Source: a virus. Taken from it: 64,000 nt of DNA. The DNA lies in the IMG/VR virus record IMGVR_UViG_3300020057_000001, positions 1 to 64,000 of that record; one strand, given 5' to 3'. Position 1 is the stretch's first letter. Each line of letters starts with the position of its first letter. Below, in pieces: positions 1-64,000 of the stretch. Position numbers and translations under genes: made by a program. The notes under the pieces are model-generated. The model saw only the letters and a list, made by a program, of their open reading frames with translations. It was not told where the DNA came from and searched no databases.

Positions 1-293
1 GAGCGAAAAGCCTGAGAATTGTAAGCTTTGGGGTCGGAATGCGGAAGTAAAAACTTAACTACTTTTAAGTGACCATTCTCAGCAGCCGAGCGAAAAGCCT
101 GAGAATTGTAAGCTTTGGGGTCGGAATAAGGGAGCAAAAACTTAACTATTTCTAAGTGCGCTTTGTCAGCAGCCAAGCGAAAAGCCTCGGAATGGGTAGC
201 TTTATCGTTAACTAGACCTGTTTCCACCAATCGCTTTACCGTATCTAGATCACTACGTCTGACTGCGTCCCAAAATTCAGCTCGATAATCCAT
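1..293 (-). CDS. Ankyrin-repeat protein, left array member L0 (3' end cut by window edge)
   Basis: This is the most downstream visible member of the left ankyrin array and runs off the window at base 1. It starts at the ATG at 293 with the array's N-terminal cap (MDYRAEFWDAVRRSDLDTV), followed by two complete 29-residue repeats of the pattern AFRxAAxxxHLEIVKFLLPYSDPKA and part of a third. It is probably a cytoplasmic protein-binding scaffold, as ankyrin repeats have no catalytic activity. Bases 102-185 match, inverted, 22849-22932 in the last gene of the right array at 83 of 84 positions, which points to sequence exchange between the arrays. The full repeat number cannot be seen. Confidence 0.9.
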   Translation of the reverse strand, partial: MDYRAEFWDAVRRSDLDTVKRLVETGLVNDKATHSEAFRLAADKAHLEIVKFLLPYSDPKAYNSQAFRSAAENGHLKVVKFLLPHSDPKAYNSQAFR

Positions 294-300
294 AATCACC

Positions 301-762
301 TCAGATAAATTGTCTTACCACTTCAGGGTCGGAATGCGGTATTAAAAACTTAACTATTTCTAAGTGACCTTTACTAGCAGCCCAGCGAAGAGCCTGAGAA
401 CCTAGGACTGTAGGGTCGGAGTACGGTAGTAAAAACTTAACCATTTCTAAGTGACCGTTCAAAGCAGCAAAGCAAAAAGCCTCAGATTCACACGCTCGAG
501 GGTCGGAGTATGGTAGCAAAAACTTAACTATTTCTAAGTCCCCATTCTCAGCAGCCCAGCAAAAAGCTTGAGAGCCCTTAGCTTCAGGGTCGGAAAGCGG
601 GAACAAAAACTTAACTATTTCTAAGTGCCCGTTCAAAGCAGCAAAGCGAAAAGCCTGAGAATCATAAACTTTAGGGTCAACTAGACCTGCTTCCAGCAAT
701 CGTTGCACTGTATCTAAATCGCCACTTTTGGCTGCTTGTAAAAATTCAGCTTGATAATTCAT
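301..762 (-). CDS. Ankyrin-repeat protein, left array member L1 (4 repeats)
   Basis: A protein of 153 residues: an N-terminal cap (MNYQAEFLQAAKSGDLDTV), four ankyrin-like repeats of 29 residues and the conserved C-terminal cap DPEVVRQFI. Canonical ankyrin repeats are 33 residues; here the loop between helix pairs is shortened to PYSDPK or PHSDPE. The ATG at 762 is preferred over the upstream GTG at 768 because that GTG belongs to the ribosome-binding site GAGGTG, which itself overlaps the stop codon of the upstream gene. Repeat-internal residues after AFR and after AA vary while the GHLEIVKFL core is fixed. No target can be named. Confidence 0.92.
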   Translation of the reverse strand: MNYQAEFLQAAKSGDLDTVQRLLEAGLVDPKVYDSQAFRFAALNGHLEIVKFLFPLSDPEAKGSQAFCWAAENGDLEIVKFLLPYSDPRACESEAFCFAALNGHLEMVKFLLPYSDPTVLGSQALRWAASKGHLEIVKFLIPHSDPEVVRQFI

Positions 763-769
763 GGTCACC

Positions 770-1144
770 TCAGATAAATCGTCTTACAACTTCAGGGTCG
801 GTATGGGGTAGTAAAAGCTTAACTACTTCTAAGTGACCATGCTTAGCCGCCCAACGAAAAGCCTCAGAATTTTTAGCTTTAGGGTTAGAGTGCGGAAGTA
901 AAAGCTTAACTATTTCTAAATGACCGTTCGCAGCGGCCCAACGCAAAGCCTGAGAATCTAGGGCTGTAGGGTCAGAGTGCGGAAGTAAAAACTTAACCAT
1001 TTCTAAGTGACCGTTCAAAGCGGCAAAGCAAAAAGCCTCAGAATCTGAGCCTTGAGGGTTGACTAAACATGTTTCCACCAATCGCTTTACTGTATCTAAA
1101 TCCCCACTTTCGACTGCGTCCCAAAATTCAGCTCGATAATTCAT
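770..1144 (-). CDS. Ankyrin-repeat protein, left array member L2 (3 repeats)
   Basis: At 124 residues this is one of the two shortest intact paralogues, with cap plus three 29-residue repeats plus DPEVVRRFI; the usual Gln of the C-cap is Arg here. The start ATG follows GAGGTTGCC, so the SD-like GAGGT still overlaps the previous stop although the GTG is absent. Repeats read AFCFAALNGHLEM, ALRWAAANGHLEI and AFRWAAKHGHLEV. It is co-transcribed with its neighbours with only 7 bp gaps. Confidence 0.92.
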   Translation of the reverse strand: MNYRAEFWDAVESGDLDTVKRLVETCLVNPQGSDSEAFCFAALNGHLEMVKFLLPHSDPTALDSQALRWAAANGHLEIVKLLLPHSNPKAKNSEAFRWAAKHGHLEVVKLLLPHTDPEVVRRFI

Positions 1145-1151
1145 GGCAACC

Positions 1152-1715
1152 TCAGATAAATTGTCTTACCACTTCAGGGTCGGTATGGGGTAGCAAAAAC
1201 TTAACTATTTCTAAGTGCCCATTCTCAGCAGCAAAGCAAAAAGCCTCAGAATATTTAGCTTTAGGGTCGGAGTGCGGGAGTAAAAACTTAACTATTTCTA
1301 AGTGACCCTTCCAGGCAGCCCAGCAAAAAGCCCGAGAATCTAGGGCTGTAGGGTCGGAGTGCGGGAGTAAAAACTTAACCATTTCTAAATGACCGTTCAA
1401 AGCAGCCAAGCGCAAAGCCTCAGAATCTGAGCCTTTAGGGTCGGAGTGCGGGAGTAAAAACTTAACTACGTTTAAATGACCATTCTCAGCAGCCCAGCAA
1501 AAAGCCTGAGAATCTAGGACCGTAGGGTCGGAGTACGGGAGTAAAAACTGTACTACGTCTAAGTGCCCGTTCAAAGCAGCCCAGCGAAAAGCCTGAAAAT
1601 CATAAACTTCAGGGTCAACTAAACCTGCTTCCACCAATCGTTGCACTGTATCTAAATCGCCACTTTTGACTGCGTCCCAAAATTCAGCGTCACAAAATGC
1701 AGCTTGATACTTCAT
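1152..1715 (-). CDS. Ankyrin-repeat protein, left array member L3 (5 repeats, extended N-cap)
   Basis: A protein of 187 residues with five repeats. Its N-terminus is five residues longer than that of other five-repeat members: it begins MKYQAAFCDAEFWDAV, as if the start of the cap (xxYQAxF and AEFWDAV) had been partly duplicated in frame. The C-cap is DPEVVRQFI. Start at the ATG at 1715; the GTG six bases upstream is part of the Shine-Dalgarno element. Repeats 2 and 3 contain the motifs AAENGHLNVV and AALNGHLEMV. Confidence 0.92.
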   Translation of the reverse strand: MKYQAAFCDAEFWDAVKSGDLDTVQRLVEAGLVDPEVYDFQAFRWAALNGHLDVVQFLLPYSDPTVLDSQAFCWAAENGHLNVVKFLLPHSDPKGSDSEALRLAALNGHLEMVKFLLPHSDPTALDSRAFCWAAWKGHLEIVKFLLPHSDPKAKYSEAFCFAAENGHLEIVKFLLPHTDPEVVRQFI

Positions 1716-1722
1716 GGTCACC

Positions 1723-2445
1723 TCAGATAAATTGTCTTACCACTTCAGGGTCGGTATGGGGTAGCAAAAACTTAACTATTTCTAAGTGACCCTTCGCAGC
1801 AGCCGAGCGAAAAGCATCAGAATCTGAGCCTTTAGGGTCGGAGTAGGGTAGCAAAAACTTAACTACTTCTAAACGCCCGCTACGGGCAGCCGAGCGCAAA
1901 GCATCAGATTCACACGCCCGAGGGTCGGAGTACGGTACTAAAAACTGTACTACGTCTAAATGACCATTCTCAGCAGCCCAGCGCAAAGCCTCCGAATCGT
2001 AAGCTTTGGGGTCGGAGTAAGGTACTAAAAACTGTACTATTTCTAAGTGCCCATTCTCAGCAGCCAAGCGAAAAGCCGCGGAACCTTGAGCTTTAGGGTC
2101 GGAATGCGGTAGCAAAAACTTAACTACTTCTAAGCGACCGCACCCCGCAGCACGGCGAAAAGCCTGAGAATCGTAAGCTGTAGGGTCGGAATGTGGTAGT
2201 AAAACCTGTACTATTTCTAAATAACCATGGGAAGCAGCCCAACGCAATGCCTGAGATTCTTGCGCTGTAGGGTCGGAATGCGGTAGTAAAAACTGTACTA
2301 TTTCTAAATAACCATGGGAAGCCGCCGACCGCAAAGCCTCGGAATGGGTAGCTTTATCGTTAACTAAACATGTTTCCACCAATCGCTTTACTGTGTCTAG
2401 ATCGCCACTTCTGACTGCTTGTAAAAAACCATGCTGATAATCCAT
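1723..2445 (-). CDS. Ankyrin-repeat protein, left array member L4 (7 repeats)
   Basis: The longest left-array paralogue: 240 residues and seven 29-residue repeats. The first two repeats share AASHGYLEIVQ; later ones have AAGCGRLEVV and AARSGRLEVV, so the usual GHLE is replaced by GYLE or GRLE. The last repeat and C-cap (AAAKGHLEIVKFLLPHTDPE then VVRQFI) are identical to those of the seven-repeat gene that opens the right array (18989-19711), another sign of shared ancestry or conversion across arrays. Start ATG at 2445 with GAGGTG ahead of it. Confidence 0.92.
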   Translation of the reverse strand: MDYQHGFLQAVRSGDLDTVKRLVETCLVNDKATHSEALRSAASHGYLEIVQFLLPHSDPTAQESQALRWAASHGYLEIVQVLLPHSDPTAYDSQAFRRAAGCGRLEVVKFLLPHSDPKAQGSAAFRLAAENGHLEIVQFLVPYSDPKAYDSEALRWAAENGHLDVVQFLVPYSDPRACESDALRSAARSGRLEVVKFLLPYSDPKGSDSDAFRSAAAKGHLEIVKFLLPHTDPEVVRQFI

Positions 2446-2452
2446 GCGCACC

Positions 2453-2914
2453 TCAGATAAATTGTCTTACCACTTCAGGGTCGGTATGGGGTAGCAAAAA
2501 CTTAACTATTTCTAAGTCCCCATTCTCCGCAGCAAAGCGAAAAGCCTGAGAACCTTTAGCTTTAGGGTCAGAGTATGGTCGCAAAAACTTAACTACTTCT
2601 AAATGACCATTACCGGCAGCAAAGCGAAAAGCCTGAGAATTGTTAGCTTTAGGGTCAGAGTATGGTAGCAAAAACTTAACTACTTCTAAATGACCATTAC
2701 CGGCAGCACGTCGAAAAGCCTCAAAATTGTAAGCTTCAGGGTCGGAATGCGGTAGTAAAAACTTAACCATTTCTAAGTGACCGTGCAAAGCGGCAAAGCA
2801 CAAAGCCTGAGAATGGTGAGCTTTATCGTTAACTAAACATGTTTCCACCAATCGCTTTACTGTGTCTAAATCGCCACTTTCGACTGCGTGCCAAAATTCA
2901 TCTTGATAATCCAT
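2453..2914 (-). CDS. Ankyrin-repeat protein, left array member L5 (4 repeats)
   Basis: 153 residues: N-cap MDYQDEFWHAVESGDLDTV, four repeats, C-cap DPEVVRQFI. Repeats 2 and 3 both contain AAGNGHLEVVKFL, and their DNA is close to identical, consistent with recent duplication of an 87-bp unit. One repeat ends LRPYSDPK rather than LLPYSDPK. As in L2, the SD lacks the GTG triplet (GAGGTTGCC-ATG). Confidence 0.92.
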   Translation of the reverse strand: MDYQDEFWHAVESGDLDTVKRLVETCLVNDKAHHSQALCFAALHGHLEMVKFLLPHSDPEAYNFEAFRRAAGNGHLEVVKFLLPYSDPKANNSQAFRFAAGNGHLEVVKFLRPYSDPKAKGSQAFRFAAENGDLEIVKFLLPHTDPEVVRQFI

Positions 2915-2921
2915 GGCAACC

Positions 2922-3383
2922 TCAGATAAATTGTCTTACCGCTTTAGGGTCAGAGTACGGTAGTAAAAACTTAACTACTTCTAAATACCCGTTCAAAGCA
3001 GCCCAGCGAAAAGCCTCCGAATCGTAAGCTTTGGGGTCGGAGTATGGTAGTAAAAACTTAACTACTTCTAAATGACCATTCTCAGCAGCAAAGCGAAAAG
3101 CCTGAGAATTGTTAGCTTTAGGGTCGGAGTATGGTAGTAAAAACTTAACTACTTCTAAATGACCATTCTCAGCAGCACGGCGAAAAGCCTGAGAACCATA
3201 AACTTTAGGGTCGGAGTAAGGTATTAAAAACTGTACTACTTCTAAGTGCCCGTTCAAAGCAGCAAAGCGCAAAGCCTCAGAATTGTTAGCTGTAGGGTCA
3301 ACGAGCCTTGTTTCCACCAATCGCTTTACTGTATCTAAATCGCCACTTTCGACTGTGTACCAAAATTCGTCTTGATAATTCAT
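2922..3383 (-). CDS. Ankyrin-repeat protein, left array member L6 (4 repeats)
   Basis: 153 residues with four repeats that all use LEVV rather than LEIV, and the C-cap DPKAVRQFI (Ala in place of Val) which it shares only with the next gene upstream. N-cap MNYQDEFWYTVESGDLDTV. Repeats 2 and 3 (AAENGHLEVVKFLLPYSDPK) are nearly identical in DNA. Start ATG at 3383; GAGGTG overlaps the preceding stop. Confidence 0.92.
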   Translation of the reverse strand: MNYQDEFWYTVESGDLDTVKRLVETRLVDPTANNSEALRFAALNGHLEVVQFLIPYSDPKVYGSQAFRRAAENGHLEVVKFLLPYSDPKANNSQAFRFAAENGHLEVVKFLLPYSDPKAYDSEAFRWAALNGYLEVVKFLLPYSDPKAVRQFI

Positions 3384-3390
3384 GGTCACC

Positions 3391-3939
3391 TCAGATAAAT
3401 TGTCTTACCGCTTTAGGGTCAGAGTGCGGAAGTAAAAATTTAACTACTTCTAAATGACCATTTTCAGCAGCAAAGCGAAAAGCCTCAGAATCTTGAGCTT
3501 TAGGGTCGGAGTAAGGTACTAAAAACTTAACTACTTCTAAATACCCGTTCAAAGCAGCCCAACGAAAAGCCTGAAAACTATAAGCTTTAGGGTCGGAGTA
3601 TGGTAGTAAAAACTTAACTACTTCTAAATGACCATGAGCAGCGGCCCAACGCAAAGCCCCAGAATAGTGAGCTTCAGGGTCGGAGTACGGTAGTAAAAAC
3701 TTAACTACTTCTAAGTGCCCGTTCTCAGCAGCCCAACGAAAAGCCTGAGAGCCCTCAGCTTTAGGGTCAAAGTAAGGTACTAAAAACTGTACTATTTCTA
3801 AGTGCCCATTCTCAGCAGCCCTCTGAAACGCGCGAAATTCATCTACAATGTGGTCAACTAAACCTGCTTCCACCAATCGCTTTACCGTAGCCAAATCGCC
3901 ACTTTCGACTGCTTGTGAAAAATCAGCTTGATAATCCAT
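3391..3939 (-). CDS. Ankyrin-repeat protein, left array member L7 (5 repeats, first of the array)
   Basis: First gene of the left array in transcription order, 182 residues, five repeats and the DPKAVRQFI C-cap. Its start is not preceded by another ankyrin stop: the upstream sequence reads AAAGGTTGTAGATTT-ATG, giving a separate SD. It lies 33 bp after the membrane-protein gene 3973-4404 on the same strand, and I see no convincing promoter or terminator between them, so the array is probably read through from the sigma-28-type site at 6338-6364. The N-cap reads MDYQADFSQAVESGDLATV. Confidence 0.9.
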   Translation of the reverse strand: MDYQADFSQAVESGDLATVKRLVEAGLVDHIVDEFRAFQRAAENGHLEIVQFLVPYFDPKAEGSQAFRWAAENGHLEVVKFLLPYSDPEAHYSGALRWAAAHGHLEVVKFLLPYSDPKAYSFQAFRWAALNGYLEVVKFLVPYSDPKAQDSEAFRFAAENGHLEVVKFLLPHSDPKAVRQFI

Positions 3940-3972
3940 AAATCTACAACCTTTCGACTTCTTTTTCCACGC

Positions 3973-4404
3973 TCATCTCGTCTCCAAGTAAATCAATCTA
4001 CCAAGAATTACGACTACGGGCGCAAGCCAAAGCAGCAACTGAAGCACGGAATCCGGGCGTAACGCCTCTGTAAACAAATCCCAAAAACCAATGGACTGGA
4101 GCCCGAGGGACACCAAAAAAGAAACGGCGATGAGGCAAGGTATCCAAAATAGTTTGTTATCTTTTTTCACCACCTTTTCCGAAAACCGCTGCGCAACTAC
4201 AATTGTTTTGTTTTCCCAGCCTACCACCTCCGCGCACCAAAATATTTCTCCGTCCCAACACACGTGCGTTCGCTTAGTGCCATCGACTAGTTTTAAGAAT
4301 TCCGGTGGTTCATCAGACCATCGCACCTGAAGCGTGTTACCTACGCGCCGGTAGACGCCCTTACCTTCGCCAAATCCTATCCAGCTATTTACAAACTCAC
4401 TCAT
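3973..4404 (-). CDS. Unknown two-helix membrane protein
   Basis: Not recognised. Starting at the ATG at 4404 it encodes 143 residues: a soluble N-terminal half of mixed strands (about residues 1-85, rich in Trp and Val) and two hydrophobic segments near residues 87-107 and 118-137, ending LIYLETR. The start at 4404 is preferred over an ATG at 4431 because GAGAG lies a suitable distance ahead, whereas the upstream ATG has no SD. It sits between the ankyrin array and the methyltransferase on the same strand. A membrane-linked partner of the ankyrin proteins is conceivable but only from position. Confidence 0.65.
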   Translation of the reverse strand: MSEFVNSWIGFGEGKGVYRRVGNTLQVRWSDEPPEFLKLVDGTKRTHVCWDGEIFWCAEVVGWENKTIVVAQRFSEKVVKKDNKLFWIPCLIAVSFLVSLGLQSIGFWDLFTEALRPDSVLQLLLWLAPVVVILGRLIYLETR

Positions 4405-4452
4405 CTTCACTCTCTTTCGGTATCCGCTCATCTTGAATGAATTCGGTGCAAT

Positions 4453-5673
4453 TCATTTTTCGCATTTCCCGCTACTCAGCGGGATTTTAAAATCAAGACT
4501 AAAGTCGCTCGTCGTTGCGGTTAACATTTCTTTCTGACAAATCGCCCTTGAAATCTCAACTATTCGATTTGCCAACTTCCATGCGAGTAAGGGGGGAACA
4601 GCATTTCCAATTGCTTTGTATGATGAAGAGGCGCTTGTGACCCCTACGAATTCAAAGTCATCAGGGAATGTTTGTAGTCGCGCACATTCACGCACAGTGA
4701 GTCGTCGTTGCTGAAATTTTGTCTCTTCCAATTTGTTGTTAATTCCACCATTTTGAGCGGACAAACGACGAAATTCAATGTTTCCATGATGTTCACTTCT
4801 TATTGTTGGAGCAGGCCTATCAATTCTGACTTCAATTTGACCTTGAGAACCATTGTCTAAATATCTACATTTAGAAAAGTGCTGTTGAGATTGATCATCC
4901 GATTGATTAGGTTCATCTAGTCCACTGAATGCATATTTTGTCGTCGGGACTATTCCTTGATTTCCAAGGTGGGACTTATCGGGAAAAAACGATGGCAATT
5001 GTTTTAAAAACACCGCTCTTTCGAAATTTTTTGCGATATCATCGATTCTTACGCCGATTACAATCAGCCTTTCCCGTTTCTGTGGGATACCATATTCGGC
5101 ACAATTGACCAGTTGCCACTGGACTGAATAGCCCAAGTCTTTCAGTCGATTCTTCAAGTCTGAAAAGACGGTACCATTCTCTGCCGAAAGGAGACCTTTC
5201 ACATTCTCAGCAATTATAAATCTTGGCTGGAGCTGCTCAATTGCTTTTAACATATATATATAGAGTGACCCCCTAGACACTTTGCTTGAAGTGTTTATTA
5301 GTCCTGTGTGACTACGATGAGATAACGTGCCTCTTCTTGCCCCAGCAAAACTGAAATCTTGGCAAGGAAATCCTCCCGATACAAGGAATGGCCGCTCGAA
5401 AGACTTTAGCACTTGAGACTCAACTATCTCTACAATACTTTGCGACTCGTACTGCCCTAGCCTACTCCTTTTATTAAAGTATGCCTTATGAATATCCATA
5501 GCTGAAGTACAAATATCATTGATAAATACCGTTTCTATCCCCGTGGATTCAAGCCATATTTTTCTTGTTTTTCCGGTTCTCTTTAAATCCAGATAGCTAC
5601 TAAACGTCTCAAATCCGCCCTCGATCCCCAGATCCATTCCACCACAGCCTGAAAAAAAAGAAAAATGTCTCAT
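4453..5673 (-). CDS. C5-cytosine-specific DNA methyltransferase
   Basis: Transfers a methyl group from S-adenosylmethionine to carbon 5 of cytosine in DNA. The 406-residue protein has motif I (FSFFSGCGGMDLGIEGG, near residues 4-20), the catalytic motif IV PCQ (about 103-105), motif VI ENV (about 156-158), motif VIII QKRER, a variable target-recognition region around 215-300, and motif X GNAVPPLLAWKLANRIV. Length fits a monospecific enzyme. The ATG at 5673 is chosen because GGAGG precedes it by a few bases and motif I normally begins at once; an ATG 27 bp upstream lacks an SD. No restriction endonuclease is adjacent, so protection of phage DNA from host restriction is the likeliest role. Confidence 0.93.
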   Translation of the reverse strand: MRHFSFFSGCGGMDLGIEGGFETFSSYLDLKRTGKTRKIWLESTGIETVFINDICTSAMDIHKAYFNKRSRLGQYESQSIVEIVESQVLKSFERPFLVSGGFPCQDFSFAGARRGTLSHRSHTGLINTSSKVSRGSLYIYMLKAIEQLQPRFIIAENVKGLLSAENGTVFSDLKNRLKDLGYSVQWQLVNCAEYGIPQKRERLIVIGVRIDDIAKNFERAVFLKQLPSFFPDKSHLGNQGIVPTTKYAFSGLDEPNQSDDQSQQHFSKCRYLDNGSQGQIEVRIDRPAPTIRSEHHGNIEFRRLSAQNGGINNKLEETKFQQRRLTVRECARLQTFPDDFEFVGVTSASSSYKAIGNAVPPLLAWKLANRIVEISRAICQKEMLTATTSDFSLDFKIPLSSGKCEK

Positions 5674-5692
5674 TGTGCCTCCATTTGTTTCT

Positions 5693-6043
5693 TTAGTCAT
5701 TATCTTCCACCCAGATTTCTTTCGTTAGCCTATTACCGCTTTCATCGAGTGCTTCAGGCGCATCAAGGTCTATTCTATTGCACCAATAAAAGCTAGCCAA
5801 GTTTAAGTAACAATAATACGTTATCCTTCTCATATTCGGCTTCGCGGGTTGATCGATAGCATCCACTAGAGAGCACGGGTAATCCATGCTGGGCCGCGAC
5901 ATGCGGTGACCTGAGGGCCATTCTTGAAAATATACGACACCATTTTCGCGACGATAATGCCAGACCCATCCAAAAGTATCTCTAAAGCTCTGCATATTAT
6001 ACGGCTTCACTCGCTCTGCAAATTGGCTCCAAGTTTCTTTCAT
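5693..6043 (-). CDS. Hypothetical protein upstream of the methyltransferase
   Basis: Not recognised. 116 residues, rich in aromatic residues (several Trp and Tyr) and acidic at the C-terminus (EIWVEDND). The ATG at 6043 follows GAGAGGTGTAGG, a reasonable SD. It lies 19 bp ahead of the methyltransferase start on the same strand, so it belongs to the same leftward operon. No motif, signal peptide or membrane segment is visible. Confidence 0.6.
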   Translation of the reverse strand: MKETWSQFAERVKPYNMQSFRDTFGWVWHYRRENGVVYFQEWPSGHRMSRPSMDYPCSLVDAIDQPAKPNMRRITYYCYLNLASFYWCNRIDLDAPEALDESGNRLTKEIWVEDND

Positions 6044-6100
6044 CCTACACCTCTCATATGTTGTACAACGTCAGGTCACGCCTACCGTAGCAAAATTAAA

Positions 6101-6271
6101 CTATTTTGGGATTCTTCTTGCTTTCGCCACAGCCCACGTGACGCAGTGAGCTTCGGTGTGGAACATAGCGTCAGACACTTGTTGCCCGTCTTTGAACAAG
6201 CGCACAGTATAGCAGTCGAATCCATGCAATCGAACCGCTTCAATCAAATAACAAAATCCTGGAAAATTCAT
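6101..6271 (-). CDS. Small protein, first gene of the leftward methyltransferase/ankyrin operon
   Basis: A 56-residue open frame starting MNFPGFCYLIEAVRLHGFDC and ending AKARRIPK. Its ATG at 6271 follows AGGGGA at SD distance, and it begins about 60 bp downstream of the sigma-28-type promoter at 6338-6364, the right geometry for a real first gene. Function unknown; the fold is probably a small alpha/beta domain. It is easily missed because of its size. Confidence 0.6.
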   Translation of the reverse strand: MNFPGFCYLIEAVRLHGFDCYTVRLFKDGQQVSDAMFHTEAHCVTWAVAKARRIPK

Positions 6272-6337
6272 AAAATCCCCTATTGTGTGCCAGAGACGCG
6301 GATGGGCATTTGTGGCCCGCGCCTGCCCTTAACCAAT

Positions 6338-6364
6338 GTATCGCCAGCCGACACCAAAACTTTA
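6338..6364 (-). promoter_or_regulatory. Sigma-28 (FliA)-type promoter, leftward
   Basis: On the minus strand the sequence reads TAAAGTTT, an 11-base spacer, then GGCGATAC. The FliA consensus is TAAAGTTT-N11-GCCGATAA. All -35 positions match and the core CGATA of the -10 is intact. It faces the 56-residue gene at 6271 and the co-directional methyltransferase and left ankyrin array. Confidence 0.8.
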
Positions 6365-6442
6365 GCCTCATTGTAGCTTTTTTGCACAAAATAGGCTACT
6401 CTTTACTCAATTATAAAATTAACCCATCAGGGGGAAATCAAC

Positions 6443-9400
6443 GTGGCTGCACCAATTTCTGTTAAGTCCAAAGACCAACTTCTAGGCGACATGGTTCGTA
6501 CTATCAGCAATCAGACTGATATTACAGACTTTAAGGCAGGAGGCGGCCTTGTCTCTCTTATGGAAGCTATTGCCACTCGGCAGTTTCAGTTCCAAACAGA
6601 GATTCTAAAGATCATCGAAACTTCAGACGTAGACAACCTCGTCGGCTCACGGCTAGACGACCTTGCGGCTTCGATCCTCTTACCCAACAGTACGGGAGGT
6701 GTCGGGCGCAAACCCGCTCTTCCCGCATCAGGGTCGGTCACTATTGGGTCAAACTTTAAAAAAGTAGCAACTCGCTTCTACCAAGGTAAACCTCCCGCAT
6801 TTGCTGGCAGCACAATCTTGTACCTTCAAGACGCATCAGCATTCTCTAACCCCTCGTCTTCTCCTAAAGTCTACTTGGGACGCAACACGCTGGACAACTT
6901 TGAAGGCCCGATTCAATACACTGCTTTAACGAATAACGGGTCGTTCTGGACACTTACGCTCTCGTCTCCTTTGACGAAGAACCATTCGTACAGCGACGAG
7001 ATTGTTTTAGCCCAAGGTGGTAACCGAATCGTACCTGCCAGTACGTCTGTAATAATACAGGCAAAAGACGGACAAGCCCAAATTAATTTCACAACAACCA
7101 CGTCCGTGTCCTTGTTTGATGGCGAAGCCGAAACAAGTGCCTCCGTTGGTTGCGCCTTATCAGGAACGATCGGCAACGCCGCTACAAATGCTATTAATTC
7201 TTTTGTCACGGTTCCTTTCACGGGTGCCACTGTCGCGAACTCGACAGCGTTTGTCGACGGAAGAGACACAGAATCAGACGCAGACCTCCGCCAACGAATC
7301 AAAGACTACCCCGCTACCCTATCCCGTGGAACAGAAGCTTCTATACGCGCAGCCCTTGACGGCCTTGTTGACCCTGTTTCGAACAAAGCGATAACCTCGG
7401 CGTCCCTGATCCGCCCTACTACCTCTGGGGACCCTACCACTATTTATATCGATGATGGCTCGGGACTAGAGCCGACCTTTGGCTATCAGGACTACGAGTT
7501 GCTCTTAGCAAAAGCTTCTGGTCAAGAACAAAGCTTTCGTACAGCCCAAGTACCGGTTACGCCGGTGCTAGTTACAGGTAGTGTCACGGCACCCTTTGAC
7601 TTGAGTGCGGCTTCCACAATAACCATTCTTGTAGATGGCGTCACTATTGCCCTCCAGGTCAACACCGCCAATTACTCAGACATTCGTGCCGCCACTGCGT
7701 ATGAAGTTGTCCGTGACCTTAACACTCAAAGCGCTCTTTTAGCTTGGCGCACGGTGAACAGTGGCAAGCAAGTCACTGTATTCGATGCCAATAACGATGC
7801 CGAAGAGATCGAGGTCACCTCGGGTGTGCTTCAGCAAGCTTTGGGCCTTCCGACAATCACAACACGTAATATTTATCTTTACGTCAACGGTGTTTTAAAT
7901 TCCTTCAAAGGCAAGACAGCAGCCGTAACGACCGACACTTACCCGTGGGTTGGTATGACAAATCCTATTAACTCCTGCCAAGTGTTCATTGACCAAGTGA
8001 CGACCCCCGTAACTTTTTCAATCACCGACGCCGACTTCTCCCCTAACACAGTGGCGAATGCTACACTTACCCAGTGGGCTGCGGTCTTAAGAAAGAAAAT
8101 CCCTGGTGTCTCTATTGTAGTGGTAGAGAACAGACTGCTCATTGCCTCAAACCTTTTACGCTCACCTGATTCGCGTATCCAGGTGGCGGGCGGTCTCGTC
8201 GGGTCAGGCAAAATGTTTGCCGTAGCACAATCAAGCACCGGTGCCACTCGCGATTATGAGTTTAACCGCTTTACGGGCGACATCCGCTTTGTCGACAAGG
8301 TCCCTACAAGTAGCGTCGTTGAGATTGCTTCTACCAAGACACGAGCGTTTGTCTCTTCGCAAGTGGCTTCGACTGGTACGTTCGACTTGACCCCAAGTTC
8401 TCAATTCGGTGTGGGACAGATGTTGGTTGTCACTGACTCCGCAACTACCATTCGCGCCATGGGTATAGCCACTTCTTTAACCGCCACCAATCTTTCAAAC
8501 AATCTGTGTCGACTGACGGATGCTTCAGCCTCGCTTTTCGCTAACGTACAAGCGGGCGACTACATGTACTTCGTTAACAATGTTCTTGCTAACGCTACAC
8601 TAGCTCGCACATCCGACGGTCTCTATTTAGTACGCGCACAGACCGCAACGACAATAACCGTCGAAGCGTCTGACGCGCAGATTACGGCTTTCACCGTGGG
8701 TGGTATCGTTTACTCTACTGGTATGATTCAAGCTTTCTCTTGTGAAAAGGCTCCCGAAATTGCGGTGATTAAGTCCTCAGTTACGGGACAGACGTCTATT
8801 GCGCAGCTTGCAAAAGCCCTTAACGACCAAGCCATCGCCTTTGCAGTCGACACTGTCGGCGGACAACAGCTTCGGTTGCGGACAAGAGCTTTCAGCCCAA
8901 CGTCGACGGTATCCGTTGTAGGTTTAGTCGGACCCCTTGCGTCTGTCTTTACCCTAACAGTAGCTGAACCTATCACCCTCCAGAGCCATGTAGGGTTCTC
9001 GTCTTCACCTTTCTCGGACATGGGGCTTCCGGTTGTCACTAGCGTAATAACCGATAGGGCGACGGCTTTTTTAAAGATTACTCCTGACCTCACAGACGTG
9101 ACAACCAACACGGAACCCTTTGACGTCAACCCCAACCCCGTCATAGTGCAAGACGCTTTGGTTACGAGTTACCCCTTAGGCTTTGGAGAACTTTTCTTGG
9201 CAGGGAAAGCGGGCGGTCAGCGCTTTCGTACATACAATACTACGGGCACAGCACCTTTTACAGGTTTTGCTCGAGGCTCCGGTGGTGTACGCTTTCCTCA
9301 AACTCAGAACACTTCAGCAGGCGCAAACTACTACTCAAACTACGGCTTAAGACTTGAAGATCTCCCTATTACAAACGTAGACAAATTTGTGGCAACGTTT

Positions 9401-12400
9401 GACCTCAACACCACAGACAAAACAGTCTCTTTGCCACTCTATAAATCTGCGCAGATTGCGTCTATCCCTGTTTCCCCCGTCGGCGGCCTTGGTGACGTAT
9501 GTCAAGTGACGTTCAAAGACCCAGACGACCTCCTAACGCTCGCAAGTCCTAATACAGGGCGCCCGTTCTTTGACGCTTTTAGCGCCTACTCTTCTTTCAA
9601 CTTTAACGACTTCCGCGTCCTCTCAAAATCTGTTGGTGTATACCTCCCCGCAGGGCTCTTAAGCACGGTAGGCTTTGCTATCCGCTCTAAGACGTTTGGT
9701 GGACATAACCGCATTCGTTTTGCTACAAACCTTCCCACTTCGGCAAACCAAAGCACTATTCAAGTCTCGCACTCCAATTCGTATAACGGAGATGTAAACA
9801 CTTCGTTAGTAGTCTCCATGGCATCTGACGCGCAAGTACCGAATGCCCTTGTCGCCTCGGGTAACGTACAGCTAAAGTCGCTCAGCTTGGTCAACAGCGT
9901 CAGGACAATGGTGCTTTCGACAGAGACCGTTGCGTCCCCTGCCTTTACGCAACTCGGAACCTATACTTTCAACACCGCGACCGCAGGAACAAACCAAAAT
10001 GGTTCATTCCTAAAAATCGTAAACAACCAAAAAAGTCCTTCGAGCCCTATCGTTGTCACCGACGTACCCGGCCTTCCTTGGACTGTCGAGGTGCAGTTGA
10101 ACGGAACCACTCCCTCCCTTGCAACAACCCAAGCCTTGTCGTCCATTTTTGTGAATTTTCCTGCCACAACTGGAACGGGTACCCTTGCGTTGCAACCAAG
10201 CGACCCTTCGTACAATCCTGGCTCGCAAGCGTTTTCCGTTATCCCAACGGCAACCGGAAGCCTACAGTTTCAAGGCATCTTACCGAACACTTTGCAAAAT
10301 GGTTGGACAATTATCATTACGTCTACAGGAGCACCCACCGTAGGTACTCCGACGTTTACAGGTAGCCCGACCGCTTGGACACTAGACCTTAAAAATAACA
10401 CGCTTGACCAAACTGCTTTGCAGGCTTTAATTAATGGTAATCCGTCTTTTTCATCTAAAATTCAAATCTTTGGGACGGGTACTATCTCCCCTGCGCAAGT
10501 CCCCTCGCCGGTAACTTTAACAATGATAGCTGGGCTCGACCCGTACAATCTAAAACAAGTATTAAACGGAACTGACCTCTCCAACGGAGCCTTTGACACA
10601 GCGGCTTTTCAAGTGGGCAACATCCTCAATATTGGCGGACCCGTAACTTCAGGCAACCTAATCCCTGTTGGGTCGTTTCCCATTACAGCCAAGAGCAGTG
10701 GGCAGTTGACTATTAAAGTACCTAACTACACAGGGCTGTACGCATCAGGTACATTCACAAACATGAGCGCATCCGGCTTTCCGATTAGTTCCTTTCCACT
10801 CCTCAGCAAAACATGGGCAGAGTACGCCACAGCCGTAAACGACTATCAACCAGCCAGTTTGCTTGCAGCAGCAGAAGCGCTGGGAGCAACGTCTACTGTG
10901 TTCACCGACCCGACGTATATCACTACCCCTAACACTGGCTCGCTGCCTGCAACTGTGACCACGGTAGCTCAATCGCTAAACTTCCACTCTTTTGAGTGTA
11001 ACCTCGCGGGCTACGCATCGATCATTAGCTACAATGTTGCGACCAACGCTGTGCAACTGCTATCACAGACACTCAACCCGCTGTTCCCAAGTGCCGCACA
11101 AGCGCCTTCAAGTCTGTATTCGGCAATCAATGAGGCAGTTTTTATCGTCCCATCTAACAACGCAACTTTAGCGCGGTGGGCTTCTTTTTCTGCCGCTTCT
11201 ACGCTTCCACTTTTTGCTACGGTTGACCGCCTTCCTAACGATAGCGCCATTCAACTTTCCTCTCAGGGCGTTGGATCACAGAGTGCTGTGCAAGCTCAGG
11301 CAACCTACGCCAACCAGTTTTCTGAAACCATCCTGACTACAGCGTCAAAAGACAACGATGCTACTACTGTAACGGTACTAGCAACGCAAGCGGAAGCTCT
11401 CGGACGCCATGAGATTGTCCAAGTGACAAACAGCATGGCAACCGACTCAACACGTCCTTACGCTACAGCGGCTACTATCACTACCGCGTTCAACCCAGCA
11501 GACGATCGCCCGTGGTTTACAGCTATCTCAAGAGTATACGTCGACAACGACGCTGTAACGACTACGGCACCAACCCTCGTCCTTTTAAGAGCAGGGCAAG
11601 CGGTAAACGGCACCGAAGCAGGCGAACCGCTGCAAACAAGCGACCAAATTACTACAACGTCACTCTCAAATGGGCGCGTACGGTTTTCACTCACGGGTGC
11701 AGGCATTCTTGCTGCCCGCGTGGGTGACATGCTTTACGTCCCGCCGTCCAGAGGTGCTTACACTTCTCCTTTTGCTGCGGACGTTGTCTGCGCTTCGCCG
11801 ACTGAATTCACTTATACACCTACTGGTAATAAAGTGGTCTCAGGTGCTGCATTAGGTGGTATGATTCCTTACCTAGGCTACCCTGTAGTCCAAGTGGAAT
11901 CCGCAACAAGCGTTATTGTGCTGGCACCCCGAATGGTTACTTTTGCAAGTGTATCTCTTACCTCTGGTCAACGAAGGGCTGCACTTTTCCTACCAAGCCC
12001 TTGGGCAGAAAAGAACATTAGGACGTCTGTTCATGAAGGCGCTGGCAGGGCTCAAGGCTTAAACGCTCTCACCGGCGCAAACTGTTACGCACTTCTGCGC
12101 AAAATCCAAGGCAACTTTTTCTCTCTTACACTTTCAAACACCTCGACAAGCACCAGCTCTGCTCCTGTGTTCGCAAACGATAATCTCGTTCTTCAAAACA
12201 TGGGTGTTAGCACCGACGACAAAATTGTACTTGGGCCGGTGTTCCTAGAAGCCAACAGAGGCGACTGGACTTTAGTTTCCCACGACGACAAGAACACTAT
12301 GATCATTCACCGAGACCTTGGCGGTGCCGAGGAAACTCTTGACGCAGCCGTTCTTTGGTGGGGTGTCAAAGTAAACGGTGGAACCGTAGGGCAACCTTTC

Positions 12401-13249
12401 TATCAAAGACCGGTTCGCATACTGGACGCCGATTCAGTACGTATTGGTTCGAAACTCAGAATAGCCGCTAATGCGGGATTCGGAAGCCTTGCTTACGTAG
12501 GCTCTTGGGCCGTGTCGGATATCGGTTACTGGTTGCCTTCAGGTGCCACAGACGACCGCCAGCTTGCACCTTTTACAACTATTTCTTTAAACTCCCCTGT
12601 AACGACAGCTACCACCACCACGGTCATACCCGCAGGTATCTCTTTCCAAGAGGCTACGGCTACATCGGTCTTTCGCATGGTCGCTGGCTTTTCACCAAGC
12701 CCTGTTGATACCACAAAAGCTGATCTCTTCTTAGTCCCGTCGCGTCGCGTAGAGCGCATGAAACCTGACCTGAACACGACAATAATTGGGATTGGTAAAT
12801 TAGGGTTTGCGACCGAGCCACAGACAGGGGTCGACGGCTATAAAGTGTTTTCTGGTCTCGTACAAGAAGCGCATAAAACCATAGACGGCTTTCCGCCGTC
12901 TCCTACGCAATATCCAGGTATCAAAGCAGCGGGAACAAGCGTGTCTATCTTACCACCCCTCTTGAAATCGCTTGCAATGACGCTTAAGATAAGGACGAGG
13001 GACGGTATCTCTATTAACGTTGTTGCGGACATCGTAAGGTCTTCGGTTTCTTCTTATGTACTAGACCAAGCCGTGGGACAAGCAATCGTTATATCCAGTA
13101 TCGTCAGCCTTGTTTCTGACATCGCAGGGGTTGCATCTGTAGAGGTAACGGCAACAACTCCTACTGCGGTCGATGGTTACATCCCATTGGCCGATTCCGA
13201 AAAAGCAGTAGTCTTGAACTCACAAACCGACATCGGAATAGAAGGCTGA
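6443..13249 (+). CDS. Giant baseplate J-like protein
   Basis: Contractile-tail baseplate wedge component, related to Mu gp47/P2 gpJ. The clearest marker is near residues 272-300 (GRDTESDADLRQRI then LSRGTEASIRAAL), typical of the Baseplate_J family. The extreme C-terminus (VGQAIVISSIVSLVSDIAGV followed by a beta strand) resembles the family's closing domain. Family members are usually 350-450 residues; this one is 2268, so roughly 1700 residues of beta-rich, Thr/Ser/Asn-rich sequence sit between the two conserved ends. The start is GTG at 6443 behind AGGGGGA. It opens the rightward baseplate operon. Confidence 0.85.
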   Translation: MAAPISVKSKDQLLGDMVRTISNQTDITDFKAGGGLVSLMEAIATRQFQFQTEILKIIETSDVDNLVGSRLDDLAASILLPNSTGGVGRKPALPASGSVTIGSNFKKVATRFYQGKPPAFAGSTILYLQDASAFSNPSSSPKVYLGRNTLDNFEGPIQYTALTNNGSFWTLTLSSPLTKNHSYSDEIVLAQGGNRIVPASTSVIIQAKDGQAQINFTTTTSVSLFDGEAETSASVGCALSGTIGNAATNAINSFVTVPFTGATVANSTAFVDGRDTESDADLRQRIKDYPATLSRGTEASIRAALDGLVDPVSNKAITSASLIRPTTSGDPTTIYIDDGSGLEPTFGYQDYELLLAKASGQEQSFRTAQVPVTPVLVTGSVTAPFDLSAASTITILVDGVTIALQVNTANYSDIRAATAYEVVRDLNTQSALLAWRTVNSGKQVTVFDANNDAEEIEVTSGVLQQALGLPTITTRNIYLYVNGVLNSFKGKTAAVTTDTYPWVGMTNPINSCQVFIDQVTTPVTFSITDADFSPNTVANATLTQWAAVLRKKIPGVSIVVVENRLLIASNLLRSPDSRIQVAGGLVGSGKMFAVAQSSTGATRDYEFNRFTGDIRFVDKVPTSSVVEIASTKTRAFVSSQVASTGTFDLTPSSQFGVGQMLVVTDSATTIRAMGIATSLTATNLSNNLCRLTDASASLFANVQAGDYMYFVNNVLANATLARTSDGLYLVRAQTATTITVEASDAQITAFTVGGIVYSTGMIQAFSCEKAPEIAVIKSSVTGQTSIAQLAKALNDQAIAFAVDTVGGQQLRLRTRAFSPTSTVSVVGLVGPLASVFTLTVAEPITLQSHVGFSSSPFSDMGLPVVTSVITDRATAFLKITPDLTDVTTNTEPFDVNPNPVIVQDALVTSYPLGFGELFLAGKAGGQRFRTYNTTGTAPFTGFARGSGGVRFPQTQNTSAGANYYSNYGLRLEDLPITNVDKFVATFDLNTTDKTVSLPLYKSAQIASIPVSPVGGLGDVCQVTFKDPDDLLTLASPNTGRPFFDAFSAYSSFNFNDFRVLSKSVGVYLPAGLLSTVGFAIRSKTFGGHNRIRFATNLPTSANQSTIQVSHSNSYNGDVNTSLVVSMASDAQVPNALVASGNVQLKSLSLVNSVRTMVLSTETVASPAFTQLGTYTFNTATAGTNQNGSFLKIVNNQKSPSSPIVVTDVPGLPWTVEVQLNGTTPSLATTQALSSIFVNFPATTGTGTLALQPSDPSYNPGSQAFSVIPTATGSLQFQGILPNTLQNGWTIIITSTGAPTVGTPTFTGSPTAWTLDLKNNTLDQTALQALINGNPSFSSKIQIFGTGTISPAQVPSPVTLTMIAGLDPYNLKQVLNGTDLSNGAFDTAAFQVGNILNIGGPVTSGNLIPVGSFPITAKSSGQLTIKVPNYTGLYASGTFTNMSASGFPISSFPLLSKTWAEYATAVNDYQPASLLAAAEALGATSTVFTDPTYITTPNTGSLPATVTTVAQSLNFHSFECNLAGYASIISYNVATNAVQLLSQTLNPLFPSAAQAPSSLYSAINEAVFIVPSNNATLARWASFSAASTLPLFATVDRLPNDSAIQLSSQGVGSQSAVQAQATYANQFSETILTTASKDNDATTVTVLATQAEALGRHEIVQVTNSMATDSTRPYATAATITTAFNPADDRPWFTAISRVYVDNDAVTTTAPTLVLLRAGQAVNGTEAGEPLQTSDQITTTSLSNGRVRFSLTGAGILAARVGDMLYVPPSRGAYTSPFAADVVCASPTEFTYTPTGNKVVSGAALGGMIPYLGYPVVQVESATSVIVLAPRMVTFASVSLTSGQRRAALFLPSPWAEKNIRTSVHEGAGRAQGLNALTGANCYALLRKIQGNFFSLTLSNTSTSTSSAPVFANDNLVLQNMGVSTDDKIVLGPVFLEANRGDWTLVSHDDKNTMIIHRDLGGAEETLDAAVLWWGVKVNGGTVGQPFYQRPVRILDADSVRIGSKLRIAANAGFGSLAYVGSWAVSDIGYWLPSGATDDRQLAPFTTISLNSPVTTATTTTVIPAGISFQEATATSVFRMVAGFSPSPVDTTKADLFLVPSRRVERMKPDLNTTIIGIGKLGFATEPQTGVDGYKVFSGLVQEAHKTIDGFPPSPTQYPGIKAAGTSVSILPPLLKSLAMTLKIRTRDGISINVVADIVRSSVSSYVLDQAVGQAIVISSIVSLVSDIAGVASVEVTATTPTAVDGYIPLADSEKAVVLNSQTDIGIEG

Positions 13250-13254
13250 ACCAA

Positions 13255-13476
13255 ATGGCATTGGAAAAAAAGACAGCAGACGGTAGCTTAGAATTCCTAG
13301 TGTCAGACTGGGCACAGAACATCTCGCTGAATAGCCCTTCAATCGCAGCTTTGAACACTTTTCACAAGCAGACAGAACGCATAGCCGACCTGCAAAAGCA
13401 AGCGGCACTCACCCCTGGTGAAACTGTAGAACTTACACTTCTTCTCAAAAATAAATGGAACATCGCGAATGACTAA
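13255..13476 (+). CDS. Small baseplate-operon protein
   Basis: 73 residues, unrecognised, lying 5 bp after the J-like gene and overlapping the next gene by 8 bp. It looks helical with charged residues in the second half (QTERIADLQKQAALTPGETV). Tight coupling suggests a structural or assembly role with its neighbours. Minus-strand open frames over the same region lack an SD and are taken as shadows. Confidence 0.7.
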   Translation: MALEKKTADGSLEFLVSDWAQNISLNSPSIAALNTFHKQTERIADLQKQAALTPGETVELTLLLKNKWNIAND

Positions 13477-16321
13477 GCCATACGTCAGGCAGTTCTTACC
13501 CGCTTCCTACAAGACACCGCAAGCTAAAACCCTTGCGGCTATTCTAAATGCAATAGAAGCTAACGAAGAGTACCTTGAGCAATTCCTTATTGCTTATCAA
13601 AACAATTTATTCGAGAGCCGTGCAGACTTCTCCCACTTTCTAAAACTTCTTTCGGCCCAAGGGGTAACTCTCCCTTCTGGGTCAGGTCTGAGCTTCCAGT
13701 CGTTTAGGCTTATAGCACCCCTTGTAGCCCACCTCCCGAAGCAGATCAATTCAACGGCGTCAGCGCTTATTGAAACGTTTTTTGGCCTAGGTCTTACGCA
13801 CCCAAGTGTAATCTCAGGACGCGCAGAAAACTACAGTTTGCAGACGGGGGACGACCTCGTTGTAGAAACAGACGCAGGCACGGTAACAGTCGCAGTAGAT
13901 GCGTCTGTGTTTTCAGACCCACGGAATGTTTCCGCTGCGGAACTTGCAGCGTACCTGACAGGTGCCCAAAATCTCTTTTTGTGTGACGCTTACGTCAACC
14001 GTAACGACGGTAAAACTTATATACGCTTGCTTTCAAAAGGGTCTGGGCAGGGCGACTGGATCGCTGTGAAAGGCGGGACGCTCCAAAACAGCCTGCTGTT
14101 TCCTCCCGTAGTGGATACCGCGAACACGTTTCAGACCCAGTTTCGGCTCGTCAAATCTGTACCGTATACGGACGTTTTACGGGTTGAGTGGGCAGACCCT
14201 GACAACGTTAGATTTGAGCGCATAAACCTTACCACGTCTACTTTTAATATAGGGTTACACGGGCTTGCTAACAACACGACAGTGACCTTTACCTCAGATG
14301 GTACCCTCCCCGCACCCCTCGCATTAAACACGACGTATCACGTAATAAATTCAACAGACAACGCTTTTCGCATCAGTGCCACGAGCGGCGGTCCATTTAT
14401 AACCTTGACGGACAAAGGGAGTGCTGACTTTCACTACGTCAAGCGTGTGCTTCCTACGAACTCCGCCACAGACCCCCAACTCTACAAGCTTCAAACAGGG
14501 GACATTGTAAGTATCCGCGGACTTTTTGACGTGGGTGTTTCCGGTGTACTGAGCGTGCAAGTCGTGGACGACCAAGGAAACGACGTTGTTGACTTTACGA
14601 CAGGTTTACCTGTAGTTATCGACATTAACTATAACGCCGGAAACTACTCTGTCCTTAACGGCTCACGGGACGTAAGCAACGTTGGGCGCGACTACTTTTA
14701 CATTCAAGTACGCGGCCTTGAACTACAAGGCTTACCGCCTTCCACGGGTACATTGGTCCAACTTGGACCTAAAGATGTTGTCTTTACAAGACCGTTTCAG
14801 CATCGGGTGTACGCTCAAGATGAATACGTTACAATTTCCGAAACAGAGGCTGCTACCCTTACAGTAACCGTGCCTGCGGTGCCACCGATTGTAAAACGTT
14901 TTTTACAAGGGTCTATGAACATTGCTGGCACCGACAATCTTGTTAGCGGGTTTTCTCGGACAACTATGGACGTTACAGGGACAACTCCCATTTCCAACGG
15001 TAGTTCCGTTTACCTTTCATCTAACCAAGTAGACGCTGACTTCGTCGGGAAACCGCTAAAAATGGTTACTCAGGTCGGACCGACATACATAATCGATGAT
15101 GCCGATTTAGCCTTCGACGTGCTACCGTTTACCACATCTACACCTATTGGCGTGAACGACCCCTTTGAGGTCACGCTGGATAGTGACTTAATTGGCGTAA
15201 CGTTTACCTACCGGCACGGGTTTAAAGTGGGACAAGCGGTGTCAATTAATGGCGCTACTGCAAACTTCGGCTACTCCGTCAACGGTGAATGGATTGTCGT
15301 AGAAGTTCCTTCGGAATATAAGCTAGTTTTCAAACAGCACACAGCCGTATACGCAGGGCGAGTCGTCCCCTTGGCTTTACAAACTGCCTCGGTGATAAAC
15401 GTGACAGGTCGAGCAGACCACGCCGACGTCGCAATCGTATTCCCTTCTCCCGCAGCACTTGCTCCGTTAGGGGTAGAAGTCGGTAAAGCCGTCAAATTAT
15501 CGGTCACAGGCTCTGAAGTTGTGATCGCTCCTGTTGCTTGGGCTGCGCTTGTACGGGTCCCACTAATCGTGACAGAAGTGTCTGGCAGCACTGTGTATGC
15601 TCGTTCGAACGTATCTTATCCCTTTGCTCTCACGGTAGCCACCGGAGTAAAGTTCAGAATTCCAAAAACAAATTTTGGAAACGCCTTTGCCAGACATTTT
15701 TTGAATTTAACACCCTCACCAGTTAAATTAAATCTCTTAGACGGTTACAACTATGACCGTCTCATCAGAGGGCTGTTTGTCCAGGTGTTAGGCTACCCAG
15801 CCGCTGCGGTGACGAACGCCAACTGGCAGGGTCCCTTCATCTACGATCCTTTTGGCGAAACAGGGATACGCTATCAAGTGGGACAACCTTTTGGTACGCT
15901 ATCCTCCCCTATCGTAATTGGCTCAAATAACACGACAATTTCGCTCACGTCGTCGGGCACGCTGTTTAGTGATTCAGGCTACCTTGTTCTTTCCTACGGT
16001 GGATTAGACGCCGAAGGTCCAATCCGATATACTTCCGTAACTACAGGTAGTTCTCTGACCACTATTGAGCTTGACCCCAGTTACACGTTTTCCGGATCGC
16101 ACGCCCTCCAAGCACAAGTGCGAGAAGTTGTTAGCCTAGAGCCACACCAACCTCTCGACAACGGGCAAGACTTTACTACTTACCTCACTTCGGCGGCTCC
16201 GACACGAGAAGCTCTTTTTACTTATCTAAAACAAATCTTAAGCGTAAGCGTATTTGTAGAGCAAGACTTGAGACTTCCTCAAGTCTTGTGGCAAGATGCT
16301 GGTATACCAGTCTACGACTGA
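13469..16321 (+). CDS. Tail/baseplate structural protein
   Basis: 950 residues. A helical N-terminal part (residues about 1-110; LPASYKTPQAKTLAAILNAI) is followed by long beta-rich stretches with many Thr, Val and Asp, as in baseplate and tail-fibre-network proteins. It is placed directly after the J homologue, where contractile phages encode further wedge components such as gpI. I could not assign it to a named family with certainty; the position and composition support a baseplate role. The start ATG overlaps the end of the 73-residue gene. Confidence 0.75.
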   Translation: MTKPYVRQFLPASYKTPQAKTLAAILNAIEANEEYLEQFLIAYQNNLFESRADFSHFLKLLSAQGVTLPSGSGLSFQSFRLIAPLVAHLPKQINSTASALIETFFGLGLTHPSVISGRAENYSLQTGDDLVVETDAGTVTVAVDASVFSDPRNVSAAELAAYLTGAQNLFLCDAYVNRNDGKTYIRLLSKGSGQGDWIAVKGGTLQNSLLFPPVVDTANTFQTQFRLVKSVPYTDVLRVEWADPDNVRFERINLTTSTFNIGLHGLANNTTVTFTSDGTLPAPLALNTTYHVINSTDNAFRISATSGGPFITLTDKGSADFHYVKRVLPTNSATDPQLYKLQTGDIVSIRGLFDVGVSGVLSVQVVDDQGNDVVDFTTGLPVVIDINYNAGNYSVLNGSRDVSNVGRDYFYIQVRGLELQGLPPSTGTLVQLGPKDVVFTRPFQHRVYAQDEYVTISETEAATLTVTVPAVPPIVKRFLQGSMNIAGTDNLVSGFSRTTMDVTGTTPISNGSSVYLSSNQVDADFVGKPLKMVTQVGPTYIIDDADLAFDVLPFTTSTPIGVNDPFEVTLDSDLIGVTFTYRHGFKVGQAVSINGATANFGYSVNGEWIVVEVPSEYKLVFKQHTAVYAGRVVPLALQTASVINVTGRADHADVAIVFPSPAALAPLGVEVGKAVKLSVTGSEVVIAPVAWAALVRVPLIVTEVSGSTVYARSNVSYPFALTVATGVKFRIPKTNFGNAFARHFLNLTPSPVKLNLLDGYNYDRLIRGLFVQVLGYPAAAVTNANWQGPFIYDPFGETGIRYQVGQPFGTLSSPIVIGSNNTTISLTSSGTLFSDSGYLVLSYGGLDAEGPIRYTSVTTGSSLTTIELDPSYTFSGSHALQAQVREVVSLEPHQPLDNGQDFTTYLTSAAPTREALFTYLKQILSVSVFVEQDLRLPQVLWQDAGIPVYD

Positions 16322-16362
16322 GCCCTGCGGCCTAAAATAGACATAAGAACAGCGGAGACACC

Positions 16363-18948
16363 ATGGCGAATCTTTCAAGCGTAAACTGGATACCGAGTCA
16401 GCGAGTAGACGTCAGTGACATGCGGGCTATTGAGTCCTACGTCGCTAGTGACCTTCGCGCCCTTGTCAACATGATCACTGGCCCTAGCGAACCCTTCGTG
16501 GTTAGAGGCTTTGAGGTTATCGCAGCAGGGAACGCCCAGATCTCTCTTTCCCTCGCTAATGCTATGGTTTTTACGCCCGCAGGCGGTGTAGGGTCTTTCT
16601 ACCTAGGTACCGCAGCTCAAGCCGACCTCGTTGTCCCCTTGGTAAAAGGCGCAACTAACTATATCCAACTCGTATTCAAACGCGAATCTCAAACCTCAGT
16701 TACTCGCGGTATCTGGGATCAGACTTCTCCCACAGGCGACTCCCCAGCGGGAACCCAATTTACTGCGTCTGTGAAAATCCAAAACGTAATGGTCCCCGAC
16801 GAAGTCAGCCTCGTCTCACAAGCAGGTCGCATCGAAGGCGCGGCGTCAATTGCAATTGTAGACGTTGCTTCAGACGGAACAGTCTCAAACTTTAGAGACG
16901 ACCGCACTCTTTTGTTTCGTCAAGGTCGACCAACCGATCCCACGTACCAATTCCCCTGGGCAACCACAAGACAAGAGCCAGTTCAAAGTACAACACTCGC
17001 TTCAAACCTTGCCGACACCAACACAGCGTCTGTCTATTACGCACGAGACGCAGCTACTGGTAAAGTTGTCAACGACAAAGGGATTACTAACCTTAAAGAT
17101 TTCTTTGACGCCCTTATGACTTCGCTAGGCGAGATCAGAGGCTCGTCGGTATGGTACGCAGGTTCCGGTTCCTCTGTTTATTTGAACAACCTTAACTTGA
17201 ACACAGCGTACATGGATTCCGAAGCAGGGCACCACTGGGAGCCTAAAGCTAATGCGTTCATTCAATGGTCGAAGCCCGACGCAGCTACCGGTGTACCTGA
17301 CTTTAAACTCCGGGCTTCCGCCACTGACACCATCTCTTGGGGTCTCAACTACGGAAACGTAAGGTGGGAACTCGGCGGCGCTTACACTTCAGACGTGTCG
17401 ACTAACGGCTCACTAAGCCGCAGGTCTTTTAGCGGAACCGCTGCGGATAACTTATTCGTTTCAGGGGTAATTGCTAGCGGCTTAAACGTTTACCTTGCGC
17501 TTGAAAGAGACACCACTCCCGCAGGCGCATCAACCAATACTGTGACGTGGTCGCCATCTGTTCTCCCGTCGTTTTCAGCAGCCGCTCTTTGGGACGTAGC
17601 TTACACGGTCTCGGGTATCAAAGGCGACTTTACCGGTATCGCTATTGGTGACTGGGTAAAAAAGGCAACAGACGGGCAGTGGGCTTACTACAAAGTACGC
17701 CGCTTACTCGTTGATAACGGAACATCTTCGGGTGTGCAGGTAGGAGCCACGGGCTCTTCCGCAAGCCCTACGATTATCGCAGGCGACGATGGCGCAGTAG
17801 CAAACAACAACGTGGTTGCCCTAGAGCTTGACCGCTCCCTTGTCCCTGCTGGGACAGTAGTCCAACAGCTTTTTTGGTTTCGTTCTAAATATGCGAGCGG
17901 TGACGTCATTGTGGAAACACTTGCTCAACGCAACCAAGCCATTCCACCTTACCGGTCTACGTCGTACTACTGGCTAGGCTACGCCTACGACAACGCCGGT
18001 ACTTTCACAGGCCGCTACTTCTCCCTTCGCAATTACGGCACCATGTCCCCAGGTGAAGAAGTACAGTCGCTCGATGATTCGGACCAAGCGATTGACTACA
18101 CCGCAGGCAACTCCGAGTTTGCGATTGACTTCCCAAATAATATTGCTTATAGCGCCTCGACGCTTACCGGCACTTCATTTCTCGCAAACATTGCAAGACG
18201 CCTTACCAACAACCTTATCCCGAATGCTGGCGGCGCAGCCAACAAAGCCTCAATCAATTATCAAATTGTCGCAGGGGGATCTCTTGGTATCAGTGTAGGT
18301 CAAGAGCTGTGGGTAAACCTACAGGATTCTTACTCTGCTAGCGTAATCACGTTGATAGCCGGAGTCGTGACAGCCACAGCGAACACGTACGAAGTGCGTT
18401 CAGCCACAGCAGCACCCATTAGAAGCCTAACCAACCGCAACGTGTTTTGCTTAGGCCGTGTCACAACGGACGGTTATTTTCAGTTTATTGACGGCACGAA
18501 GGTCGCTTCTTCGGGCTTGTTCGACAGAAGCCCAAGGCTTATAAACAACGTGCTTGTAGGCGGTAACGCAGTTGTCCCCTTGACGGCTACAAACACCCTG
18601 ACGCTTGGATCGGCTACAGGGGTGACTAGGCTCTCGGGCGGCCAAATTATTAAAAGACGGTTCACGAACACACTTAGCACTCAACTCACCCTTGCGGACT
18701 ATCTCATATCCGTAGACACAAACACTATCGCAGCAGTGGGGATTACCACGATTCTCCCCAACACGTCGACATTGGTTGCGGGTCAGGTATTTTGTATAAA
18801 AGACTCTACTGGAAAAGCGGACCTATACCCAATCGACGTTGTCGGTTTTGCGGGCGAGCTTATCGATGGCGAGGCTTTTCAGTCCATTAATTCTAATTAT
18901 GAACAAATGACTGTCGTGTGGACTGGAAGTTATTACGAAATAGTTTAA
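16363..18948 (+). CDS. Baseplate or tail-fibre-network structural protein
   Basis: 861 residues; begins MANLSSVNWIPSQRVDVSDM, then beta-rich domains throughout with Gly/Ser/Thr-rich loops and a final small domain (IDVVGFAGELIDG, MTVVWTGSYYEIV) of the kind seen at the ends of phage fibre and baseplate proteins. A good SD (GCGGAGACACC) precedes the ATG. It closes the baseplate operon; its stop codon overlaps the -35 element of the promoter that drives the right ankyrin array. Exact family not identified. Confidence 0.75.
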   Translation: MANLSSVNWIPSQRVDVSDMRAIESYVASDLRALVNMITGPSEPFVVRGFEVIAAGNAQISLSLANAMVFTPAGGVGSFYLGTAAQADLVVPLVKGATNYIQLVFKRESQTSVTRGIWDQTSPTGDSPAGTQFTASVKIQNVMVPDEVSLVSQAGRIEGAASIAIVDVASDGTVSNFRDDRTLLFRQGRPTDPTYQFPWATTRQEPVQSTTLASNLADTNTASVYYARDAATGKVVNDKGITNLKDFFDALMTSLGEIRGSSVWYAGSGSSVYLNNLNLNTAYMDSEAGHHWEPKANAFIQWSKPDAATGVPDFKLRASATDTISWGLNYGNVRWELGGAYTSDVSTNGSLSRRSFSGTAADNLFVSGVIASGLNVYLALERDTTPAGASTNTVTWSPSVLPSFSAAALWDVAYTVSGIKGDFTGIAIGDWVKKATDGQWAYYKVRRLLVDNGTSSGVQVGATGSSASPTIIAGDDGAVANNNVVALELDRSLVPAGTVVQQLFWFRSKYASGDVIVETLAQRNQAIPPYRSTSYYWLGYAYDNAGTFTGRYFSLRNYGTMSPGEEVQSLDDSDQAIDYTAGNSEFAIDFPNNIAYSASTLTGTSFLANIARRLTNNLIPNAGGAANKASINYQIVAGGSLGISVGQELWVNLQDSYSASVITLIAGVVTATANTYEVRSATAAPIRSLTNRNVFCLGRVTTDGYFQFIDGTKVASSGLFDRSPRLINNVLVGGNAVVPLTATNTLTLGSATGVTRLSGGQIIKRRFTNTLSTQLTLADYLISVDTNTIAAVGITTILPNTSTLVAGQVFCIKDSTGKADLYPIDVVGFAGELIDGEAFQSINSNYEQMTVVWTGSYYEIV

Positions 18949-18972
18949 AGTCGTGTAGGGTTGTTCCGATAG
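18946..18972 (+). promoter_or_regulatory. Sigma-28 (FliA)-type promoter for the right ankyrin array
   Basis: Reads TAAAGTCG, an 11-base spacer, then TCCGATAG. The -35 starts at the stop codon of the upstream baseplate gene and the start codon of the first ankyrin gene is only about 16 bases past the -10, leaving room for an SD and little else. The match to FliA is weaker in the last two -35 bases but spacing and CGATA core hold. Confidence 0.7.
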
Positions 18973-18988
18973 TACATTTGAGGTGCGC

Positions 18989-19711
18989 ATGGATTATCAA
19001 TATGTATTTTTACTAGCCGCCAAAAATGGCGATTTAGGCACAGTAAAGCGATTGGTGGAAGCAGGTCTAGTTGACCCTAAAGATAGTGATGCTCTCTTGT
19101 TGCGCTTGGCTGCCAGTAACGGTCACTTAGAAGTAGTTAAGTTTTTACTCCCGCACTCCGACCCTAAAGCTAACGCTACTGAGGCTTTTCGCCGTGCTGC
19201 GGCTTACGGTCATTTAGAAGTAGTTAAGTTTTTGCTACCGCACTCCAACACTAAAGTTCAAAATTCTCAGGCTTTTCGCTTTGCTGCGGCTCACGGTCAT
19301 TTAGAAGTAGTTAAGTTTTTACTACCGTACTCTGACCCTAAAGCTAACTATTCTGAGGCTTTTCGCTTGGCTGCGGCTCACGGTCGTTTAGAAGTAGTAC
19401 AGTTTTTGCTACCCTACTCTGACCCTAAAGCTAACGCTTCTACGGCTTTGCGTTGGGCTGCTAAGAATGGTCGTTTAGAAGTAGTACAGTTTTTGCAACC
19501 ACACTCCGACCCTAAAGCTCAAAATTCTGAGGCTTTTCGTTGGGCGGCTTCGTACGGTTACCTAGGCGTAGTTAAGTTTTTACTACCGTACTCCGACCCT
19601 AAAGCTGACAATTCTCAGGCTTTTCGCTCGGCTGCTGCGAAGGGGCACTTAGAAATAGTTAAGTTTTTGCTACCCCATACCGACCCTGAAGTGGTAAGAC
19701 AATTTATCTGA
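18989..19711 (+). CDS. Ankyrin-repeat protein, right array member R1 (7 repeats)
   Basis: First gene of the rightward array, 240 residues with seven 29-residue repeats and the C-cap DPEVVRQFI. N-cap MDYQYVFLLAAKNGDLGTV. One repeat has GYLGVV in place of GHLEVV, and one loop is PHSNTKV instead of PHSDPKA. The ATG at 18989 lies just behind GAGGTGCGC and immediately downstream of the sigma-28-type promoter. It shares its final repeat and C-cap with the seven-repeat gene of the left array. Confidence 0.92.
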   Translation: MDYQYVFLLAAKNGDLGTVKRLVEAGLVDPKDSDALLLRLAASNGHLEVVKFLLPHSDPKANATEAFRRAAAYGHLEVVKFLLPHSNTKVQNSQAFRFAAAHGHLEVVKFLLPYSDPKANYSEAFRLAAAHGRLEVVQFLLPYSDPKANASTALRWAAKNGRLEVVQFLQPHSDPKAQNSEAFRWAASYGYLGVVKFLLPYSDPKADNSQAFRSAAAKGHLEIVKFLLPHTDPEVVRQFI

Positions 19712-19719
19712 GGTGAAAC

Positions 19720-20304
19720 ATGGAATACTTATTAGCGCTTGCTCTCGCTCCGATACTGTTCGCGGGTGGGTTTGCAGTCGTTATGGCGTGGCTGGGTAAG
19801 TTTGAAACGCCAGCGCGAGGAAAGGGAAGGCCCAAAAGCAGCCTGGGGGATTACCCAAACATATCTGTGCGCGCAGCTATGCGAGGTGCCTTAGATACGG
19901 TAAAGCGATTTGTGGGAACATATCGATTTGACCTAAGGTCCGATAACGGTTCCGCTTTTCGTATGGCTGCTGACAAAGGTCATTTAGAAATAGTTAAGTT
20001 TTTACTACCATACTCCGACCCTCCAGCCCTAGATCATGCTTTTCGCATGGCTGCCTGGACCGGTCATTTAGAAATAGTTAAGTTTTTACTACCACATTCC
20101 GACCCTGAAGCTCACTATTCTGAGGCTTTTTGTTGGGCTGCTGAGAATGGTCACTTAGAAATAGTTAAGCTTTTGCTACCGTACTCTGACCCTAAAGCTC
20201 AAGATTCTCAGGCTTTTCGCTTTGCTGCTGAAAATGGTCACTTAGAAGTAGTTAAGTTTTTACTACCGCACTCCGACCCTGAAGTGGTAAGAGAATTTAT
20301 CTGA
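19720..20304 (+). CDS. Membrane-anchored ankyrin-repeat protein, right array member R2 (4 repeats)
   Basis: The only array member with a different N-terminus: residues 2-25 (EYLLALALAPILFAGGFAVV then MAWLG) form a hydrophobic signal-anchor, followed by a basic linker (RGKGRPK), a cap remnant (MRGALDTVKRFVGTYRFD) and four ankyrin repeats ending DPEVVREFI. The repeats would face the cytoplasm if the basic linker follows the positive-inside rule. Bases 20024-20198 are about 97% identical to 21515-21689 in member R5, so this gene took part in conversion or duplication. It begins 8 bp after R1. Confidence 0.9.
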   Translation: MEYLLALALAPILFAGGFAVVMAWLGKFETPARGKGRPKSSLGDYPNISVRAAMRGALDTVKRFVGTYRFDLRSDNGSAFRMAADKGHLEIVKFLLPYSDPPALDHAFRMAAWTGHLEIVKFLLPHSDPEAHYSEAFCWAAENGHLEIVKLLLPYSDPKAQDSQAFRFAAENGHLEVVKFLLPHSDPEVVREFI

Positions 20305-20311
20305 GGTGTAT

Positions 20312-20773
20312 ATGTATTATCGAGATGTATTTTTGCGAGCAGCCAACAGTGGCGATTTAGGTACAGTAAAGCTGTCGGTGGAAGCAGGTCTAGTTGACGT
20401 GAAGGCTCATGCTTCTGAGGCGTTGCGTTGGGCTGCTGAAAATGGTCATTTAGAAGTAGTTAAGTTTTTGCTACCATACGCCGACCCACAAGCGTGTGAA
20501 TCTGAGGCTTTTCGTTGGGCTGCTGCGCATGGTCATTTAGAAGTAGTTAAGTTTTTGCTACTTTACTCCGACCCTACAGCTAATAATTCTCAGGCTTTTC
20601 GCTTTGCTGCGGCTCACGGTCACTTAGAGATAGTTAAGTTTTTGTTACCGTATGCCGACCCTAAAGCTAACGCTTCTGAGGCTTTTCGTTGGGCTGCTAA
20701 GAATGGTCATTTAGAAACAGCTAAGTTTTTACTTCCGCACTCTGACCCTATAGTCGTAAGACAATTTATCTGA
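20312..20773 (+). CDS. Ankyrin-repeat protein, right array member R3 (4 repeats)
   Basis: 153 residues: cap MYYRDVFLRAANSGDLGTV, with KLSVEAG replacing the usual KRLVEAG, four repeats and the C-cap DPIVVRQFI. The last repeat has HLETAKFL in place of HLEVVKFL, seen elsewhere only in R6. Start ATG at 20312 behind GAGGTGTAT. Confidence 0.92.
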   Translation: MYYRDVFLRAANSGDLGTVKLSVEAGLVDVKAHASEALRWAAENGHLEVVKFLLPYADPQACESEAFRWAAAHGHLEVVKFLLLYSDPTANNSQAFRFAAAHGHLEIVKFLLPYADPKANASEAFRWAAKNGHLETAKFLLPHSDPIVVRQFI

Positions 20774-20780
20774 GGTGCAT

Positions 20781-21329
20781 ATGGATCATCAAGCTGAATT
20801 TTTGATAGCCGCCAAAAGTGGCGATTTAGACACAGTAAAGCGATTGCTGGAAGCAGGTCTAGTTGACCCTAAAGCTAGCGAGGCTCTCTCGTTGCGCTGC
20901 GCTGCTGTGTACGGTCACTTAGAAGTAGTTAAGGTTTTACTCCCGCACTCCGACCCTAAAGCTAACGCTACTGAGGCTTTTCGCGCGGCTACTTTGTACG
21001 ACCAGTTAGAAATAGTTAAGTTTTTACTACCATACGTCGACCCTACAGAGCAAGAATCTCGGGCATTGCGTTGGGCTGCTTCCCATGGTTATTTAGAAAT
21101 AGTTAAGTTTTTACTACCGCACGCTAACCCTAAAGCTAAAGATTCTCAGGCTTTTTGCTCGGCTGCCAGTCACGGTCATTTAGAAGTAGTTAAGTTTTTG
21201 CTACCATACTCCGACCCGAAAGCGCAAGAATCGGGGGCTTTTCGCTCGGCTGCTGAGCAGGGGCATTTAGAAGTAATGCAGTTTTTACTACCGCATTCCG
21301 ACCCTAAAATTGTAAGGCAATTTATCTGA
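20781..21329 (+). CDS. Ankyrin-repeat protein, right array member R4 (5 repeats)
   Basis: 182 residues and five repeats. The second repeat is the most degenerate in the array (ATLYDQLEIV: both the second Ala of AA and the conserved GH are lost), and the last reads GHLEVMQFL. C-cap DPKIVRQFI. N-cap MDHQAEFLIAAKSGDLDTV. Start ATG at 20781; GAGGTG overlaps the previous stop. Confidence 0.92.
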   Translation: MDHQAEFLIAAKSGDLDTVKRLLEAGLVDPKASEALSLRCAAVYGHLEVVKVLLPHSDPKANATEAFRAATLYDQLEIVKFLLPYVDPTEQESRALRWAASHGYLEIVKFLLPHANPKAKDSQAFCSAASHGHLEVVKFLLPYSDPKAQESGAFRSAAEQGHLEVMQFLLPHSDPKIVRQFI

Positions 21330-21336
21330 GGTGCGT

Positions 21337-21795
21337 ATGGATTATCAAGATGAATTTTTACAAGCAGTCCAAAGTGACGATTTAGATACAGTAAAGCAAT
21401 TGGTGGAAGCAGGTCTAGTTGACCCGCAAATTTACGGCCCTGAGGCTTTTCGTTGGGCTGCTTGGTACGGTCATTTAGAAGTAGTTAAATTTTTACTTCA
21501 GCACTCCGACCCTACAGCCCTAGATCATGCTTTTCGCATGGCTGCCTGGACCGGTCATTTAGAAATAGTTAAGTTTTTACTACCGCATTCCGACCCCAAA
21601 GCTCACTATTCTGAGGCTTTTCGTTGGGCTGCTGAGAATGGTCACTTAGAAATAGTTAAGCTTTTGCTACCGTGCTCTGACCCTAAAGCGCAAGAATCGG
21701 GGGCTTTTTGCTTGGCTGCCCGTAACGGTCACTTAGAAATAGTTAAGTTTTTACTACCGCATTCCGACCCTGAAGTGGTAAGACAATTTATCTGA
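21337..21795 (+). CDS. Ankyrin-repeat protein, right array member R5 (4 repeats)
   Basis: 152 residues, one less than the four-repeat standard because one repeat junction reads TALDHAF, missing a residue; the same shortened junction occurs in R2, and the flanking 175 bp (21515-21689) are nearly identical to 20024-20198. The C-cap is DPEVVRQFI. N-cap MDYQDEFLQAVQSDDLDTV shows Asp for the usual Gly at SGD. Confidence 0.92.
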   Translation: MDYQDEFLQAVQSDDLDTVKQLVEAGLVDPQIYGPEAFRWAAWYGHLEVVKFLLQHSDPTALDHAFRMAAWTGHLEIVKFLLPHSDPKAHYSEAFRWAAENGHLEIVKLLLPCSDPKAQESGAFCLAARNGHLEIVKFLLPHSDPEVVRQFI

Positions 21796-21802
21796 GGTGC
21801 AC

Positions 21803-22264
21803 ATGGATTATCAAGATGAATTTTTACAAGCAGTCCAAAGTGGCGATTTAGATACAGTAAAGCAATTGGTGGAAGCAGGTCTAGTTGACCACACGCTCGA
21901 TGGATTTGGCGCTTTTCGCGTGGCTGCTTCGTATGGGTATTTAGAAACAGCTAAGTTTTTACTGCCATTTTCTGATCCTAAAGCTAAAGAATCTGCTCCT
22001 ATTCGCTTGGCGGCTTCGTACGGTTACCTAGACGTAGTTAAGTTTTTACTACCGCATTCCGACCCTACAGCTAACAATTCTCAGGCTTTTCGCTTTGCTG
22101 CGGCTCACGGCCATTTAGAAATAGTTAAGTTTTTACTACCGCACTCCGACCCTAAAGCTAACTATTCTGATGCTTTTCGCTTGGCTGCTTTGAACGGTCA
22201 TTTAGAAGTAGTTAAGTTTTTACTACCCCATACCGACCCTAAAGTTGTAAGACAATTTATCTGA
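21803..22264 (+). CDS. Ankyrin-repeat protein, right array member R6 (4 repeats)
   Basis: 153 residues. The first two repeats use GYLETA and GYLDVV, with ESAPIRLAA where other members have SxAFRxAA, so its first half is diverged, while the last two repeats follow the consensus. C-cap DPKVVRQFI. Its N-cap DNA is almost the same as that of R5. Confidence 0.92.
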   Translation: MDYQDEFLQAVQSGDLDTVKQLVEAGLVDHTLDGFGAFRVAASYGYLETAKFLLPFSDPKAKESAPIRLAASYGYLDVVKFLLPHSDPTANNSQAFRFAAAHGHLEIVKFLLPHSDPKANYSDAFRLAALNGHLEVVKFLLPHTDPKVVRQFI

Positions 22265-22271
22265 GGTGCAT

Positions 22272-22733
22272 ATGAATTATCAAGCTGAATTTTTACAAGC
22301 CGCCAAAAGTGGCGATTTAGGCACAGTAAAGCGATTGGTGGAAGCAGGTCTAGGTGACCCCAAGCTTCACGAATCTCACGCTTTTCGCCGTGCTGCGGCT
22401 CACGGTCATTTAGAAGTAGTTAAGTTTTTACTACCTTACTCTGACCCTAAAGTTTACGAATCTGCGGCATTGCGTTGGGCTGCTGCGAACGGGTATTTAG
22501 AAGTAATGCGGTTTTTAATACTTTACTCCGACCCTGAAGCTAACAATTCTCAGGCTTTGCGTTGGGCCGCTGCGAACGGTCATTTAGAAATAGTTAAGCT
22601 TTTACTACCCCATACCGACCCTAAAGTTTACGGATCTGCGGCATTGCGTTGGGCTGCTGCGAACGGGTACTTAGAAGTAGTTAAGTTTTTACTACCTTAC
22701 TCCGACCCTAAAGTTGTAAGACAATTTATCTGA
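22272..22733 (+). CDS. Ankyrin-repeat protein, right array member R7 (4 repeats)
   Basis: 153 residues; three of four repeats contain AAANGYLEV or AAANGHLEI, suggesting internal duplication. The protein has GLGDPK at the end of the cap where others have GLVDPK, and a repeat junction LILYSDPE. C-cap DPKVVRQFI. Start ATG at 22272. Confidence 0.92.
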   Translation: MNYQAEFLQAAKSGDLGTVKRLVEAGLGDPKLHESHAFRRAAAHGHLEVVKFLLPYSDPKVYESAALRWAAANGYLEVMRFLILYSDPEANNSQALRWAAANGHLEIVKLLLPHTDPKVYGSAALRWAAANGYLEVVKFLLPYSDPKVVRQFI

Positions 22734-22740
22734 GGTGCAC

Positions 22741-23115
22741 ATGGATTATCAAGCTGAATTTTTACAAGCAGTCAAAAGTGGCGATTTAGATACAGTACGG
22801 CGGTTGGTGGAAACATATCGATTTGACCCAGGGTCCGATAACTGTTACGCTTTTCGCTTGGCTGCTGACAAAGCGCACTTAGCAATAGTTAAGTTTTTGC
22901 TCCCTTATTCCGACCCCAAAGCTTACAATTCTGAGGCTTTTCGTTGGGCTGCTGACAAAGGTCATTTAGAAATAGTTAAGTTTTTACTACCATACTCCGA
23001 CCCTAAAGCTTACGGCTCTGATGCTTTTCGCTTGGCTGCTTTGAACGGTCATTTAGAAGTAGTTAAGTTTTTACTACCCCATACCGACCCTAAAGTTGTA
23101 AGACAATTCATTTGA
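22741..23115 (+). CDS. Ankyrin-repeat protein, right array member R8 (3 repeats, last of the array)
   Basis: 124 residues with three repeats, C-cap DPKVVRQFI. Its cap ends VETYRFDPGSDN, like that of the membrane-anchored R2, instead of VEAGLVDP. The first repeat (AADKAHLAIVKFLLPYSDP) is shared with the left-array gene L0 over 84 bp with one mismatch. Unlike the other members the stop is TGA in a TTTGATG context, not TGAGGTG, so the SD for a following array member has been lost, consistent with an array end. Confidence 0.92.
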   Translation: MDYQAEFLQAVKSGDLDTVRRLVETYRFDPGSDNCYAFRLAADKAHLAIVKFLLPYSDPKAYNSEAFRWAADKGHLEIVKFLLPYSDPKAYGSDAFRLAALNGHLEVVKFLLPHTDPKVVRQFI

Positions 23116-23124
23116 TGCTATTGA

Positions 23125-23151
23125 ACAAGAAGGACAAGATTATGCCGATAG
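23125..23151 (+). promoter_or_regulatory. Possible weak sigma-28-type promoter ahead of the packaging genes
   Basis: Reads ACAAGAAG, an 11-base spacer, then GCCGATAG. The -10 is nearly perfect for FliA and the CAAG core of the -35 is in register, but the rest of the -35 does not match. It lies about 40 bp ahead of the gene at 23193. Uncertain. Confidence 0.4.
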
Positions 23152-23192
23152 ATAGGCATCTAAGTTAAATAAACACTCCAAGGAAACTTCAC

Positions 23193-23699
23193 ATGACAAA
23201 CGTAATTAATCTAAGCTCTCGTAGAAAACCCGCGTTAACAAAAACGGATGCAAGAGACTACAACGGAATGCTTTCAGCCGAAAAGCCAGCACCGACAACA
23301 ATTGAACGTATCCTTCTCTCAGAATTCATGCTCACCGACCTAGACACCGCTGTGGTAACCCCCGCCCAAATTGTCACGGTTCAAACAGCGATAGCAACAG
23401 CTTTTAACTGCGGGGGTGTGTTCATGGCGCTCAACAACACTGGCCCAACAATTGAATTAATCTGTATCCCCGTAACCAAAAACCGCAAGGGGGAGTGGCG
23501 ACCTTTCTCTTTTCTTGCGTTTTTTACAAAAAAACACACAAAAACAGACGTCTTTGGTGCGAGATATACGCTTAAACAGCTCACCGACCTTGTGGGACGC
23601 TTTACAAAACTGCCGCTGACTGTCACAATAAAGGTAATCAGGAAACCCTCTCAGACCTTGTGGAGCGAATTTCAGAATGGCAGGAAAATCAAACAATAA
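23193..23699 (+). CDS. Hypothetical protein upstream of the terminase genes
   Basis: 168 residues, not recognised. Starts MTNVINLSSRRKPA, a short N-terminal motif (MTxxIxL) shared with three small genes at the right end of the window. It ends with a basic stretch (FQNGRKIKQ). It overlaps the putative small terminase gene by 23 bp, so the two are translationally coupled. SD AAGGAAAC precedes the ATG. Confidence 0.7.
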   Translation: MTNVINLSSRRKPALTKTDARDYNGMLSAEKPAPTTIERILLSEFMLTDLDTAVVTPAQIVTVQTAIATAFNCGGVFMALNNTGPTIELICIPVTKNRKGEWRPFSFLAFFTKKHTKTDVFGARYTLKQLTDLVGRFTKLPLTVTIKVIRKPSQTLWSEFQNGRKIKQ

Positions 23700-24390
23700 C
23701 CTCCCGAGGCCCTCTGCGGAGCTAGCCGATGCGCTCTCCGAATCTGTAGAAAACCATTTCATTTCTGAAGAAGAGGCAAACTCTTGCCGCGCCTACCTTA
23801 CATTAAACAAAGATCCTAACAAGTGCTATTTCGGTATCGACAAAGAAGCCAACTTATTTCAAGCCTTTGTCCTCGGTAGGTCTTTTCATCAATTAGCCCG
23901 CTCTTGTTCCGTCCCTGTGCAGATGATTGTTTTAACCGCTATCAAGCACAAATGGGACCTAAAAGCTCGCTTGCTTCAAAACGCAGGCGATTCCGCTGTA
24001 GTCCAACACGCAACAAAAGACCTCGCTAACAAGATTCTAGAGATAAACCTGATTGGTATGGAACGCGAGCTTACTGATATCTACACTGGAAAGAAAGACG
24101 CTAGAGACAGTATCTTTATGTCAAAAACTCCCCAAGAGATGCAGAAAATGTTACAGATTGTCATGCAAGCCAATGATATTAAAAACGCCCTAGCAGGCGG
24201 TACGTCCGCTAATGCGCCTACCATCAACATCACAAACCAAAATGCCCAAGTGGCACCTCAAAATAGTCCTCAAGTCTTAGTAACAGACGCCGAGACCTTA
24301 GACGCCTTACCGGAGCCGTCAAAACTAGATCAATTAAAAATGATCCGTGACTCAGAAACACTTCCCATTTCCAAAAAGGATGCGCCATGA
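23677..24390 (+). CDS. Putative terminase small subunit (DNA-recognition)
   Basis: 237 residues. Residues about 65-100 (GRSFHQLARSCSVPVQMIVL) look like a helix-turn-helix of the kind found in small terminase subunits, which bind phage DNA and deliver it to the large subunit. The following region (about 105-175) is helical and could oligomerise; the C-terminus is acidic and Gln/Asn-rich. The assignment rests on the HTH, the size and the position two genes ahead of TerL; the sequence by itself is not diagnostic. It overlaps the next gene by 4 bp (ATGA). Confidence 0.55.
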   Translation: MAGKSNNNLPRPSAELADALSESVENHFISEEEANSCRAYLTLNKDPNKCYFGIDKEANLFQAFVLGRSFHQLARSCSVPVQMIVLTAIKHKWDLKARLLQNAGDSAVVQHATKDLANKILEINLIGMERELTDIYTGKKDARDSIFMSKTPQEMQKMLQIVMQANDIKNALAGGTSANAPTINITNQNAQVAPQNSPQVLVTDAETLDALPEPSKLDQLKMIRDSETLPISKKDAP

Positions 24391-25280
24391 AATTTACTAA
24401 GAAGAACTTTAACGTCCCAGACAACTACAACCTCAACTTCGACAAAGAATCAAAGAAGTGGCGCTTGCGCATTAAGCGCGAAGGGAAGTGGGAGACGGCA
24501 GGACGCTTTGCAACAGAAGAACTCGCTGTTTCGTTTGCCAACCAGTCGTCAAAGTTCAATGCACAAGTCAAGGCCGATAAAGTAGAAAAGACAGCAAAGC
24601 CCGCTGCACCGAAGCGCGTTACAGAGGTTCCTCAAGAAAAAGCTCCAAAGGTCTCTACGTTGGAGAAAGTACGTGCCGCTGCCCGAGGGAAGAAGATAAA
24701 ACAAGTAGACCCAGAACCTACTCCCCCATCCAAGCTTAACGACGAAAGCCTAGAAGAGGTTGTAATAATTACCGATACGCTTCCTCTAACACTACCCTCC
24801 TCGATGCTAGCGGGAGTACCTGTCTCGCTGGGGAACACGCAAAACAACTTACAGCTTTTGAAAATGCAAAGTCGAATTGCCGACCTACAGAAAACGGTAA
24901 CCGCCTTTTCTGATGCGAGCAGACAAGACAAGGCGCAGGCGGAAGTAGCTGTACAAAGCTTAGAGATTCTTAAGAAAGACGTGAAGGCTGCGCTTCAGGA
25001 CGTTAGTCGTGTGCGCGACAGTCTGCGCAAGATTATAGACGATAAGCTTGAACCTCAGCAGAAAGACATCATCGCATTGTTTGGTCAGCTTAGTCAGGTA
25101 GATTCGGCGGTATCTCTTTATTCCCACGAAAACCACCTCGGTGCAGTAAAACAACAAGCGACCGCCGCAGCTACGGCAAAGAGAGTGGACAAAGTGGGAC
25201 GATTTCTCATATTACTGCTCATGCTTCAAGTCGTCGGTGTAATCATAGCGGTTCTTCTACAGACAGGTGTGTTGGAATAA
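24387..25280 (+). CDS. Coiled-coil protein with C-terminal membrane segment
   Basis: 297 residues, unrecognised. N-terminal 70 residues are basic with alternating strands (WRLRIKREGKWETAGRF), resembling small DNA-binding beta-sheet domains; a Lys/Ala/Pro-rich linker follows; residues about 150-235 are predicted coiled coil; residues about 270-292 (FLILLLMLQVVGVIIAVLL) form one membrane segment. Placement between the putative small terminase and TerL is unusual for a membrane protein and could mean a membrane-tethered step of DNA packaging or capsid assembly, which is speculative. Confidence 0.7.
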   Translation: MKFTKKNFNVPDNYNLNFDKESKKWRLRIKREGKWETAGRFATEELAVSFANQSSKFNAQVKADKVEKTAKPAAPKRVTEVPQEKAPKVSTLEKVRAAARGKKIKQVDPEPTPPSKLNDESLEEVVIITDTLPLTLPSSMLAGVPVSLGNTQNNLQLLKMQSRIADLQKTVTAFSDASRQDKAQAEVAVQSLEILKKDVKAALQDVSRVRDSLRKIIDDKLEPQQKDIIALFGQLSQVDSAVSLYSHENHLGAVKQQATAAATAKRVDKVGRFLILLLMLQVVGVIIAVLLQTGVLE

Positions 25281-25283
25281 CGC

Positions 25284-27746
25284 ATGCCTAAGCAAGTGGT
25301 GAACATCTCCGAACTCCGTAGGAAACTCTTCTTTGAAGTGTGCGACACTCAAGAGGAGCTTCAGTCGTGGCTTCAAACGTTTTTAAACCTAGACTTCCCT
25401 GACTGCACGGTAGACGAAGAGAGCACGTCCAATCCCATGCAATTTGTCTGGGAGTGCTACAACTTCATGAGAACAAACAAGGGACCTCCTGAGCACGTGG
25501 TAGCCGCAGGTAGAGGGTTGAGCAAAACATTAGGCGCTTCCGCTGTAGAGTTCTTGGGACTTGTGCACTTCAGGCGCCAAGAAGTTCACTTCAGTGCGCT
25601 GAAAGCGCAAAGTAAACTTGCATTAAAGTATCTTCACAAGTTCTGTAGGATTCCCGAACTTGTCGGGCATTTTGAGTCTAAATCCGCATTCGAAATTACA
25701 CTAGTAAAGCTTCCACCAAACAAGTTTACGAGTAAACCCGATGCGTTTATCGCCGTGGTTGCGGCCACAATAGAGGCAACTAATGGATATCGCTCAAATT
25801 GTATTGCGGCGACGCAGCAAATACTGGCGTTGCCCCCTCTATCTAGTCAACGAAAAGTACAAAAAACAGCAGGAAAGTGGCACAGGTATAGCGCCGAAGG
25901 GATTTGGAAAAAATTTCAGAAAGGGGAGGTGATCGAAGTTGCCACAATCAATGAAAATACCCTTCACATTGAAGCAAAGCCTGTTCTTTACGCGTCACGA
26001 AAAGTAAATCTAGAGCAAGTAAAAGTTACAACGGAAAGCGGGCATTCGTTTTGCGTCACGAACGACCACCCGATCGCTACCTCAATTAACGACAATCACA
26101 CAATCACTTACACCGCACTGAATAAGTTGAGTTTGGGTGACCCAATTTTATTAAAAAACTTATCACCAGACGCAATAACAAGTGGACGTCTTTTAAATAC
26201 TTTAACGTATGAAAAAATAACTGAAATTGCTCCCTACAGCGTAGCACCAAGTGCCCGCGCCCGATGGGTATACGACTTCCATGTTCAAGATAATCATAAT
26301 TTTTTCTGCGTTCGCGGACTAGTCCACAATTGTAATGTTGGAGACGAAATTGACCTTACAAATCGGGATGTTATATCTGAAGCCAGCCTCATGGGGATTC
26401 CAACATCCGACGAGCACTCGTTTGACCCCCTGACAATCTATCTCTCGTCTCGCAAAACCAACGACGGTCCCCTACAAGACCGCATGGACGAGGCCGAAAA
26501 ATCACCCGAAGATATTCGAGTGCATAAGATATCTTGGGTGGATTGGATGCAGAAGTGTGAACCAACGACACACGGTGCATTCGGTCCGACCGTATTTATT
26601 AACAGAGAAAATTTGCAAGTGCACTGGGACGCCCTACCCAAGTCAGTTAGCACTGTGGATCAAACCCAATTCATGGAGCGTAAGGTCTATGAGGGGTGCC
26701 GGACATGCCCAGCCCTCTTAGTGTGTCAAGGCCGTGCACCCAATCAAACGTCCACATCTAAATACTTGAAGTCCATTCAATTTGTGGGACGTGAACTCAA
26801 AAAAATAACCGACGTAAATAAGATCATCGGGCAAATTCTTAATTATAAACCTGAAAGCTCTGGCATCGTCTTCAACACTTTCGCACGTCACAGACACGTA
26901 GGCGATCTTAGACAAGCCTATACATTTATAACCGCGCAAGACTGGCAAGGTGACGTTCTTCCGACCAAGCAAGACCTTTACAGCGTTGCCAAGCGGGACG
27001 GTTGGAAATGTCTCGTAGGTATCGACTGGGGAACCAGAGACCCTGCGATAGCCCTTACGGCGCTCTATCACGCAGGAGCTAAGCGCGTCCTGTTTTTGAG
27101 CCTTATGTACGCAACGGGGTTTGCCAACCACCTATGGGCGCAATACTACCTAGACAACGACGCCACGCTTTATCCACCCGACCTTATAGCACCTGATATG
27201 GCAGACGCCTCCTCTGCGTCTTACTTTTCTAAGTCCGATTTTCGTGTAAAGTCTAAAAAGCCGCAACGGATTGAGACAGGCGTGTCACAGATTAACGGCT
27301 TGATGTTCAACCCAGCGGATCAGTCATGCAACCTGATGGTTCTGGACACCCCAGACCTTCAGTACATGATCGAAGCGTTTTCCAAGTGGCGCTATAAGAC
27401 AGATGGGCAGGGGCGCTTCGTTATAAACTCGTTCGATACCGACGGTGAATTCAGCCATGGACTGGATAGTTGTCGTTATTTATTAGACGCTTACGTCAAA
27501 ACACCGGTTGCTATCACTTCCGGTCTGAGTACCACACCACCCCCGCCACAGCCGGAGCAAGCTTCTCAGATTCCGACCGTAGGTTCCACAGTGCAGAAGC
27601 ACCTGATAGCCAGTGGCGTACACCCTTCGGCGTTTGACCAAGCCGCTCTTTTCAACCAGCTTAAAAACAGTGGGTTACAGCACCTCGTCCAAGAATACAC
27701 CCTCCCAGAGCCTCAAAAGAAGAAGGGCCGTTTCAAGATTTACTAG
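25284..27746 (+). CDS. terL: Terminase large subunit (TerL) interrupted by a mini-intein
   Basis: ATP-driven DNA-packaging motor and headful or site-specific nuclease. The precursor has 820 residues; removal of the intein (residues 173-349) leaves 643. Motifs in order: Walker A variant AAGRGLSKT (74-82); Walker B VGDEID directly after the intein (352-357); RuvC-like nuclease residues in VGIDWGTRD (about 577-585), an Asp in APDMAD (about 635) and the final Asp in GLDSCRYLLDAY (about 727). The protein must be spliced to be functional, because the intein separates the ATPase strands. It lies between the coiled-coil membrane protein and a structural gene. Confidence 0.93.
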   Translation: MPKQVVNISELRRKLFFEVCDTQEELQSWLQTFLNLDFPDCTVDEESTSNPMQFVWECYNFMRTNKGPPEHVVAAGRGLSKTLGASAVEFLGLVHFRRQEVHFSALKAQSKLALKYLHKFCRIPELVGHFESKSAFEITLVKLPPNKFTSKPDAFIAVVAATIEATNGYRSNCIAATQQILALPPLSSQRKVQKTAGKWHRYSAEGIWKKFQKGEVIEVATINENTLHIEAKPVLYASRKVNLEQVKVTTESGHSFCVTNDHPIATSINDNHTITYTALNKLSLGDPILLKNLSPDAITSGRLLNTLTYEKITEIAPYSVAPSARARWVYDFHVQDNHNFFCVRGLVHNCNVGDEIDLTNRDVISEASLMGIPTSDEHSFDPLTIYLSSRKTNDGPLQDRMDEAEKSPEDIRVHKISWVDWMQKCEPTTHGAFGPTVFINRENLQVHWDALPKSVSTVDQTQFMERKVYEGCRTCPALLVCQGRAPNQTSTSKYLKSIQFVGRELKKITDVNKIIGQILNYKPESSGIVFNTFARHRHVGDLRQAYTFITAQDWQGDVLPTKQDLYSVAKRDGWKCLVGIDWGTRDPAIALTALYHAGAKRVLFLSLMYATGFANHLWAQYYLDNDATLYPPDLIAPDMADASSASYFSKSDFRVKSKKPQRIETGVSQINGLMFNPADQSCNLMVLDTPDLQYMIEAFSKWRYKTDGQGRFVINSFDTDGEFSHGLDSCRYLLDAYVKTPVAITSGLSTTPPPPQPEQASQIPTVGSTVQKHLIASGVHPSAFDQAALFNQLKNSGLQHLVQEYTLPEPQKKKGRFKIY
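25800..26330 (+). other. Mini-intein within TerL, at the Walker B site
   Basis: In-frame protein-splicing element of 177 residues. Its first residue is Cys (SN|CIAATQQ), block B is GHSFCVTNDHPIAT with the TxxH core, block F is RWVYDFHVQDNHNFFCV and block G is VHN followed by the C-extein Cys. The length leaves no room for a LAGLIDADG or HNH endonuclease. After splicing, RSN joins CNVGDEID. The first extein residue Cys and the terminal Asn needed for standard class 1 splicing are both present, so it is probably active. Confidence 0.92.
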
Positions 27747-27812
27747 ACTACCTTGAAACTTTGCCCGCTATCCCTTAAACTTTAAAATGCGAACTACACG
27801 GAGGAAACCTAC

Positions 27813-28793
27813 ATGACCGCCTCAATTACTTTTAACGCAACGTCCATCCTTTCCGAAGGGTCGTCTTCAGACCCTGTACGCCTCAGCTCACCCCTAGCGG
27901 TGGCTTTTACTGGCTCAGCTTCGCAGATGCGCCCGATAGATATGATCCTACGCCCATCTCAAAGCGCTAGCTTGATTGACGGCGTGCAACCCATTACCTA
28001 CTCGTCGATCACGAATTGGACGGTCTCAGTGCCGAGGGCACTTGAGCCTTCGACCGTAAGACTGACCGCCGATTCCGCGGTCTTTAGAACAAAGCGAGCT
28101 TTGGCACTTTCAAATACCACACTGATTTCTATCGTCAGGCAGTCCACTTCAGTTGTACGCGTACTCGCAGTGAGCGGTACGTTCGATACCACATCTGTGG
28201 TGATCGGTGACACGTTTCTCGTAGAGAAGACTACAGACGCTTTTACAAGCCCTTTTGCAGATGCAAACCAAGGGCTCAGCCTTACGATTGTAAACAAAAC
28301 GGGTACAAGCTTGGACGTCTACGACAACGGTGTGCTAGTCCCTGACAGCAACATCGACCTTAACGGCGTGTTTAACACAGCTATGAAAGTGCTCGCACCT
28401 GGAGCAGCGGCTCAAGATATGCTCTACGTTTACTCCACCACCCCACTGTTTTCAAATCAAGGTCGGTTTCTAATCGCAACGGCTTCAGACGACTACGTCG
28501 AGTACGCAAGCGCAGAATCCGTTCTGGACTCTTTCACATCTATCCCCGCTGGCGGGATTGTGGTTGCGAGAGATGCCGCGCAGTATGTGTTCTTGACCGC
28601 TTCGGGCTCCGTGGAAGTGCTCACAGGTAACCAACAGCTCGGCTCGGGTACCAAAATTACAAGTATCTCGGGCGCAAACGCCGTGGCTCTGCTTACGGTA
28701 AGCAGCCCAGTGTTGGTTGTACACAACCCGTCACTTGTAGACCAGATTCGAATTGTCGCACATGTTGCCTCTTCCCCAGCGTCGGAGTGCTAG
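27813..28793 (+). CDS. Virion structural protein between TerL and portal
   Basis: 326 residues, beta-rich, Thr/Ser/Val-rich, no membrane or signal segment; ends ASSPASEC. The start ATG follows GGAGGAAACCTAC. Position directly before the portal and composition suggest a capsid or connector component, but no family is evident. There is a 66-bp gap from TerL in which I see no convincing promoter or terminator. Confidence 0.7.
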   Translation: MTASITFNATSILSEGSSSDPVRLSSPLAVAFTGSASQMRPIDMILRPSQSASLIDGVQPITYSSITNWTVSVPRALEPSTVRLTADSAVFRTKRALALSNTTLISIVRQSTSVVRVLAVSGTFDTTSVVIGDTFLVEKTTDAFTSPFADANQGLSLTIVNKTGTSLDVYDNGVLVPDSNIDLNGVFNTAMKVLAPGAAAQDMLYVYSTTPLFSNQGRFLIATASDDYVEYASAESVLDSFTSIPAGGIVVARDAAQYVFLTASGSVEVLTGNQQLGSGTKITSISGANAVALLTVSSPVLVVHNPSLVDQIRIVAHVASSPASEC

Positions 28794-28796
28794 AAA

Positions 28797-30764
28797 ATGT
28801 CAGATGAAAAAAAGAAGTACGGTAAGGTTACAATTGGGAGTGCGAGCGTGCAAGGAAGCGAGCCGTTCACCCTAAATAACTATGTGGAAGGTATGTCCAA
28901 AAGCATGCCGTCGGAAGACAGGCAAGGTAAGACGTCTGAAGCGGCGCCGCAAAATAAATCAAAAACGTTGTTCAACTCTCCGTATACTTTACTCGGTGCC
29001 TCCCAAGGATGGATTGACAAAGCTCGCGATCGTCTGACGGACGACCAACTGCGAGACATTGCGGTTATTGACCCGTACGTATCCGCTATCCGTAAGACAC
29101 GAGTTGCTCAAGTATCCCCCTTAGCCGGTCGAGCAGTATCACGCTTTGACAAAGGGATTCGCATAGTAGAGAAAAAGCCATCAGTAAGAAAAGATTTTGA
29201 GAACGACGAGGAGTACGAGCAAGCGAAAGAGACCGCGGAAAAAGAAAAAGACAGCCTCGTGTCTTTTTTGCTCAACTGTGGGACTACGGATAAACGCGCA
29301 CTCGAAGACCTGTACGATGGTGTCGATAAAACCTTTATGCACTGCTCGTTAAAGTCATATTTTCAAGCTCAGGTAGATAATCTTCTTACATTTGGTCGCT
29401 ACGGGCGCCAATCGCTTCGAGACGAGGAAGGTGCGCTCATTGCCTTTCGACCTGTCCCTGTGGAGACTATACGCGTAGCAGACCCTGAGCAGAAAGCTTG
29501 GTTATCGTATTTCGATAATCAGGAGCGTGTGTATTTTTCGAAAGAGGTCGAGGACTACAATTCGCTACCTGAAGACGCGCGCCCAATAGCCTACTATCAA
29601 GTCCTTGACGGGCAACCTCGCCGGTTCTTTACGGACGAAGACTTAAAAATATTTCAATACCAGCAGCAGGCATATGTCAATCTTCTAGGGTATGCGAAAA
29701 GCCCAATTGAAGAAGCCATTACCGTCATTTTTTTGCACCACAGCTCTCTTCAGCAGCTTCGGAACATGCTCGTGAAGGGCCTTCTGACCAAAGGCATGAT
29801 CGCCCTCAAATCGATGAACCCTGAAATCGAAGTGCCCGACGAAGTCGTCACGCAGTTTAAACAGGAACTGACCAACTTTTCTTCCGGTACATCGAACAAT
29901 ACGGCTGTACCCATTATTGCGGGACCCATAGAAGTTCAATGGGTACCTCTTGCGCCTTCGTTGAAAGATTCCGCTTGGCAAGAAATTGAAATGCTGATCA
30001 TTCGCTGTATTCACAGTGCGTTCCAGATCAGCCCAGCAGAAACTGGTCAAGGAGCACTCGGTGATCCAGGCGGCGGGATAAACAGTTCTGAGAAGGATAA
30101 CGACCTTATCGCTGGCGAAGAACGGGGACTAAAGCTTATAGTCGACATTCTTCAAGAAGACTTAAACTCAATTATCTTTGAGATGATGCCTGCGGCTGCG
30201 TCTAAGTATGAAGTGCAGATCTACGGCGTAGGTAACGAGTCACAAGAGGGCATGTTGCAGCGGGCTCAGGCGGAAATGAACTTAACCGCAACTTATAATT
30301 CGCTGCTAAGCATGAGTGAGAAGAACGAGACGCTGTCCTACGGCGGAGACGTGCCTCTCAATCCTCAGTGGCATCAGTTAATTAAGCCTACTATGCGCGT
30401 CGGTAAATTTCTGGAAATCTTTATGGGAGAAGAGGGAGCTGGAAACAATCCACTGTACGATTTCTTTTTTGACGAAGGCTTAAACCAGCGGATTGACGCT
30501 ATGAAAGCGAAAAGTCTCAGCGCGCAAACCGCATCAAATGCGGCACAAATCGCTCAAGCAGAGCAGTCGGTTCAACAATCCCAACAACCACCTCAGCCGG
30601 AACAACCTGAGAATCCCCCACAGGGTGCGCAAGAAGCTTCAGGCAAAGAAGAAGAAGTCCAGAAATCGCTTCGGGACGAGTATAGAGAAAATTTACACAA
30701 GAGCTTTGTGTCAGAGTGGGTAAGAGCACATGAAGAAGACCCGCTAGAAGAACTAGGAAATTAG
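28797..30764 (+). CDS. Portal protein
   Basis: 655 residues. Portal proteins form the dodecameric ring at the capsid vertex through which DNA is pumped. Supporting features: size, location just after TerL, a central region with FGRYGRQSLRDEEGALIAFR and PVETIRVADP as in myoviral portals, a long helical segment (residues about 300-390), a conserved ISPAETGQGALGDPGGG loop (about 413-429), and a Gln/Pro-rich, then acidic C-terminal tail. It is followed at once by genes on the opposite strand, its last 4 bases overlapping the end of the convergent gene. Confidence 0.85.
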   Translation: MSDEKKKYGKVTIGSASVQGSEPFTLNNYVEGMSKSMPSEDRQGKTSEAAPQNKSKTLFNSPYTLLGASQGWIDKARDRLTDDQLRDIAVIDPYVSAIRKTRVAQVSPLAGRAVSRFDKGIRIVEKKPSVRKDFENDEEYEQAKETAEKEKDSLVSFLLNCGTTDKRALEDLYDGVDKTFMHCSLKSYFQAQVDNLLTFGRYGRQSLRDEEGALIAFRPVPVETIRVADPEQKAWLSYFDNQERVYFSKEVEDYNSLPEDARPIAYYQVLDGQPRRFFTDEDLKIFQYQQQAYVNLLGYAKSPIEEAITVIFLHHSSLQQLRNMLVKGLLTKGMIALKSMNPEIEVPDEVVTQFKQELTNFSSGTSNNTAVPIIAGPIEVQWVPLAPSLKDSAWQEIEMLIIRCIHSAFQISPAETGQGALGDPGGGINSSEKDNDLIAGEERGLKLIVDILQEDLNSIIFEMMPAAASKYEVQIYGVGNESQEGMLQRAQAEMNLTATYNSLLSMSEKNETLSYGGDVPLNPQWHQLIKPTMRVGKFLEIFMGEEGAGNNPLYDFFFDEGLNQRIDAMKAKSLSAQTASNAAQIAQAEQSVQQSQQPPQPEQPENPPQGAQEASGKEEEVQKSLRDEYRENLHKSFVSEWVRAHEEDPLEELGN

Positions 30765-30982
30765 ACCAACTGCTGCACGTCAGCGTCTTTCAGTCTTTCC
30801 AGAAGCTTGTCCCGCCATTTTTCTGCATGCGCAATCTCTACTTCATTTTGGCCGTACTTGATTGCAGAGCGCAAATCAAGCTCTAAGAAGTCGTAGACTG
30901 CGCTAGCCAAAGCCGACCCCTTCAGTGCGTACCGCAACTCTTCTTGGTCTGCCGGTAAATCATAACTCAGTGTCGCTTTCAT
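30761..30982 (-). CDS. Small phage protein (MKATLSYDLP family look-alike)
   Basis: 73 residues beginning MKATLSYDLPADQEEL; charged and helical, with no membrane segment. Small proteins opening MKAxLxFxLPEDxEEF are common in unrelated phages, of unknown function. The ATG at 30982 is used because AAAGGTTGCGAA precedes it and the family resemblance begins there. It converges on the portal gene with a 4-bp overlap. Confidence 0.65.
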   Translation of the reverse strand: MKATLSYDLPADQEELRYALKGSALASAVYDFLELDLRSAIKYGQNEVEIAHAEKWRDKLLERLKDADVQQLV

Positions 30983-31008
30983 TTCGCAACCTTTGTGCTT
31001 TACGTTAA

Positions 31009-31260
31009 TCAACCAACGATGTCGCGGTCCCATGTGTTTGCTTGGACTGTCTGCGCCCAGTACTCGCAGCTATCTTCGTCAATTTCACATCGCTGCTCCA
31101 TCCCACTTACGTAGCGGACAGCCGCCACTCTTTGAACGTGAAAGTCTGAATCAACAGCTACGTTTAAGCCTTGGTATGTAGGTACGCGGTCTCTGTTCGT
31201 CTTGAACCCCAGCGCGCGCATAAGTTTTCTAAAGAAACGTGAAACAGTACTTGTCAGCAT
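31009..31260 (-). CDS. Hypothetical protein under a sigma-28-type promoter
   Basis: 83 residues from the ATG at 31260, which has a strong SD (AAAGGAGAATTT). N-terminus is basic (TVSRFFRKLMRALGFKTNRD), the rest mixed with an acidic Cys-containing stretch near the end (CEIDEDSCEYW). An apparent 38-residue upstream extension would run through the promoter at 31290-31316 and is rejected. Function unknown. Confidence 0.65.
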   Translation of the reverse strand: MLTSTVSRFFRKLMRALGFKTNRDRVPTYQGLNVAVDSDFHVQRVAAVRYVSGMEQRCEIDEDSCEYWAQTVQANTWDRDIVG

Positions 31261-31289
31261 AAATTCTCCTTTAATGCATACTACAATGG

Positions 31290-31316
31290 TTCTCGGACAG
31301 ATCCAACCGGACTTTA
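31290..31316 (-). promoter_or_regulatory. Sigma-28-type promoter, leftward
   Basis: Minus strand reads TAAAGTCC, 11 bases, TCCGAGAA. One base of the CGATA core is changed (T to G), so it is weaker than others. It lies 30 bp ahead of the start at 31260, consistent with its use. Confidence 0.55.
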
Positions 31317-31394
31317 GCACTTTTTTACGTGCTAGATTTCTTTTAGGAAATCGTGTACTATTTAAAGACTTCAAACCCCTAGAAAGGATACGAT

Positions 31395-31691
31395 ATGACC
31401 GATTTCTTCGATTCCCTTAATAATGAACCGTCGCAAGAAGACCTACAGGCCGCTATCCCTCTAGCGCTGGCGCAACTAGTCAATGAAAACAACCTTGTAA
31501 AACAAGAACTCTTCCGTCAAGCGCAAGAGCTACAGCAGCTTAGAGTACACGCCGCCCTGTCACTCTTCCTCGTAGAAAAAACAATTGGCGCAGAAAGGTA
31601 CGCGGAGATCGTCGTGCTCTTTAATGAAGCCGTGAGCGTCAAGCTTAACACTCAAGCAGAAACCCTTGCGGACAGTCAGGAAACCGTGTGA
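31395..31691 (+). CDS. Hypothetical helical protein
   Basis: 98 residues, mostly helical with acidic N-terminus (MTDFFDSLNNEPSQEDLQAA) and a coiled-coil-like centre (QELFRQAQELQQLRVHA). ATG at 31395 follows AAAGGATACGAT. The next gene starts inside its stop region (GTGTGA overlap), so it is the first of a four-gene coupled set leading to the head-morphogenesis protein. Confidence 0.7.
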   Translation: MTDFFDSLNNEPSQEDLQAAIPLALAQLVNENNLVKQELFRQAQELQQLRVHAALSLFLVEKTIGAERYAEIVVLFNEAVSVKLNTQAETLADSQETV

Positions 31692-32428
31692 AAAGCCGCT
31701 TTCAAGAAGTCTGCCCGCGCAGGCTGAAAAACCTACCTACCGACGGACCCTGCCCCCTTGCACTCCGCTCTATTGAGGCATGGCAAAACGGTGAGAGAGA
31801 CGAAACAAAACTCGCATGTCCTTTCTTTACAATGTCAAGCCAGTACTCTAATTGTTTCTTCTCTCAACTCGACGATCAAAACGGGCATGCCATCGAATCT
31901 GACAGAGAGATCGCTAAGACTCTAGGGCTCACTGACAAAGAAGTGAAAACTGCGACTGCTGAAGCGATAACGAAGATTAAAGCCGCAGCAGACGAAGGCA
32001 ATGAAGACGTAAAGCTCTTGCTTGAGTCTTTAGCAGATGTGAACGCACTGCCCGCAGAAGCCGACATCTACGCTGGTGAAAACTGGTTGTTCGAGGGTGT
32101 CGAGCATCTGATCGACGAGCTTACGTACCGTGGACAAATAGAGACGTTACTCAATCAAGGGCGCTTGAAGGCACCTGTCGCTGAAGCCCTGCTGAAGAGG
32201 GGTCCTGGTAGACCCTCGGCGGCTATTCAACCTCCAAAGGGTACGAGCGGAACCGGTGCTGTACACCACAGTGGAAAAATTCAACTGTTTGCGTTGTCTA
32301 GTAACTGGAACAAAGTAGTAAAAAAATTCCAAGAAGGCCCTACGCCGATACGTATGGCTACCAACTCGTTAGTATCGCGGGAACGTAAGCTCAGTAAGAA
32401 GGACATGGAAGATGAAGAAAAATCTTAA
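31688..32428 (+). CDS. Sigma-region-4-like helix-turn-helix protein with Cys motif
   Basis: 246 residues, GTG start overlapping the previous stop. Residues about 71-98 (DREIAKTLGLTDKEVKTATA and on to KIKAAA) resemble the helix-turn-helix of sigma-70 region 4. Ahead of it, cysteines at 22, 44 and 56 in PCPL, ACPFF and NCFF could bind a metal. A GPGRPS stretch near residue 172 looks like an AT-hook-type basic turn. The role could be transcriptional control or DNA binding in head assembly; the context is head genes. Function not established. Confidence 0.6.
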   Translation: MKSRFQEVCPRRLKNLPTDGPCPLALRSIEAWQNGERDETKLACPFFTMSSQYSNCFFSQLDDQNGHAIESDREIAKTLGLTDKEVKTATAEAITKIKAAADEGNEDVKLLLESLADVNALPAEADIYAGENWLFEGVEHLIDELTYRGQIETLLNQGRLKAPVAEALLKRGPGRPSAAIQPPKGTSGTGAVHHSGKIQLFALSSNWNKVVKKFQEGPTPIRMATNSLVSRERKLSKKDMEDEEKS

Positions 32429-33539
32429 GCCAAAACTTAGAGCTATAAAACCTCTCCTGAGGCAAGTGCTTTTTCTTAAGCGCTTAGAAGCAGAGATGAA
32501 CGCGGCCTACGACATGATCTCTAGCAAGCTTGTCGACGATATCATGAAGCAGGTTGCGCTTGTAGAACCCCTAGCCAAGTCAGACGACGACCTTCCAGAG
32601 AACTTTTCAAGAAAGATTCCCCGCTTCGAGGTGGATCTTTCATCTATTAGCAAGCTCATAGAAAAATACACGGACGCTTTGCGCTACACGATTCTCGGTA
32701 AAGCCGCAGGGAAAGAAGCCGAAGACGCTGTAACAGAGCTTAGGCTGAAGACTAAGATTCCCGCAGGTGGGGTGGTGCAAGGCTACCTTTCAGCCCTAGA
32801 CGCGCACGCTGCATACATGAACGGGGTCCTTGAGAAAGAAGGGTCTATCTCGGGACGCTTTACCAAAAAAGCGCTTGACTTTATTAAAGAAAAAACCGGC
32901 CTATTGGTAGATGCCAAAGTGCTCGAACTGAGGTCAAGGACCCTATCGACTTTGCAAGATTCTCTTAAAGAGATTGATATGCAGAATGATGCCGCTGTGC
33001 GTGAATACGTACTGGCTGAAAATACGCTTAAGGGAAACATCTCGTCGATTAAAGCTAAACAAGCACTCGTGAAAGAAGCTATCCAAGACGTGTTCGAAAA
33101 ACGCACACCGGTCTACCTCGTCAAGCAGCGTCTCAAGGACGTTACCCAAGAGTACGGGACCAATTGGACACGTGTCGTGCGCACGGAAATGGGTCTCGCT
33201 TCCGGTGCCGCTTCACAGCAAGCCATAGCGGATATTGCAGGGCACGAAGATCCCGTAGTCGCTATTGTTGTTACAAAAGACGACAGGTTGTCACCTGAGT
33301 GCCGTGACTGGTCGTTAAACGAAGACGGGTCGTACAAATATTTCAAAATGAGTGCGTTGAAACCCGCAGGATACAACCTTGGGCGAAAGAAAGCGGAGTG
33401 GAAAAATAGCGTACCAAGTCGACACTTCAACTGCCGCTGCCATATCGCGTACGTCCCTGCCGGTTTCAAACTTGACCTGTATGGTTCGCTGATCCCACTC
33501 ACAGACACCGAGGAACTGAAACTTGAAAACAACTCTTAA
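32412..33539 (+). CDS. Head morphogenesis protein (Mu gpF / SPP1 gp7-like minor head protein)
   Basis: 375 residues, helical through the first 250. The C-terminal third carries the family signature: TRVVRTEMGLASGAASQQA, then IVVTKDDRLSPECRDW and VPSRHFNCRCHIAYV, with Cys and His residues of the fold often called phage_Mu_F. Members join the portal during procapsid assembly. Overlaps the upstream HTH gene by 17 bp and the downstream gene by 17 bp, so the block is coupled translationally. Confidence 0.8.
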   Translation: MKKNLKPKLRAIKPLLRQVLFLKRLEAEMNAAYDMISSKLVDDIMKQVALVEPLAKSDDDLPENFSRKIPRFEVDLSSISKLIEKYTDALRYTILGKAAGKEAEDAVTELRLKTKIPAGGVVQGYLSALDAHAAYMNGVLEKEGSISGRFTKKALDFIKEKTGLLVDAKVLELRSRTLSTLQDSLKEIDMQNDAAVREYVLAENTLKGNISSIKAKQALVKEAIQDVFEKRTPVYLVKQRLKDVTQEYGTNWTRVVRTEMGLASGAASQQAIADIAGHEDPVVAIVVTKDDRLSPECRDWSLNEDGSYKYFKMSALKPAGYNLGRKKAEWKNSVPSRHFNCRCHIAYVPAGFKLDLYGSLIPLTDTEELKLENNS

Positions 33540-34014
33540 TGATCTCGTGCAACGGAATGCAACCTCCACCACATTTCTTTGGACAATACCTAAGCGGACG
33601 CTTCGACGAAGAATTCGCGTGGCTTTTTACGTGTACGTTACCGGCCCTATACGGACAGTGCGGGTTGCCGCCGCGCATGTTTTCCAAAACCTCTGGCTGT
33701 TAAAGCACGTTTGGAGGTTCCGCCCTTGGGACGCGGCGTACAAGTACGCGCTCCTCTACGACATCTACGACAAAATGGTCATAGATTTTGAACGTGGAAA
33801 CGATATGGTAGACAGCTCAAAAAGTATCAAGAGCCTTAAGATTTGCAGAGAAGCATGTAAGCGGCTGAGGGATCCTGTAGATACATACGTAGACGTGACA
33901 GAAAAAGCAAAGCTTTTTAGTGACCGCTACGTTATATGTTCTGCGGACGATACTAAAGGTCCGAGAGAAACGCTAGCTAACGAAATAAAGCGCAACGGCA
34001 ACTGGTGGTGGTGA
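33523..34014 (+). CDS. Hypothetical basic protein in the head block
   Basis: 163 residues from a TTG start at 33523, chosen because GAGGAACTGAAAC lies just upstream and no ATG occurs before the middle of the frame. The first 60 residues are strongly basic (IPKRTLRRRIRVAFYVYVTG) with one moderately hydrophobic stretch; the second half is acidic and helical. Ends NGNWWW. No homology recognised. Confidence 0.55.
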   Translation: MKTTLNDLVQRNATSTTFLWTIPKRTLRRRIRVAFYVYVTGPIRTVRVAAAHVFQNLWLLKHVWRFRPWDAAYKYALLYDIYDKMVIDFERGNDMVDSSKSIKSLKICREACKRLRDPVDTYVDVTEKAKLFSDRYVICSADDTKGPRETLANEIKRNGNWWW

Positions 34015-34039
34015 GTTAAAGGTCTGCGCGGTCAGGTAC

Positions 34040-34249
34040 TTATCGTACACTTTTGTTTTTATCTCGTATAATAGACACTTCCACACGGTGCATGACGGTA
34101 CTCACTACCAGCATCAACCCTAGAGTCATTAAAAACGGCGCGACGTCCCGCTCCATGTTGTCGGTAAACTTCAAAAGTAGAACTGTTGCCACAGCAAACG
34201 ACAGGAATTGTAGCCCAACTAATGAATATAACAAGTAATATTTTTTCAT
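34040..34249 (-). CDS. Small two-helix membrane protein
   Basis: 69 residues: membrane segments at about 5-27 (LYSLVGLQFLSFAVATVLLL) and 38-54 (FLMTLGLMLVVSTVM), with a basic tail (IIRDKNKSVR). It has its own sigma-28-type promoter, about 28 bp upstream of the ATG. Holin-like size and topology, but it is not next to the lysis enzymes, so no function is assigned. Confidence 0.7.
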   Translation of the reverse strand: MKKYYLLYSLVGLQFLSFAVATVLLLKFTDNMERDVAPFLMTLGLMLVVSTVMHRVEVSIIRDKNKSVR

Positions 34250-34276
34250 CTCATACCTCTTAAGTTTCTAAATTGT

Positions 34277-34303
34277 GTATCGTCAGGGTCTGTAAAAACT
34301 TTA
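34277..34303 (-). promoter_or_regulatory. Sigma-28-type promoter, leftward
   Basis: Minus strand: TAAAGTTT, an 11-base spacer, GACGATAC. The -35 is a perfect FliA match and the CGATA core is intact. It sits just ahead of the membrane-protein gene ending at 34249. Confidence 0.8.
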
Positions 34304-34363
34304 ACACTATTTTGGAACAAGTCAAAAATAAAAGACTTGACGGCGCTAAACTTTAGTTAATTT

Positions 34364-34870
34364 TCATTGTCTTTGCTTCAGGAACGCGTCCACCATGTCA
34401 AACCAATAGTTGAGAAGCTGTAGGTGAGAAGGCAAGGTCGGGCTCATTACAGACGTATCGTCTTGCGTGTGGTCGAGGTTGTTGTAGGCGTGTCCGCACT
34501 CATGCCAAAGCAAAACTTTTCTTGTCTCGTAGCTTGCGGATTCCCAAAAAGCGCGTTTTAAATAAATAGTTCCAGACCCTACAAGCGATTTTCCGTTTAG
34601 TGTTCGGTAAGAGGCAAGTCCCACAGTTTCGGGACTTGATGTAGGTAGGTTGGCAAAGTTGTCGACTACTAAGATCTGCTTGACGACACCCGCTACATAT
34701 ACAGGATTATGCTTGTTCATATCCAAAAACTCGTTGAGCAGTTCTCTGATTTCAGGATGATTTTCAGGAACCTGTGCGGGTCTTGGAGCGTCTAAAAAGA
34801 GTGTGACGGAGGGCTCTTCGCCTCCACACGCTGTGAGAAAGACGGCTAGAACTAGCAGTAGTATTTTCAT
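34364..34870 (-). CDS. Lipoprotein zinc metalloprotease (HExxH type)
   Basis: 168 residues. Residues 1-15 are a lipoprotein signal (MKILLLVLAVFLTAC), with Cys15 the expected lipidated residue, so the mature protein would sit in the periplasm or outer membrane. The zinc motif is HECGHAYNNLDH (123-134): His123, Glu124 and His127 with Asp133 or His134 as third ligand, followed by a Met-turn-like SVMSP at 141-145, as in metzincin-like or snapalysin-like proteases. No propeptide is obvious. It is the last gene of the leftward helicase operon. A phage-borne lipoprotein protease may act in superinfection exclusion or alter the host surface; this is inference. Confidence 0.8.
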   Translation of the reverse strand: MKILLLVLAVFLTACGGEEPSVTLFLDAPRPAQVPENHPEIRELLNEFLDMNKHNPVYVAGVVKQILVVDNFANLPTSSPETVGLASYRTLNGKSLVGSGTIYLKRAFWESASYETRKVLLWHECGHAYNNLDHTQDDTSVMSPTLPSHLQLLNYWFDMVDAFLKQRQ

Positions 34871-34903
34871 TCTGTTTCCCGTGAGATGTCTAAGTTTTGA
34901 AAC

Positions 34904-35230
34904 TTATTGTTTTGGTGAGCCGTTTGCGCTAAAGCGCTTAATCGTTTTACCTAAAGAGCCTGCGGCACTTAGCTCTAGCTGCATGCCATCCGAAGGTGCT
35001 TCGTCGTAGAACGCCCAAAGCTCGTCACAGGTATCTAGAAAGCTCATGCCCGCCACCATACCTAGAATCCGTTCTTCTGGGTTGGTGTCGTCGAGCGCTT
35101 GGGGAAGGTAGGCGTGAGGAGCATAGGGCGCGTAGCCTTGGAGTACTGCTTCGCGACAATACATCAAGGCATTTTTTACATTTCTGTAGGGGTCAGCGGC
35201 AAAGGGCGAACATATAAACACACGTTTCAT
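34904..35230 (-). CDS. Nucleoside 2-deoxyribosyltransferase-like protein (DUF4406/DUF7768 type)
   Basis: 108 residues opening MKRVFICSPFAADPYRNVKN, the phosphate/sugar-binding start of the deoxyribosyltransferase-like Rossmann fold, followed by PYAPHAYLPQALDD and CDELWAFYDEAPSDGMQLEL, where the acidic residues correspond to the catalytic region in active relatives. It may modify or salvage nucleotides; many phage members are uncharacterised. The start overlaps the stop of the upstream methyltransferase (ATGA). Confidence 0.7.
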   Translation of the reverse strand: MKRVFICSPFAADPYRNVKNALMYCREAVLQGYAPYAPHAYLPQALDDTNPEERILGMVAGMSFLDTCDELWAFYDEAPSDGMQLELSAAGSLGKTIKRFSANGSPKQ

Positions 35231-36018
35231 GTTGAGATTCCCATTAAGTATTCGAAGGCTTTTTCTGCTTGCATTGGAACCACTGCGTTACCGAGTCGCT
35301 TAATTCTGTCCATCCGAGAGGGAACCCCATAAATACCTCTGCCCATAGTGGGCTTAACAATGCGCCCGTTGGCACTGATGAATTCGTGATTTGCTGATAT
35401 TTTGAATTTCGTCCAAGGGGTAAATTCACAAATGCAGTCAGCGCTAGGCTGTTCCTTCGGTACTCTGACGGATGAGCGCCGTCTCTGTAATCCCTGGCTG
35501 CTAACGTCGGATATACTGTAAGCCAGGCAGAACCAACGTTCCCGCTTGTGTGGTGCTCCGACTTCTTGAGCGGATAGCATACACCAGCGACTATCATACC
35601 CTGCCTTGGTAAGTTCTTCGAGCACTCGATCCATTCCCCGTGTTCTGATTGCTGGGACGTTTTCAAGGAATATGAACGCGGGCTTGATCTCTTCGGCCAA
35701 GCGCATGATCTCGAAAAATAATCCACTTCGCTTTCCGTCCAAGATTCCTGCGCCTTTTCCAGCGACGGAGATATCCTGGCAGGGGAACCCTGCGACAATG
35801 ATGTCAATGACGGTGTCGAAGTGTTTTCCGGTGAGTGTAGAGATGTCGTCCCAAATCGGTGCTGCTTTGATGCTTTGATCACCCATTCGTGATAAGAGTA
35901 CAGACTGAGCGTGTCGGTCTTGTTCACAGTAAGCAATTGTGTTGATGTATTCTCTAAGCGCAAGGGTGTTTCCGCCGATGCCGCTAAATAAATCCAAGCC
36001 ATTTAATTTTTCCTTCAT
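35227..36018 (-). CDS. C5-cytosine-specific DNA methyltransferase (second)
   Basis: 263 residues. Motif I LDLFSGIGGNTLALREY (8-24), catalytic PCQ at 79-81 in AGFPCQDISVAG, ENV at 119-121, motif VIII APHKRERWF, and motif X RLGNAVVPMQAEKAFEYL near the end. The target-recognition region is short, as in many phage orphan enzymes. It is not closely similar to the enzyme at 4453-5673, so the two probably recognise different sites. It overlaps the downstream gene by 4 bp and lies 12 bp after the N6-adenine methyltransferase gene. Confidence 0.93.
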   Translation of the reverse strand: MKEKLNGLDLFSGIGGNTLALREYINTIAYCEQDRHAQSVLLSRMGDQSIKAAPIWDDISTLTGKHFDTVIDIIVAGFPCQDISVAGKGAGILDGKRSGLFFEIMRLAEEIKPAFIFLENVPAIRTRGMDRVLEELTKAGYDSRWCMLSAQEVGAPHKRERWFCLAYSISDVSSQGLQRRRSSVRVPKEQPSADCICEFTPWTKFKISANHEFISANGRIVKPTMGRGIYGVPSRMDRIKRLGNAVVPMQAEKAFEYLMGIST

Positions 36019-36030
36019 GCCGCGACCTCT

Positions 36031-36561
36031 TTACAACCGAACAATTCCTACACTCGAAAACGCTTCTTTAAACTTTTCACTTTCGTCTACAGAACCCGCA
36101 ACATAGATAATGGCATTCCCATGGGAAGGCGAGGCATGCGCTCCGTGTTGGGAATCAAACCGAATTCTCTTAGCAGGAATACAGAACGAAAACTCAGCCA
36201 TGCTGGGTACGCCCTTCCCTTGTGAGTTTTGGAAAGCTTCCAAGCTAAAGGCTAAAAAGATAGCGTGCTTTAGGTGCCCCGATGCTTTGTAGCGCATGAG
36301 CTTTTGCCAGAACAAAGACATGTTCGACTTGTTGCCCGTTTTTCCGCCGGGGGGATTGAGAAAGATAGAGCAGTCGATAGGCCATTCTGTCGTCAATCCG
36401 CCTTGTTCTTGATTGATAATCGTAGTGGCACCCACTCTAGCGTTGCCAAAAACGTCAGAGGCAGGGTCGAGGTCTATTGTCCCTAGCACCAGTTTCGCCT
36501 TTTCAACAATCAAAGTAGGGGTGTACCAAAGGTCAGTAGCAGAGCTGTGTAAGATGTTCAT
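36031..36561 (-). CDS. Phage N6-adenine DNA methyltransferase (Dam_2 type)
   Basis: 176 residues. Contains W(Y)TP near residues 12-14, IDLDPASD (about 30-37) and the catalytic motif LNPPGG (about 68-73), then AIFLAFSLEAF and RIRFDS, the order seen in the phage Dam_2 (DNA N-6-adenine-methyltransferase) family. Methylates adenine in phage DNA, usually an anti-restriction measure. The start overlaps the previous stop as ATGA. It is grouped with a C5 methyltransferase in one operon. Confidence 0.85.
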   Translation of the reverse strand: MNILHSSATDLWYTPTLIVEKAKLVLGTIDLDPASDVFGNARVGATTIINQEQGGLTTEWPIDCSIFLNPPGGKTGNKSNMSLFWQKLMRYKASGHLKHAIFLAFSLEAFQNSQGKGVPSMAEFSFCIPAKRIRFDSQHGAHASPSHGNAIIYVAGSVDESEKFKEAFSSVGIVRL

Positions 36562-36860
36562 TCAACCGCGCCCACATCGCCCACGCGCAGCTCGTTTTCA
36601 CAAGGACCCATGACAGTGTATTCAGCCGATCCAACCTTGGAAACCAAGCTTCGAAACGGAATCTCTTCACCAAGCTCAGTAAGGACAACAAAACGACTCT
36701 CGGAGATCGACACAACCACTCCTCGCAGCGACCGTAGTACGTTCTTCCCTGTGCTCATTGAAAGAAGCAAAGTGTCCCCTTGCTCAAAGTATTCTGGATG
36801 GCTCGGGTCTTGTAAAAAATTTACAGCGTTTCCCTTAAGTAGTTCAGGCGTCGAGTTCAT
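36558..36860 (-). CDS. Hypothetical small beta-rich protein
   Basis: 100 residues, unrecognised. The centre (GVVVSISESRFVVLTELGEE) looks like a small beta barrel. It overlaps the upstream 233-residue gene by 17 bp and the adenine methyltransferase start by 4 bp, so all three are coupled. SD GGAGAATTGA precedes the ATG. Confidence 0.65.
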   Translation of the reverse strand: MNSTPELLKGNAVNFLQDPSHPEYFEQGDTLLLSMSTGKNVLRSLRGVVVSISESRFVVLTELGEEIPFRSLVSKVGSAEYTVMGPCENELRVGDVGAVE

Positions 36861-37545
36861 TCAATTCTCCACTATCAATTCGTAGTTTTAGCTCTTCCAT
36901 GGCGTTATCTTTTAACACTTTCTCTGCTACTATTTCAGTAACTTCACTGTAGGCATCGGTCAGCAACACGGCAGACTTTAGTCTCCATCTTAAAAAATCT
37001 ATTTTCTTTAGGAATCTTTTAAAGTCTTCTGGTACATGGTGCGTATTCATAGTCGCGTCTTTAAGATACAGGTCTTGCCACCTCGACGGGATCTCAACAA
37101 CGTCTAGATTTCCGCCAGTCATGTCTAACCAGTCGAGCGCAAGAATGACCTCTATTTTTTCTTCTGCCGCTAGCTTAAGCAGGAGGCAGTCACATATTGC
37201 TACTTGCTTCTCTTTAGAAAGAGCACTGTAGGCCGCGTTTTCAATCATTAGCGGGTTCGCCCACACCTCGACAAGCACCGCGTCTAGCACTTCTCTAGGC
37301 GCTTCGGTGGAATCTAGCTTTTTTTCTACTGCCATTTCGCATTCGTCGTAAAGCTGGAGTACCCGATAGTCTTGCTTGCAGCACAGCGAGATGTACTCAA
37401 ACGTTTTATCAGCTAGTACGTCCATGCTCCAGCGTTCGTGCTGCTCCTCGATCTCCCACTTAACGTAGAGGTCTAGAAGGTCGTAGCCTCTTTGCGACCT
37501 TGGGGAAAGCTTTACGTACTTGGGGTGCTTGAATATTCGTGCCAT
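36844..37545 (-). CDS. Hypothetical helical protein next to the helicase
   Basis: 233 residues, largely helical and acidic (LDLYVKWEIEEQHERWSMDV), no recognised domain. The SD (AAAAGGATTACC) follows a TGA that ends a 15-codon remnant of the helicase reading frame (KVYRTVTEDIQVLDV), which suggests that this gene originally followed the helicase directly, before the protease gene was inserted between them. Confidence 0.7.
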   Translation of the reverse strand: MARIFKHPKYVKLSPRSQRGYDLLDLYVKWEIEEQHERWSMDVLADKTFEYISLCCKQDYRVLQLYDECEMAVEKKLDSTEAPREVLDAVLVEVWANPLMIENAAYSALSKEKQVAICDCLLLKLAAEEKIEVILALDWLDMTGGNLDVVEIPSRWQDLYLKDATMNTHHVPEDFKRFLKKIDFLRWRLKSAVLLTDAYSEVTEIVAEKVLKDNAMEELKLRIDSGELNELDA

Positions 37546-37570
37546 GGTAATCCTTTTTCAAACGTCGAGA

Positions 37571-37607
37571 ACTTGAATGTCTTCGGTAACAGTGCGGTAG
37601 ACTTTAG
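37571..37607. repeat. Direct repeat copy A: relict helicase 3' end
   Basis: Identical over 37 bp to 38433-38469, with lower-level similarity (5 differences in about 18 bp) continuing to about 37553. On the minus strand copy A encodes KVYRTVTEDIQVL followed by DV and a stop, against EV and a stop in the intact helicase. The two copies flank the lipoprotein protease gene, which ends 5 bp from this copy. Confidence 0.9.
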
Positions 37608-37612
37608 AAGGT

Positions 37613-38386
37613 CTACCTCAGAAGGAGCTGAATATTAAGCTCAAGCCCCCCCGTCGACCAGCCGCCCACGTGGATGCCGACCAATCGCCCAGCACCGTCA
37701 AAAACGGGCGCGCCGCTGGAACCGCCCGCAGCGGCAGCGTCGGTTATCATCGCATTGCTCCAATAGACGCCCCCTCCTGAGTAGCTCTCGTCCGTCACTG
37801 ATCCGGCGGCGAATTGCACATCGTTGGTCAAGTCTAGCGGAAAAGATGCTGTGACAGTCAAATCCCCTAATTTCGGAGCGTAGTCTTTAGATTCGCTGAA
37901 CCCCTGCAACGCAAGTCCCGCAGTGTTCCAAGCGATTCCCGAAATTCGTGTAACGTCGCGCGAGCCATCTTGAAAAGCCGTACCACCCGCGCCTACAAGA
38001 GTTGGGCCGGAGTAGTAGAGCATGTTGGTGCAACCGGAGGTTACATGATGTGCTGTAAGGATTCGCCCGTCGTGTAGTTTTGTCCCTGTGCCTCGCGTCG
38101 CATTTGAAACACATTGCAAGTCAAGAATTGACGCGCGGTTTGGGATAATAGCCTGTAAGATAGAGACCAACGCTGCTGTATAAGATTGACCGTCCTTTCC
38201 TGTAATACCTGTATTTCCTGTTTGACCGTCCTTTCCTGTAATACCTGTATTTCCTGTAATACCTGTATTTCCTGTTTGACCGGCCTTGCCGCTCTCTCCA
38301 GATGGCCCTGGCCTACCGTCCTTACCGTCTGATCCGCACGCTGCGAGAAATAAAGAAGCCAAAGTGTACAAGCGGGGGTAATTCAT
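37613..38386 (-). CDS. Lipoprotein trypsin-like serine protease with collagen-like stalk
   Basis: 257 residues. Residues 1-17 are a lipoprotein signal (LASLFLAAC, Cys17). Residues 18-66 are about 16 uninterrupted Gly-X-Y triplets rich in GNTGITGKDG, a collagen-like stalk likely to trimerise. The rest resembles an S1-type trypsin-like protease: His114 in TAHHV and Ser224 in GSSGAPV with the preceding Gly residues; the expected Asp position (WNTAGLAL, about 154) has Asn, so activity is uncertain. Cysteines 92 and 119 could pair across the histidine loop. SD AGGAGAACATT. It sits between direct repeats and is probably cargo acquired later; a role on the host or virion surface is inferred. Confidence 0.85.
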   Translation of the reverse strand: MNYPRLYTLASLFLAACGSDGKDGRPGPSGESGKAGQTGNTGITGNTGITGKDGQTGNTGITGKDGQSYTAALVSILQAIIPNRASILDLQCVSNATRGTGTKLHDGRILTAHHVTSGCTNMLYYSGPTLVGAGGTAFQDGSRDVTRISGIAWNTAGLALQGFSESKDYAPKLGDLTVTASFPLDLTNDVQFAAGSVTDESYSGGGVYWSNAMITDAAAAGGSSGAPVFDGAGRLVGIHVGGWSTGGLELNIQLLLR

Positions 38387-38419
38387 AATGTTCTCCTAAT
38401 AGCCTAATCGGCGGTTGTT

Positions 38420-39856
38420 TCAAACTTCTAGCACTTGAATGTCTTCGGTAACAGTGCGGTAGACTTTAGCTCTTTGTTGAGAGTACCCTAAGAATTTATC
38501 TCGATACCCGTAACCTTTCAAGGTGACGTCAAAGAAATATACGGCGTCCTTACCAGGACTCAGGCGAAGCCCTCGTCCTAGCACTTGTCTTGTCAAAGCT
38601 TCGCCGGAAGTATTCACAACTGATATCATGGCGTCTATGGAGGGTACGTCAATCCCAGTTCCCAACAATGCACTATTAGAGATCAGCGTGCCTACCTTCC
38701 CGTCTTTAAACATTTTGAAAGGGTGCCGAAACCCGCTATGCGCAACCATATGCTTTGTGCCGTAGCGCTCATTGTAAGCAGTGGCGAATTTCTCCCCTGG
38801 CTCTCTTGTCTTAAAGAGCACAAGAGTTCTCAGCCCTCTGTCTTCTAGAGCCTTCAGGGTGTCACAAAGATAATTTATGGCCGCAGACGAGCTGGCAAGA
38901 ATGCCGTAAGCTTTTTGCTGGTTCATGGCATCGGGCAGGGTAGATTTTTGAGAGGAGAGATTAATCATAAAAATCCGAGGGGGTGTGAGAAACTTATGCT
39001 CAAGTCCCCAAGCGGAAGTCTTTTGATAAACTACAGGGCCGCAGAGGGCATGCACGCCTACGACTAGGCTGTCAGCTCTCACAGGAGTGGCTGTGAGCCC
39101 GTAGGCATGAGAAGCGCCCGAGCCGAGAATGGCCGCCGAGTAGGAATCCGATCCCACCCCATGGCATTCATCTGAAACCATGACATTGAACATATCGCAA
39201 TAGCCTTTCGCCGAAGCGATAGTGGTTACTGCGCAAGGAGCACCTTCTTTAAACTTTGCTCCGCCGCCTATGCCACACGTTCCCGGGATAACTTCCTTTA
39301 ATGCTTTAACAGTTTGTTCCACAAGGTCAATTGTAGGCACAATCACCAAAGGACGCTTCCCACTCTTAATAGCGGAGTGGCAAAGCATAGCGATGATCAG
39401 GGACTTACCCCCGCCCGTGAACACATCGAGCATTGCTCTCTTGAAAAGGAGCAGCTCTTTTACAGCTTCGACTTGGTAGGCTCTAGGCTGTTTGGCATAG
39501 GTGACGTCGAGCGGGTGGTATATGATTTCATTGTTCAGGTGTCCAGACACCTCCTCACAGAGCCACCACAGCCCTGGAGGACAGGACAGCGATCCGTCTG
39601 CGTTTTCGGCGTAGTAGCGAACGAGCAAGTTTTTCCCTAAGCGCCTTATTTCCCTCTCTACCCAACGCGCTTGCACGTCGCTGGTTGACGGCTTGTTTTT
39701 AAGGGCCTTGATTTGGTATTCCACGGAAGAATCTACGGCGGTGATAAAGCGTTTGAAAGGGTCGAGGTCAGCACCTGTGACAATGAGTTCCTGCCCGTCG
39801 GGTCTTAGGGTTCCTTTAGTAAACGGAAAAGCCGTAAATGATTCAATTTTTTTCAC
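38420..39856 (-). CDS. Superfamily 2 DNA/RNA helicase (UvsW/XPB-like)
   Basis: 478 residues. Motif Q-like region PRAYQVEAVKELL, Walker A FTGGGKS (146-152), motif Ia VIVPTIDLVEQ, Walker B DECH (229-232), motif III GLTATP, and C-terminal motifs IV-VI including VLFKTREPGEKFA, GTGIDVPSIDA and RQVLGRGLRLS. Likely roles are branch migration and recombination-linked replication as for T4 UvsW. GTG start at 39856 behind AAGGCTGATAAC. The last 15 codons are duplicated downstream of the protease gene. It is read from the sigma-28-type promoter at 40045-40071 through a small membrane-protein gene. Confidence 0.9.
   Translation of the reverse strand: MKKIESFTAFPFTKGTLRPDGQELIVTGADLDPFKRFITAVDSSVEYQIKALKNKPSTSDVQARWVEREIRRLGKNLLVRYYAENADGSLSCPPGLWWLCEEVSGHLNNEIIYHPLDVTYAKQPRAYQVEAVKELLLFKRAMLDVFTGGGKSLIIAMLCHSAIKSGKRPLVIVPTIDLVEQTVKALKEVIPGTCGIGGGAKFKEGAPCAVTTIASAKGYCDMFNVMVSDECHGVGSDSYSAAILGSGASHAYGLTATPVRADSLVVGVHALCGPVVYQKTSAWGLEHKFLTPPRIFMINLSSQKSTLPDAMNQQKAYGILASSSAAINYLCDTLKALEDRGLRTLVLFKTREPGEKFATAYNERYGTKHMVAHSGFRHPFKMFKDGKVGTLISNSALLGTGIDVPSIDAMISVVNTSGEALTRQVLGRGLRLSPGKDAVYFFDVTLKGYGYRDKFLGYSQQRAKVYRTVTEDIQVLEV
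38433..38469. repeat. Direct repeat copy B: 3' end of the intact helicase gene
   Basis: Forms the last coding bases of the helicase on the minus strand. Identical to 37571-37607. The 862-bp period between the copies is occupied almost entirely by the protease gene and its SD. Confidence 0.9.
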
Positions 39857-39880
39857 GTTATCAGCCTTATGACGCGGTTG

Positions 39881-39994
39881 TTAATCAGAGTTGGGCGGGC
39901 TGAAGATTGTCGCTATGACGCCCGCTAAGACGAGCACCCCGATGAAAATTGCAAAGAACAGGATTGGGGCGAGCAGAAGACCAATTAGAAACAT
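39881..39994 (-). CDS. Small membrane protein, leader gene of the helicase operon
   Basis: A 37-residue open frame, MFLIGLLLAPILFFAIFIGV and onwards, ending SPPNSD: one hydrophobic segment over residues 2-30. The ATG at 39994 follows AAAAGGACGTGATC and lies about 50 bp downstream of a strong sigma-28-type promoter, 24 bp ahead of the helicase. Too short for most gene finders. Function unknown. Confidence 0.6.
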   Translation of the reverse strand: MFLIGLLLAPILFFAIFIGVLVLAGVIATIFSPPNSD

Positions 39995-40044
39995 GATCAC
40001 GTCCTTTTACCGAAAAACTTAAACATCTCGAACTTCCTAGCCTG

Positions 40045-40071
40045 TTATCGCCACGCGTTCTTCAAACTTTA
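40045..40071 (-). promoter_or_regulatory. Sigma-28 (FliA)-type promoter of the helicase operon
   Basis: Minus strand: TAAAGTTT, an 11-base spacer, GGCGATAA. Fifteen of sixteen consensus bases match, the best site in the window. It drives the leftward operon from 39994 to about 34364. Confidence 0.88.
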
Positions 40072-40096
40072 GCTTTTTCTAGAATAAATCTTACGA

Positions 40097-40126
40097 TTGA
40101 CTAAAGCAATAGTTGGAAGGTAAAAT
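40097..40126 (+). promoter_or_regulatory. Sigma-70-like promoter for the capsid-protease operon
   Basis: TTGACT, 18-base spacer, TAAAAT, about 30 bp upstream of the start at 40156. It is divergent from the sigma-28-type helicase promoter only 26 bp away. Confidence 0.6.
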
Positions 40127-40155
40127 AGCACCTAAGTGTGTTAAGGAGTTAACGA

Positions 40156-40947
40156 ATGGCGTATAGAATCTACGGGGTAGGCTCGGTTCAGTCTCCCGAC
40201 AAAGTGGGCGAAACTGTAAATCTAGAGGGCTTGGATACGTCCAACCTCCGCTATTTGAGCGACGAGCACGCCACCGACGACGTTGGTGGGGGTATGTTCG
40301 CAATATTAGGCGCTATTACCAGCTACAAGAAAATATTTAAACAAGAGGACGCCCAAACGCCTAGACAAAAGCGCTGCTGGGACGTCGCAAAAGCTCCTTT
40401 CCTTTACTTTGAAGCTGAGCTTCTTCACAGCCACCCGAACGCGGCTAGCGCAGAAGCCCTTATCACATGGTGCGCACAACACCCTGAGAATGCTTTAAAA
40501 ATTGGAGCTTCGATCGAAGGCGGTATCGTAAAGAGGGGTGACGCTGACGCAAAACACCTCGAGCAAACTGTAGGCGAGGGGATTGCCCTTACGATAAAGC
40601 CCATGATGCCGCGTTGCTCAGTGTTTCCCATGCTTGATTTACAAAAGAGTAACGTTCAAGTAGCTTACCCTAAAGCCTACGTAGCGCTCTTGCAGAAGTC
40701 GTCTAGTGATAAAGGGTTCATCGAGTTGAAGAAAAGCGAACAAATCCAACTTATTGCCGCGCGGCTAGCTCAGCTAAAGAAATCAGCCGAAGCTATGACA
40801 TCGAGCATGAAGTGCAATCACTGCGGAAAACCAACGTCTTTCTTCATCGGTAGCGATACACCCAACCGCTGCCCTTCGTGCTCTGCGGCGTTTTCAATGA
40901 CTTCGCTCTGGAAAGCTGTTAAAAAAACAACAAAGGATGGTAAATAA
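40156..40947 (+). CDS. Putative prohead protease with C-terminal zinc ribbon
   Basis: 263 residues. The region LSDEHATDDVGGGMFAILGA (His38) followed by PFLYFEAELL (81-90) and ALKIGASIEGGIVKRG (Ser119) follows the order of myoviral prohead proteases, in which a His and a Ser in a G(V/A)SxxG context form the catalytic site used to mature the capsid. A four-cysteine zinc ribbon (Cys220, 223, 239, 242) is added at the C-terminus, which is unusual. The identification rests on motif order and not on a full family match. Overlaps the next gene by 1 bp. Confidence 0.6.
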   Translation: MAYRIYGVGSVQSPDKVGETVNLEGLDTSNLRYLSDEHATDDVGGGMFAILGAITSYKKIFKQEDAQTPRQKRCWDVAKAPFLYFEAELLHSHPNAASAEALITWCAQHPENALKIGASIEGGIVKRGDADAKHLEQTVGEGIALTIKPMMPRCSVFPMLDLQKSNVQVAYPKAYVALLQKSSSDKGFIELKKSEQIQLIAARLAQLKKSAEAMTSSMKCNHCGKPTSFFIGSDTPNRCPSCSAAFSMTSLWKAVKKTTKDGK

Positions 40948-41324
40948 TGTCTAGAAGTGTATTCATGGACCCAGCAGTGTCCGCTAACATCTGCCAAGAA
41001 GTGCTTGCTCAGTTCTCAGACTTCTCAGGATCTACTCAAGTCAACCCCCTTCGGTTGCTACAGATCACGGAAAACATCCATCAGCTTTCGATCTCGAACC
41101 AGACAGACGCGGTTATCAGAATTGTTCTTACCGCTCCGGGCCGTGTAGCCGATAAAGGGCTCACTACCGCAAAATTGGTCACAATTGCTGCTCTAAGCGC
41201 ATTTACGTTTGACGGCACAGTTTTAGAAAATCTTCAATTTCCGGCTGGTTCCACTTTTTGGGTATATCCCGCAAGTGCCGTACCTACCCTTGGCTACCTA
41301 CAACTCTTCTCAACGGGGATTTAA
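40947..41324 (+). CDS. Putative small virion protein
   Basis: 125 residues, mixed helix then beta-rich C-terminal half (FDGTVLENLQFPAGSTFWVY); no signal or membrane segment. Placed between the protease candidate and a Gly-rich virion protein; decoration or head-completion roles are possible. Family not recognised. Confidence 0.65.
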   Translation: MSRSVFMDPAVSANICQEVLAQFSDFSGSTQVNPLRLLQITENIHQLSISNQTDAVIRIVLTAPGRVADKGLTTAKLVTIAALSAFTFDGTVLENLQFPAGSTFWVYPASAVPTLGYLQLFSTGI

Positions 41325-41326
41325 CC

Positions 41327-41974
41327 ATGAGCTTTGGATACAACGGCGTTGGTTTTGGTGGATCAGGCGGCGGTGGAGGGGGCGGAGGAGGCATCTCTGG
41401 CGTACCTTCATTTACCGTATCCTCCTCAGGATCACTTACTTCTTTGGTTTCAGCCGTGATTGGATCTTTGGGTCGAGTACCCACGGAGTCCACGACTTAC
41501 GTGCTTCACTCACTTCCAGCCAGCAACATCTCGAACTGGTTAGCTTTGCCTTCTGGTTCTTCGGCCACACAGGGCGCAATAGTGTCCGCTTATCAGAACA
41601 CATCAGGAAGCACGATTGCTGCTTTCTTACCAGTGCAGATCAACTCGGCTACCGGCTCTCTCGCCCTTGTAGACGTGTCTGTACTAGATAGTTCACAAGA
41701 CACCTTCGGCGTCACTCAGGCAGCGATTGCCAACGGCGCATACGGGAATGTGGTCATGGAAGGTCGCTTAGAAAATATTACAGGCGGCTTCTTGGCTGGG
41801 TCTGTTCTCTGGGTTGCCAAGAACGGCTCGCTCACAGCCACAGCGCCTAACGCAGGGATCAATGGTTTTGTGTCCGGTGACTTAGTCATTAAGGTAGGGG
41901 TGGTTGTTCCAAACGTCGGAAACGCGCTGCTTGTCGACCTCGTAGTTGAAATGGACATTATCGGCGCTCTCTAA
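41327..41974 (+). CDS. Gly-rich virion protein
   Basis: 215 residues. The N-terminus has a run GGSGGGGGGGGG (about residues 10-21), then a beta-rich body with a C-terminal module (ENITGGFLAGSVLWVAKNGS then GDLVIKVGVV) like the cap domains of phage fibre and decoration proteins. ATG at 41327 is chosen because an upstream 23-residue extension overlaps the previous gene and lacks an SD. Confidence 0.7.
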   Translation: MSFGYNGVGFGGSGGGGGGGGGISGVPSFTVSSSGSLTSLVSAVIGSLGRVPTESTTYVLHSLPASNISNWLALPSGSSATQGAIVSAYQNTSGSTIAAFLPVQINSATGSLALVDVSVLDSSQDTFGVTQAAIANGAYGNVVMEGRLENITGGFLAGSVLWVAKNGSLTATAPNAGINGFVSGDLVIKVGVVVPNVGNALLVDLVVEMDIIGAL

Positions 41975-42020
41975 AGTATTTTCTCAAGTCTCACGAATCC
42001 CCACTGCTAGCGCAAGCCTC

Positions 42021-42049
42021 TTTACCCTACCCGAAAAAAATGCTACAGT
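42021..42049 (+). promoter_or_regulatory. Sigma-70-like promoter
   Basis: TTTACC, 17-base spacer, TACAGT, about 35 bp ahead of the gene starting at 42085. Moderate match to the sigma-70 consensus. Confidence 0.45.
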
Positions 42050-42084
42050 GGCTTTGTTCCTGTTAACCGCTCAAGGAGAACCGC

Positions 42085-42393
42085 GTGACTGAGAAAAAAG
42101 CTAAGAAGCCTAAAGCTGCTAAAGTATTACCCGACGAAAAGCCTACCGTCACGTTTCCAGACGGGCGTGAGAAATACGTAGACGAGCTGAACGACGACGA
42201 CGTTCAGCAGATTCAACAAATTATACGGGCAGCCGTAGAAGACGTTATCAAAGGCTCAGCCGCTGCCTTAGACAAAATGCTCAACCCTTTCGGACTGGCT
42301 TGTAAAGTCATAGCGTTTACGTACCCGCTCGGAGCGACCAAGGAAGAAGTAGACGGCCTAATGCTTGCTGCCGCTGGTCCACAAGCAGAATAG
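42085..42393 (+). CDS. Hypothetical small protein
   Basis: 102 residues, GTG start behind AAGGAGAACCGC. Lys-rich N-terminus (MTEKKAKKPKAAKVLPDEKP), then an acidic patch (VDELNDDDVQQIQQIIRAAV) and a helical end. No recognised family. A rho-independent terminator follows within 40 bp, so it may form a single-gene transcript. Confidence 0.65.
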   Translation: MTEKKAKKPKAAKVLPDEKPTVTFPDGREKYVDELNDDDVQQIQQIIRAAVEDVIKGSAAALDKMLNPFGLACKVIAFTYPLGATKEEVDGLMLAAAGPQAE

Positions 42394-42427
42394 CTCACAT
42401 TAAAGCATGCGGTCCAAAGACACCCAA

Positions 42428-42465
42428 AATCCACCCACTCAGTAAGAGCCGGTGGATTTTTGTTA
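42428..42465 (+). terminator. Rho-independent terminator
   Basis: Inverted repeat AATCCACC / GGTGGATT (42428-42435 and 42451-42458) followed by a T run. It ends the transcript of the gene at 42085-42393. Confidence 0.75.
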
Positions 42466-42503
42466 TTAAATACAAGTAGTTAAAAGATTTTGTAAGCTTT
42501 TGT

Positions 42504-42530
42504 TAAAGTTTTGTGGCAATTGTGCGATAA
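42504..42530 (+). promoter_or_regulatory. Sigma-28-type promoter, rightward
   Basis: TAAAGTTT, 11-base spacer, TGCGATAA. Perfect -35 and CGATAA in the -10. About 36 bp ahead of the ATG at 42567 and after a terminator, so it starts a new transcript. Confidence 0.85.
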
Positions 42531-42566
42531 CTATATTGGTAATGAAACCACAGAAGGAGATATCAG

Positions 42567-42851
42567 ATGCGCATTCCCCCGAAGTCTCGTACTACTCTTG
42601 ATCCTGCATCCGTGGCAGAAATAAAAGCTGTGGTGCCAAGTGGGTCTGAAGACACCGCAGCTGCTAACAAAGAAGATTTGCTTCAGATGGCGAGAAAAGC
42701 CGAAAGCAGACCTCACTGGCAGAATCCTCTGGCACCTGTTCTTAGCAACTACACAAGAGCTACTAGCCAGGGCTACGACCCCGACTTTGCGGCGAAGATT
42801 AAAGAGTTGGCGCCAAGTTGGTTTAAAGGCGCATCGACCGCAAAGAAATAA
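42567..42851 (+). CDS. Hypothetical protein under a sigma-28-type promoter
   Basis: 94 residues, ATG behind AGAAGGAGATATCAG. Basic at both ends, helical in the middle (NKEDLLQMARKAESRPHWQN), ends STAKK. Not recognised. With its own promoter and terminator-bounded upstream side it is an independent unit, perhaps a host-directed early protein. Confidence 0.65.
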   Translation: MRIPPKSRTTLDPASVAEIKAVVPSGSEDTAAANKEDLLQMARKAESRPHWQNPLAPVLSNYTRATSQGYDPDFAAKIKELAPSWFKGASTAKK

Positions 42852-42877
42852 CAATTTAAATCACGTATAGGTGTTGT

Positions 42878-43114
42878 ATGATTCTCACTGTCAAAGTCTC
42901 CGTAAATAGAACCCACTTGCTCTGGGCAGCCTGCTTTCTTCTATGCCGCAATGAAAAGCTGTCAAAGTCCGCGGTGCTTAAGTTTTTGCGTGAGCAAATG
43001 GCAAGGTTTGGCGAAGACGAAAACTCGTTGTGCGGGTTGACGTGGCAACAGGATTACTGCGACCAACTCCCAGAAGCTGAAACATGGCTGAACAAAGCCT
43101 TTGATCGCGAGTAG
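42878..43114 (+). CDS. Hypothetical small protein
   Basis: 78 residues from ATG 42878 behind AGGTGTTGT. N-terminal half is moderately hydrophobic (THLLWAACFLLC), then basic, then acidic (FGEDENSLCGLTWQQDYCDQ). It probably shares the transcript of the 94-residue gene 26 bp upstream. No homology recognised. Confidence 0.6.
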   Translation: MILTVKVSVNRTHLLWAACFLLCRNEKLSKSAVLKFLREQMARFGEDENSLCGLTWQQDYCDQLPEAETWLNKAFDRE

Positions 43115-43216
43115 CCCAGTCCAACCCTCCCATGGTGTTTCTCGGCATCCCCTACCGCGAATTGAGTAAAATAGCTTGGTGTATACTCACCAATCACCTC
43201 AAAGGGGTTCTCCACC

Positions 43217-45079
43217 ATGGCGACCAGCTCTAAGTTGTTATATCTAGCGTCCGGCGTAAACCGCTCGCTCGACCTTCTCAATGCTTCCAACGTGTTCCAA
43301 ATCCGTGACAGCGTTCTCAAAATTGCCGCTGACGCTTCTGCAACGAACGTTATGTCGTTCAACTTGGCTGCATACTCGGCAAGCCGCTCTTTAACTTTCC
43401 CTGACAGCAACATCAACTTCGGTGCTTTTGCCCGTGGTTTTATCGCTGCTGGCTCGGCTAACCATGTCGTTATCAACGATGGTACAGGCGCTCTCTCTAG
43501 CGAAGCAGCTCTTGCGGCTTCTCGCGGTGGTTTCGGTGCTGACGTTTCTGCTTTCACAGGCGTTCTCAAAGCGTCCTCCGGTGTGTTCTCTGCTTCCGCA
43601 GTCGTTAACGCTGATATCAGCGCTGTTGCCGCTATTGCTTACAGCAAGTTGGCAGCCCTCACCTTTAACCGCGCCCTTATCTCTGACGGCTCGGGCGTAG
43701 TTACCGCTTCGGCAGTGACTTCTACTGAACTCGGATACGTTGCAGGCGTAACTTCCGCAATCCAGACACAGCTTAACGGTAAGCTCAACCTTACTGGCGG
43801 TACATTGTCCGGCGCGCTGGACTTGGGCGGCAACCTTCTTACAAACGTGGCTACTCCTGTATCCGCATCCGACGCTACTAACAAAGCTTACGTTGATGCC
43901 GCTATCAACGGACTAAGCTGGAAGTTGCCAGTTGTTGCGGCTTCGACAGGCAACTTAACCCTCAGCGGAGCGCAAACCGTTGATGGTGTTAGCTTAGTTG
44001 CAGGTCAGCGCATCCTCGTAAAAGACCAAGCTACTACTTCACAGAACGGTATCTACGTTGTAGCCGCTGGCGCATGGGCTCGCTCTGCGGATATGGACTC
44101 GCTCACTCCTCTAAACGAGTTCAACTCGGCTGCTGCGTTTGTCCAGTCCGGTACAGTCAACGCCAACCGTGGATTTGTTCAAACTGCTACAGTCACTACA
44201 ATCGGAACAGACCCTGTTGCGTTTGTCCAATTCTCCAGCGCATCTTCGCAGATTGCCGGAAGCGGAATCAGCATCTCTGGCTCTACAATCTCCATCAACT
44301 TGGCTACTAACCCGGGTTTGGAATTCTCTAGCTCCGCTCTCCGCATCAAGCTTGCTGACACTTCCCTCGCCCTTTCGGCAGGTGGCGTAGCTCTGGCTTT
44401 GGCTTCCTCAAGCGGTTTGACTGTCGCTAGCGGACTTTTGGTTAAAGTAGAAGCTTCCAACCCTAGCCTCCAGATCAACGGCTCGAATGAACTCGGCGTT
44501 AAACTCGCAGCAGCAGGCGCAATCGTCTCCGGCGCTTCTGGTGTCGCGGTTCAACTCGAATCTTCCCAACCTTCGCTCCAAATCGTAGCCAACGCTATCG
44601 GCGTTAAGCTCGACACCGCTCGCGGTCTTGCCAAAGACGCTTCTGGCGTATTCGTAAAAATTGACGGAAGCTCGCTTACGTTTAATGGTTCTGGAGAGTT
44701 GCAGGTAGGTTCATCCGACGCTACGCTCATTTCCTTTACCTCGGGTGAAGCCCTCACAGCAGGCGACAACGTGTACATCTCAGCAGCAGGCACTGTGTCA
44801 AAGGCACGTGCAAACGCTGAATCTACGTCGCTCGGCTATGTTGGTCTTGCTCGCACCACAGTTGGTTCCGGTGCAGCGGTGCAAGTAATTGTTGGCGGAC
44901 GTCTTAGCGGATTGACTGGCTTAAGCGCAGGCAGCCGTTACTACTTGTCAGCAGGAACTGCGGGTGTATCGACCACTACAGCTCCTTCCGCTTCTGGACA
45001 ACAAGTTGTGTTGGTTGGAATTGCAATGAGCGCTACTGAACTCATTGTTTCACCTGACTATAAAGTATCTATCGATTGA
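43217..45079 (+). CDS. Tail fibre-like structural protein
   Basis: 620 residues. A widespread fibre module occurs at about residues 190-340 (LGGNLLTNVATPVSASDATN, then GVSLVAGQRILVKDQATTSQ and NGIYVV). Residues about 350-500 contain repeated GLxVxxxGLLVKV/GVFVKIDGSS units typical of trimeric beta-rich fibres, and the C-terminus (SAGSRYYLSAGTAGVSTTTA) resembles fibre tip domains. It ends just ahead of a strong terminator. Ala/Ser/Gly-rich composition supports abundant expression. It could also be a capsid fibre. Confidence 0.8.
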   Translation: MATSSKLLYLASGVNRSLDLLNASNVFQIRDSVLKIAADASATNVMSFNLAAYSASRSLTFPDSNINFGAFARGFIAAGSANHVVINDGTGALSSEAALAASRGGFGADVSAFTGVLKASSGVFSASAVVNADISAVAAIAYSKLAALTFNRALISDGSGVVTASAVTSTELGYVAGVTSAIQTQLNGKLNLTGGTLSGALDLGGNLLTNVATPVSASDATNKAYVDAAINGLSWKLPVVAASTGNLTLSGAQTVDGVSLVAGQRILVKDQATTSQNGIYVVAAGAWARSADMDSLTPLNEFNSAAAFVQSGTVNANRGFVQTATVTTIGTDPVAFVQFSSASSQIAGSGISISGSTISINLATNPGLEFSSSALRIKLADTSLALSAGGVALALASSSGLTVASGLLVKVEASNPSLQINGSNELGVKLAAAGAIVSGASGVAVQLESSQPSLQIVANAIGVKLDTARGLAKDASGVFVKIDGSSLTFNGSGELQVGSSDATLISFTSGEALTAGDNVYISAAGTVSKARANAESTSLGYVGLARTTVGSGAAVQVIVGGRLSGLTGLSAGSRYYLSAGTAGVSTTTAPSASGQQVVLVGIAMSATELIVSPDYKVSID

Positions 45080-45120
45080 GTTTTCACAGTTAACTTTGTG
45101 TCCTGTTTACAGGCGCGTCG

Positions 45121-45150
45121 GGCTGGGTCTTTCGACCCAGTCCTTTTTTT
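45121..45150 (+). terminator. Strong rho-independent terminator
   Basis: GGCTGGGTC, loop TTTC, GACCCAGTCC, then seven T residues. It closes the fibre gene transcript and separates it from the sigma-28-type promoter 14 bp downstream. Confidence 0.9.
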
Positions 45151-45163
45151 ATTGAAACTGTGC

Positions 45164-45190
45164 TAAAGTCTGAAAGCAAAACGGCGATGA
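45164..45190 (+). promoter_or_regulatory. Sigma-28-type promoter, rightward
   Basis: TAAAGTCT, 11-base spacer, GGCGATGA. Located between the terminator and the endonuclease-like gene; the SD begins a few bases after the expected transcription start. Confidence 0.72.
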
Positions 45191-45209
45191 AGAAATAACG
45201 GAGGTGACT

Positions 45210-46934
45210 ATGGCGGCGGGGAAAAAATTAACAGCTGAAGACGTAGCAAAAGTCGCACAAGCAAAAAACCCAAACCTGCGCTTGGTCGAGAGTTCTTACG
45301 TTGACTTATCCACCCTGTGCATCTGGGTGGAAGAGGGTTGGGGTGAGTTTGAGCGAAAGCCTTCTATCATTCTTTATTCGAACAGCGTGTATCACCCTGA
45401 ACACGGCAGGTTGCGTAAAAATGCAATTTTGGCAAAAGCGCAACAAAAACCGGAAAGCAAACAAAAGCGTAAAACCACTAACCTTGCCAAGTATGGACAC
45501 GAATACATTTCACTCTGCCCACATGTACGTAGTAAAGTTTGTGCAACTAACTTAGAACGTTACGGTCATGAAACCCCGCTTTTGAACGCCGACGTTCAAG
45601 CTAAGATTAGTGCAACTAACTTAGAACGCTACGGTCATGAAAACCCCCTTTTGAACGCCGACGTTCAAGCTAAGATTAGAGCAACTAACTTAGAGGCGTA
45701 TGGCGTAGAAAACGTCCTGTCGAGTAGTCTTATACAAGACAGAGTAAAGACTACTAATCTACAGCGCTACGGGTTTGCAAACGCTGTGCAAGCCGAGGCG
45801 GTTCAGAGTAAAACGAAAAACACTAATTTACAGAGGTATGGCGCTGAATACGGTCTGTCAAACCCTGATGTGCAGCGTAAACGGAGACTTACTAACGTTG
45901 CGCGCTACGGGTCTGCGCACGCTACATTACACCCTGCGGTCAGAGCAAAACTAAGTGCTACCAATATCGCGCGATACGGCCACCAAAGTAGTTTCGGTAA
46001 TTCAGACGTCCAGAAGAAAATTTACAGAACTAAGATGCTTCGCGGGCTATACAAACAGTCTAAAGGTGAACTAGAACTGAGAGACTTTTGTAAAACACTG
46101 GACCCCGACGCCCGTACAACCATGGCGTATTTAAACAAGAAAGCTTTCCAAATTGATATTTTTCTGCCTTCTAAAAATATATGCATCGAATACAATGGGA
46201 TGTTTTGGCATTCCGAGGGGAATAAAAAAAATTACTCCGAAAAACACTTAGACAAGACGAAAGCATGCGCTTTACAAGACAGACGTCTCATACACATTTG
46301 GGAAACCGAATGGCACAACAAGCGCCCTCAAGTGGAAAACTACATCCGAAGCGTAGCGGGTATTTTTGAAAGAAGGATTCCTGCAAGAAAATGCCTAGTA
46401 AAAGAAGTTACTGATAAGGCGCAAGTTAAAGCGTTTCTTGACAGCAATCACTTATTAGGCGCGTGCCCGTTTTCAAAAGCGGTGGGCATCTTCTTGAATG
46501 AGGAACTCGTAGGTGTTGCTCTTTTGGGGAGGCACCATCGAACAAACGTCCTTAACATTGCTAAGCGATTTGCTTTTTTAGCGGGTGTTCAGGTGATTGG
46601 CGGCGTGAGCCGTCTTACCAAACACCTTTTAGACGTCTGCGAATCCGATTCCCTCGTCACTTGGGCCGATGTCAGGCTAGGAGCGGCGTCGGTCTACACG
46701 TCCGCAGGGTGGACCTTAGATTCCACGTCGCGCCCTGACTATTTTTACTGGCACGAATCTCAAAAAAGAGTTGTTTCAAAGCAGCATTTTAAAGACCACC
46801 GAAAAAGTTCAACCGGTGTTTCCGAAAAAGATTTTGCTAAAACCCGGAGATGCCTACGGATCTGGGACTGTGGAAAACATAGGTTTCGTATCTATAAAGG
46901 CGGAATTCCTACATGCTCGCTTTCATCCCCGTAG
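45210..46934 (+). CDS. Homing-endonuclease-like protein with N-terminal TNLERYG repeats
   Basis: 574 residues. Residues about 80-275 hold roughly eight tandem units of about 25 residues, each with TNLxRYGxE followed by a PxVQxK-like helix; such units occur in phage and large-virus putative homing endonucleases and may contact DNA. A nuclease-like core follows around 305-370 (FQIDIFLPSKNICIEYNGMF then WHSE and HIWETEW), a very short patch repair/EDxHD-like signature. The last 180 residues contain a domain with RFAFLAGVQVIGGVSRL. ATG at 45210 behind GGAGGTGACT. It is free-standing. Whether it is mobile is unknown. Confidence 0.75.
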   Translation: MAAGKKLTAEDVAKVAQAKNPNLRLVESSYVDLSTLCIWVEEGWGEFERKPSIILYSNSVYHPEHGRLRKNAILAKAQQKPESKQKRKTTNLAKYGHEYISLCPHVRSKVCATNLERYGHETPLLNADVQAKISATNLERYGHENPLLNADVQAKIRATNLEAYGVENVLSSSLIQDRVKTTNLQRYGFANAVQAEAVQSKTKNTNLQRYGAEYGLSNPDVQRKRRLTNVARYGSAHATLHPAVRAKLSATNIARYGHQSSFGNSDVQKKIYRTKMLRGLYKQSKGELELRDFCKTLDPDARTTMAYLNKKAFQIDIFLPSKNICIEYNGMFWHSEGNKKNYSEKHLDKTKACALQDRRLIHIWETEWHNKRPQVENYIRSVAGIFERRIPARKCLVKEVTDKAQVKAFLDSNHLLGACPFSKAVGIFLNEELVGVALLGRHHRTNVLNIAKRFAFLAGVQVIGGVSRLTKHLLDVCESDSLVTWADVRLGAASVYTSAGWTLDSTSRPDYFYWHESQKRVVSKQHFKDHRKSSTGVSEKDFAKTRRCLRIWDCGKHRFRIYKGGIPTCSLSSP

Positions 46935-46953
46935 GTTTGTCCGCGCCCTGTTC

Positions 46954-47121
46954 TTAGTCCTCATCCTTATCACGCTCAAAATATTGCGCAATAGCCAACA
47001 ACCCTAGGTCACACGCTAGCATTAAGCCAGCAAACGCTAAAATATTCGTAGGCATCTTAAATTGTAGGACAAAAACCAAGACGAACAGGTTAAAACAAGC
47101 TAAAAGAAGAAAAGTTTTCAT
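46954..47121 (-). CDS. Small two-helix membrane protein
   Basis: 55 residues from ATG 47121 (SD GGAGGTGCT), MKTFLLLACFNLFVLVFVLQ at the start, a second hydrophobic stretch at about 28-46, and a charged tail ERDKDED. On the opposite strand to its neighbours, with TTGAGT-N17-TATCTT about 35 bp upstream as possible sigma-70 promoter. Function unknown; such proteins are often lysis or exclusion factors. Confidence 0.6.
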   Translation of the reverse strand: MKTFLLLACFNLFVLVFVLQFKMPTNILAFAGLMLACDLGLLAIAQYFERDKDED

Positions 47122-47161
47122 AGCACCTCCAAACAAAAGATACCCTGTGTAAAGAAAAGAC

Positions 47162-47188
47162 TCAAGTTTTAAAAGAAACTTGCGATAC
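47162..47188 (+). promoter_or_regulatory. Sigma-28-type promoter of the lysis region
   Basis: TCAAGTTT, 11-base spacer, TGCGATAC, 22 bp ahead of the ATG at 47211. It overlaps the divergent promoter region of the small membrane-protein gene on the minus strand. Confidence 0.78.
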
Positions 47189-47210
47189 CTAAGCTAGAAG
47201 GAGGGCAAAC

Positions 47211-47435
47211 ATGTACGAAGTTCTAGTTACAATCATAGTTATCCAAGCGGTTCTAATCTTAGAGGGTCTGGTCATAGGGGTGTTGCTAGCCCGCACCGCT
47301 AAGGTACGCTTGAGAGACCGAGTGCAGATGGTAGCCCACGTTATGCTTTTCGTAGCGTTTTTCTACCTAATGCTTTGCGGCTGGTTAGTTGACCGTGTAA
47401 TGTCTTTCTGTAAACGCCTTTGGAGCGCCAAATGA
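47211..47435 (+). CDS. Membrane protein, holin candidate
   Basis: 74 residues with two membrane segments (about 4-26, EVLVTIIVIQAVLILEGLVI, and 43-62) and a basic C-terminus (CKRLWSAK). A strong SD (AGAAGGAGGGCAAAC) precedes the ATG. Size, topology and closeness to the lysozyme gene about 850 bp downstream fit a class II holin, but this is positional. Overlaps the next gene as ATGA. Confidence 0.6.
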   Translation: MYEVLVTIIVIQAVLILEGLVIGVLLARTAKVRLRDRVQMVAHVMLFVAFFYLMLCGWLVDRVMSFCKRLWSAK

Positions 47436-47905
47436 AAATTTTTCTTTTTTTAACAGCCTTTCTTCCACTTCCGGCACTCGCTTCGACGCAGGTGTTTTAC
47501 CCGACCGGTAAGGACGCTGGTAAGCTGCTCCTCTCCACGGTAAATGACCCCAACGGGTTTTGCACCGACGGGACACGAATCCGCAACAGGCAGGGCGTGG
47601 TACATTTCACTTGCTTTGGGGTCAACGGCACAACAACCGACGCTGCCTTGATACTGATGAAATCGTCTTTGGGATTGCACCCGCGAATCTGTTTCTCTTT
47701 TCTCGACTCACAAAAGAGCTACAAGATCACGCTACCTACCCCGATGTTCTATTACAAGGCTTCCGACGTGGGCAAGGTGTTGGACACCAGCAGTGCGCAC
47801 TTCATCGATGTTCGCGAGTTAAGCACGGTATTTGACAGTTCCCTAGAATGTACAAAGCTTCCGGTCGATTTCGTTGCACCTACACAACAACAACCAGCAA
47901 TTTGA
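47432..47905 (+). CDS. Secreted protein of unknown function
   Basis: 157 residues with a typical signal peptide (MKIFLFLTAFLPLPALA, cleavage after ALA near residue 17) and four cysteines that could form disulphides in the periplasm. The ATG at 47432 overlaps the previous stop; upstream in-frame codons are not needed. Ends APTQQQPAI. Its place beside the holin candidate suggests a spanin-like or periplasmic lysis accessory role; no family match seen. Confidence 0.7.
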   Translation: MKIFLFLTAFLPLPALASTQVFYPTGKDAGKLLLSTVNDPNGFCTDGTRIRNRQGVVHFTCFGVNGTTTDAALILMKSSLGLHPRICFSFLDSQKSYKITLPTPMFYYKASDVGKVLDTSSAHFIDVRELSTVFDSSLECTKLPVDFVAPTQQQPAI

Positions 47906-47937
47906 TAATTTGTAAAATGAATTTTTAGGGGGACTGC

Positions 47938-48195
47938 ATGAAGATATACGCCGGACACGCTATCGGAACAAGAACTTTGACTGCGGATTTGCAATTTTTT
48001 AAGAGAGACATTCTCGATTTTGGCTTTGAGGTCGCTTACGACTGCCCTGCCCTGGGGTGGACAGTGTGGGTGTCTCGGGCTTCGAATTTTAAAGAACGGA
48101 TGGAACTCTGTAAAAAGTTTGACTATCTAGTAACGCACCCTGAAGGTGTAGCCGAAGACGTAGTGTGCAGGTTGACACAGATCGTAAGTTTGTAA
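47938..48195 (+). CDS. Hypothetical small protein
   Basis: 85 residues, alpha/beta composition, MKIYAGHAIGTRTLTADLQF at the start. SD AGGGGGACTGC. Unrecognised; a terminator hairpin follows 25 bp after the stop, so it ends the transcript begun at the sigma-28-type promoter at 47162. Confidence 0.65.
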   Translation: MKIYAGHAIGTRTLTADLQFFKRDILDFGFEVAYDCPALGWTVWVSRASNFKERMELCKKFDYLVTHPEGVAEDVVCRLTQIVSL

Positions 48196-48220
48196 AAGCG
48201 TTCCCGATCTCTCCTTACTC

Positions 48221-48252
48221 GCCTCTAGACGTTCTGTCTAGAGGCTCTTTTG
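48221..48252 (+). terminator. Rho-independent terminator
   Basis: GCCTCTAGAC, loop GTTCT, GTCTAGAGGC followed by TCTTTTG. A perfect ten-base stem. Confidence 0.85.
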
Positions 48253-48284
48253 TTTGGTTTAAAATACGGATTGAAGGAGAATCC

Positions 48285-48866
48285 ATGCCAAATCAACCAG
48301 TTATCACGTTTGACGACACAAAACTTATCAGAGATTCCGAGGGTCACTCGCTGACCGCTTACCCAGACCCCGCAACGAAAAACGATCCTATTAAAAAAGG
48401 GCACCCTTGGACAATCTCCTATGGGATTACAGGAGCATGGGTAAAGCCGGGCGTTGTGATCACACAAGCAGAGTCCGAGCTTAGATTTATGGAACTTATT
48501 AAAGTCTTCTGTAAAGATCTCGACGCATGCCTCACTGTAGAGCTTGGTAAAAACCAATACATCGCCGTCCTTTCTCTCTTGTGGAACATCGGCAAAGGTA
48601 ACTTTGCAAAAAGTACCCTGCTCAAAAAACTGAATGCAAAAGACTTTGCGGCGGCTGCCTTGGAGTTTGTAAAGTGGAATAAAGCAAATGGTGCTGTCAT
48701 GAACGGGCTAACGACCCGTAGAGCCAAAGAAGCCGCGCTATTCTCTACCCCATCTCAGGCTCCTAAGCTGTCTAAGTCTCTCACGGCGCCCGCTGTAATC
48801 GATTTTGAGCAGTTTACACAGACAACATGCCCTGTCACAGACGAAACAAATTTACCAAAGAAATAA
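48285..48866 (+). CDS. Endolysin, GH24 lysozyme (muramidase)
   Basis: 193 residues. Hydrolyses the N-acetylmuramic acid-N-acetylglucosamine bond of peptidoglycan at lysis. The catalytic triad of the T4-lysozyme family appears as Glu19 (RDSEGHSLTAY), Asp28 and Thr43 (PWTISYG), followed by the helical body with LSLLWNIGKGNFAKSTLLKK and a C-terminal tail after residue 160 rich in Lys/Thr. ATG at 48285 behind GAAGGAGAATCC; a 40-residue upstream extension crosses the terminator and is rejected. No signal peptide, so a holin is needed for export. Confidence 0.93.
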   Translation: MPNQPVITFDDTKLIRDSEGHSLTAYPDPATKNDPIKKGHPWTISYGITGAWVKPGVVITQAESELRFMELIKVFCKDLDACLTVELGKNQYIAVLSLLWNIGKGNFAKSTLLKKLNAKDFAAAALEFVKWNKANGAVMNGLTTRRAKEAALFSTPSQAPKLSKSLTAPAVIDFEQFTQTTCPVTDETNLPKK

Positions 48867-48916
48867 ATGCTTTACCGCTTTCTTTAAAAATTTCTTTTAA
48901 ACGTCAAAAATAAACC

Positions 48917-48943
48917 TAAAGTCTGACCAACTCTTGGCGATAA
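48917..48943 (+). promoter_or_regulatory. Sigma-28-type promoter, rightward
   Basis: TAAAGTCT, 11-base spacer, GGCGATAA: one of the best matches in the window. Located between the lysozyme gene and 48966. Confidence 0.85.
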
Positions 48944-48965
48944 CAAAGCTAGGAGGAACAAACAA

Positions 48966-49529
48966 ATGACTTGTTCAATAGATACAGCACCGCCGCCAGC
49001 GATAATACGCCACCTTCCCACCAAGTCTGCCTGTAACGGCAGCCGGAATTCATCCGCGCCGAAGGGCGTCATGATCGCTCCCGCCAAAGTTGCTAGCCAC
49101 AGCAGCCAGAGTTCTTCTGGCACTCCCTCCCACTCACCCGCTGACGCAAGGTCAGCGGCAGGAAGTAAGGCCAATGCTGAAACAGGTCAAGTCACCCAGA
49201 ATCTAGACGTCAGGGTGTTTAATGTCACTTCTAAACAAAAAGCCTACCGACCGAAGAGAGCAACGTCCAGCGGACGCTATTACTCTCTAAAACCCGCTCC
49301 CGTGAAGCACTTCCACCTATTCGTGCTTGCGGGGGTGTCCCCTACCTCCTACACAATCGCAAACAACTCATGCGACAGGGCAACTTTGACCTGCACAGTA
49401 GACGTAGACCGCAAGCGCGTTTTTGACATCGGCGCTGGTGGCTCATTCACGACAGGCAGCGGTGCTAGTATCGGTATTATCGGTACCGTGCAAGGAAACA
49501 TCTACGGAACTTTGGGATTCTCTTTTTAA
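48966..49529 (+). CDS. Hypothetical protein with Ser/Pro/Ala-rich N-terminus
   Basis: 187 residues. The first 75 are low-complexity (Ser, Pro, Ala); the rest is beta-rich with a pair of cysteines (NNSCDRATLTCTV), and the end GTVQGNIYGTLGFSF has the alternating pattern and terminal Phe of outer-membrane strands. AGGAGG and the strong promoter favour this frame; an opposing frame at 48884-49174 looks like the shadow of the low-complexity segment. No signal peptide is visible, so the start or even the N-terminal frame could be wrong. Confidence 0.5.
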   Translation: MTCSIDTAPPPAIIRHLPTKSACNGSRNSSAPKGVMIAPAKVASHSSQSSSGTPSHSPADARSAAGSKANAETGQVTQNLDVRVFNVTSKQKAYRPKRATSSGRYYSLKPAPVKHFHLFVLAGVSPTSYTIANNSCDRATLTCTVDVDRKRVFDIGAGGSFTTGSGASIGIIGTVQGNIYGTLGFSF

Positions 49530-49550
49530 TCACGCATTGAAGGACTTCTT

Positions 49551-50147
49551 GTGAAAAAACTACTCTTGCTTTTACCTCTTTTTCTAGCCGCTTGCGGCGC
49601 AGACGACCAGTCGACGCGCATGACGACGTCGTTCGACCCAGAATGCGAGGATGCAATTCTATCTTTAACTGCTACAAACTGCTCGACACCCGGCCCTACG
49701 CCTCCTCCAGCTCCGACGGGTCCAGCATCGACGCTGACTATCACCGGCCCCGTACCCGCACCTTCGGGTGCAGGCTGGACAACTGAAGGGTTTGTACGCG
49801 TTCCAACGAGTACAACGTTCCTAGGCTGGCAGAGCCTTGGCTTGTCCACCTCCACAGTGGCAATTACCAAAGTTTATGCTAGCTCAATAACAACGTCTGG
49901 CTCTTGCCAACAGGTAGACCTCAAGATGATTACTGGTTTGGGTGCACCGACAGGGCTGCGAGGTAACTTTTACAACCAGAGCAGACCTGACCGCTTTAAG
50001 TATTGCGTCGAGAGCGGGTCGGTTATCGCTGGATATGAAGACGGAGCGGACACAAACTTCTCAGACTTTAAAGTGAAGATTAGCTCAAACCTCGGAAGTT
50101 TGAACTACGAGCTACGGGGTAATAACCTGTTCGTTTGTCTCGATTAA
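49551..50147 (+). CDS. Phage-encoded lipoprotein
   Basis: 198 residues from a GTG start (SD GAAGGACTTCTT). Signal MKKLLLLLPLFLAACGADDQ with lipobox LAAC (Cys15); the following Asp-rich residues at +2/+3 (GADDQ) bear on inner- versus outer-membrane sorting. A Pro/Thr/Ala-rich spacer (PGPTPPPAPTGPASTLTI) precedes a beta-rich domain. Probably displayed on the host envelope; a superinfection-exclusion role would be typical but is unproven. Ends at a bidirectional terminator. Confidence 0.8.
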   Translation: MKKLLLLLPLFLAACGADDQSTRMTTSFDPECEDAILSLTATNCSTPGPTPPPAPTGPASTLTITGPVPAPSGAGWTTEGFVRVPTSTTFLGWQSLGLSTSTVAITKVYASSITTSGSCQQVDLKMITGLGAPTGLRGNFYNQSRPDRFKYCVESGSVIAGYEDGADTNFSDFKVKISSNLGSLNYELRGNNLFVCLD

Positions 50148-50150
50148 AAA

Positions 50151-50174
50151 AAAGAAATCGTCCCTGATTTCTTT
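50151..50174. terminator. Bidirectional terminator between convergent genes
   Basis: AAAGAAATC, six-base loop, GATTTCTTT. Preceded by a run of A on the plus strand (a T run for minus-strand transcripts). Lies between the lipoprotein gene and the minus-strand gene ending at 50181. Confidence 0.7.
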
Positions 50175-50180
50175 CTGTGA

Positions 50181-50432
50181 TTAGCCTACCAGTCCTTGGT
50201 AAAAGGCGTCAACAAGCATCTTACATTCTGCGTTTTGTAAATCTAAAACTTCTGGAAGAATTTCTGGGAGTTTTAGGTCTTTTAGAGGTAGGAGGCTTGG
50301 TACTTTTTCGAAAATCACACCGATGATATTCTTCTTCTGAATCGTTGCGACGATGATCGAAGCAATCGCTCCACCTGCCACAAAAATCTTCTTTAACTCT
50401 GAAATGTCTTGCGGAAAAGAAGCTGCACTCAT
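50181..50432 (-). CDS. Small protein with one membrane segment
   Basis: 83 residues; hydrophobic segment at about residues 15-30 (KIFVAGGAIASIIVATI), then a Leu/Pro-rich helical region (LLPLKDLKLPEILPEVLDLQ). Start ATG behind AAGGAGTCTTAA. A possible sigma-70 promoter, TTGATC-N16-TATGCT on the minus strand, lies upstream. Function unknown. Confidence 0.65.
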   Translation of the reverse strand: MSAASFPQDISELKKIFVAGGAIASIIVATIQKKNIIGVIFEKVPSLLPLKDLKLPEILPEVLDLQNAECKMLVDAFYQGLVG

Positions 50433-50607
50433 TTAAGACTCCTTGTCTTATTAGGTTGTTAAGGCCAGATAAAGCATAGCAACTTTTACTTTTTGATCAA
50501 GTGTCAGACCTTTGACGCCTTTTTACTTGCCAAGGTTCTGACGCATTTGCGTATTCAAAATTTGTTCGTATTCTTCTCTTGCCCAATAACGGGCTAAGGA
50601 GATTTCG

Positions 50608-51834
50608 ATGCGCGGTAGTTATTTGGATTTATGGAACACAGCAAAAGTGCTCGGTAACTGGTCAAACGAAACGAAACAAGCCGTCGATGCTATCGTGGCG
50701 AACAGAAGCAGATACGAGGAAGTACAGAACAAAACAGGCGTACCTTGGTACATAGTAGCGGTGTTGCACAGCCTCGAGTCGAGCAGAGATTTTGGGTCAT
50801 GGCTTGCGAACGGTGACCCTTTGACAGCTCCCACCGTACACGTTCCCGCAGGGCTCGGTAGAGGAATGTCCTTTCCAGTGTCGTTTGTCAAAGGCTGCGA
50901 AATTAGCCTAGCACACGCGGGTGTCCGTGGTTCCACACATTGGGACGACCTGACTGTGCTTCTCGAAACACTAGAGGCATACAACGGGATGGGATATGTC
51001 CCGCGGCGAATTAATTCGCCCTACCTTTGGTCGGGTACCCAACACTATGCAAAGGGCAAGTATGTCGCTGACGGAGTGTGGGATTCTAACGCTGTCTCTG
51101 CTCAACTCGGCTGTGCCACTCTTCTTAAAGAAATTCAAAACAGGGGGCTCTTGAATATGGCAGACGTTACTCCCGTGGCTACATGGTTTGATTTTCAACG
51201 CGACGCTTCGAGAACAACAGTAATCACTGCGTATGCAGGACCGACACCTGTTGCGCAAGTAAAAACAAACATTAAGAAAGAGATTGTGAGTTTTCTGAAT
51301 AAGTTTCCTCAAGCGGGATCTGTGCTGGTAGGGCTGCAAAGTAAGCCCATCCCTGTGGTAGCCGCTGCTCCCATTGCCGCTCCCATTGCCGCTCCTGTGC
51401 TCAGTTCTGTGAATTCAAAGATGGTCGAGTTTTACAAAGTCAAGTCAAACTACGACAGAGTGTTCGACGATGTCATGCAATGGTACGGTACAACGTCGAA
51501 CGGATGCGTCGCGTTTATGAGCACGGCTTTGCGAATGACAGGGTATTCCGTCCCGATGGGCGAGATCAGTTTGGTAACCACCCCTTTCTCGGACTTCCTT
51601 ATTTCAAAAAGATGGAAGCGGATATCACTTGACCAACTCCTTCCGGGCGACGTCTGTTTCAGTATTGAAACGGACTATCCGGGCTACCCTTCACACACAT
51701 ACTGCTTTCTTAGTTGGGCAAACATCAGCACCAAAACAGCTTGGATTATTGACAATCAGGGTTTTACCCACGAGCGAAACATGCTTGCTAACGGTCCGAA
51801 AGATGCGTTTCAATACGCCCTGAGGGCTGTGTGA
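50608..51834 (+). CDS. Bipartite cell-wall hydrolase (lysozyme-like domain plus CHAP/NlpC-like domain)
   Basis: 408 residues. Residues about 30-200 match a glycosidase-like family seen in proteobacterial and phage proteins, with NRSRYEEVQNKTGVPWYIVA, LANGDPLTAPTVHVPAG, EAYNGMGYVPR and SPYLWSGTQHYAKGKYVADG. Residues about 275-408 look like an NlpC/P60 or CHAP amidase: Cys300 in SNGCVAF, His363 in PSHTYCF and an Asp/Asn in IDNQG near 382. A Pro/Ala-rich linker (AAAPIAAPIAAPVL) joins them. No signal peptide. With the GH24 lysozyme it gives the phage two wall-degrading enzymes; this one may instead be virion-borne for entry. Confidence 0.8.
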   Translation: MRGSYLDLWNTAKVLGNWSNETKQAVDAIVANRSRYEEVQNKTGVPWYIVAVLHSLESSRDFGSWLANGDPLTAPTVHVPAGLGRGMSFPVSFVKGCEISLAHAGVRGSTHWDDLTVLLETLEAYNGMGYVPRRINSPYLWSGTQHYAKGKYVADGVWDSNAVSAQLGCATLLKEIQNRGLLNMADVTPVATWFDFQRDASRTTVITAYAGPTPVAQVKTNIKKEIVSFLNKFPQAGSVLVGLQSKPIPVVAAAPIAAPIAAPVLSSVNSKMVEFYKVKSNYDRVFDDVMQWYGTTSNGCVAFMSTALRMTGYSVPMGEISLVTTPFSDFLISKRWKRISLDQLLPGDVCFSIETDYPGYPSHTYCFLSWANISTKTAWIIDNQGFTHERNMLANGPKDAFQYALRAV

Positions 51835-52049
51835 GACGAGAAACCTTAGAGACGCTGAAGACCAAAGTCTCGTGCTCCTTTGAGCCGAGTAAGTTCTTAA
51901 GCTTAAACTGGAGCGAAGTTGAACAGTTGAAGAAAGACCTACTCGTAGCCGCTTTAGAGATTTGTAAGGGTAACCAAACCCACGCCGGTGACTTGTTAGG
52001 GATATCCAGCATTTGTGTCTCGAAGCTCCGCGTAGAGTACCACCTCTGA
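51831..52049 (+). CDS. Fis-type helix-turn-helix regulator
   Basis: 72 residues; GTG start overlapping the previous stop (GTGTGA). Residues about 36-70 (LLVAALEICKGNQTHAGDLL then GISSICVSKLR) match the C-terminal HTH_8 domain of Fis/NtrC proteins: helix, turn with NQTHAGDLLGIS, recognition helix. A 21-bp perfect palindrome begins 7 bp after its stop and could be its operator. Likely a DNA-binding regulator; target unknown. Confidence 0.7.
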   Translation: MRRETLETLKTKVSCSFEPSKFLSLNWSEVEQLKKDLLVAALEICKGNQTHAGDLLGISSICVSKLRVEYHL

Positions 52050-52055
52050 ATCCAT

Positions 52056-52076
52056 GTGTCTAAAACATTTAGACAC
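52056..52076. promoter_or_regulatory. Perfect 9-bp inverted repeat, possible operator
   Basis: GTGTCTAAA, centre ACA, TTTAGACAC. No T run follows, so it is unlikely to be an intrinsic terminator. It lies between the Fis-like gene and 52168. Confidence 0.5.
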
Positions 52077-52167
52077 TGGTGAATCCTTATACATCCCTAA
52101 TTATCAAAAACTGAATGAAATTACTCTTGACGCCTTGGCACGCCACATGCAATAGAGGTATTGAGCA

Positions 52168-52749
52168 ATGAAGCTCTTAGGAGAATTTGAAATGTTGAAC
52201 ACACGAGCAATTTTTAACCTATACCCAAAAAACCCCGTCGCTAAAACCGTCCTCGACCACATGACGCTCAAAGGAAAAAACCAAGAAAAGTTTTACGTCG
52301 ACGTATTGGCTAAAGAACTAAAGCTCGGTCGTTCGGACATCATCGAAGTCTTTAAGCTTTTGGAAAAGGACTGCAAAATGGGGTCATGGTTGCGGGGCCG
52401 AGTAACTCCGGGACAGACAAGATTCGAAGCAGTGTATCGGATGGACGACGTAGAAAAGGCGATGCACAACCCAAAATTTGAAGCACCAGAGCCTTATAGG
52501 GCATCTCCGAAGAGGATAGTTTTTACAAAAAAGACGCTCAAGCAAAAGAAGACGCCTCTGCAAGTAGCTCCTCGCGTAGCTCCCGTGGTTGAGCCGCTTC
52601 CAGTTGTAAAAGCGGTCGAGCCTGTCGCTACCGAGCCCGTGCTTATGAACATGCTAGTCATTCGTCCTGGTTTTGTTTTGCAAATTCCTTCTGGGCTTTC
52701 CGAAGCGGAACGTAAGAAAGTGGCTGACTTTGTACAAATAGCGAACTAG
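52168..52749 (+). CDS. Putative winged-helix protein with Pro/Val linker
   Basis: 193 residues (or 185 from ATG 52192, which has its own SD AGGAGAATTTGAA). Residues about 20-90 (VAKTVLDHMTLKGKNQEKFY, VDVLAKELKLGRSDIIEVFK) have the helix pattern of a winged-helix or replication-initiator-like domain, with a basic strand region (GSWLRGRVTPGQTRFEAVYR). A Pro/Val-rich linker (about 125-160) leads to a small C-terminal domain. A DNA-binding role is inferred; no family assigned. Confidence 0.6.
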   Translation: MKLLGEFEMLNTRAIFNLYPKNPVAKTVLDHMTLKGKNQEKFYVDVLAKELKLGRSDIIEVFKLLEKDCKMGSWLRGRVTPGQTRFEAVYRMDDVEKAMHNPKFEAPEPYRASPKRIVFTKKTLKQKKTPLQVAPRVAPVVEPLPVVKAVEPVATEPVLMNMLVIRPGFVLQIPSGLSEAERKKVADFVQIAN

Positions 52750-52779
52750 AGTACTCAATCAATTAAATACCCGACCTTC

Positions 52780-52799
52780 AGCCCTTAAGGGGCTTTTCT
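52780..52799 (+). terminator. Rho-independent terminator
   Basis: AGCCC, loop TTAAG, GGGCT followed by TTT. Short stem but GC-rich; placed 30 bp after the stop of 52168-52749. Confidence 0.65.
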
Positions 52800-52859
52800 G
52801 CGTTTTCATTTAGAAAAGCCTGTGTTAGACTGCAAGTAAAATCTAACAAGAGGTGATGA

Positions 52860-53189
52860 ATGGCAACAGGCGCGTTAGGCAAACCAGTAATTCAAGTAGT
52901 AAGCGGAATCTTTCGGTCACAGCCGCAAGAATACACGCTTACACACAACGCTACATCTGACTGGGGGAGTATAGCAGCAGGTGACCTCTATCAAATTATC
53001 GTATTAGCTTCTGCTCACGGCCTCGGTACAAGCCCAGTTGTAGCCTGTTTTCTCGATACAGGCGCCGGTTTTGTACTAATTATCCCTGACAGCATTACTG
53101 TCGCTGCCAACGGTGACGTCGCAGTTAATGTAAGTCAAGCAGGTATTGACGGGCGCTACAGCGGCCGCATTCAAATCGCTCGGTCATAA
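52860..53189 (+). CDS. Small tail-associated protein
   Basis: 109 residues, beta-rich, ATG behind GAGGTGATGA. It begins MATGALGKPVIQVVSGIFRS and contains ITVAANGDVAVNV, a pattern of small fibre or decoration proteins. It opens the receptor-binding cluster; the next gene starts 9 bp after its stop. Confidence 0.65.
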   Translation: MATGALGKPVIQVVSGIFRSQPQEYTLTHNATSDWGSIAAGDLYQIIVLASAHGLGTSPVVACFLDTGAGFVLIIPDSITVAANGDVAVNVSQAGIDGRYSGRIQIARS

Positions 53190-53198
53190 GGAGATGTT

Positions 53199-53930
53199 AT
53201 GGCTCGAGTAAAGGGCGATTTAAGCTCTAGGGTAGTGAGCACGAATTCGTTGGCTGTGGGTGTCACCACAAGCGTAACGTCTTCTTCCGGTCAAGTTGTG
53301 CTCAATAATTTTGCAACAGGCGTGCAAACAGCCACGGGCGTCGCGTCCAACTTTTCATTTAAGTTTGCAGCAGCTACACTATTTCCGACGGTGGGCTACC
53401 AGTTCACTATATATAATAAAAGTTCTCAATCTATCTCGGTACTTAACAGCGCAAATACAAGTCTAGTAATTATTCCAAGCGGTTACTCCGTGATTGTGAC
53501 GCTTCGCGACAATACGACGTCTAGCGGAATCTTCGATATTGCTGCTTTTTCTAACACATCCTTCTCCGACACGTCAGCAGAGCAAACGGCTCTTTTTGGG
53601 CGCAGCGGTCTTGTTTCGGTCGACGCGTGGTTGCTTCTGAGTGGGGTGCCGTCAAATTCGGTCGGCTACCGTACTTCTGTGACCACCGCGCGAGTGGTCC
53701 GGTTGTTTACCAACACGGGCGCAGCGAGCACATACACACTGGGCCTTTATTCCCACGACGGTGCCTTGGTAAACTCCTCACTCATAGCGACGTTAGCAGT
53801 CGTAAGTGCCCTTGGCGCAGAAGTCTCTATCTCAGCGAGTGTGGCAAACGGTAAACAACTCGCCGTAAAATTGGAAAGTGGCGCAGTCACGGACGTTCTT
53901 GCGGGCGTAGTTCTGAAAGGACTTGTTTAA
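53199..53930 (+). CDS. Putative tail fibre/adhesin component
   Basis: 243 residues, beta-rich and Ser/Thr/Val-rich throughout, no signal peptide. SD AAGGAGATGTT. The N-terminal half reads like a small beta-sandwich (FKFAAATLFPTVGYQFTIYN). It overlaps the 925-residue fibre gene by 8 bp, which argues for joint assembly. Confidence 0.65.
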   Translation: MARVKGDLSSRVVSTNSLAVGVTTSVTSSSGQVVLNNFATGVQTATGVASNFSFKFAAATLFPTVGYQFTIYNKSSQSISVLNSANTSLVIIPSGYSVIVTLRDNTTSSGIFDIAAFSNTSFSDTSAEQTALFGRSGLVSVDAWLLLSGVPSNSVGYRTSVTTARVVRLFTNTGAASTYTLGLYSHDGALVNSSLIATLAVVSALGAEVSISASVANGKQLAVKLESGAVTDVLAGVVLKGLV

Positions 53931-56700
53931 CATGTCAAAAATTCTAAAAAATACCACGGGGAGCCCTGTAACGATTACGGATGTGGGAGTGACCATTGGC
54001 GCTAGCAGCCAAATCACACTCGCACCGCAGGACTATCTTCTGTACGCTGCTTCAAGCAACGTGCTGACGTTCATTGGCGCAGGCACAATAGTTGTTAACG
54101 ACGGATCATCTGACCTTAGCATCAACCAGGGCACATCTTTAATACAAGGGAACTTCCCTTCTTCTATATTGAGCAGAACCCAAGACGGAGCGGGCACAGC
54201 GGTAACGTCCACTCTAGTTAGTGGCAAGCAAAGCCTTGACGCAAACATAACAGCTTCCGCTTTGCCAACAGGAGCCGCCACTTCTGCCAATCAGACAACA
54301 ACTAACTCTTCTTTGTCGTCCATCGACACAAAAACACCGGCGCTTGGGCAAGCTCTTGCAGCGGCTTCCCGTCCAGTGGTTCTGACCGCTGCTCAAATTA
54401 CAACTCTCACTCCTCTGACCACAGTAGCATCTACACAATCAGGCACTTGGAACATCACAAACATCACTGGGACAGTCTCTCTTCCCGCAGGTGCCTCTAC
54501 CTCTGCACTACAAACAACTGGCAACGCTTCTTTAAGTTCTATAGACACCAAGACACCTGCTCTTGGGCAAGCCCTTGCGGCTGCCTCGGTGCCCGTTGTT
54601 CTCACAGCAGCTCAAATTACAACTCTCACTCCTCTGGCAACAATTGCGGCTACTCAATCAGGCACTTGGAACATAGCCAACGTCACGGGAACAGTCTCTC
54701 TTCCCACAGGCGCTGCCACGTCTGCACTACAAACGACTGGTAACACTTCTTTATCTTCGCTAGACACCAAGACACCTGCGCTTGGGCAGGCTTTGGCAGC
54801 AGCATCTAGTCCAGTTGTTCTCACAGCCGCTCAAATTACAACGCTCACCCCTTTGACCACAGTGGCTGTGACCCAGAGCACCTCGCCTTGGGTGACCTCA
54901 AGAAACTGGAATCTAGGTAGTGGTACAGACTCAGTGGCTGCGGTGCAGTCGGGCGTTTGGAACGTTACAAATATTTCAGGGACCGTCTCTCTGCCCACGG
55001 GCGCGGCTACGGAAACCACTCTAGCAGCGGCAAGTGCAAAGCTTCCCGCTTCTCTAGGCGCTAAGACAGGCATCACCTCTTTTAGCGTAGTGCCCAATAC
55101 AGACACACCTTTTCCGTCTTCTCAGTCCGGCACTTGGAACATAACCAACGTCACGGGGTCAGTAAGCTTACCCACCGGAGCTTCCACGTCTGCCAGTCAG
55201 ACAACCGGAAACGTGTCCCTAGCAAGCGTCGATGGCAAGCTCACAGCAAGCAACACTTCTCTTGCAAGTATTGACGGGAAAATTACTACCGTGAATACAG
55301 GCGCGGTCGTTATTACCTCCAGCGCATTGCCCGCAGGTGCTGCCACTTCTGCCAACCAGACATTAACTAATGGACCTGTCACCCCAGGCGCTGTGGCAAC
55401 TCAAAGCAACCTAGCGGGCGGACAATTCAACAGGGTAAAACCCGCTGTAACCAATGGGCAGCAGGTCGCTGTTCAAGTAAACTCACGCGGAAATTTGATG
55501 ACCGCATCGGACCTCGAATCACCCAACTTCGATGCAATGAACCGCATGCGTGTGTCCAATCCCGTTCAAATCCTCGGGTACACTTTTTCCCTGTCTGAGC
55601 ATAGTCTTTCATTCAACTACCTCCTAACTACAGCGGGCACAGTCACGCACGTCCCTGACAATGCCTGCCTACGCCTCGCCGCAACTACCGCGTCTGGGAG
55701 CAGCGCCGTGGTTCAGTCAAAAATGTACATACGTTATACTTTGGGCGTGAGCCACGTGGTTCACCAATCGATTGTTGTAGGTGCCGCAAAAGCCAACGTT
55801 AGAAAGCGTTGGGGTTATTTTGACGCAGAAGACGGATTGTTTTTCCAACAAACACTAGCCTCTCTTTCGGTGGTCGTGAGAACTTCCACATCAGGATCAG
55901 CAGTGGATACTGTTATCGACCGAGCAGCATGGAACATTGACTTACTGGATGGCACAGGGCCTTCCGGCTATACCCTCGATGTGACGAGAGGCAACCTTTA
56001 TTTTCTTGACTTTACTTGGCACGGAGCCGCTCGAGTGCGGTTTGGGGTATTGTTCAACGGGCTCAAAGTTTACTGCCATGAATTCGACGGCTCTAATACG
56101 TTTACCGTACCGTACATGAGAACGGCATTTTTGCCGGTGCGTGCGGAAATCACAAATACAGCGGCTACGGCATCTGCGACCTCGCTGGACTTTATCGCAG
56201 GGTCAGTATTTAAAGAAAGCTCAGAGCCATACCTCCCTACATACAACTTCGGGCGTTCTACAGCGAGAACGTTTAAAAATGCGAATGCTACCGCGAGTCC
56301 GTTCCTCAGCATCCGCCCTCGCACCACTTTTGCCACTATCACGAACAGAATCATTACAGAGCCTACTGAGTTTCAGGTGTTTGCCGGTGCGGTTGCGGTA
56401 GTTGCCACTTTAGTTCTGAATCCTACGCTCACAAGTGCCTCGTTTGCAAACGTAAATACTGCGTCTAGTTCGGTTCAGGTTGATACGGCAGCTACGGCTT
56501 TTACAGGCGGGACGGTGATCGGTGACTACCTGATACAGATAAACACCACAGCGACTTTTGACCTTAGGGCCTTTTCGGACGCTATCCTTCTCGGCCTAAA
56601 CATTCCGGGTACAACGGCGGACATTTTAACAATCGTTTTGCAAAGTACAGCGGGTAACTCTAGCTGCGGTGCTGCTTTCAGGTGGGGTGAATTCCAATGA
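53923..56700 (+). CDS. Large tail fibre / receptor-binding protein with tandem repeats
   Basis: 925 residues. Residues about 105-330 contain three tandem units of about 73 residues with LSSIDTKTPALGQALAAAS and TAAQITTLTPL, followed by SGTWNITNITGTVSLPAGAS; related half-repeats continue to about 480. The C-terminal half (from KPAVTNGQQVAVQVNSRGNL) matches a widespread phage protein type marked by RWGYFDAEDGLFFQ, DRAAWNIDLLDGTGPSGYTL and RVRFGVLFNGLKVY, probably the receptor-contacting or tip part. Repeat number is likely to vary between relatives. Confidence 0.85.
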   Translation: MFNMSKILKNTTGSPVTITDVGVTIGASSQITLAPQDYLLYAASSNVLTFIGAGTIVVNDGSSDLSINQGTSLIQGNFPSSILSRTQDGAGTAVTSTLVSGKQSLDANITASALPTGAATSANQTTTNSSLSSIDTKTPALGQALAAASRPVVLTAAQITTLTPLTTVASTQSGTWNITNITGTVSLPAGASTSALQTTGNASLSSIDTKTPALGQALAAASVPVVLTAAQITTLTPLATIAATQSGTWNIANVTGTVSLPTGAATSALQTTGNTSLSSLDTKTPALGQALAAASSPVVLTAAQITTLTPLTTVAVTQSTSPWVTSRNWNLGSGTDSVAAVQSGVWNVTNISGTVSLPTGAATETTLAAASAKLPASLGAKTGITSFSVVPNTDTPFPSSQSGTWNITNVTGSVSLPTGASTSASQTTGNVSLASVDGKLTASNTSLASIDGKITTVNTGAVVITSSALPAGAATSANQTLTNGPVTPGAVATQSNLAGGQFNRVKPAVTNGQQVAVQVNSRGNLMTASDLESPNFDAMNRMRVSNPVQILGYTFSLSEHSLSFNYLLTTAGTVTHVPDNACLRLAATTASGSSAVVQSKMYIRYTLGVSHVVHQSIVVGAAKANVRKRWGYFDAEDGLFFQQTLASLSVVVRTSTSGSAVDTVIDRAAWNIDLLDGTGPSGYTLDVTRGNLYFLDFTWHGAARVRFGVLFNGLKVYCHEFDGSNTFTVPYMRTAFLPVRAEITNTAATASATSLDFIAGSVFKESSEPYLPTYNFGRSTARTFKNANATASPFLSIRPRTTFATITNRIITEPTEFQVFAGAVAVVATLVLNPTLTSASFANVNTASSSVQVDTAATAFTGGTVIGDYLIQINTTATFDLRAFSDAILLGLNIPGTTADILTIVLQSTAGNSSCGAAFRWGEFQ

Positions 56701-56725
56701 TTAACATACAACAGAGGGCGTCATA

Positions 56726-57364
56726 ATGCCGTTTAACATAAATAACGAGAGCAATGTACCAGTCACCTACCAGGGTCAAACAATTGCCCCTGGCGCTTTC
56801 TACACAGTAGCCGACCCCGGAACAGCTTTTGCTCTGGACTACGTGCTTATCAACGATGTGATCTACGGGGACACCTCTATCACGGTGAAGACTGCCACTC
56901 ATAGGGGACAAGACGCGCTCGCCATCCTGTCGACTATCCGCAGCGCGTTTGTGTCTATAACAAGTGCACCCTTGCAATCGCCCTTTGCTGCGAAGAAAAT
57001 CGGAACAAAAAACCTTGTCGCCCGTACAACGGGTGTGAGCTACGCCGTCACCACGGGAGCAACAACCCTCTTGTTCACAATAGCGTATCCCTGGGTAAAA
57101 ATTAACGGCGTCGAGATTATAGGAGCCGTGGTAGGAGATAGTTGCAATTTCAAAGTGTTTGACACGGCTGCGGGTACATATTCCACGATTCCTAATTATC
57201 AGCTCAATCAATTCGGTTTTAATGTTCAAATGGCACCCGGCTTTTACCAACGAATCTCCGACTTCGACGCCGACCTCTATGAGGGCATGGTGCTCCAAGT
57301 CGAATACACCTCGGTCTCAAATAAAAATGTAGGGATAAACTACATACTCACCGAAATGAAATAA
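56726..57364 (+). CDS. Putative virion-associated protein in the fibre cluster
   Basis: 212 residues, no signal or membrane segment, beta-rich with a helical middle. It starts MPFNINNESNVPVTYQGQTI, followed by an apparent small beta domain as in fibre-associated proteins. SD AGAGGGCGTCATA. Ends directly at the start codon of the cysteine-hydrolase gene. Not recognised. Confidence 0.65.
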   Translation: MPFNINNESNVPVTYQGQTIAPGAFYTVADPGTAFALDYVLINDVIYGDTSITVKTATHRGQDALAILSTIRSAFVSITSAPLQSPFAAKKIGTKNLVARTTGVSYAVTTGATTLLFTIAYPWVKINGVEIIGAVVGDSCNFKVFDTAAGTYSTIPNYQLNQFGFNVQMAPGFYQRISDFDADLYEGMVLQVEYTSVSNKNVGINYILTEMK

Positions 57365-57805
57365 ATGCAAAACGGTGTTGTTTTTCGTAGAAGTAGAAAA
57401 CTAGGGTCGAGATTAATTCGCTGGGGTACCCAAGAAGCTTGGAGCCACTGTGGGGTTATCATAGACAATGAAGCGTATCATTCAGATAGTAGAGGCTGTC
57501 ATGTGTCTACCGTGGAAGAGTTCTGTCTAGGCTCTGAAACGTTTTTCCTTGCCGTCGCCATCACAAAAGAACAAAAAGATAGAGCTATAAAAGCAATAGG
57601 TTATCAATATGATTGGGCAGCTATCGTCTGGTTTGCGATCGTCTTGTTACTGAAAAGAATCGCAATTATCCTACCGACGACTACAGTCAACTCAAAGTGG
57701 CTCGTGTGCTCTGAGTACGCTTCGTACATCTTTTGGGGTAAGGGTCAAACCGTAACTCCTGGCGAGTTTTTAAACCGCGTCCTTGCTGAACAAATCGTAA
57801 AATAG
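57365..57805 (+). CDS. Permuted NlpC/P60-type (YiiX-like) cysteine hydrolase
   Basis: 146 residues. The circularly permuted papain-like signature is present: His28 in WSHCGVII early, and Cys115 in WLVCSEYAS late, with YDWAAI between them. A hydrophobic stretch at about 85-103 (IVWFAIVLLLKRIAIIL) could be a membrane contact. Such enzymes cleave amide or ester bonds in peptidoglycan or lipids; in a fibre cluster it may serve envelope entry. The start ATG follows the previous stop with no gap and the SD is poor. Confidence 0.75.
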   Translation: MQNGVVFRRSRKLGSRLIRWGTQEAWSHCGVIIDNEAYHSDSRGCHVSTVEEFCLGSETFFLAVAITKEQKDRAIKAIGYQYDWAAIVWFAIVLLLKRIAIILPTTTVNSKWLVCSEYASYIFWGKGQTVTPGEFLNRVLAEQIVK

Positions 57806-57865
57806 AGAAAATACCCTCGTTGCAGAATACTCTGCTGTTGCGCTAGACGCAGATAGGAAGACATC

Positions 57866-60229
57866 ATGGCGTTCTTTACTAGAGGTAGCGTCTCCATCCA
57901 ACGCGACCTCGCAATTGGTCGTAATTTGACGATAGTCAATCCGGGCTACGTCCAGTTCAACGACGCAGCTTCAAACTTCATACGTCTTCTTGGTCCAAGC
58001 ACCGTTGTCTCCTCTTACACTATCACTTTGCCTGCCACTGCTCCAGGCACCAATCAAACTTTACAGTTTGACGGGACAAACTATATCTGGTCTTCCGCTG
58101 GGTCGGGTACAGTTACATCTGTAGCCCTCACGGCTCCCGTAGAATTTAGCGTGTCGGGATCGCCTATAACAGGCGCGGGCACACTAGCAATAACCAAGAC
58201 GACACAACCAGCCAACTTTGTTTGGGCGGGACCCGCAACAGGTGGACCGGCGGTGTCTGCGTTTCGTGCGCTTGTTTCAGGAGACATCCCTGTTCTGTCT
58301 TACGTCAGTTCAATCACAGCGGGTACTGGACTTTCGGGCGGAGTAATTACAAGCTCGGGTACTATCAATATAGCCACTACGGGTGTGGCAGCAGCGGCCT
58401 ACGGGTCAGCTTCCTCTGTAGCCACTTTTACAGTGAACACCCAAGGGCAACTCACAACAGCAGCAACCACAGCCATTCAAATTGGTCAGTCGCAAGTTAC
58501 AAGCCTTGTCTCAGACTTAACAGCAAAAGCTGCCACCACCCTTCTGCTAAACACGGGTACTGGGCTTACAGGTGGCGGGGACCTTTCGGCTAACCGCACT
58601 TTCTCCATAGCCAACACGTCCGTAATAGCGGGCTCCTACGGGTCTGCGACTCAATCACCGACGTTTACAGTGAACGCGCAAGGGCAACTAACGATTGCGG
58701 GCAACACGACAATTGCACCTGCTTTCTCTTCGCTCACAAGTACTCCCACTACCCTTGCGGGCTACGGGGTAACCGACGCTATCCAAAACGTCCTGGGTAC
58801 TCCAAGTATCTCTTCTAACGCAATTGCGAGCCGTCCCGTTTTTGGGACGGCGGGTCGTCTTTTTGTTTCGACCGACACAAAGCTGTTATTTCGCGACACG
58901 GGATCAGCATGGGAAGCCATTGCGGGCTCTGTTACGTCGATCGCTACGGGGACCGGACTTACCGGTGGAACGATTACGGGGACAGGGACTATCGCCCTAG
59001 CTGATACTGCGGTAGTAGCTGCCGCTTATGGGTCGGCTTCTGCGGTCGGTACTTTTACAGTAGACGCACAAGGTCGTTTAACAACAGCAGCAACCACAGC
59101 CATTCAAATCGGTCAGTCGCAAGTTACAAGCCTTGTCTCAGACTTAGCAGCAAAAGCTGCCACAGCAACAACAATCACAGCGGGTACTGGGCTTACAGGT
59201 GGCGGGGACCTTTCGGCTAACCGCACTTTCTCCATAACCAACACGGCAGTGACCCTTGGAGCCTACGGGTCTGCTACTCAAACACCTACGTTTACAGTCA
59301 ACGCGCAAGGGCAACTTACAGCCGCTGCAAATGTGCTCATCGCTCCTCTTTTTTCCTCAGTGGCATCGAAACCAACTACCCTTGCGGGCTACGGGATCAC
59401 TGACGGTATTCAAAACGTCCTAGGTACTCCGAGTATCAGCTCAGACCTTATTGCAAACCGCCCTACTTTTGGAACAGCAGGGAGGCTGTTTGTCGGAACG
59501 GACACGGCACTCATTTATAGAGACACGGGCGCTGCGTGGACTGTTCTAAGCCCTTCGTCAGGTGGAACAGTTACATCTGTGGCTTTAAGTCTACCTGCAA
59601 TTTTTACAGTCAGTGGATCGCCCGTCACAACCACTGGCACACTGACAGGGACACTAGCGACACAAACGGCAAACATCATATTTGCGGGGCCTTCAACTGG
59701 CGGAGCTGCTGTTCCGACTTTTCGCTCGCTCGTTTCAGCGGATATCCCAACCTTAGACTTTGCGAAAATAACATCAGGTACGGTACCAGTAGGGCAGGGC
59801 GGGACAGGAATAACCACCACGCCGTCAAACGGGCAGATCCCGATAGGAGACGGAACCACTTACTCGGCGGCGGCTTTAACGGCGGGTATCGGGGTCGCTG
59901 TTACCAACGGTGCCGGTAGCATTACTTTAGCTGCCACAGGAGCTATCCCTGCCACAGTTTCGACAAGTACCTCGTTAACCCTAACCGCAGCTAACTGCGT
60001 CGTCATTCTCACGGCAACTACCGCGAGGTCGGTCACTCTTCCTACGGCGCCCGTAAACGGGTCTCAGATTATGCTTAAAGACGGAGCAGGTACTGCGGCT
60101 ACTGCAAACATTTCGGTTGTAGCTGGTGGCGCGGACACCTTAGAAGCCCTCGGCACGCCGATAGACGCAGATGGAGCTGCGGTGTGCTACGTTTATTTAA
60201 CAAGTACGACAAGGTGGTATGTAATCTAA
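57866..60229 (+). CDS. Tail fibre protein with duplicated internal module
   Basis: 787 residues, Gly/Thr/Ala-rich. It has two copies of a roughly 205-residue module (first about 150-355, second about 356-565), each with GTGLTGGGDLSANRTFSI, TPTFTVNAQGQLT and IQNVLGTPSISS; DNA copies at 58454-58536 and 59081-59163 differ at only 2 of 83 positions. GTVTSVAL...SGSP blocks flank them. The C-terminus (SLTLTAANCVVILTATTARS then LPTAPVNGSQIMLKDGAG) is a common fibre tip domain. It ends the rightward virion gene block. Confidence 0.85.
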   Translation: MAFFTRGSVSIQRDLAIGRNLTIVNPGYVQFNDAASNFIRLLGPSTVVSSYTITLPATAPGTNQTLQFDGTNYIWSSAGSGTVTSVALTAPVEFSVSGSPITGAGTLAITKTTQPANFVWAGPATGGPAVSAFRALVSGDIPVLSYVSSITAGTGLSGGVITSSGTINIATTGVAAAAYGSASSVATFTVNTQGQLTTAATTAIQIGQSQVTSLVSDLTAKAATTLLLNTGTGLTGGGDLSANRTFSIANTSVIAGSYGSATQSPTFTVNAQGQLTIAGNTTIAPAFSSLTSTPTTLAGYGVTDAIQNVLGTPSISSNAIASRPVFGTAGRLFVSTDTKLLFRDTGSAWEAIAGSVTSIATGTGLTGGTITGTGTIALADTAVVAAAYGSASAVGTFTVDAQGRLTTAATTAIQIGQSQVTSLVSDLAAKAATATTITAGTGLTGGGDLSANRTFSITNTAVTLGAYGSATQTPTFTVNAQGQLTAAANVLIAPLFSSVASKPTTLAGYGITDGIQNVLGTPSISSDLIANRPTFGTAGRLFVGTDTALIYRDTGAAWTVLSPSSGGTVTSVALSLPAIFTVSGSPVTTTGTLTGTLATQTANIIFAGPSTGGAAVPTFRSLVSADIPTLDFAKITSGTVPVGQGGTGITTTPSNGQIPIGDGTTYSAAALTAGIGVAVTNGAGSITLAATGAIPATVSTSTSLTLTAANCVVILTATTARSVTLPTAPVNGSQIMLKDGAGTAATANISVVAGGADTLEALGTPIDADGAAVCYVYLTSTTRWYVI
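58454..58536 (+). repeat. Intragenic fibre repeat, copy 1 (copy 2 at 59081-59163)
   Basis: 81 of 83 bases identical to 59081-59163, the same strand and frame, within a tandemly duplicated module of about 625 bp in the fibre gene. Confidence 0.85.
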
Positions 60230-60378
60230 GGTTTTTTGGTCAGTTCTTCCATTAGACGCTTTACCTGTTCCGTGGAGTGTTTAAGCTGTTTGATACGTTC
60301 CTCTAAGGTCATGTGAGGAGGCGGTTCTTTGATTTCTTTGGTTTTTTTCCATGCGTCTAAACTAATCACTTTTGTCAT
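60226..60378 (-). CDS. Small protein with MTKVISL N-terminus
   Basis: 50 residues starting MTKVISLDAWKKTKEIKEPP, ending in a charged coiled-coil-like helix (LEERIKQLKHSTEQVKRLME). The ATG at 60378 is preferred over one at 60453 because the N-terminal motif is shared with the genes at 61804 and 60802. Convergent with the fibre gene, overlapping its last 4 bases. Confidence 0.55.
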   Translation of the reverse strand: MTKVISLDAWKKTKEIKEPPPHMTLEERIKQLKHSTEQVKRLMEELTKKP

Positions 60379-60441
60379 GCGGAACCCTAAGGTATTGGGA
60401 CGGTTGAGTATTTTTGAAACCTGTAGTGGGATACGATTAAC

Positions 60442-60471
60442 TTTACAATTCACTGACGCGTGCGGTAAAAT
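60442..60471 (+). promoter_or_regulatory. Possible sigma-70-like promoter
   Basis: TTTACA, 18-base spacer, TAAAAT, about 30 bp upstream of the ATG at 60502. Moderate match. Confidence 0.45.
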
Positions 60472-60501
60472 GTGAAAAGACTTTACAACTAGGAGACTAT
60501 A

Positions 60502-60801
60502 ATGCCAATTACTTCAGATACACAACAAAGACTCGAAATCGCTCTTGCTAGCTCTACAGCCGCGGCTGACCTTCTCGCCTTAGCAAGTGCTGGTTCAGTT
60601 ATTGCCCAGACTCCCCCTGCGGCAGCACCTACGTTTACCCCCGCATCTGCTCTCACAGGTGTTGACGGTACAGGAAGCAACGCAGCTCCTTTGGCTGGAA
60701 CTAACACACGCCTCGGTGGTCATGACACCCAAATCGTAGCTTTGACCTCTTTGGTCAACAGCTTGCGGACTAAGTTGATTGACGCTGGAATTCTCGTTTA
60801 A
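60502..60801 (+). CDS. Small virion-like protein
   Basis: 99 residues, Ala/Thr/Pro-rich (TPPAAAPTFTPASALTGVDG), ending with a helix (VNSLRTKLIDAGIL). SD AGGAGACTATA. Only plus-strand gene among leftward neighbours; its own promoter is likely. Composition resembles short fibre or whisker proteins; family not known. Confidence 0.65.
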   Translation: MPITSDTQQRLEIALASSTAAADLLALASAGSVIAQTPPAAAPTFTPASALTGVDGTGSNAAPLAGTNTRLGGHDTQIVALTSLVNSLRTKLIDAGILV

Positions 60802-61140
60802 TCACTTGATCCTGTAGCTTCGCAAAACATTTTTATTATTTTTAGCGCGCGCGAGCTTCATGTGCTCTTGCGCTTCTTTGTTTTTTGCTATTGTGCCTTC
60901 GAGCGTGCTGGGTTGGTTGGCTTTGAGATGTCTTAGAGCTTGCTCAAAGCTCGCACATTCGACTACATCGTCAGCGCCCTGGTCAAACTGGTCATACGAA
61001 CCCCAGCGTTTAGTCGACCGGTCGTACACATCTACGTTGTGTTGACCGTCTTCTCGGTACACCTTTGCATTGTCGGCATAGTAAGTGTAAGCGCCATGGT
61101 CGGCGGCTTCTTTATTAAAGATATTTATCACGTCGGTCAT
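60802..61140 (-). CDS. Hypothetical protein with MTDVINI N-terminus
   Basis: 112 residues from ATG 61140 (SD GGAAAGAAT). Begins MTDVINIFNKEAADHGAYTY, acidic middle (YDQFDQGADDVVECASFEQA), basic C-terminal helix (KLARAKNNKNVLRSYRIK). Not recognised. Its stop abuts the end of the convergent gene at 60801. Confidence 0.6.
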   Translation of the reverse strand: MTDVINIFNKEAADHGAYTYYADNAKVYREDGQHNVDVYDRSTKRWGSYDQFDQGADDVVECASFEQALRHLKANQPSTLEGTIAKNKEAQEHMKLARAKNNKNVLRSYRIK

Positions 61141-61228
61141 TATTCTTTCCAATCAAAAGCGAACCACAAGAAAAATAAAATCCCAAAAAGCAAATAAAAG
61201 GTCAAATGTTCCACTGCGCGCTTCTTTC

Positions 61229-61465
61229 TTAGTACTCGGAGGGTTCGTGCCAGACTTTAGTTAGTTCTTCCGAGAACCGCCCGCTGGTAGCGTACTCGGG
61301 GTCTTGCAGTGTAATGTCGGGCGAGATGGTGCAGCCTAGCGCCCTCGCTTGATCAAGCGCATGGTTGACAGCAGAAGGCGCATAAGACATGCGACCGTCT
61401 GCGTACCTACGAGCCCAAAAACCCAACTCTTCAACTAAACGTCTTAGTGCGTCTTCATGTGTCAT
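61229..61465 (-). CDS. Hypothetical phage accessory protein
   Basis: 78 residues; helical and charged, starting MTHEDALRRLVEELGFWARR. It overlaps the upstream gene by 11 bp. No known domain seen. Region 61141-61228 upstream of the neighbouring gene holds no further frame. Confidence 0.6.
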   Translation of the reverse strand: MTHEDALRRLVEELGFWARRYADGRMSYAPSAVNHALDQARALGCTISPDITLQDPEYATSGRFSEELTKVWHEPSEY

Positions 61466-61775
61466 GTAGCACCTTTACTTGATGTTCTGCTTGTTTAATC
61501 AACTCGTCCATAGCATCCGTTTGCCAAGTCATGTAAAACCGGAGTGTCCCAAACTTCTCTTTTACTTGAGACGCTTTTGGGCGCGCACCCTCCTCGTCCG
61601 CTGGTTCATCTGCTATTAAGCATTCAAGCTTTTCACTCAGTCGCCGAATGGCAGGTTCCCAAGCGTCCGGTACGTCAAAACCCCAACACATACAGGTGGA
61701 TCTTGCACTTGCTTGGCGGTCTGCGTAAAGCAGCGGGAAGTCTCTACAGAGAGCGTCGTCTAGTTCAGCCTTCAT
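61455..61775 (-). CDS. Hypothetical protein of the QVKEKFGTLRFY phage family
   Basis: 106 residues from ATG 61775 (SD GAGGACGGAC). The motif SQVKEKFGTLRFYM around residue 76 is shared by many short phage proteins of unknown function, which also have the aromatic CWGFDVPDAWEPAI region and an acidic middle. Function unknown. Confidence 0.7.
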   Translation of the reverse strand: MKAELDDALCRDFPLLYADRQASARSTCMCWGFDVPDAWEPAIRRLSEKLECLIADEPADEEGARPKASQVKEKFGTLRFYMTWQTDAMDELIKQAEHQVKVLHDT

Positions 61776-61803
61776 GTCCGTCCTCACTGTTTGGGTAGTC
61801 TGT

Positions 61804-62088
61804 CTATGGGAGGTTGGCGGCTTTTAAATCCCGCCTTGCCTTGGCAATACGCTCTTTTAGCACTTTACGGGTTTCGTCAGATGGGTCCTCGTTTAGCCAA
61901 CCTTCATTCTGTTCTTGAAAGCGCTTTAGCTCAGCTCGCTCTGTTTTGGTCAAAGCCATTCTCGAAGGTGCTTCTTGTGCTATTGCGAGAGCGCTCACAC
62001 GAGAAGGTTTTTTTACCTTCTTAGGCTTCTCTACTTCTTCTATTATCCCAGTTGCTCTATAAGTACCTAAACTAATTATCTTTGTCAT
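61804..62088 (-). CDS. Small basic protein with MTKIISL N-terminus
   Basis: 94 residues, ATG at 62088 behind AGGAGATTGC and about 35 bp from a sigma-28-type promoter. Begins MTKIISLGTYRATGIIEEVE, followed by a Lys-rich stretch (KPKKVKKPSRVSALA) and a charged helical C-terminus. Shares its first residues with three other genes in the window. Function unknown. Confidence 0.62.
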   Translation of the reverse strand: MTKIISLGTYRATGIIEEVEKPKKVKKPSRVSALAIAQEAPSRMALTKTERAELKRFQEQNEGWLNEDPSDETRKVLKERIAKARRDLKAANLP

Positions 62089-62121
62089 GCAATCTCCTGC
62101 TTGTTTCAAACTCTACCTATG

Positions 62122-62148
62122 GTTTCGGACGTGTCCGTTCAGACTTTA
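62122..62148 (-). promoter_or_regulatory. Sigma-28-type promoter, leftward
   Basis: Minus strand: TAAAGTCT, 11-base spacer, TCCGAAAC. The -10 has one change in the CGATA core. It lies between 62163 and 62088, facing the gene at 61804-62088. Confidence 0.55.
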
Positions 62149-62162
62149 GCATTATTTTCAGT

Positions 62163-62501
62163 TTACTGAAAAAAAGCTAGCGGATGTGTCCATGAGTATT
62201 CCTGTGCCCATTCTCGTGGCGTTAACGGTCTAGTAGTCCAAGAGAGATTTGAAAACTGCGCACCAAGCAATTCTGGCAAGACTTGGGTGACCATCTGCGT
62301 GCGCTCGGTGCTGTGTTTGTGTGTGAATGCGGTGCTCACAATCGACAATTCGGCAAAGCCATCAGTCAGGCCGTTTGCGCTATGGATTACGATTTTTACA
62401 AGAGGGTCGCTCCAGTACGTAGACAACACCTTTCTAAGATGTTCTTCCAATTGACCTATTACCACTTCTGTTGCCGATACGTCGTTGAAAAGCTCAGTCA
62501 T
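62163..62501 (-). CDS. Hypothetical protein
   Basis: 112 residues, alpha/beta composition (VIGQLEEHLRKVLSTYWSDP), no motif. Start ATG behind GGGAGTCGA, overlapping the preceding gene's stop by 8 bp. Not recognised. Confidence 0.6.
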   Translation of the reverse strand: MTELFNDVSATEVVIGQLEEHLRKVLSTYWSDPLVKIVIHSANGLTDGFAELSIVSTAFTHKHSTERTQMVTQVLPELLGAQFSNLSWTTRPLTPREWAQEYSWTHPLAFFQ

Positions 62502-62706
62502 TCGACTCCCAGAGTTGTTCCATGCGCTCGGTTAATCTTACGACTTCCCGCGCAGTGTCCGTTCTAAATTCTGTAGAAAACCAGTTAGTAGGGGCTTCGT
62601 TCAAGAAGCGAAGCAGAGCCGCACGCTGCCGCGCCGTGTGTAGGTATTCCGAGGGTATGTATTCCGTCAAGATGCCTGATAAACTCGACGGGTAGTGATG
62701 CGTCAT
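62494..62706 (-). CDS. Hypothetical small helical protein
   Basis: 70 residues, helical and charged (YLHTARQRAALLRFLNEAPT), acidic C-terminus. SD GAAGGAGAAAGA. Overlaps both neighbours (4 bp and 8 bp). Function unknown. Confidence 0.6.
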   Translation of the reverse strand: MTHHYPSSLSGILTEYIPSEYLHTARQRAALLRFLNEAPTNWFSTEFRTDTAREVVRLTERMEQLWESND

Positions 62707-63104
62707 TCTTTCTCCTTCATTAGGTAGTCTAGATAATCTTCTTGCCCTGCCGCAATATACGCTAGCGTCTCATAAGGAATTGATGCGTAAGCCTGTTCGT
62801 GCGACATGCCCTTCATGCGGTTTTTAATATAGTACGAAAGATAGGAACTGTAAAACTTAAGCCAGCCAATTTCTCGCACCTGCAAGCAGTGAACATTTTC
62901 GTGGGCGCGCACCTTGGGGTCAATCTCTACCTCAAAGAAAAACACGATAGGGTAAAGTACGAACCCGCTCGGTATTTTCTTACTGCTAGTGGGTAGATGT
63001 ACAAACACCGAGCACGCTTCTCCTTTTAGTGGAGGCAGAAATTTTAGCTCAACCATTGAAAGGTTAAGCCACAGTAACAACGCTATTAGTATCCACCGCT
63101 TCAT
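62703..63104 (-). CDS. Membrane-tethered or secreted zincin-like protein (HExxH)
   Basis: 133 residues from ATG 63104 (SD TTGGAGTACT). Residues about 4-19 (WILIALLLWLNLSMVE) form a signal-anchor. The zinc motif HENVH lies at 68-72, followed by a helical region and IPYETLAY with a possible third ligand Glu near 110. This layout occurs in short bacterial and phage zincin-like proteins in which HExxH is followed by GW...F and a later E. Activity is unproven. It is a second metalloprotease-like cargo, distinct from that at 34364-34870. Confidence 0.7.
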   Translation of the reverse strand: MKRWILIALLLWLNLSMVELKFLPPLKGEACSVFVHLPTSSKKIPSGFVLYPIVFFFEVEIDPKVRAHENVHCLQVREIGWLKFYSSYLSYYIKNRMKGMSHEQAYASIPYETLAYIAAGQEDYLDYLMKEKE

Positions 63105-63118
63105 AGTACTCCAAGTCC

Positions 63119-63433
63119 TTAACAATATTCCGTGGAATCGTCTTCGTCCGTAGGGGTGGGTGCAAGAGGTTCAAAGAATTTTGCTGGGTTTGCCGTGCCG
63201 TGTACCTGTTTTAAGTTGGTGACGTCTAAGTTGATACCAAGCGGCACGCGGTCGCCTTTCATATTGCAGCACGCAATTCCCGTCACGTGTGCGCCCGAAG
63301 AAACCGATGTAGTTTTAAAAATTTTAAAGACTAAACGGCTACGTCCCATTTCATGAGTGGCGTAGAACACCTGGGTAGTTTTAGGGTTTTGGAGCTGTAT
63401 GCGGGCGTGTGTGAAACATTCTGTCAAGTTCAT
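63119..63433 (-). CDS. Hypothetical protein, first gene of a leftward operon
   Basis: 104 residues, beta-rich in the middle with adjacent cysteines (GIACCNMKGDRV) and an acidic tail (PTDEDDSTEYC). SD AGGAGATTTTT, and a sigma-28-type promoter about 36 bp upstream. Function unknown. Confidence 0.65.
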   Translation of the reverse strand: MNLTECFTHARIQLQNPKTTQVFYATHEMGRSRLVFKIFKTTSVSSGAHVTGIACCNMKGDRVPLGINLDVTNLKQVHGTANPAKFFEPLAPTPTDEDDSTEYC

Positions 63434-63468
63434 AAAAATCTCCTACGTGCGAACTAAGTCTACATTAG

Positions 63469-63494
63469 TTATCGGCAGGAATTTTCAAACTTGA
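63469..63494 (-). promoter_or_regulatory. Sigma-28-type promoter, leftward (10-base spacer)
   Basis: Minus strand: TCAAGTTT, 10-base spacer, GCCGATAA. The -10 is a perfect FliA consensus; the spacer is one base shorter than in the others. It faces the operon starting at 63433. Confidence 0.72.
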
Positions 63495-63500
63495 GGAAAA

Positions 63501-63659
63501 TTATTTCTTTTCTTCTTTATTTCTGTACTTGAGAAAAGTCTCGTTTTGTTTCGCCCAGATAGCGTGGAAGGCTGTAAGTTCTAGCTCTTTTACGCGCTTG
63601 TCGAGTTCTTTAATAATTTCAAGCAGGTCTTTAACGGTAGGCTTGGCGGGCAACTTCAC
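63501..63659 (-). CDS. Small coiled-coil protein
   Basis: 52 residues from a GTG start at 63659 with a good SD (AAGGAGTTATC): MKLPAKPTVKDLLEIIKELD then KRVKELELTAFHAIW, a helical, Lys/Glu-rich sequence. Located between thyX and the sigma-28-type promoter. Too short for the usual size cut-off; function unknown. Confidence 0.55.
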   Translation of the reverse strand: MKLPAKPTVKDLLEIIKELDKRVKELELTAFHAIWAKQNETFLKYRNKEEKK

Positions 63660-63714
63660 GATAACTCCTTAAGAAGATCAAGATGGACCTATATTGGGAA
63701 AGACTGGTAGGGAG

Positions 63715-64000
63715 CTAAAGCCATTTTTTGGCTTGCCCGATAGCCGGAAACTGTTCACAAAAAACGTGTTGTATAGCCAAAGCGATATCTCTGTGTTCTT
63801 TTTGCGTTGAGACATCGGTCCTAAGGTCGAGGTAGTGTATCCAGTTGCGGAGGTTGTTTGTCATGTAAAGAGTTGTAGAGGTACCTAAAGGAAGGAGAAA
63901 ACGCGCTTGCTCTTTAGCAATGTTTTTATCTAACGCCTCTTGGTAAAGCCTAGTGCTTAAGCTCTGAACTTGAATTTGCGCGTCCAGAAACCACGCAAGG
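63715..64000 (-). CDS. thyX: Flavin-dependent thymidylate synthase, C-terminal part (5' end beyond window)
   Basis: The frame enters from the right edge and stops at 63715, giving 94 C-terminal residues. It contains the ThyX hallmarks: EQARFLLPLGTSTTLYMTNN, NLRNWIHYLDLR and the later QKEHRDIALAI with the aromatic and acidic positions of the dUMP/flavin site. ThyX makes dTMP from dUMP with flavin and methylenetetrahydrofolate. The N-terminal RHRxxSxNExS motif lies outside the window. Confidence 0.85.
   Translation of the reverse strand, partial: LAWFLDAQIQVQSLSTRLYQEALDKNIAKEQARFLLPLGTSTTLYMTNNLRNWIHYLDLRTDVSTQKEHRDIALAIQHVFCEQFPAIGQAKKWL

Follow-up and report, generated by a model that had tools for sequence, protein, structure and literature searches.

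A family of FliA-type promoters runs across the genome of an uncultivated contractile-tailed phage of about 160 kb (IMG/VR record IMGVR_UViG_3300020057_000001, hereafter G000), the first 64,000 nucleotides of which form the window analysed here, the other 96 kb of the record being the held-out part. About 20 genes look, from what stands upstream of them, as though they were under such sites, and the host motility sigma factor is probably a main route by which part of the non-virion genes is expressed.

The FliA-type sites

The core sought was TAAAGTTT-N11-GCCGATAA. All 11 sites named in the earlier note exist with the motif as claimed, including the 11-base spacer (10 bases at 63469) and the single-base variation of the core at 31290, 45164 and 62122. 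Each of the 11 is followed, in the right orientation and within 19–69 nt, by a start codon, and in 10 of them an ATG with a Shine-Dalgarno-like sequence (SD) is found 19–53 nt after the CGA. The additional weak candidate proposed at 23125 did not hold, being outside the 70 best-scoring sites and without a proper -35. The units behind the FliA-type sites include those for a DNA ligase, an AAA ATPase, a transglycosylase, two homing endonucleases, the ankyrin cluster and many small genes. No RNA families were found in the window and in four of six further pieces of the record, and the leader of the 6338 site folds no better than its shuffles (z 0.36).

Table 1. FliA-type sites and copies of the second motif, GTAAAAT, in the window.
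Feature	Position	Strand	Matrix score	Remarks
FliA-type promoter	6338..6364	-	24.2	56-aa ORF starts at 6271; ATG 69 nt away, AGGGG present
FliA-type promoter of ankyrin-gene cluster 18983-23115	18946..18972	+	19.0	
FliA-type promoter, weak -10 (CCGAGAA)	31290..31316	-	18.5	SD and ATG 32 nt
FliA-type promoter of 69-aa ORF 34040-34249	34277..34303	-	22.0	
Additional FliA-like site before 36844-37545	37580..37606	-	14.8	SD and ATG 37 nt
Additional FliA-like site before 37613-38386	38442..38468	-	14.8	within 52-nt duplicated block
FliA-type promoter, best match	40045..40071	-	24.6	37-aa ORF downstream, then helicase 38420-39856
FliA-type promoter of 42567-42851	42504..42530	+	24.3	
FliA-type promoter of homing endonuclease 45204-46934	45164..45190	+	21.8	phrog_3339, E 1e-93
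FliA-type promoter of 47211-47435	47162..47188	+	22.0	
FliA-type promoter of 48966-49529	48917..48943	+	24.5	
Weaker FliA-like site before 60802-61152	61233..61259	-	16.7	ATG 95 nt, no SD
FliA-type promoter of 61804-62109	62122..62148	-	20.5	
FliA-type promoter of 63119-63433	63469..63494	-	19.8	10-base spacer
GTAAAAT before 40156-40947	40120..40126	+		
GTAAAAT before head-decoration-like gene 43217-45079	43166..43172	+		
GTAAAAT before 47938-48195	47912..47918	+		
GTAAAAT before 52860-53189	52836..52842	+		
GTAAAAT before virion structural gene 53923-56700	53865..53871	+		inside end of previous ORF
GTAAAAT before decoration/tail-fibre-like gene 57866-60229	57797..57803	+		
GTAAAAT before 60502-60801	60465..60471	+		

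With the fixed consensus TAAAGTTT-N11-GCCGATAA and a threshold of at least 13 of 16 matches, the window holds 7 sites versus 0.8 in shuffles and the rest of the record, i.e. sequence outside what the author of the earlier note had, 10 versus 1.25, while 13 other spacers (5–18) yield 0–2 matches in the window and 0–3 in the rest. The earlier note had also proposed a matrix-plus-shuffle check, which, when run with a matrix built from the 11 sites, placed the motif far above shuffles: at a threshold of 16 the window count (14 versus 0.55) is circular, the training sites lying there, and in the held-out 96 kb nine sites score at least 16 (versus 0.3), seven of which precede a start codon. An unbiased search, made upstream of genes in 91 regions, has the FliA dyad AGT-N15-CGA as its top-ranking dyad (17 versus 2.0), and the top 7-mer is CTAAAGT (15 versus 1.2). 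Strict matches number 10 in the 160 kb record and none in the reversed control; across 728 distinct bacterial genomes (733 rows; about 0.4–8.9 Mb), 0–10 are found per whole genome.

Single matches prove nothing, because good-scoring ones also fall inside genes. A loose pattern gives 29 matches in the whole record, 10 of which are inside an ORF of 100 or more aa, and for five of these 10 (48500, 83624, 114269, 136385 and 158043) no SD-backed start codon follows within the next 130 nt. The held-out matrix matches at 114269 and 136382 (two of nine) are of this type, and the match at 9579, inside a baseplate gene, scores 17.6.

Flanking sequences were compared with bacterial FliA-type sites using 19 phage sites (6338, 38445, 91988, 145484, the short-spacer 63469 and matches deep in genes being excluded) and 100 bacterial sites, which were hand-picked among the matches listed, mostly for an 11-base spacer and CCGATA, so that the share of CCGATA in this sample is uninformative. 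A C stands just before the -35 (before TAAAGT) in 16 of the 19 phage sites, and in 31/60, 13/20 and 17/20 sites of the three bacterial groups. The trinucleotide TAG occurs 8–11 nt after CGA in 11/19 phage sites; it is present in 14/60 sites of Bdellovibrionota versus 1/40 elsewhere, a difference for which lower GC of the flanks is a confounder and for which the first counts were 9/40 and 1/20, before the bacterial sample was enlarged to 60, 20 and 20. The extended phage motif may be written, roughly, as A-rich-N3-C-TMAAGTYT-N11-KSCGATAM-C-N5-TAG. The identification with the FliA consensus made in the earlier note is borne out by the core and by these flank features of bacterial sites, which had not been used earlier. 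In the -10, the strict phage sites favour GCGATA (7/10) over the usual CCGATA (3/10); the recogniser may, therefore, differ somewhat from standard FliA.

A second motif before virion genes

GTAAAAT is present in 22 copies, all on the plus strand, and precedes the genes of the major head protein, sheath, decoration and others. The claim that the capsid genes at 40156 and 42085 have sigma-70-like sites instead needs revision, in that it overlooks this phage-wide second motif, which several virion genes carry in place of ordinary sigma-70 sites; the gene at 40156 has it and that at 42085 is without it. The -35 hexamers ahead of GTAAAAT are at most weakly TTGACA-like (mean of 2.8 mismatches 15–19 nt before TAAAAT in 20 sites, versus 3.14 in shuffles, 3.6% of which are as low), and GTAAAAT probably marks a late class that is read in another way. 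The split between promoter class and gene function is incomplete, because ribonucleotide reductase (115065-116930) also carries GTAAAAT. Furthermore, a weak excess of sigma-70-like elements upstream of genes (21 versus 9.6 of 90 regions at no more than three mismatches) means that FliA need not be the sole route.

Recognition of the sites

In the mechanism that we favour with fair confidence, host RNA polymerase with host FliA would initiate at the FliA-type sites of non-structural units, with the GTAAAAT class being separate. The FliA-bearing polymerase would bind the sites and start transcription at or near the TAG; the FliA-type sites would drive the non-structural units, and the GTAAAAT class would serve several virion genes, late, by another route. 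Host FliA as recogniser, the point at which transcription starts, when it does so and the reliance on a motile host are all inferred from sequence; the motile state of the host may be a condition of infection.

The alternative of the earlier note itself, in which the phage encodes a factor that has FliA-like specificity and is too divergent to be picked up by profile searches, appears rather unlikely. It would account for the preference for GCGATA in seven of 10 strict sites, and many phage proteins matched no family in these searches. One sub-threshold match to Sigma70_r4 (E 0.036, 11.7 bits) led to the gene at 31688..32428 (+) as a candidate recogniser, which was rejected: it is a gene of the head module, with homologues in the relatives G049 and G013, both of which are without the promoters. 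Against such a factor are also the absence of Sigma70_r2 from the whole record even at E 1, the agreement of the flanks with bacterial FliA-type sites and the occurrence of the extended motif in other phage lineages. Nor was a sigma factor or RNA polymerase gene among the families matched (Pfam, 113 of the 149 non-ankyrin ORFs of at least 70 aa; PHROGs, the best 25 of 52 families).

The sites could instead be read by another sigma-28/group 3 factor of the host, not a flagellar one, in which case the link to motility would be lost. Some bacteria do have more than one group 3 factor, the sites of which are nearly identical; on the other hand, TAAAGTTT-N11-GCCGATAA is the form in which textbooks give the FliA site. 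A near-identical site is labelled FliA in the available passages of PMC3627812, and we give this reading only a slim chance.

That overlapping sigma-70 promoters explain the conservation, with the likeness to FliA being secondary, is very improbable for this phage, although it has a basis in other phage contigs, where the core overlaps TTGACW-N17-TAGAAT/TAGTAT in 9/11 unique sites (mean of 9.73 of 12 matches versus 7.11 in shuffles): the 16 sites of the phage considered here hide no such element (6.88 versus 6.65±0.2). Finally, a chance or low-complexity artefact, to which the single and sometimes high-scoring matches inside genes might point, has practically no probability left: as a cause of the whole family it is refuted by the tests with held-out sequence, shuffles, other spacers and the reversed pattern and by the unbiased search.

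Relatives of the phage and possible hosts

The kinship to Myxococcus phage Mx1 (OR576727.2) is distant (identity of 28.9% for terminase and 31.1% for sheath), and Mx1 differs in that its 169.6 kb contain no strict FliA-type site. Of the relatives found, G007 is the closest; it is collinear with G000 and has five sites with at least 14 of 16 matches (0.05 expected), two of which are perfect FliA-type sites. CCGATA is found in six of the 10 distinct G007 sites listed, and the flank model of the phage does not describe its four 11-spacer sites (z 0.47, p 0.43; TAG in 0/4). One promoter–gene pair may be kept between both, namely G000 97921(-) before 97176-97898 and G007 63132(+) before a 70-aa ORF, followed by the orthologue 63373-64053.

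The gene-upstream regions of six relatives more distant than G007 have no clear excess (0–4 regions versus 0.3–1.5). G010 has 9 versus 3.2 sites at 13 or more of 16 matches, but 1 versus 1.2 upstream of genes, and was dropped as a user of such promoters; G050 has two strict sites, yet no excess (1 versus 2.65); G048 has 42 versus 24.9 at 12 or more and 5 versus 2.55 at 13 or more, along with the k-mers CTAAAG and GATAT, and the FliA dyad is absent from its nine best dyads. A DNA query with positions 40000–60300 of the window found no near relatives in the phage collection, and the phage DNA polymerase has no match in other phages.

Composite FliA and sigma-70 promoters are borne by other phage contigs, at least one of them T4-like. 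The uncultivated T4-like contig IMGVR_UViG_3300037245_004243 has eight strict FliA-type sites in 129.5 kb (none in the control), which, unlike those described here, are composite with sigma-70, and no close protein kin of G000 was found in the pieces compared. These composite promoters suggest more than one origin.

With regard to the host, the sequences provide a weak lead to Bdellovibrionota. Bdellovibrio phage phi1422 has little FliA-type signal (2 versus 0.75 at 13 or more matches, in 38 of 45 kb), and promoters are not mentioned in the portion of the Bdellovibrio phage paper PMC3391216 examined. A search of genome contigs for a related prophage with the sheath profile A5 gave 23 stretches, none confirmed as a relative. 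The best ankyrin match, at 60%, is in a MAG of Rhodanobacteraceae, which was discarded as host because its genome is without a strict FliA-type site.

Phages usually rely on the housekeeping sigma factor of the host or bring their own. If the mechanism is true, giving over an entire class of promoters to the motility sigma factor would tie infection to a life stage of the host, and would predict the host state that is attacked, making this a testable case. A broader scenario, which we regard as possible but doubtful, is that large contractile-tailed phages evolved the use of the flagellar sigma factor of their hosts on at least two occasions, by itself in G000 and G007 and doubled with sigma-70 in the T4-like contigs, and that the host here would be a Bdellovibrio-like predator whose swimming attack phase is run by FliA; the first genes of the phage would then fire only in the cell form that it meets, and the virion genes would await the separate GTAAAAT class.

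Comparison with known systems

Class 3 flagellar promoters of FliA (sigma-28) have the same TAAAGTTT-N11-GCCGATAA core, and the C before the -35 is also found in the bacteria sampled; they differ in the -10, which in the phage is often GGCGATA or TGCGATA. T4 gp55 and SPO1 gp28 are sigma-like factors brought by phages. Phages 7-11 and phiEco32 are further examples in the sections available of PMC8948821. Distinct promoter classes are common to such phages and to the one described here, and GTAAAAT resembles a -10-only late promoter; however, no such factor was detected here among the families matched, and the sites of the first class imitate those of an alternative sigma factor of the host.

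Phage-encoded RNA-guided TldR regulators act on host flagellin expression, according to the accessible part of PMC13418256, and share the tie to flagellar gene control, whereas in the phage described here its own genes would be driven by promoters of the host flagellar type. The Campylobacter carrier-state paper PMC6282759 was set aside as a precedent, since the sigma-28 in the portion consulted concerns host genes, not phage promoters. Among the open-licence PMC matches listed, no title or abstract opening describes a phage with FliA promoters, although one may still be in print.

A precedent exists in Bdellovibrio bacteriovorus, where TTAAG-N16-CCGATA, termed FliA-like, marks 92 of 140 attack-phase promoters, as given in the extract seen of PMC3627812. 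These promoters serve cellular genes, and their N16 between TTAAG and CCGATA is one more than in the phage; the likeness lies in a FliA-type site that serves a global programme and not flagella alone.

The FliA-type promoter family

Eleven sites in the window had been described in an earlier note as promoters of the FliA (sigma-28) type; each of them reads as described, and in all 11 a start codon follows in the right orientation, 19-69 nt after the CGA of the -10 element, as had been claimed (19-53 nt with Shine-Dalgarno backing in 10; 69 nt, with a Shine-Dalgarno-like sequence, at site 6338). The proposed scan with a position weight matrix built from these sites is circular within the window, positions 1-64000 of the 160,071-base record; in the held-out 96 kb, nine sites score at least 16, as opposed to 0.3 in shuffled controls. 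Of these nine, two are intragenic; the other seven precede start codons that have Shine-Dalgarno-like sequences. The textbook FliA consensus, applied as a fixed pattern at 13 or more of 16 positions, gave 7 sites in the window (0.8 in shuffles) and 10 in the held-out part (1.25), with spacers other than 11 bases yielding background-level counts. The record has 10 matches to a strict form of the pattern, and a reversed-pattern control gave none; in bacteria the maximum is 10 per genome (728 distinct genomes, 733 rows), genomes with a match being 19/32, 244/290, 160/297 and 56/114 in four sets.

Furthermore, an unbiased search for trinucleotide pairs in 91 upstream regions ranked AGT-N15-CGA first (17 vs 2.0) and AAG-N16-CGA second (19 vs 2.95), and the highest-ranked upstream 7-mers were CTAAAGT (15 vs 1.2) and GTAAAAT (14 vs 1.5). 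FliA matches of at least 12 of 16 stand upstream of genes in 15 of 90 regions (0.4 expected from controls). As judged from sequence, the site family is genuine in this phage. GCGATA is favoured in the -10, an A-rich block tends to accompany the intergenic sites, C directly precedes TAAAGT in 16/19 sites, and TAG is found 8-11 nt downstream of CGA in 11/19.

Positions of sites and genes in the virus record and, in the last two rows, in piece L102 of its relative G007
Feature	Position	Remark
FliA-type sites, window	6338, 18946, 31290, 34277, 40045, 42504, 45164, 47162, 48917, 62122, 63469	
Held-out matrix sites before start codons	71164, 84217, 91985, 97921, 138198, 139962, 145395	
Held-out matrix sites inside genes	114269, 136382	
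GTAAAAT, one of the copies outside ORFs of 100+ aa	71192	172 nt to next ORF
GTAAAAT, immediately before start codons	53865, 68314, 84376, 86512	by inspection
GTAAAAT, not before start codons	109116, 122203	
GTAAAAT, examples before virion genes	43166, 57797	
Baseplate and portal genes	6443, 28797	no GTAAAAT upstream
Head-module gene	31688-32428	Cys-rich product with a helix-turn-helix like that of sigma region 4; conserved in two relatives
Related homing endonucleases	45204-46934, 138245-139771	
52-nt block	37556-37607, 38418-38469	duplicate (94%) upstream of adjacent genes, FliA-like site in each
Ankyrin-repeat ORFs (17)	1-3947, 18983-23115, 159016-159715	blocks on opposite strands; repeats of 29 residues; nearly all end VRQFI or similar; best cellular match Rhodanobacteraceae MAG, 60%
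Very long tandem ORFs (L004)	118976-134772	833-1578 aa, at least four paralogous; leader GTAAAATATTTTGATATCGAGGA common to four copies
Cpn60 chaperonin gene (L003)	103519-106209	weak internal LAGLIDADG-like stretch, possibly an intein
Small tandem ORFs, one family	10014-13793	W/D/Q/V-rich (DQVWDQ repeats)
FliA-type site	13843(-)	accompanies the DQVWDQ-repeat ORFs

Genes behind the two motif classes

The phage is contractile-tailed, with family matches to baseplate wedge, portal, terminase, homing endonuclease, helicase, major head protein and virion proteins (ORFs were called mechanically), and its sheath is 31.1% identical to that of Myxococcus phage Mx1. No tRNA genes were found in the window. 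In a twin record (147,886 bases) the portal is identical, and all ten strict sites recur, their order circularly permuted.

FliA-type sites lie upstream of a DNA ligase, an AAA ATPase, a transglycosylase-like protein and two homing endonucleases, as well as of the ankyrin cluster and small function-unassigned genes. The two endonucleases each carry their own promoter, as if gene and promoter were mobile as a unit. GTAAAAT occurs 22 times, always on the + strand, which holds two thirds of the coding length; 16 copies lie clear of any ORF of 100+ aa. Among the genes downstream are those for the sheath, the major head protein, decoration and virion proteins, and also ribonucleotide reductase; other virion genes, baseplate and portal among them, are not preceded by a copy. 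Of 21 regions with a loose FliA match, a single one contains GTAAAAT as well, and the FliA match there (40156) does not, by eye, look real. From gene content, we infer that the FliA-type class would be early and the GTAAAAT class late.

Distribution among relatives and other contigs

G007 (80.7 kb), the nearest relative detected, is collinear in its genes, with 41% sheath identity, and has five FliA-type sites of at least 14 of 16 (vs 0.05), two of them perfect. Of 44 further relatives, three (G007, G048 and G050) carry the strict pattern, as do none of six searched earlier. Upstream of genes, matches of at least 12 of 16 number 5 vs 0.8 in G007, with no clear excess in G010, G050, G013, G048, G049 and Mx1 (0-4 vs 0.3-1.5). 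On sequence grounds, the promoters track a lineage, as is expected if they are matched to a host factor. The upstream enrichment of GTAAAAT (14 vs 0.7) is not matched in seven relatives (at most 6 vs 2.4); G010 and G050 have strongly enriched upstream k-mers of their own (TTGTGGT/TGTGGTA and CAATCTT/ATCTTTA, respectively).

An extended-motif search of IMG/VR returned 52 stretches, with more than one in several contigs besides the twin. One contig, G780 (IMGVR_UViG_3300037245_004243), holds eight strict sites in 129.5 kb (control 0), and phages of the T4 superfamily provide the matches to its sheath and RecA-like proteins. The ORFs of 17 such loci gave only three weak matches to the phage (22-32% identity). 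Of the 11 unique sites in these contigs, 9 have TTGACA/TTGACT-N17-TAGAAT/TAGTAT interleaved with the FliA core, a sigma-70 element not found at the phage's own FliA-type sites. This would possibly reflect a second origin of FliA-type promoter use in phages. Gene or promoter exchange between lineages may also have contributed, because the single-site contigs L330 and L351 share genes with G050 (up to 44%), and L343 shares one with G010 (52%). The composite promoters are near-identical across G780 and other extended-motif contigs; for one composite 43-mer, the best match in a phage-isolate collection covered 56%, and none was full-length.

Recogniser and host

Sigma70_r2 has no match in the whole record even at E 1, and Sigma70_r4 has one (E 0.036), within the head-module gene, a candidate rejected on finding homologues in G049 and G013, which occur without FliA-type promoters. 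Neither a sigma factor nor an RNA polymerase was found by Pfam (run on 113 of the 149 ORFs of 70+ aa outside the ankyrin family) or, in parts of the record, among the PHROGs matches listed (in one case 25 of 52 families). Host FliA would therefore be the simplest recogniser.

As to which host, the phage flanks were compared with 100 bacterial FliA-type sites, hand-sampled in three groups (60, 20 and 20). C directly before the -35 recurs there (31/60, 13/20, 17/20), and in each group a flank model derived from the phage outscores within-sequence shuffles (mean z 0.85, 1.11, 0.93), with no clear gain on four G007 sites (z 0.47, p 0.43). TAG recurs mainly in sites from Bdellovibrionota, the phylum to which NCBI taxonomy assigns an Oligoflexia MAG (14/60 vs 1/40 elsewhere, Fisher p 0.003). 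Since flank G+C is lower in these sites (0.32 vs 0.44-0.46), which raises TAG by chance, Bdellovibrionota would be a host lead rather than a result.

Bdellovibrio phage phi1422 has no clear FliA-type excess, which counts against a simple rule. In Bdellovibrio itself, one study places a FliA-like site at 92 of 140 attack-phase promoters (PMC3627812), a case that illustrates how a FliA-type promoter strategy would pay in such a host.
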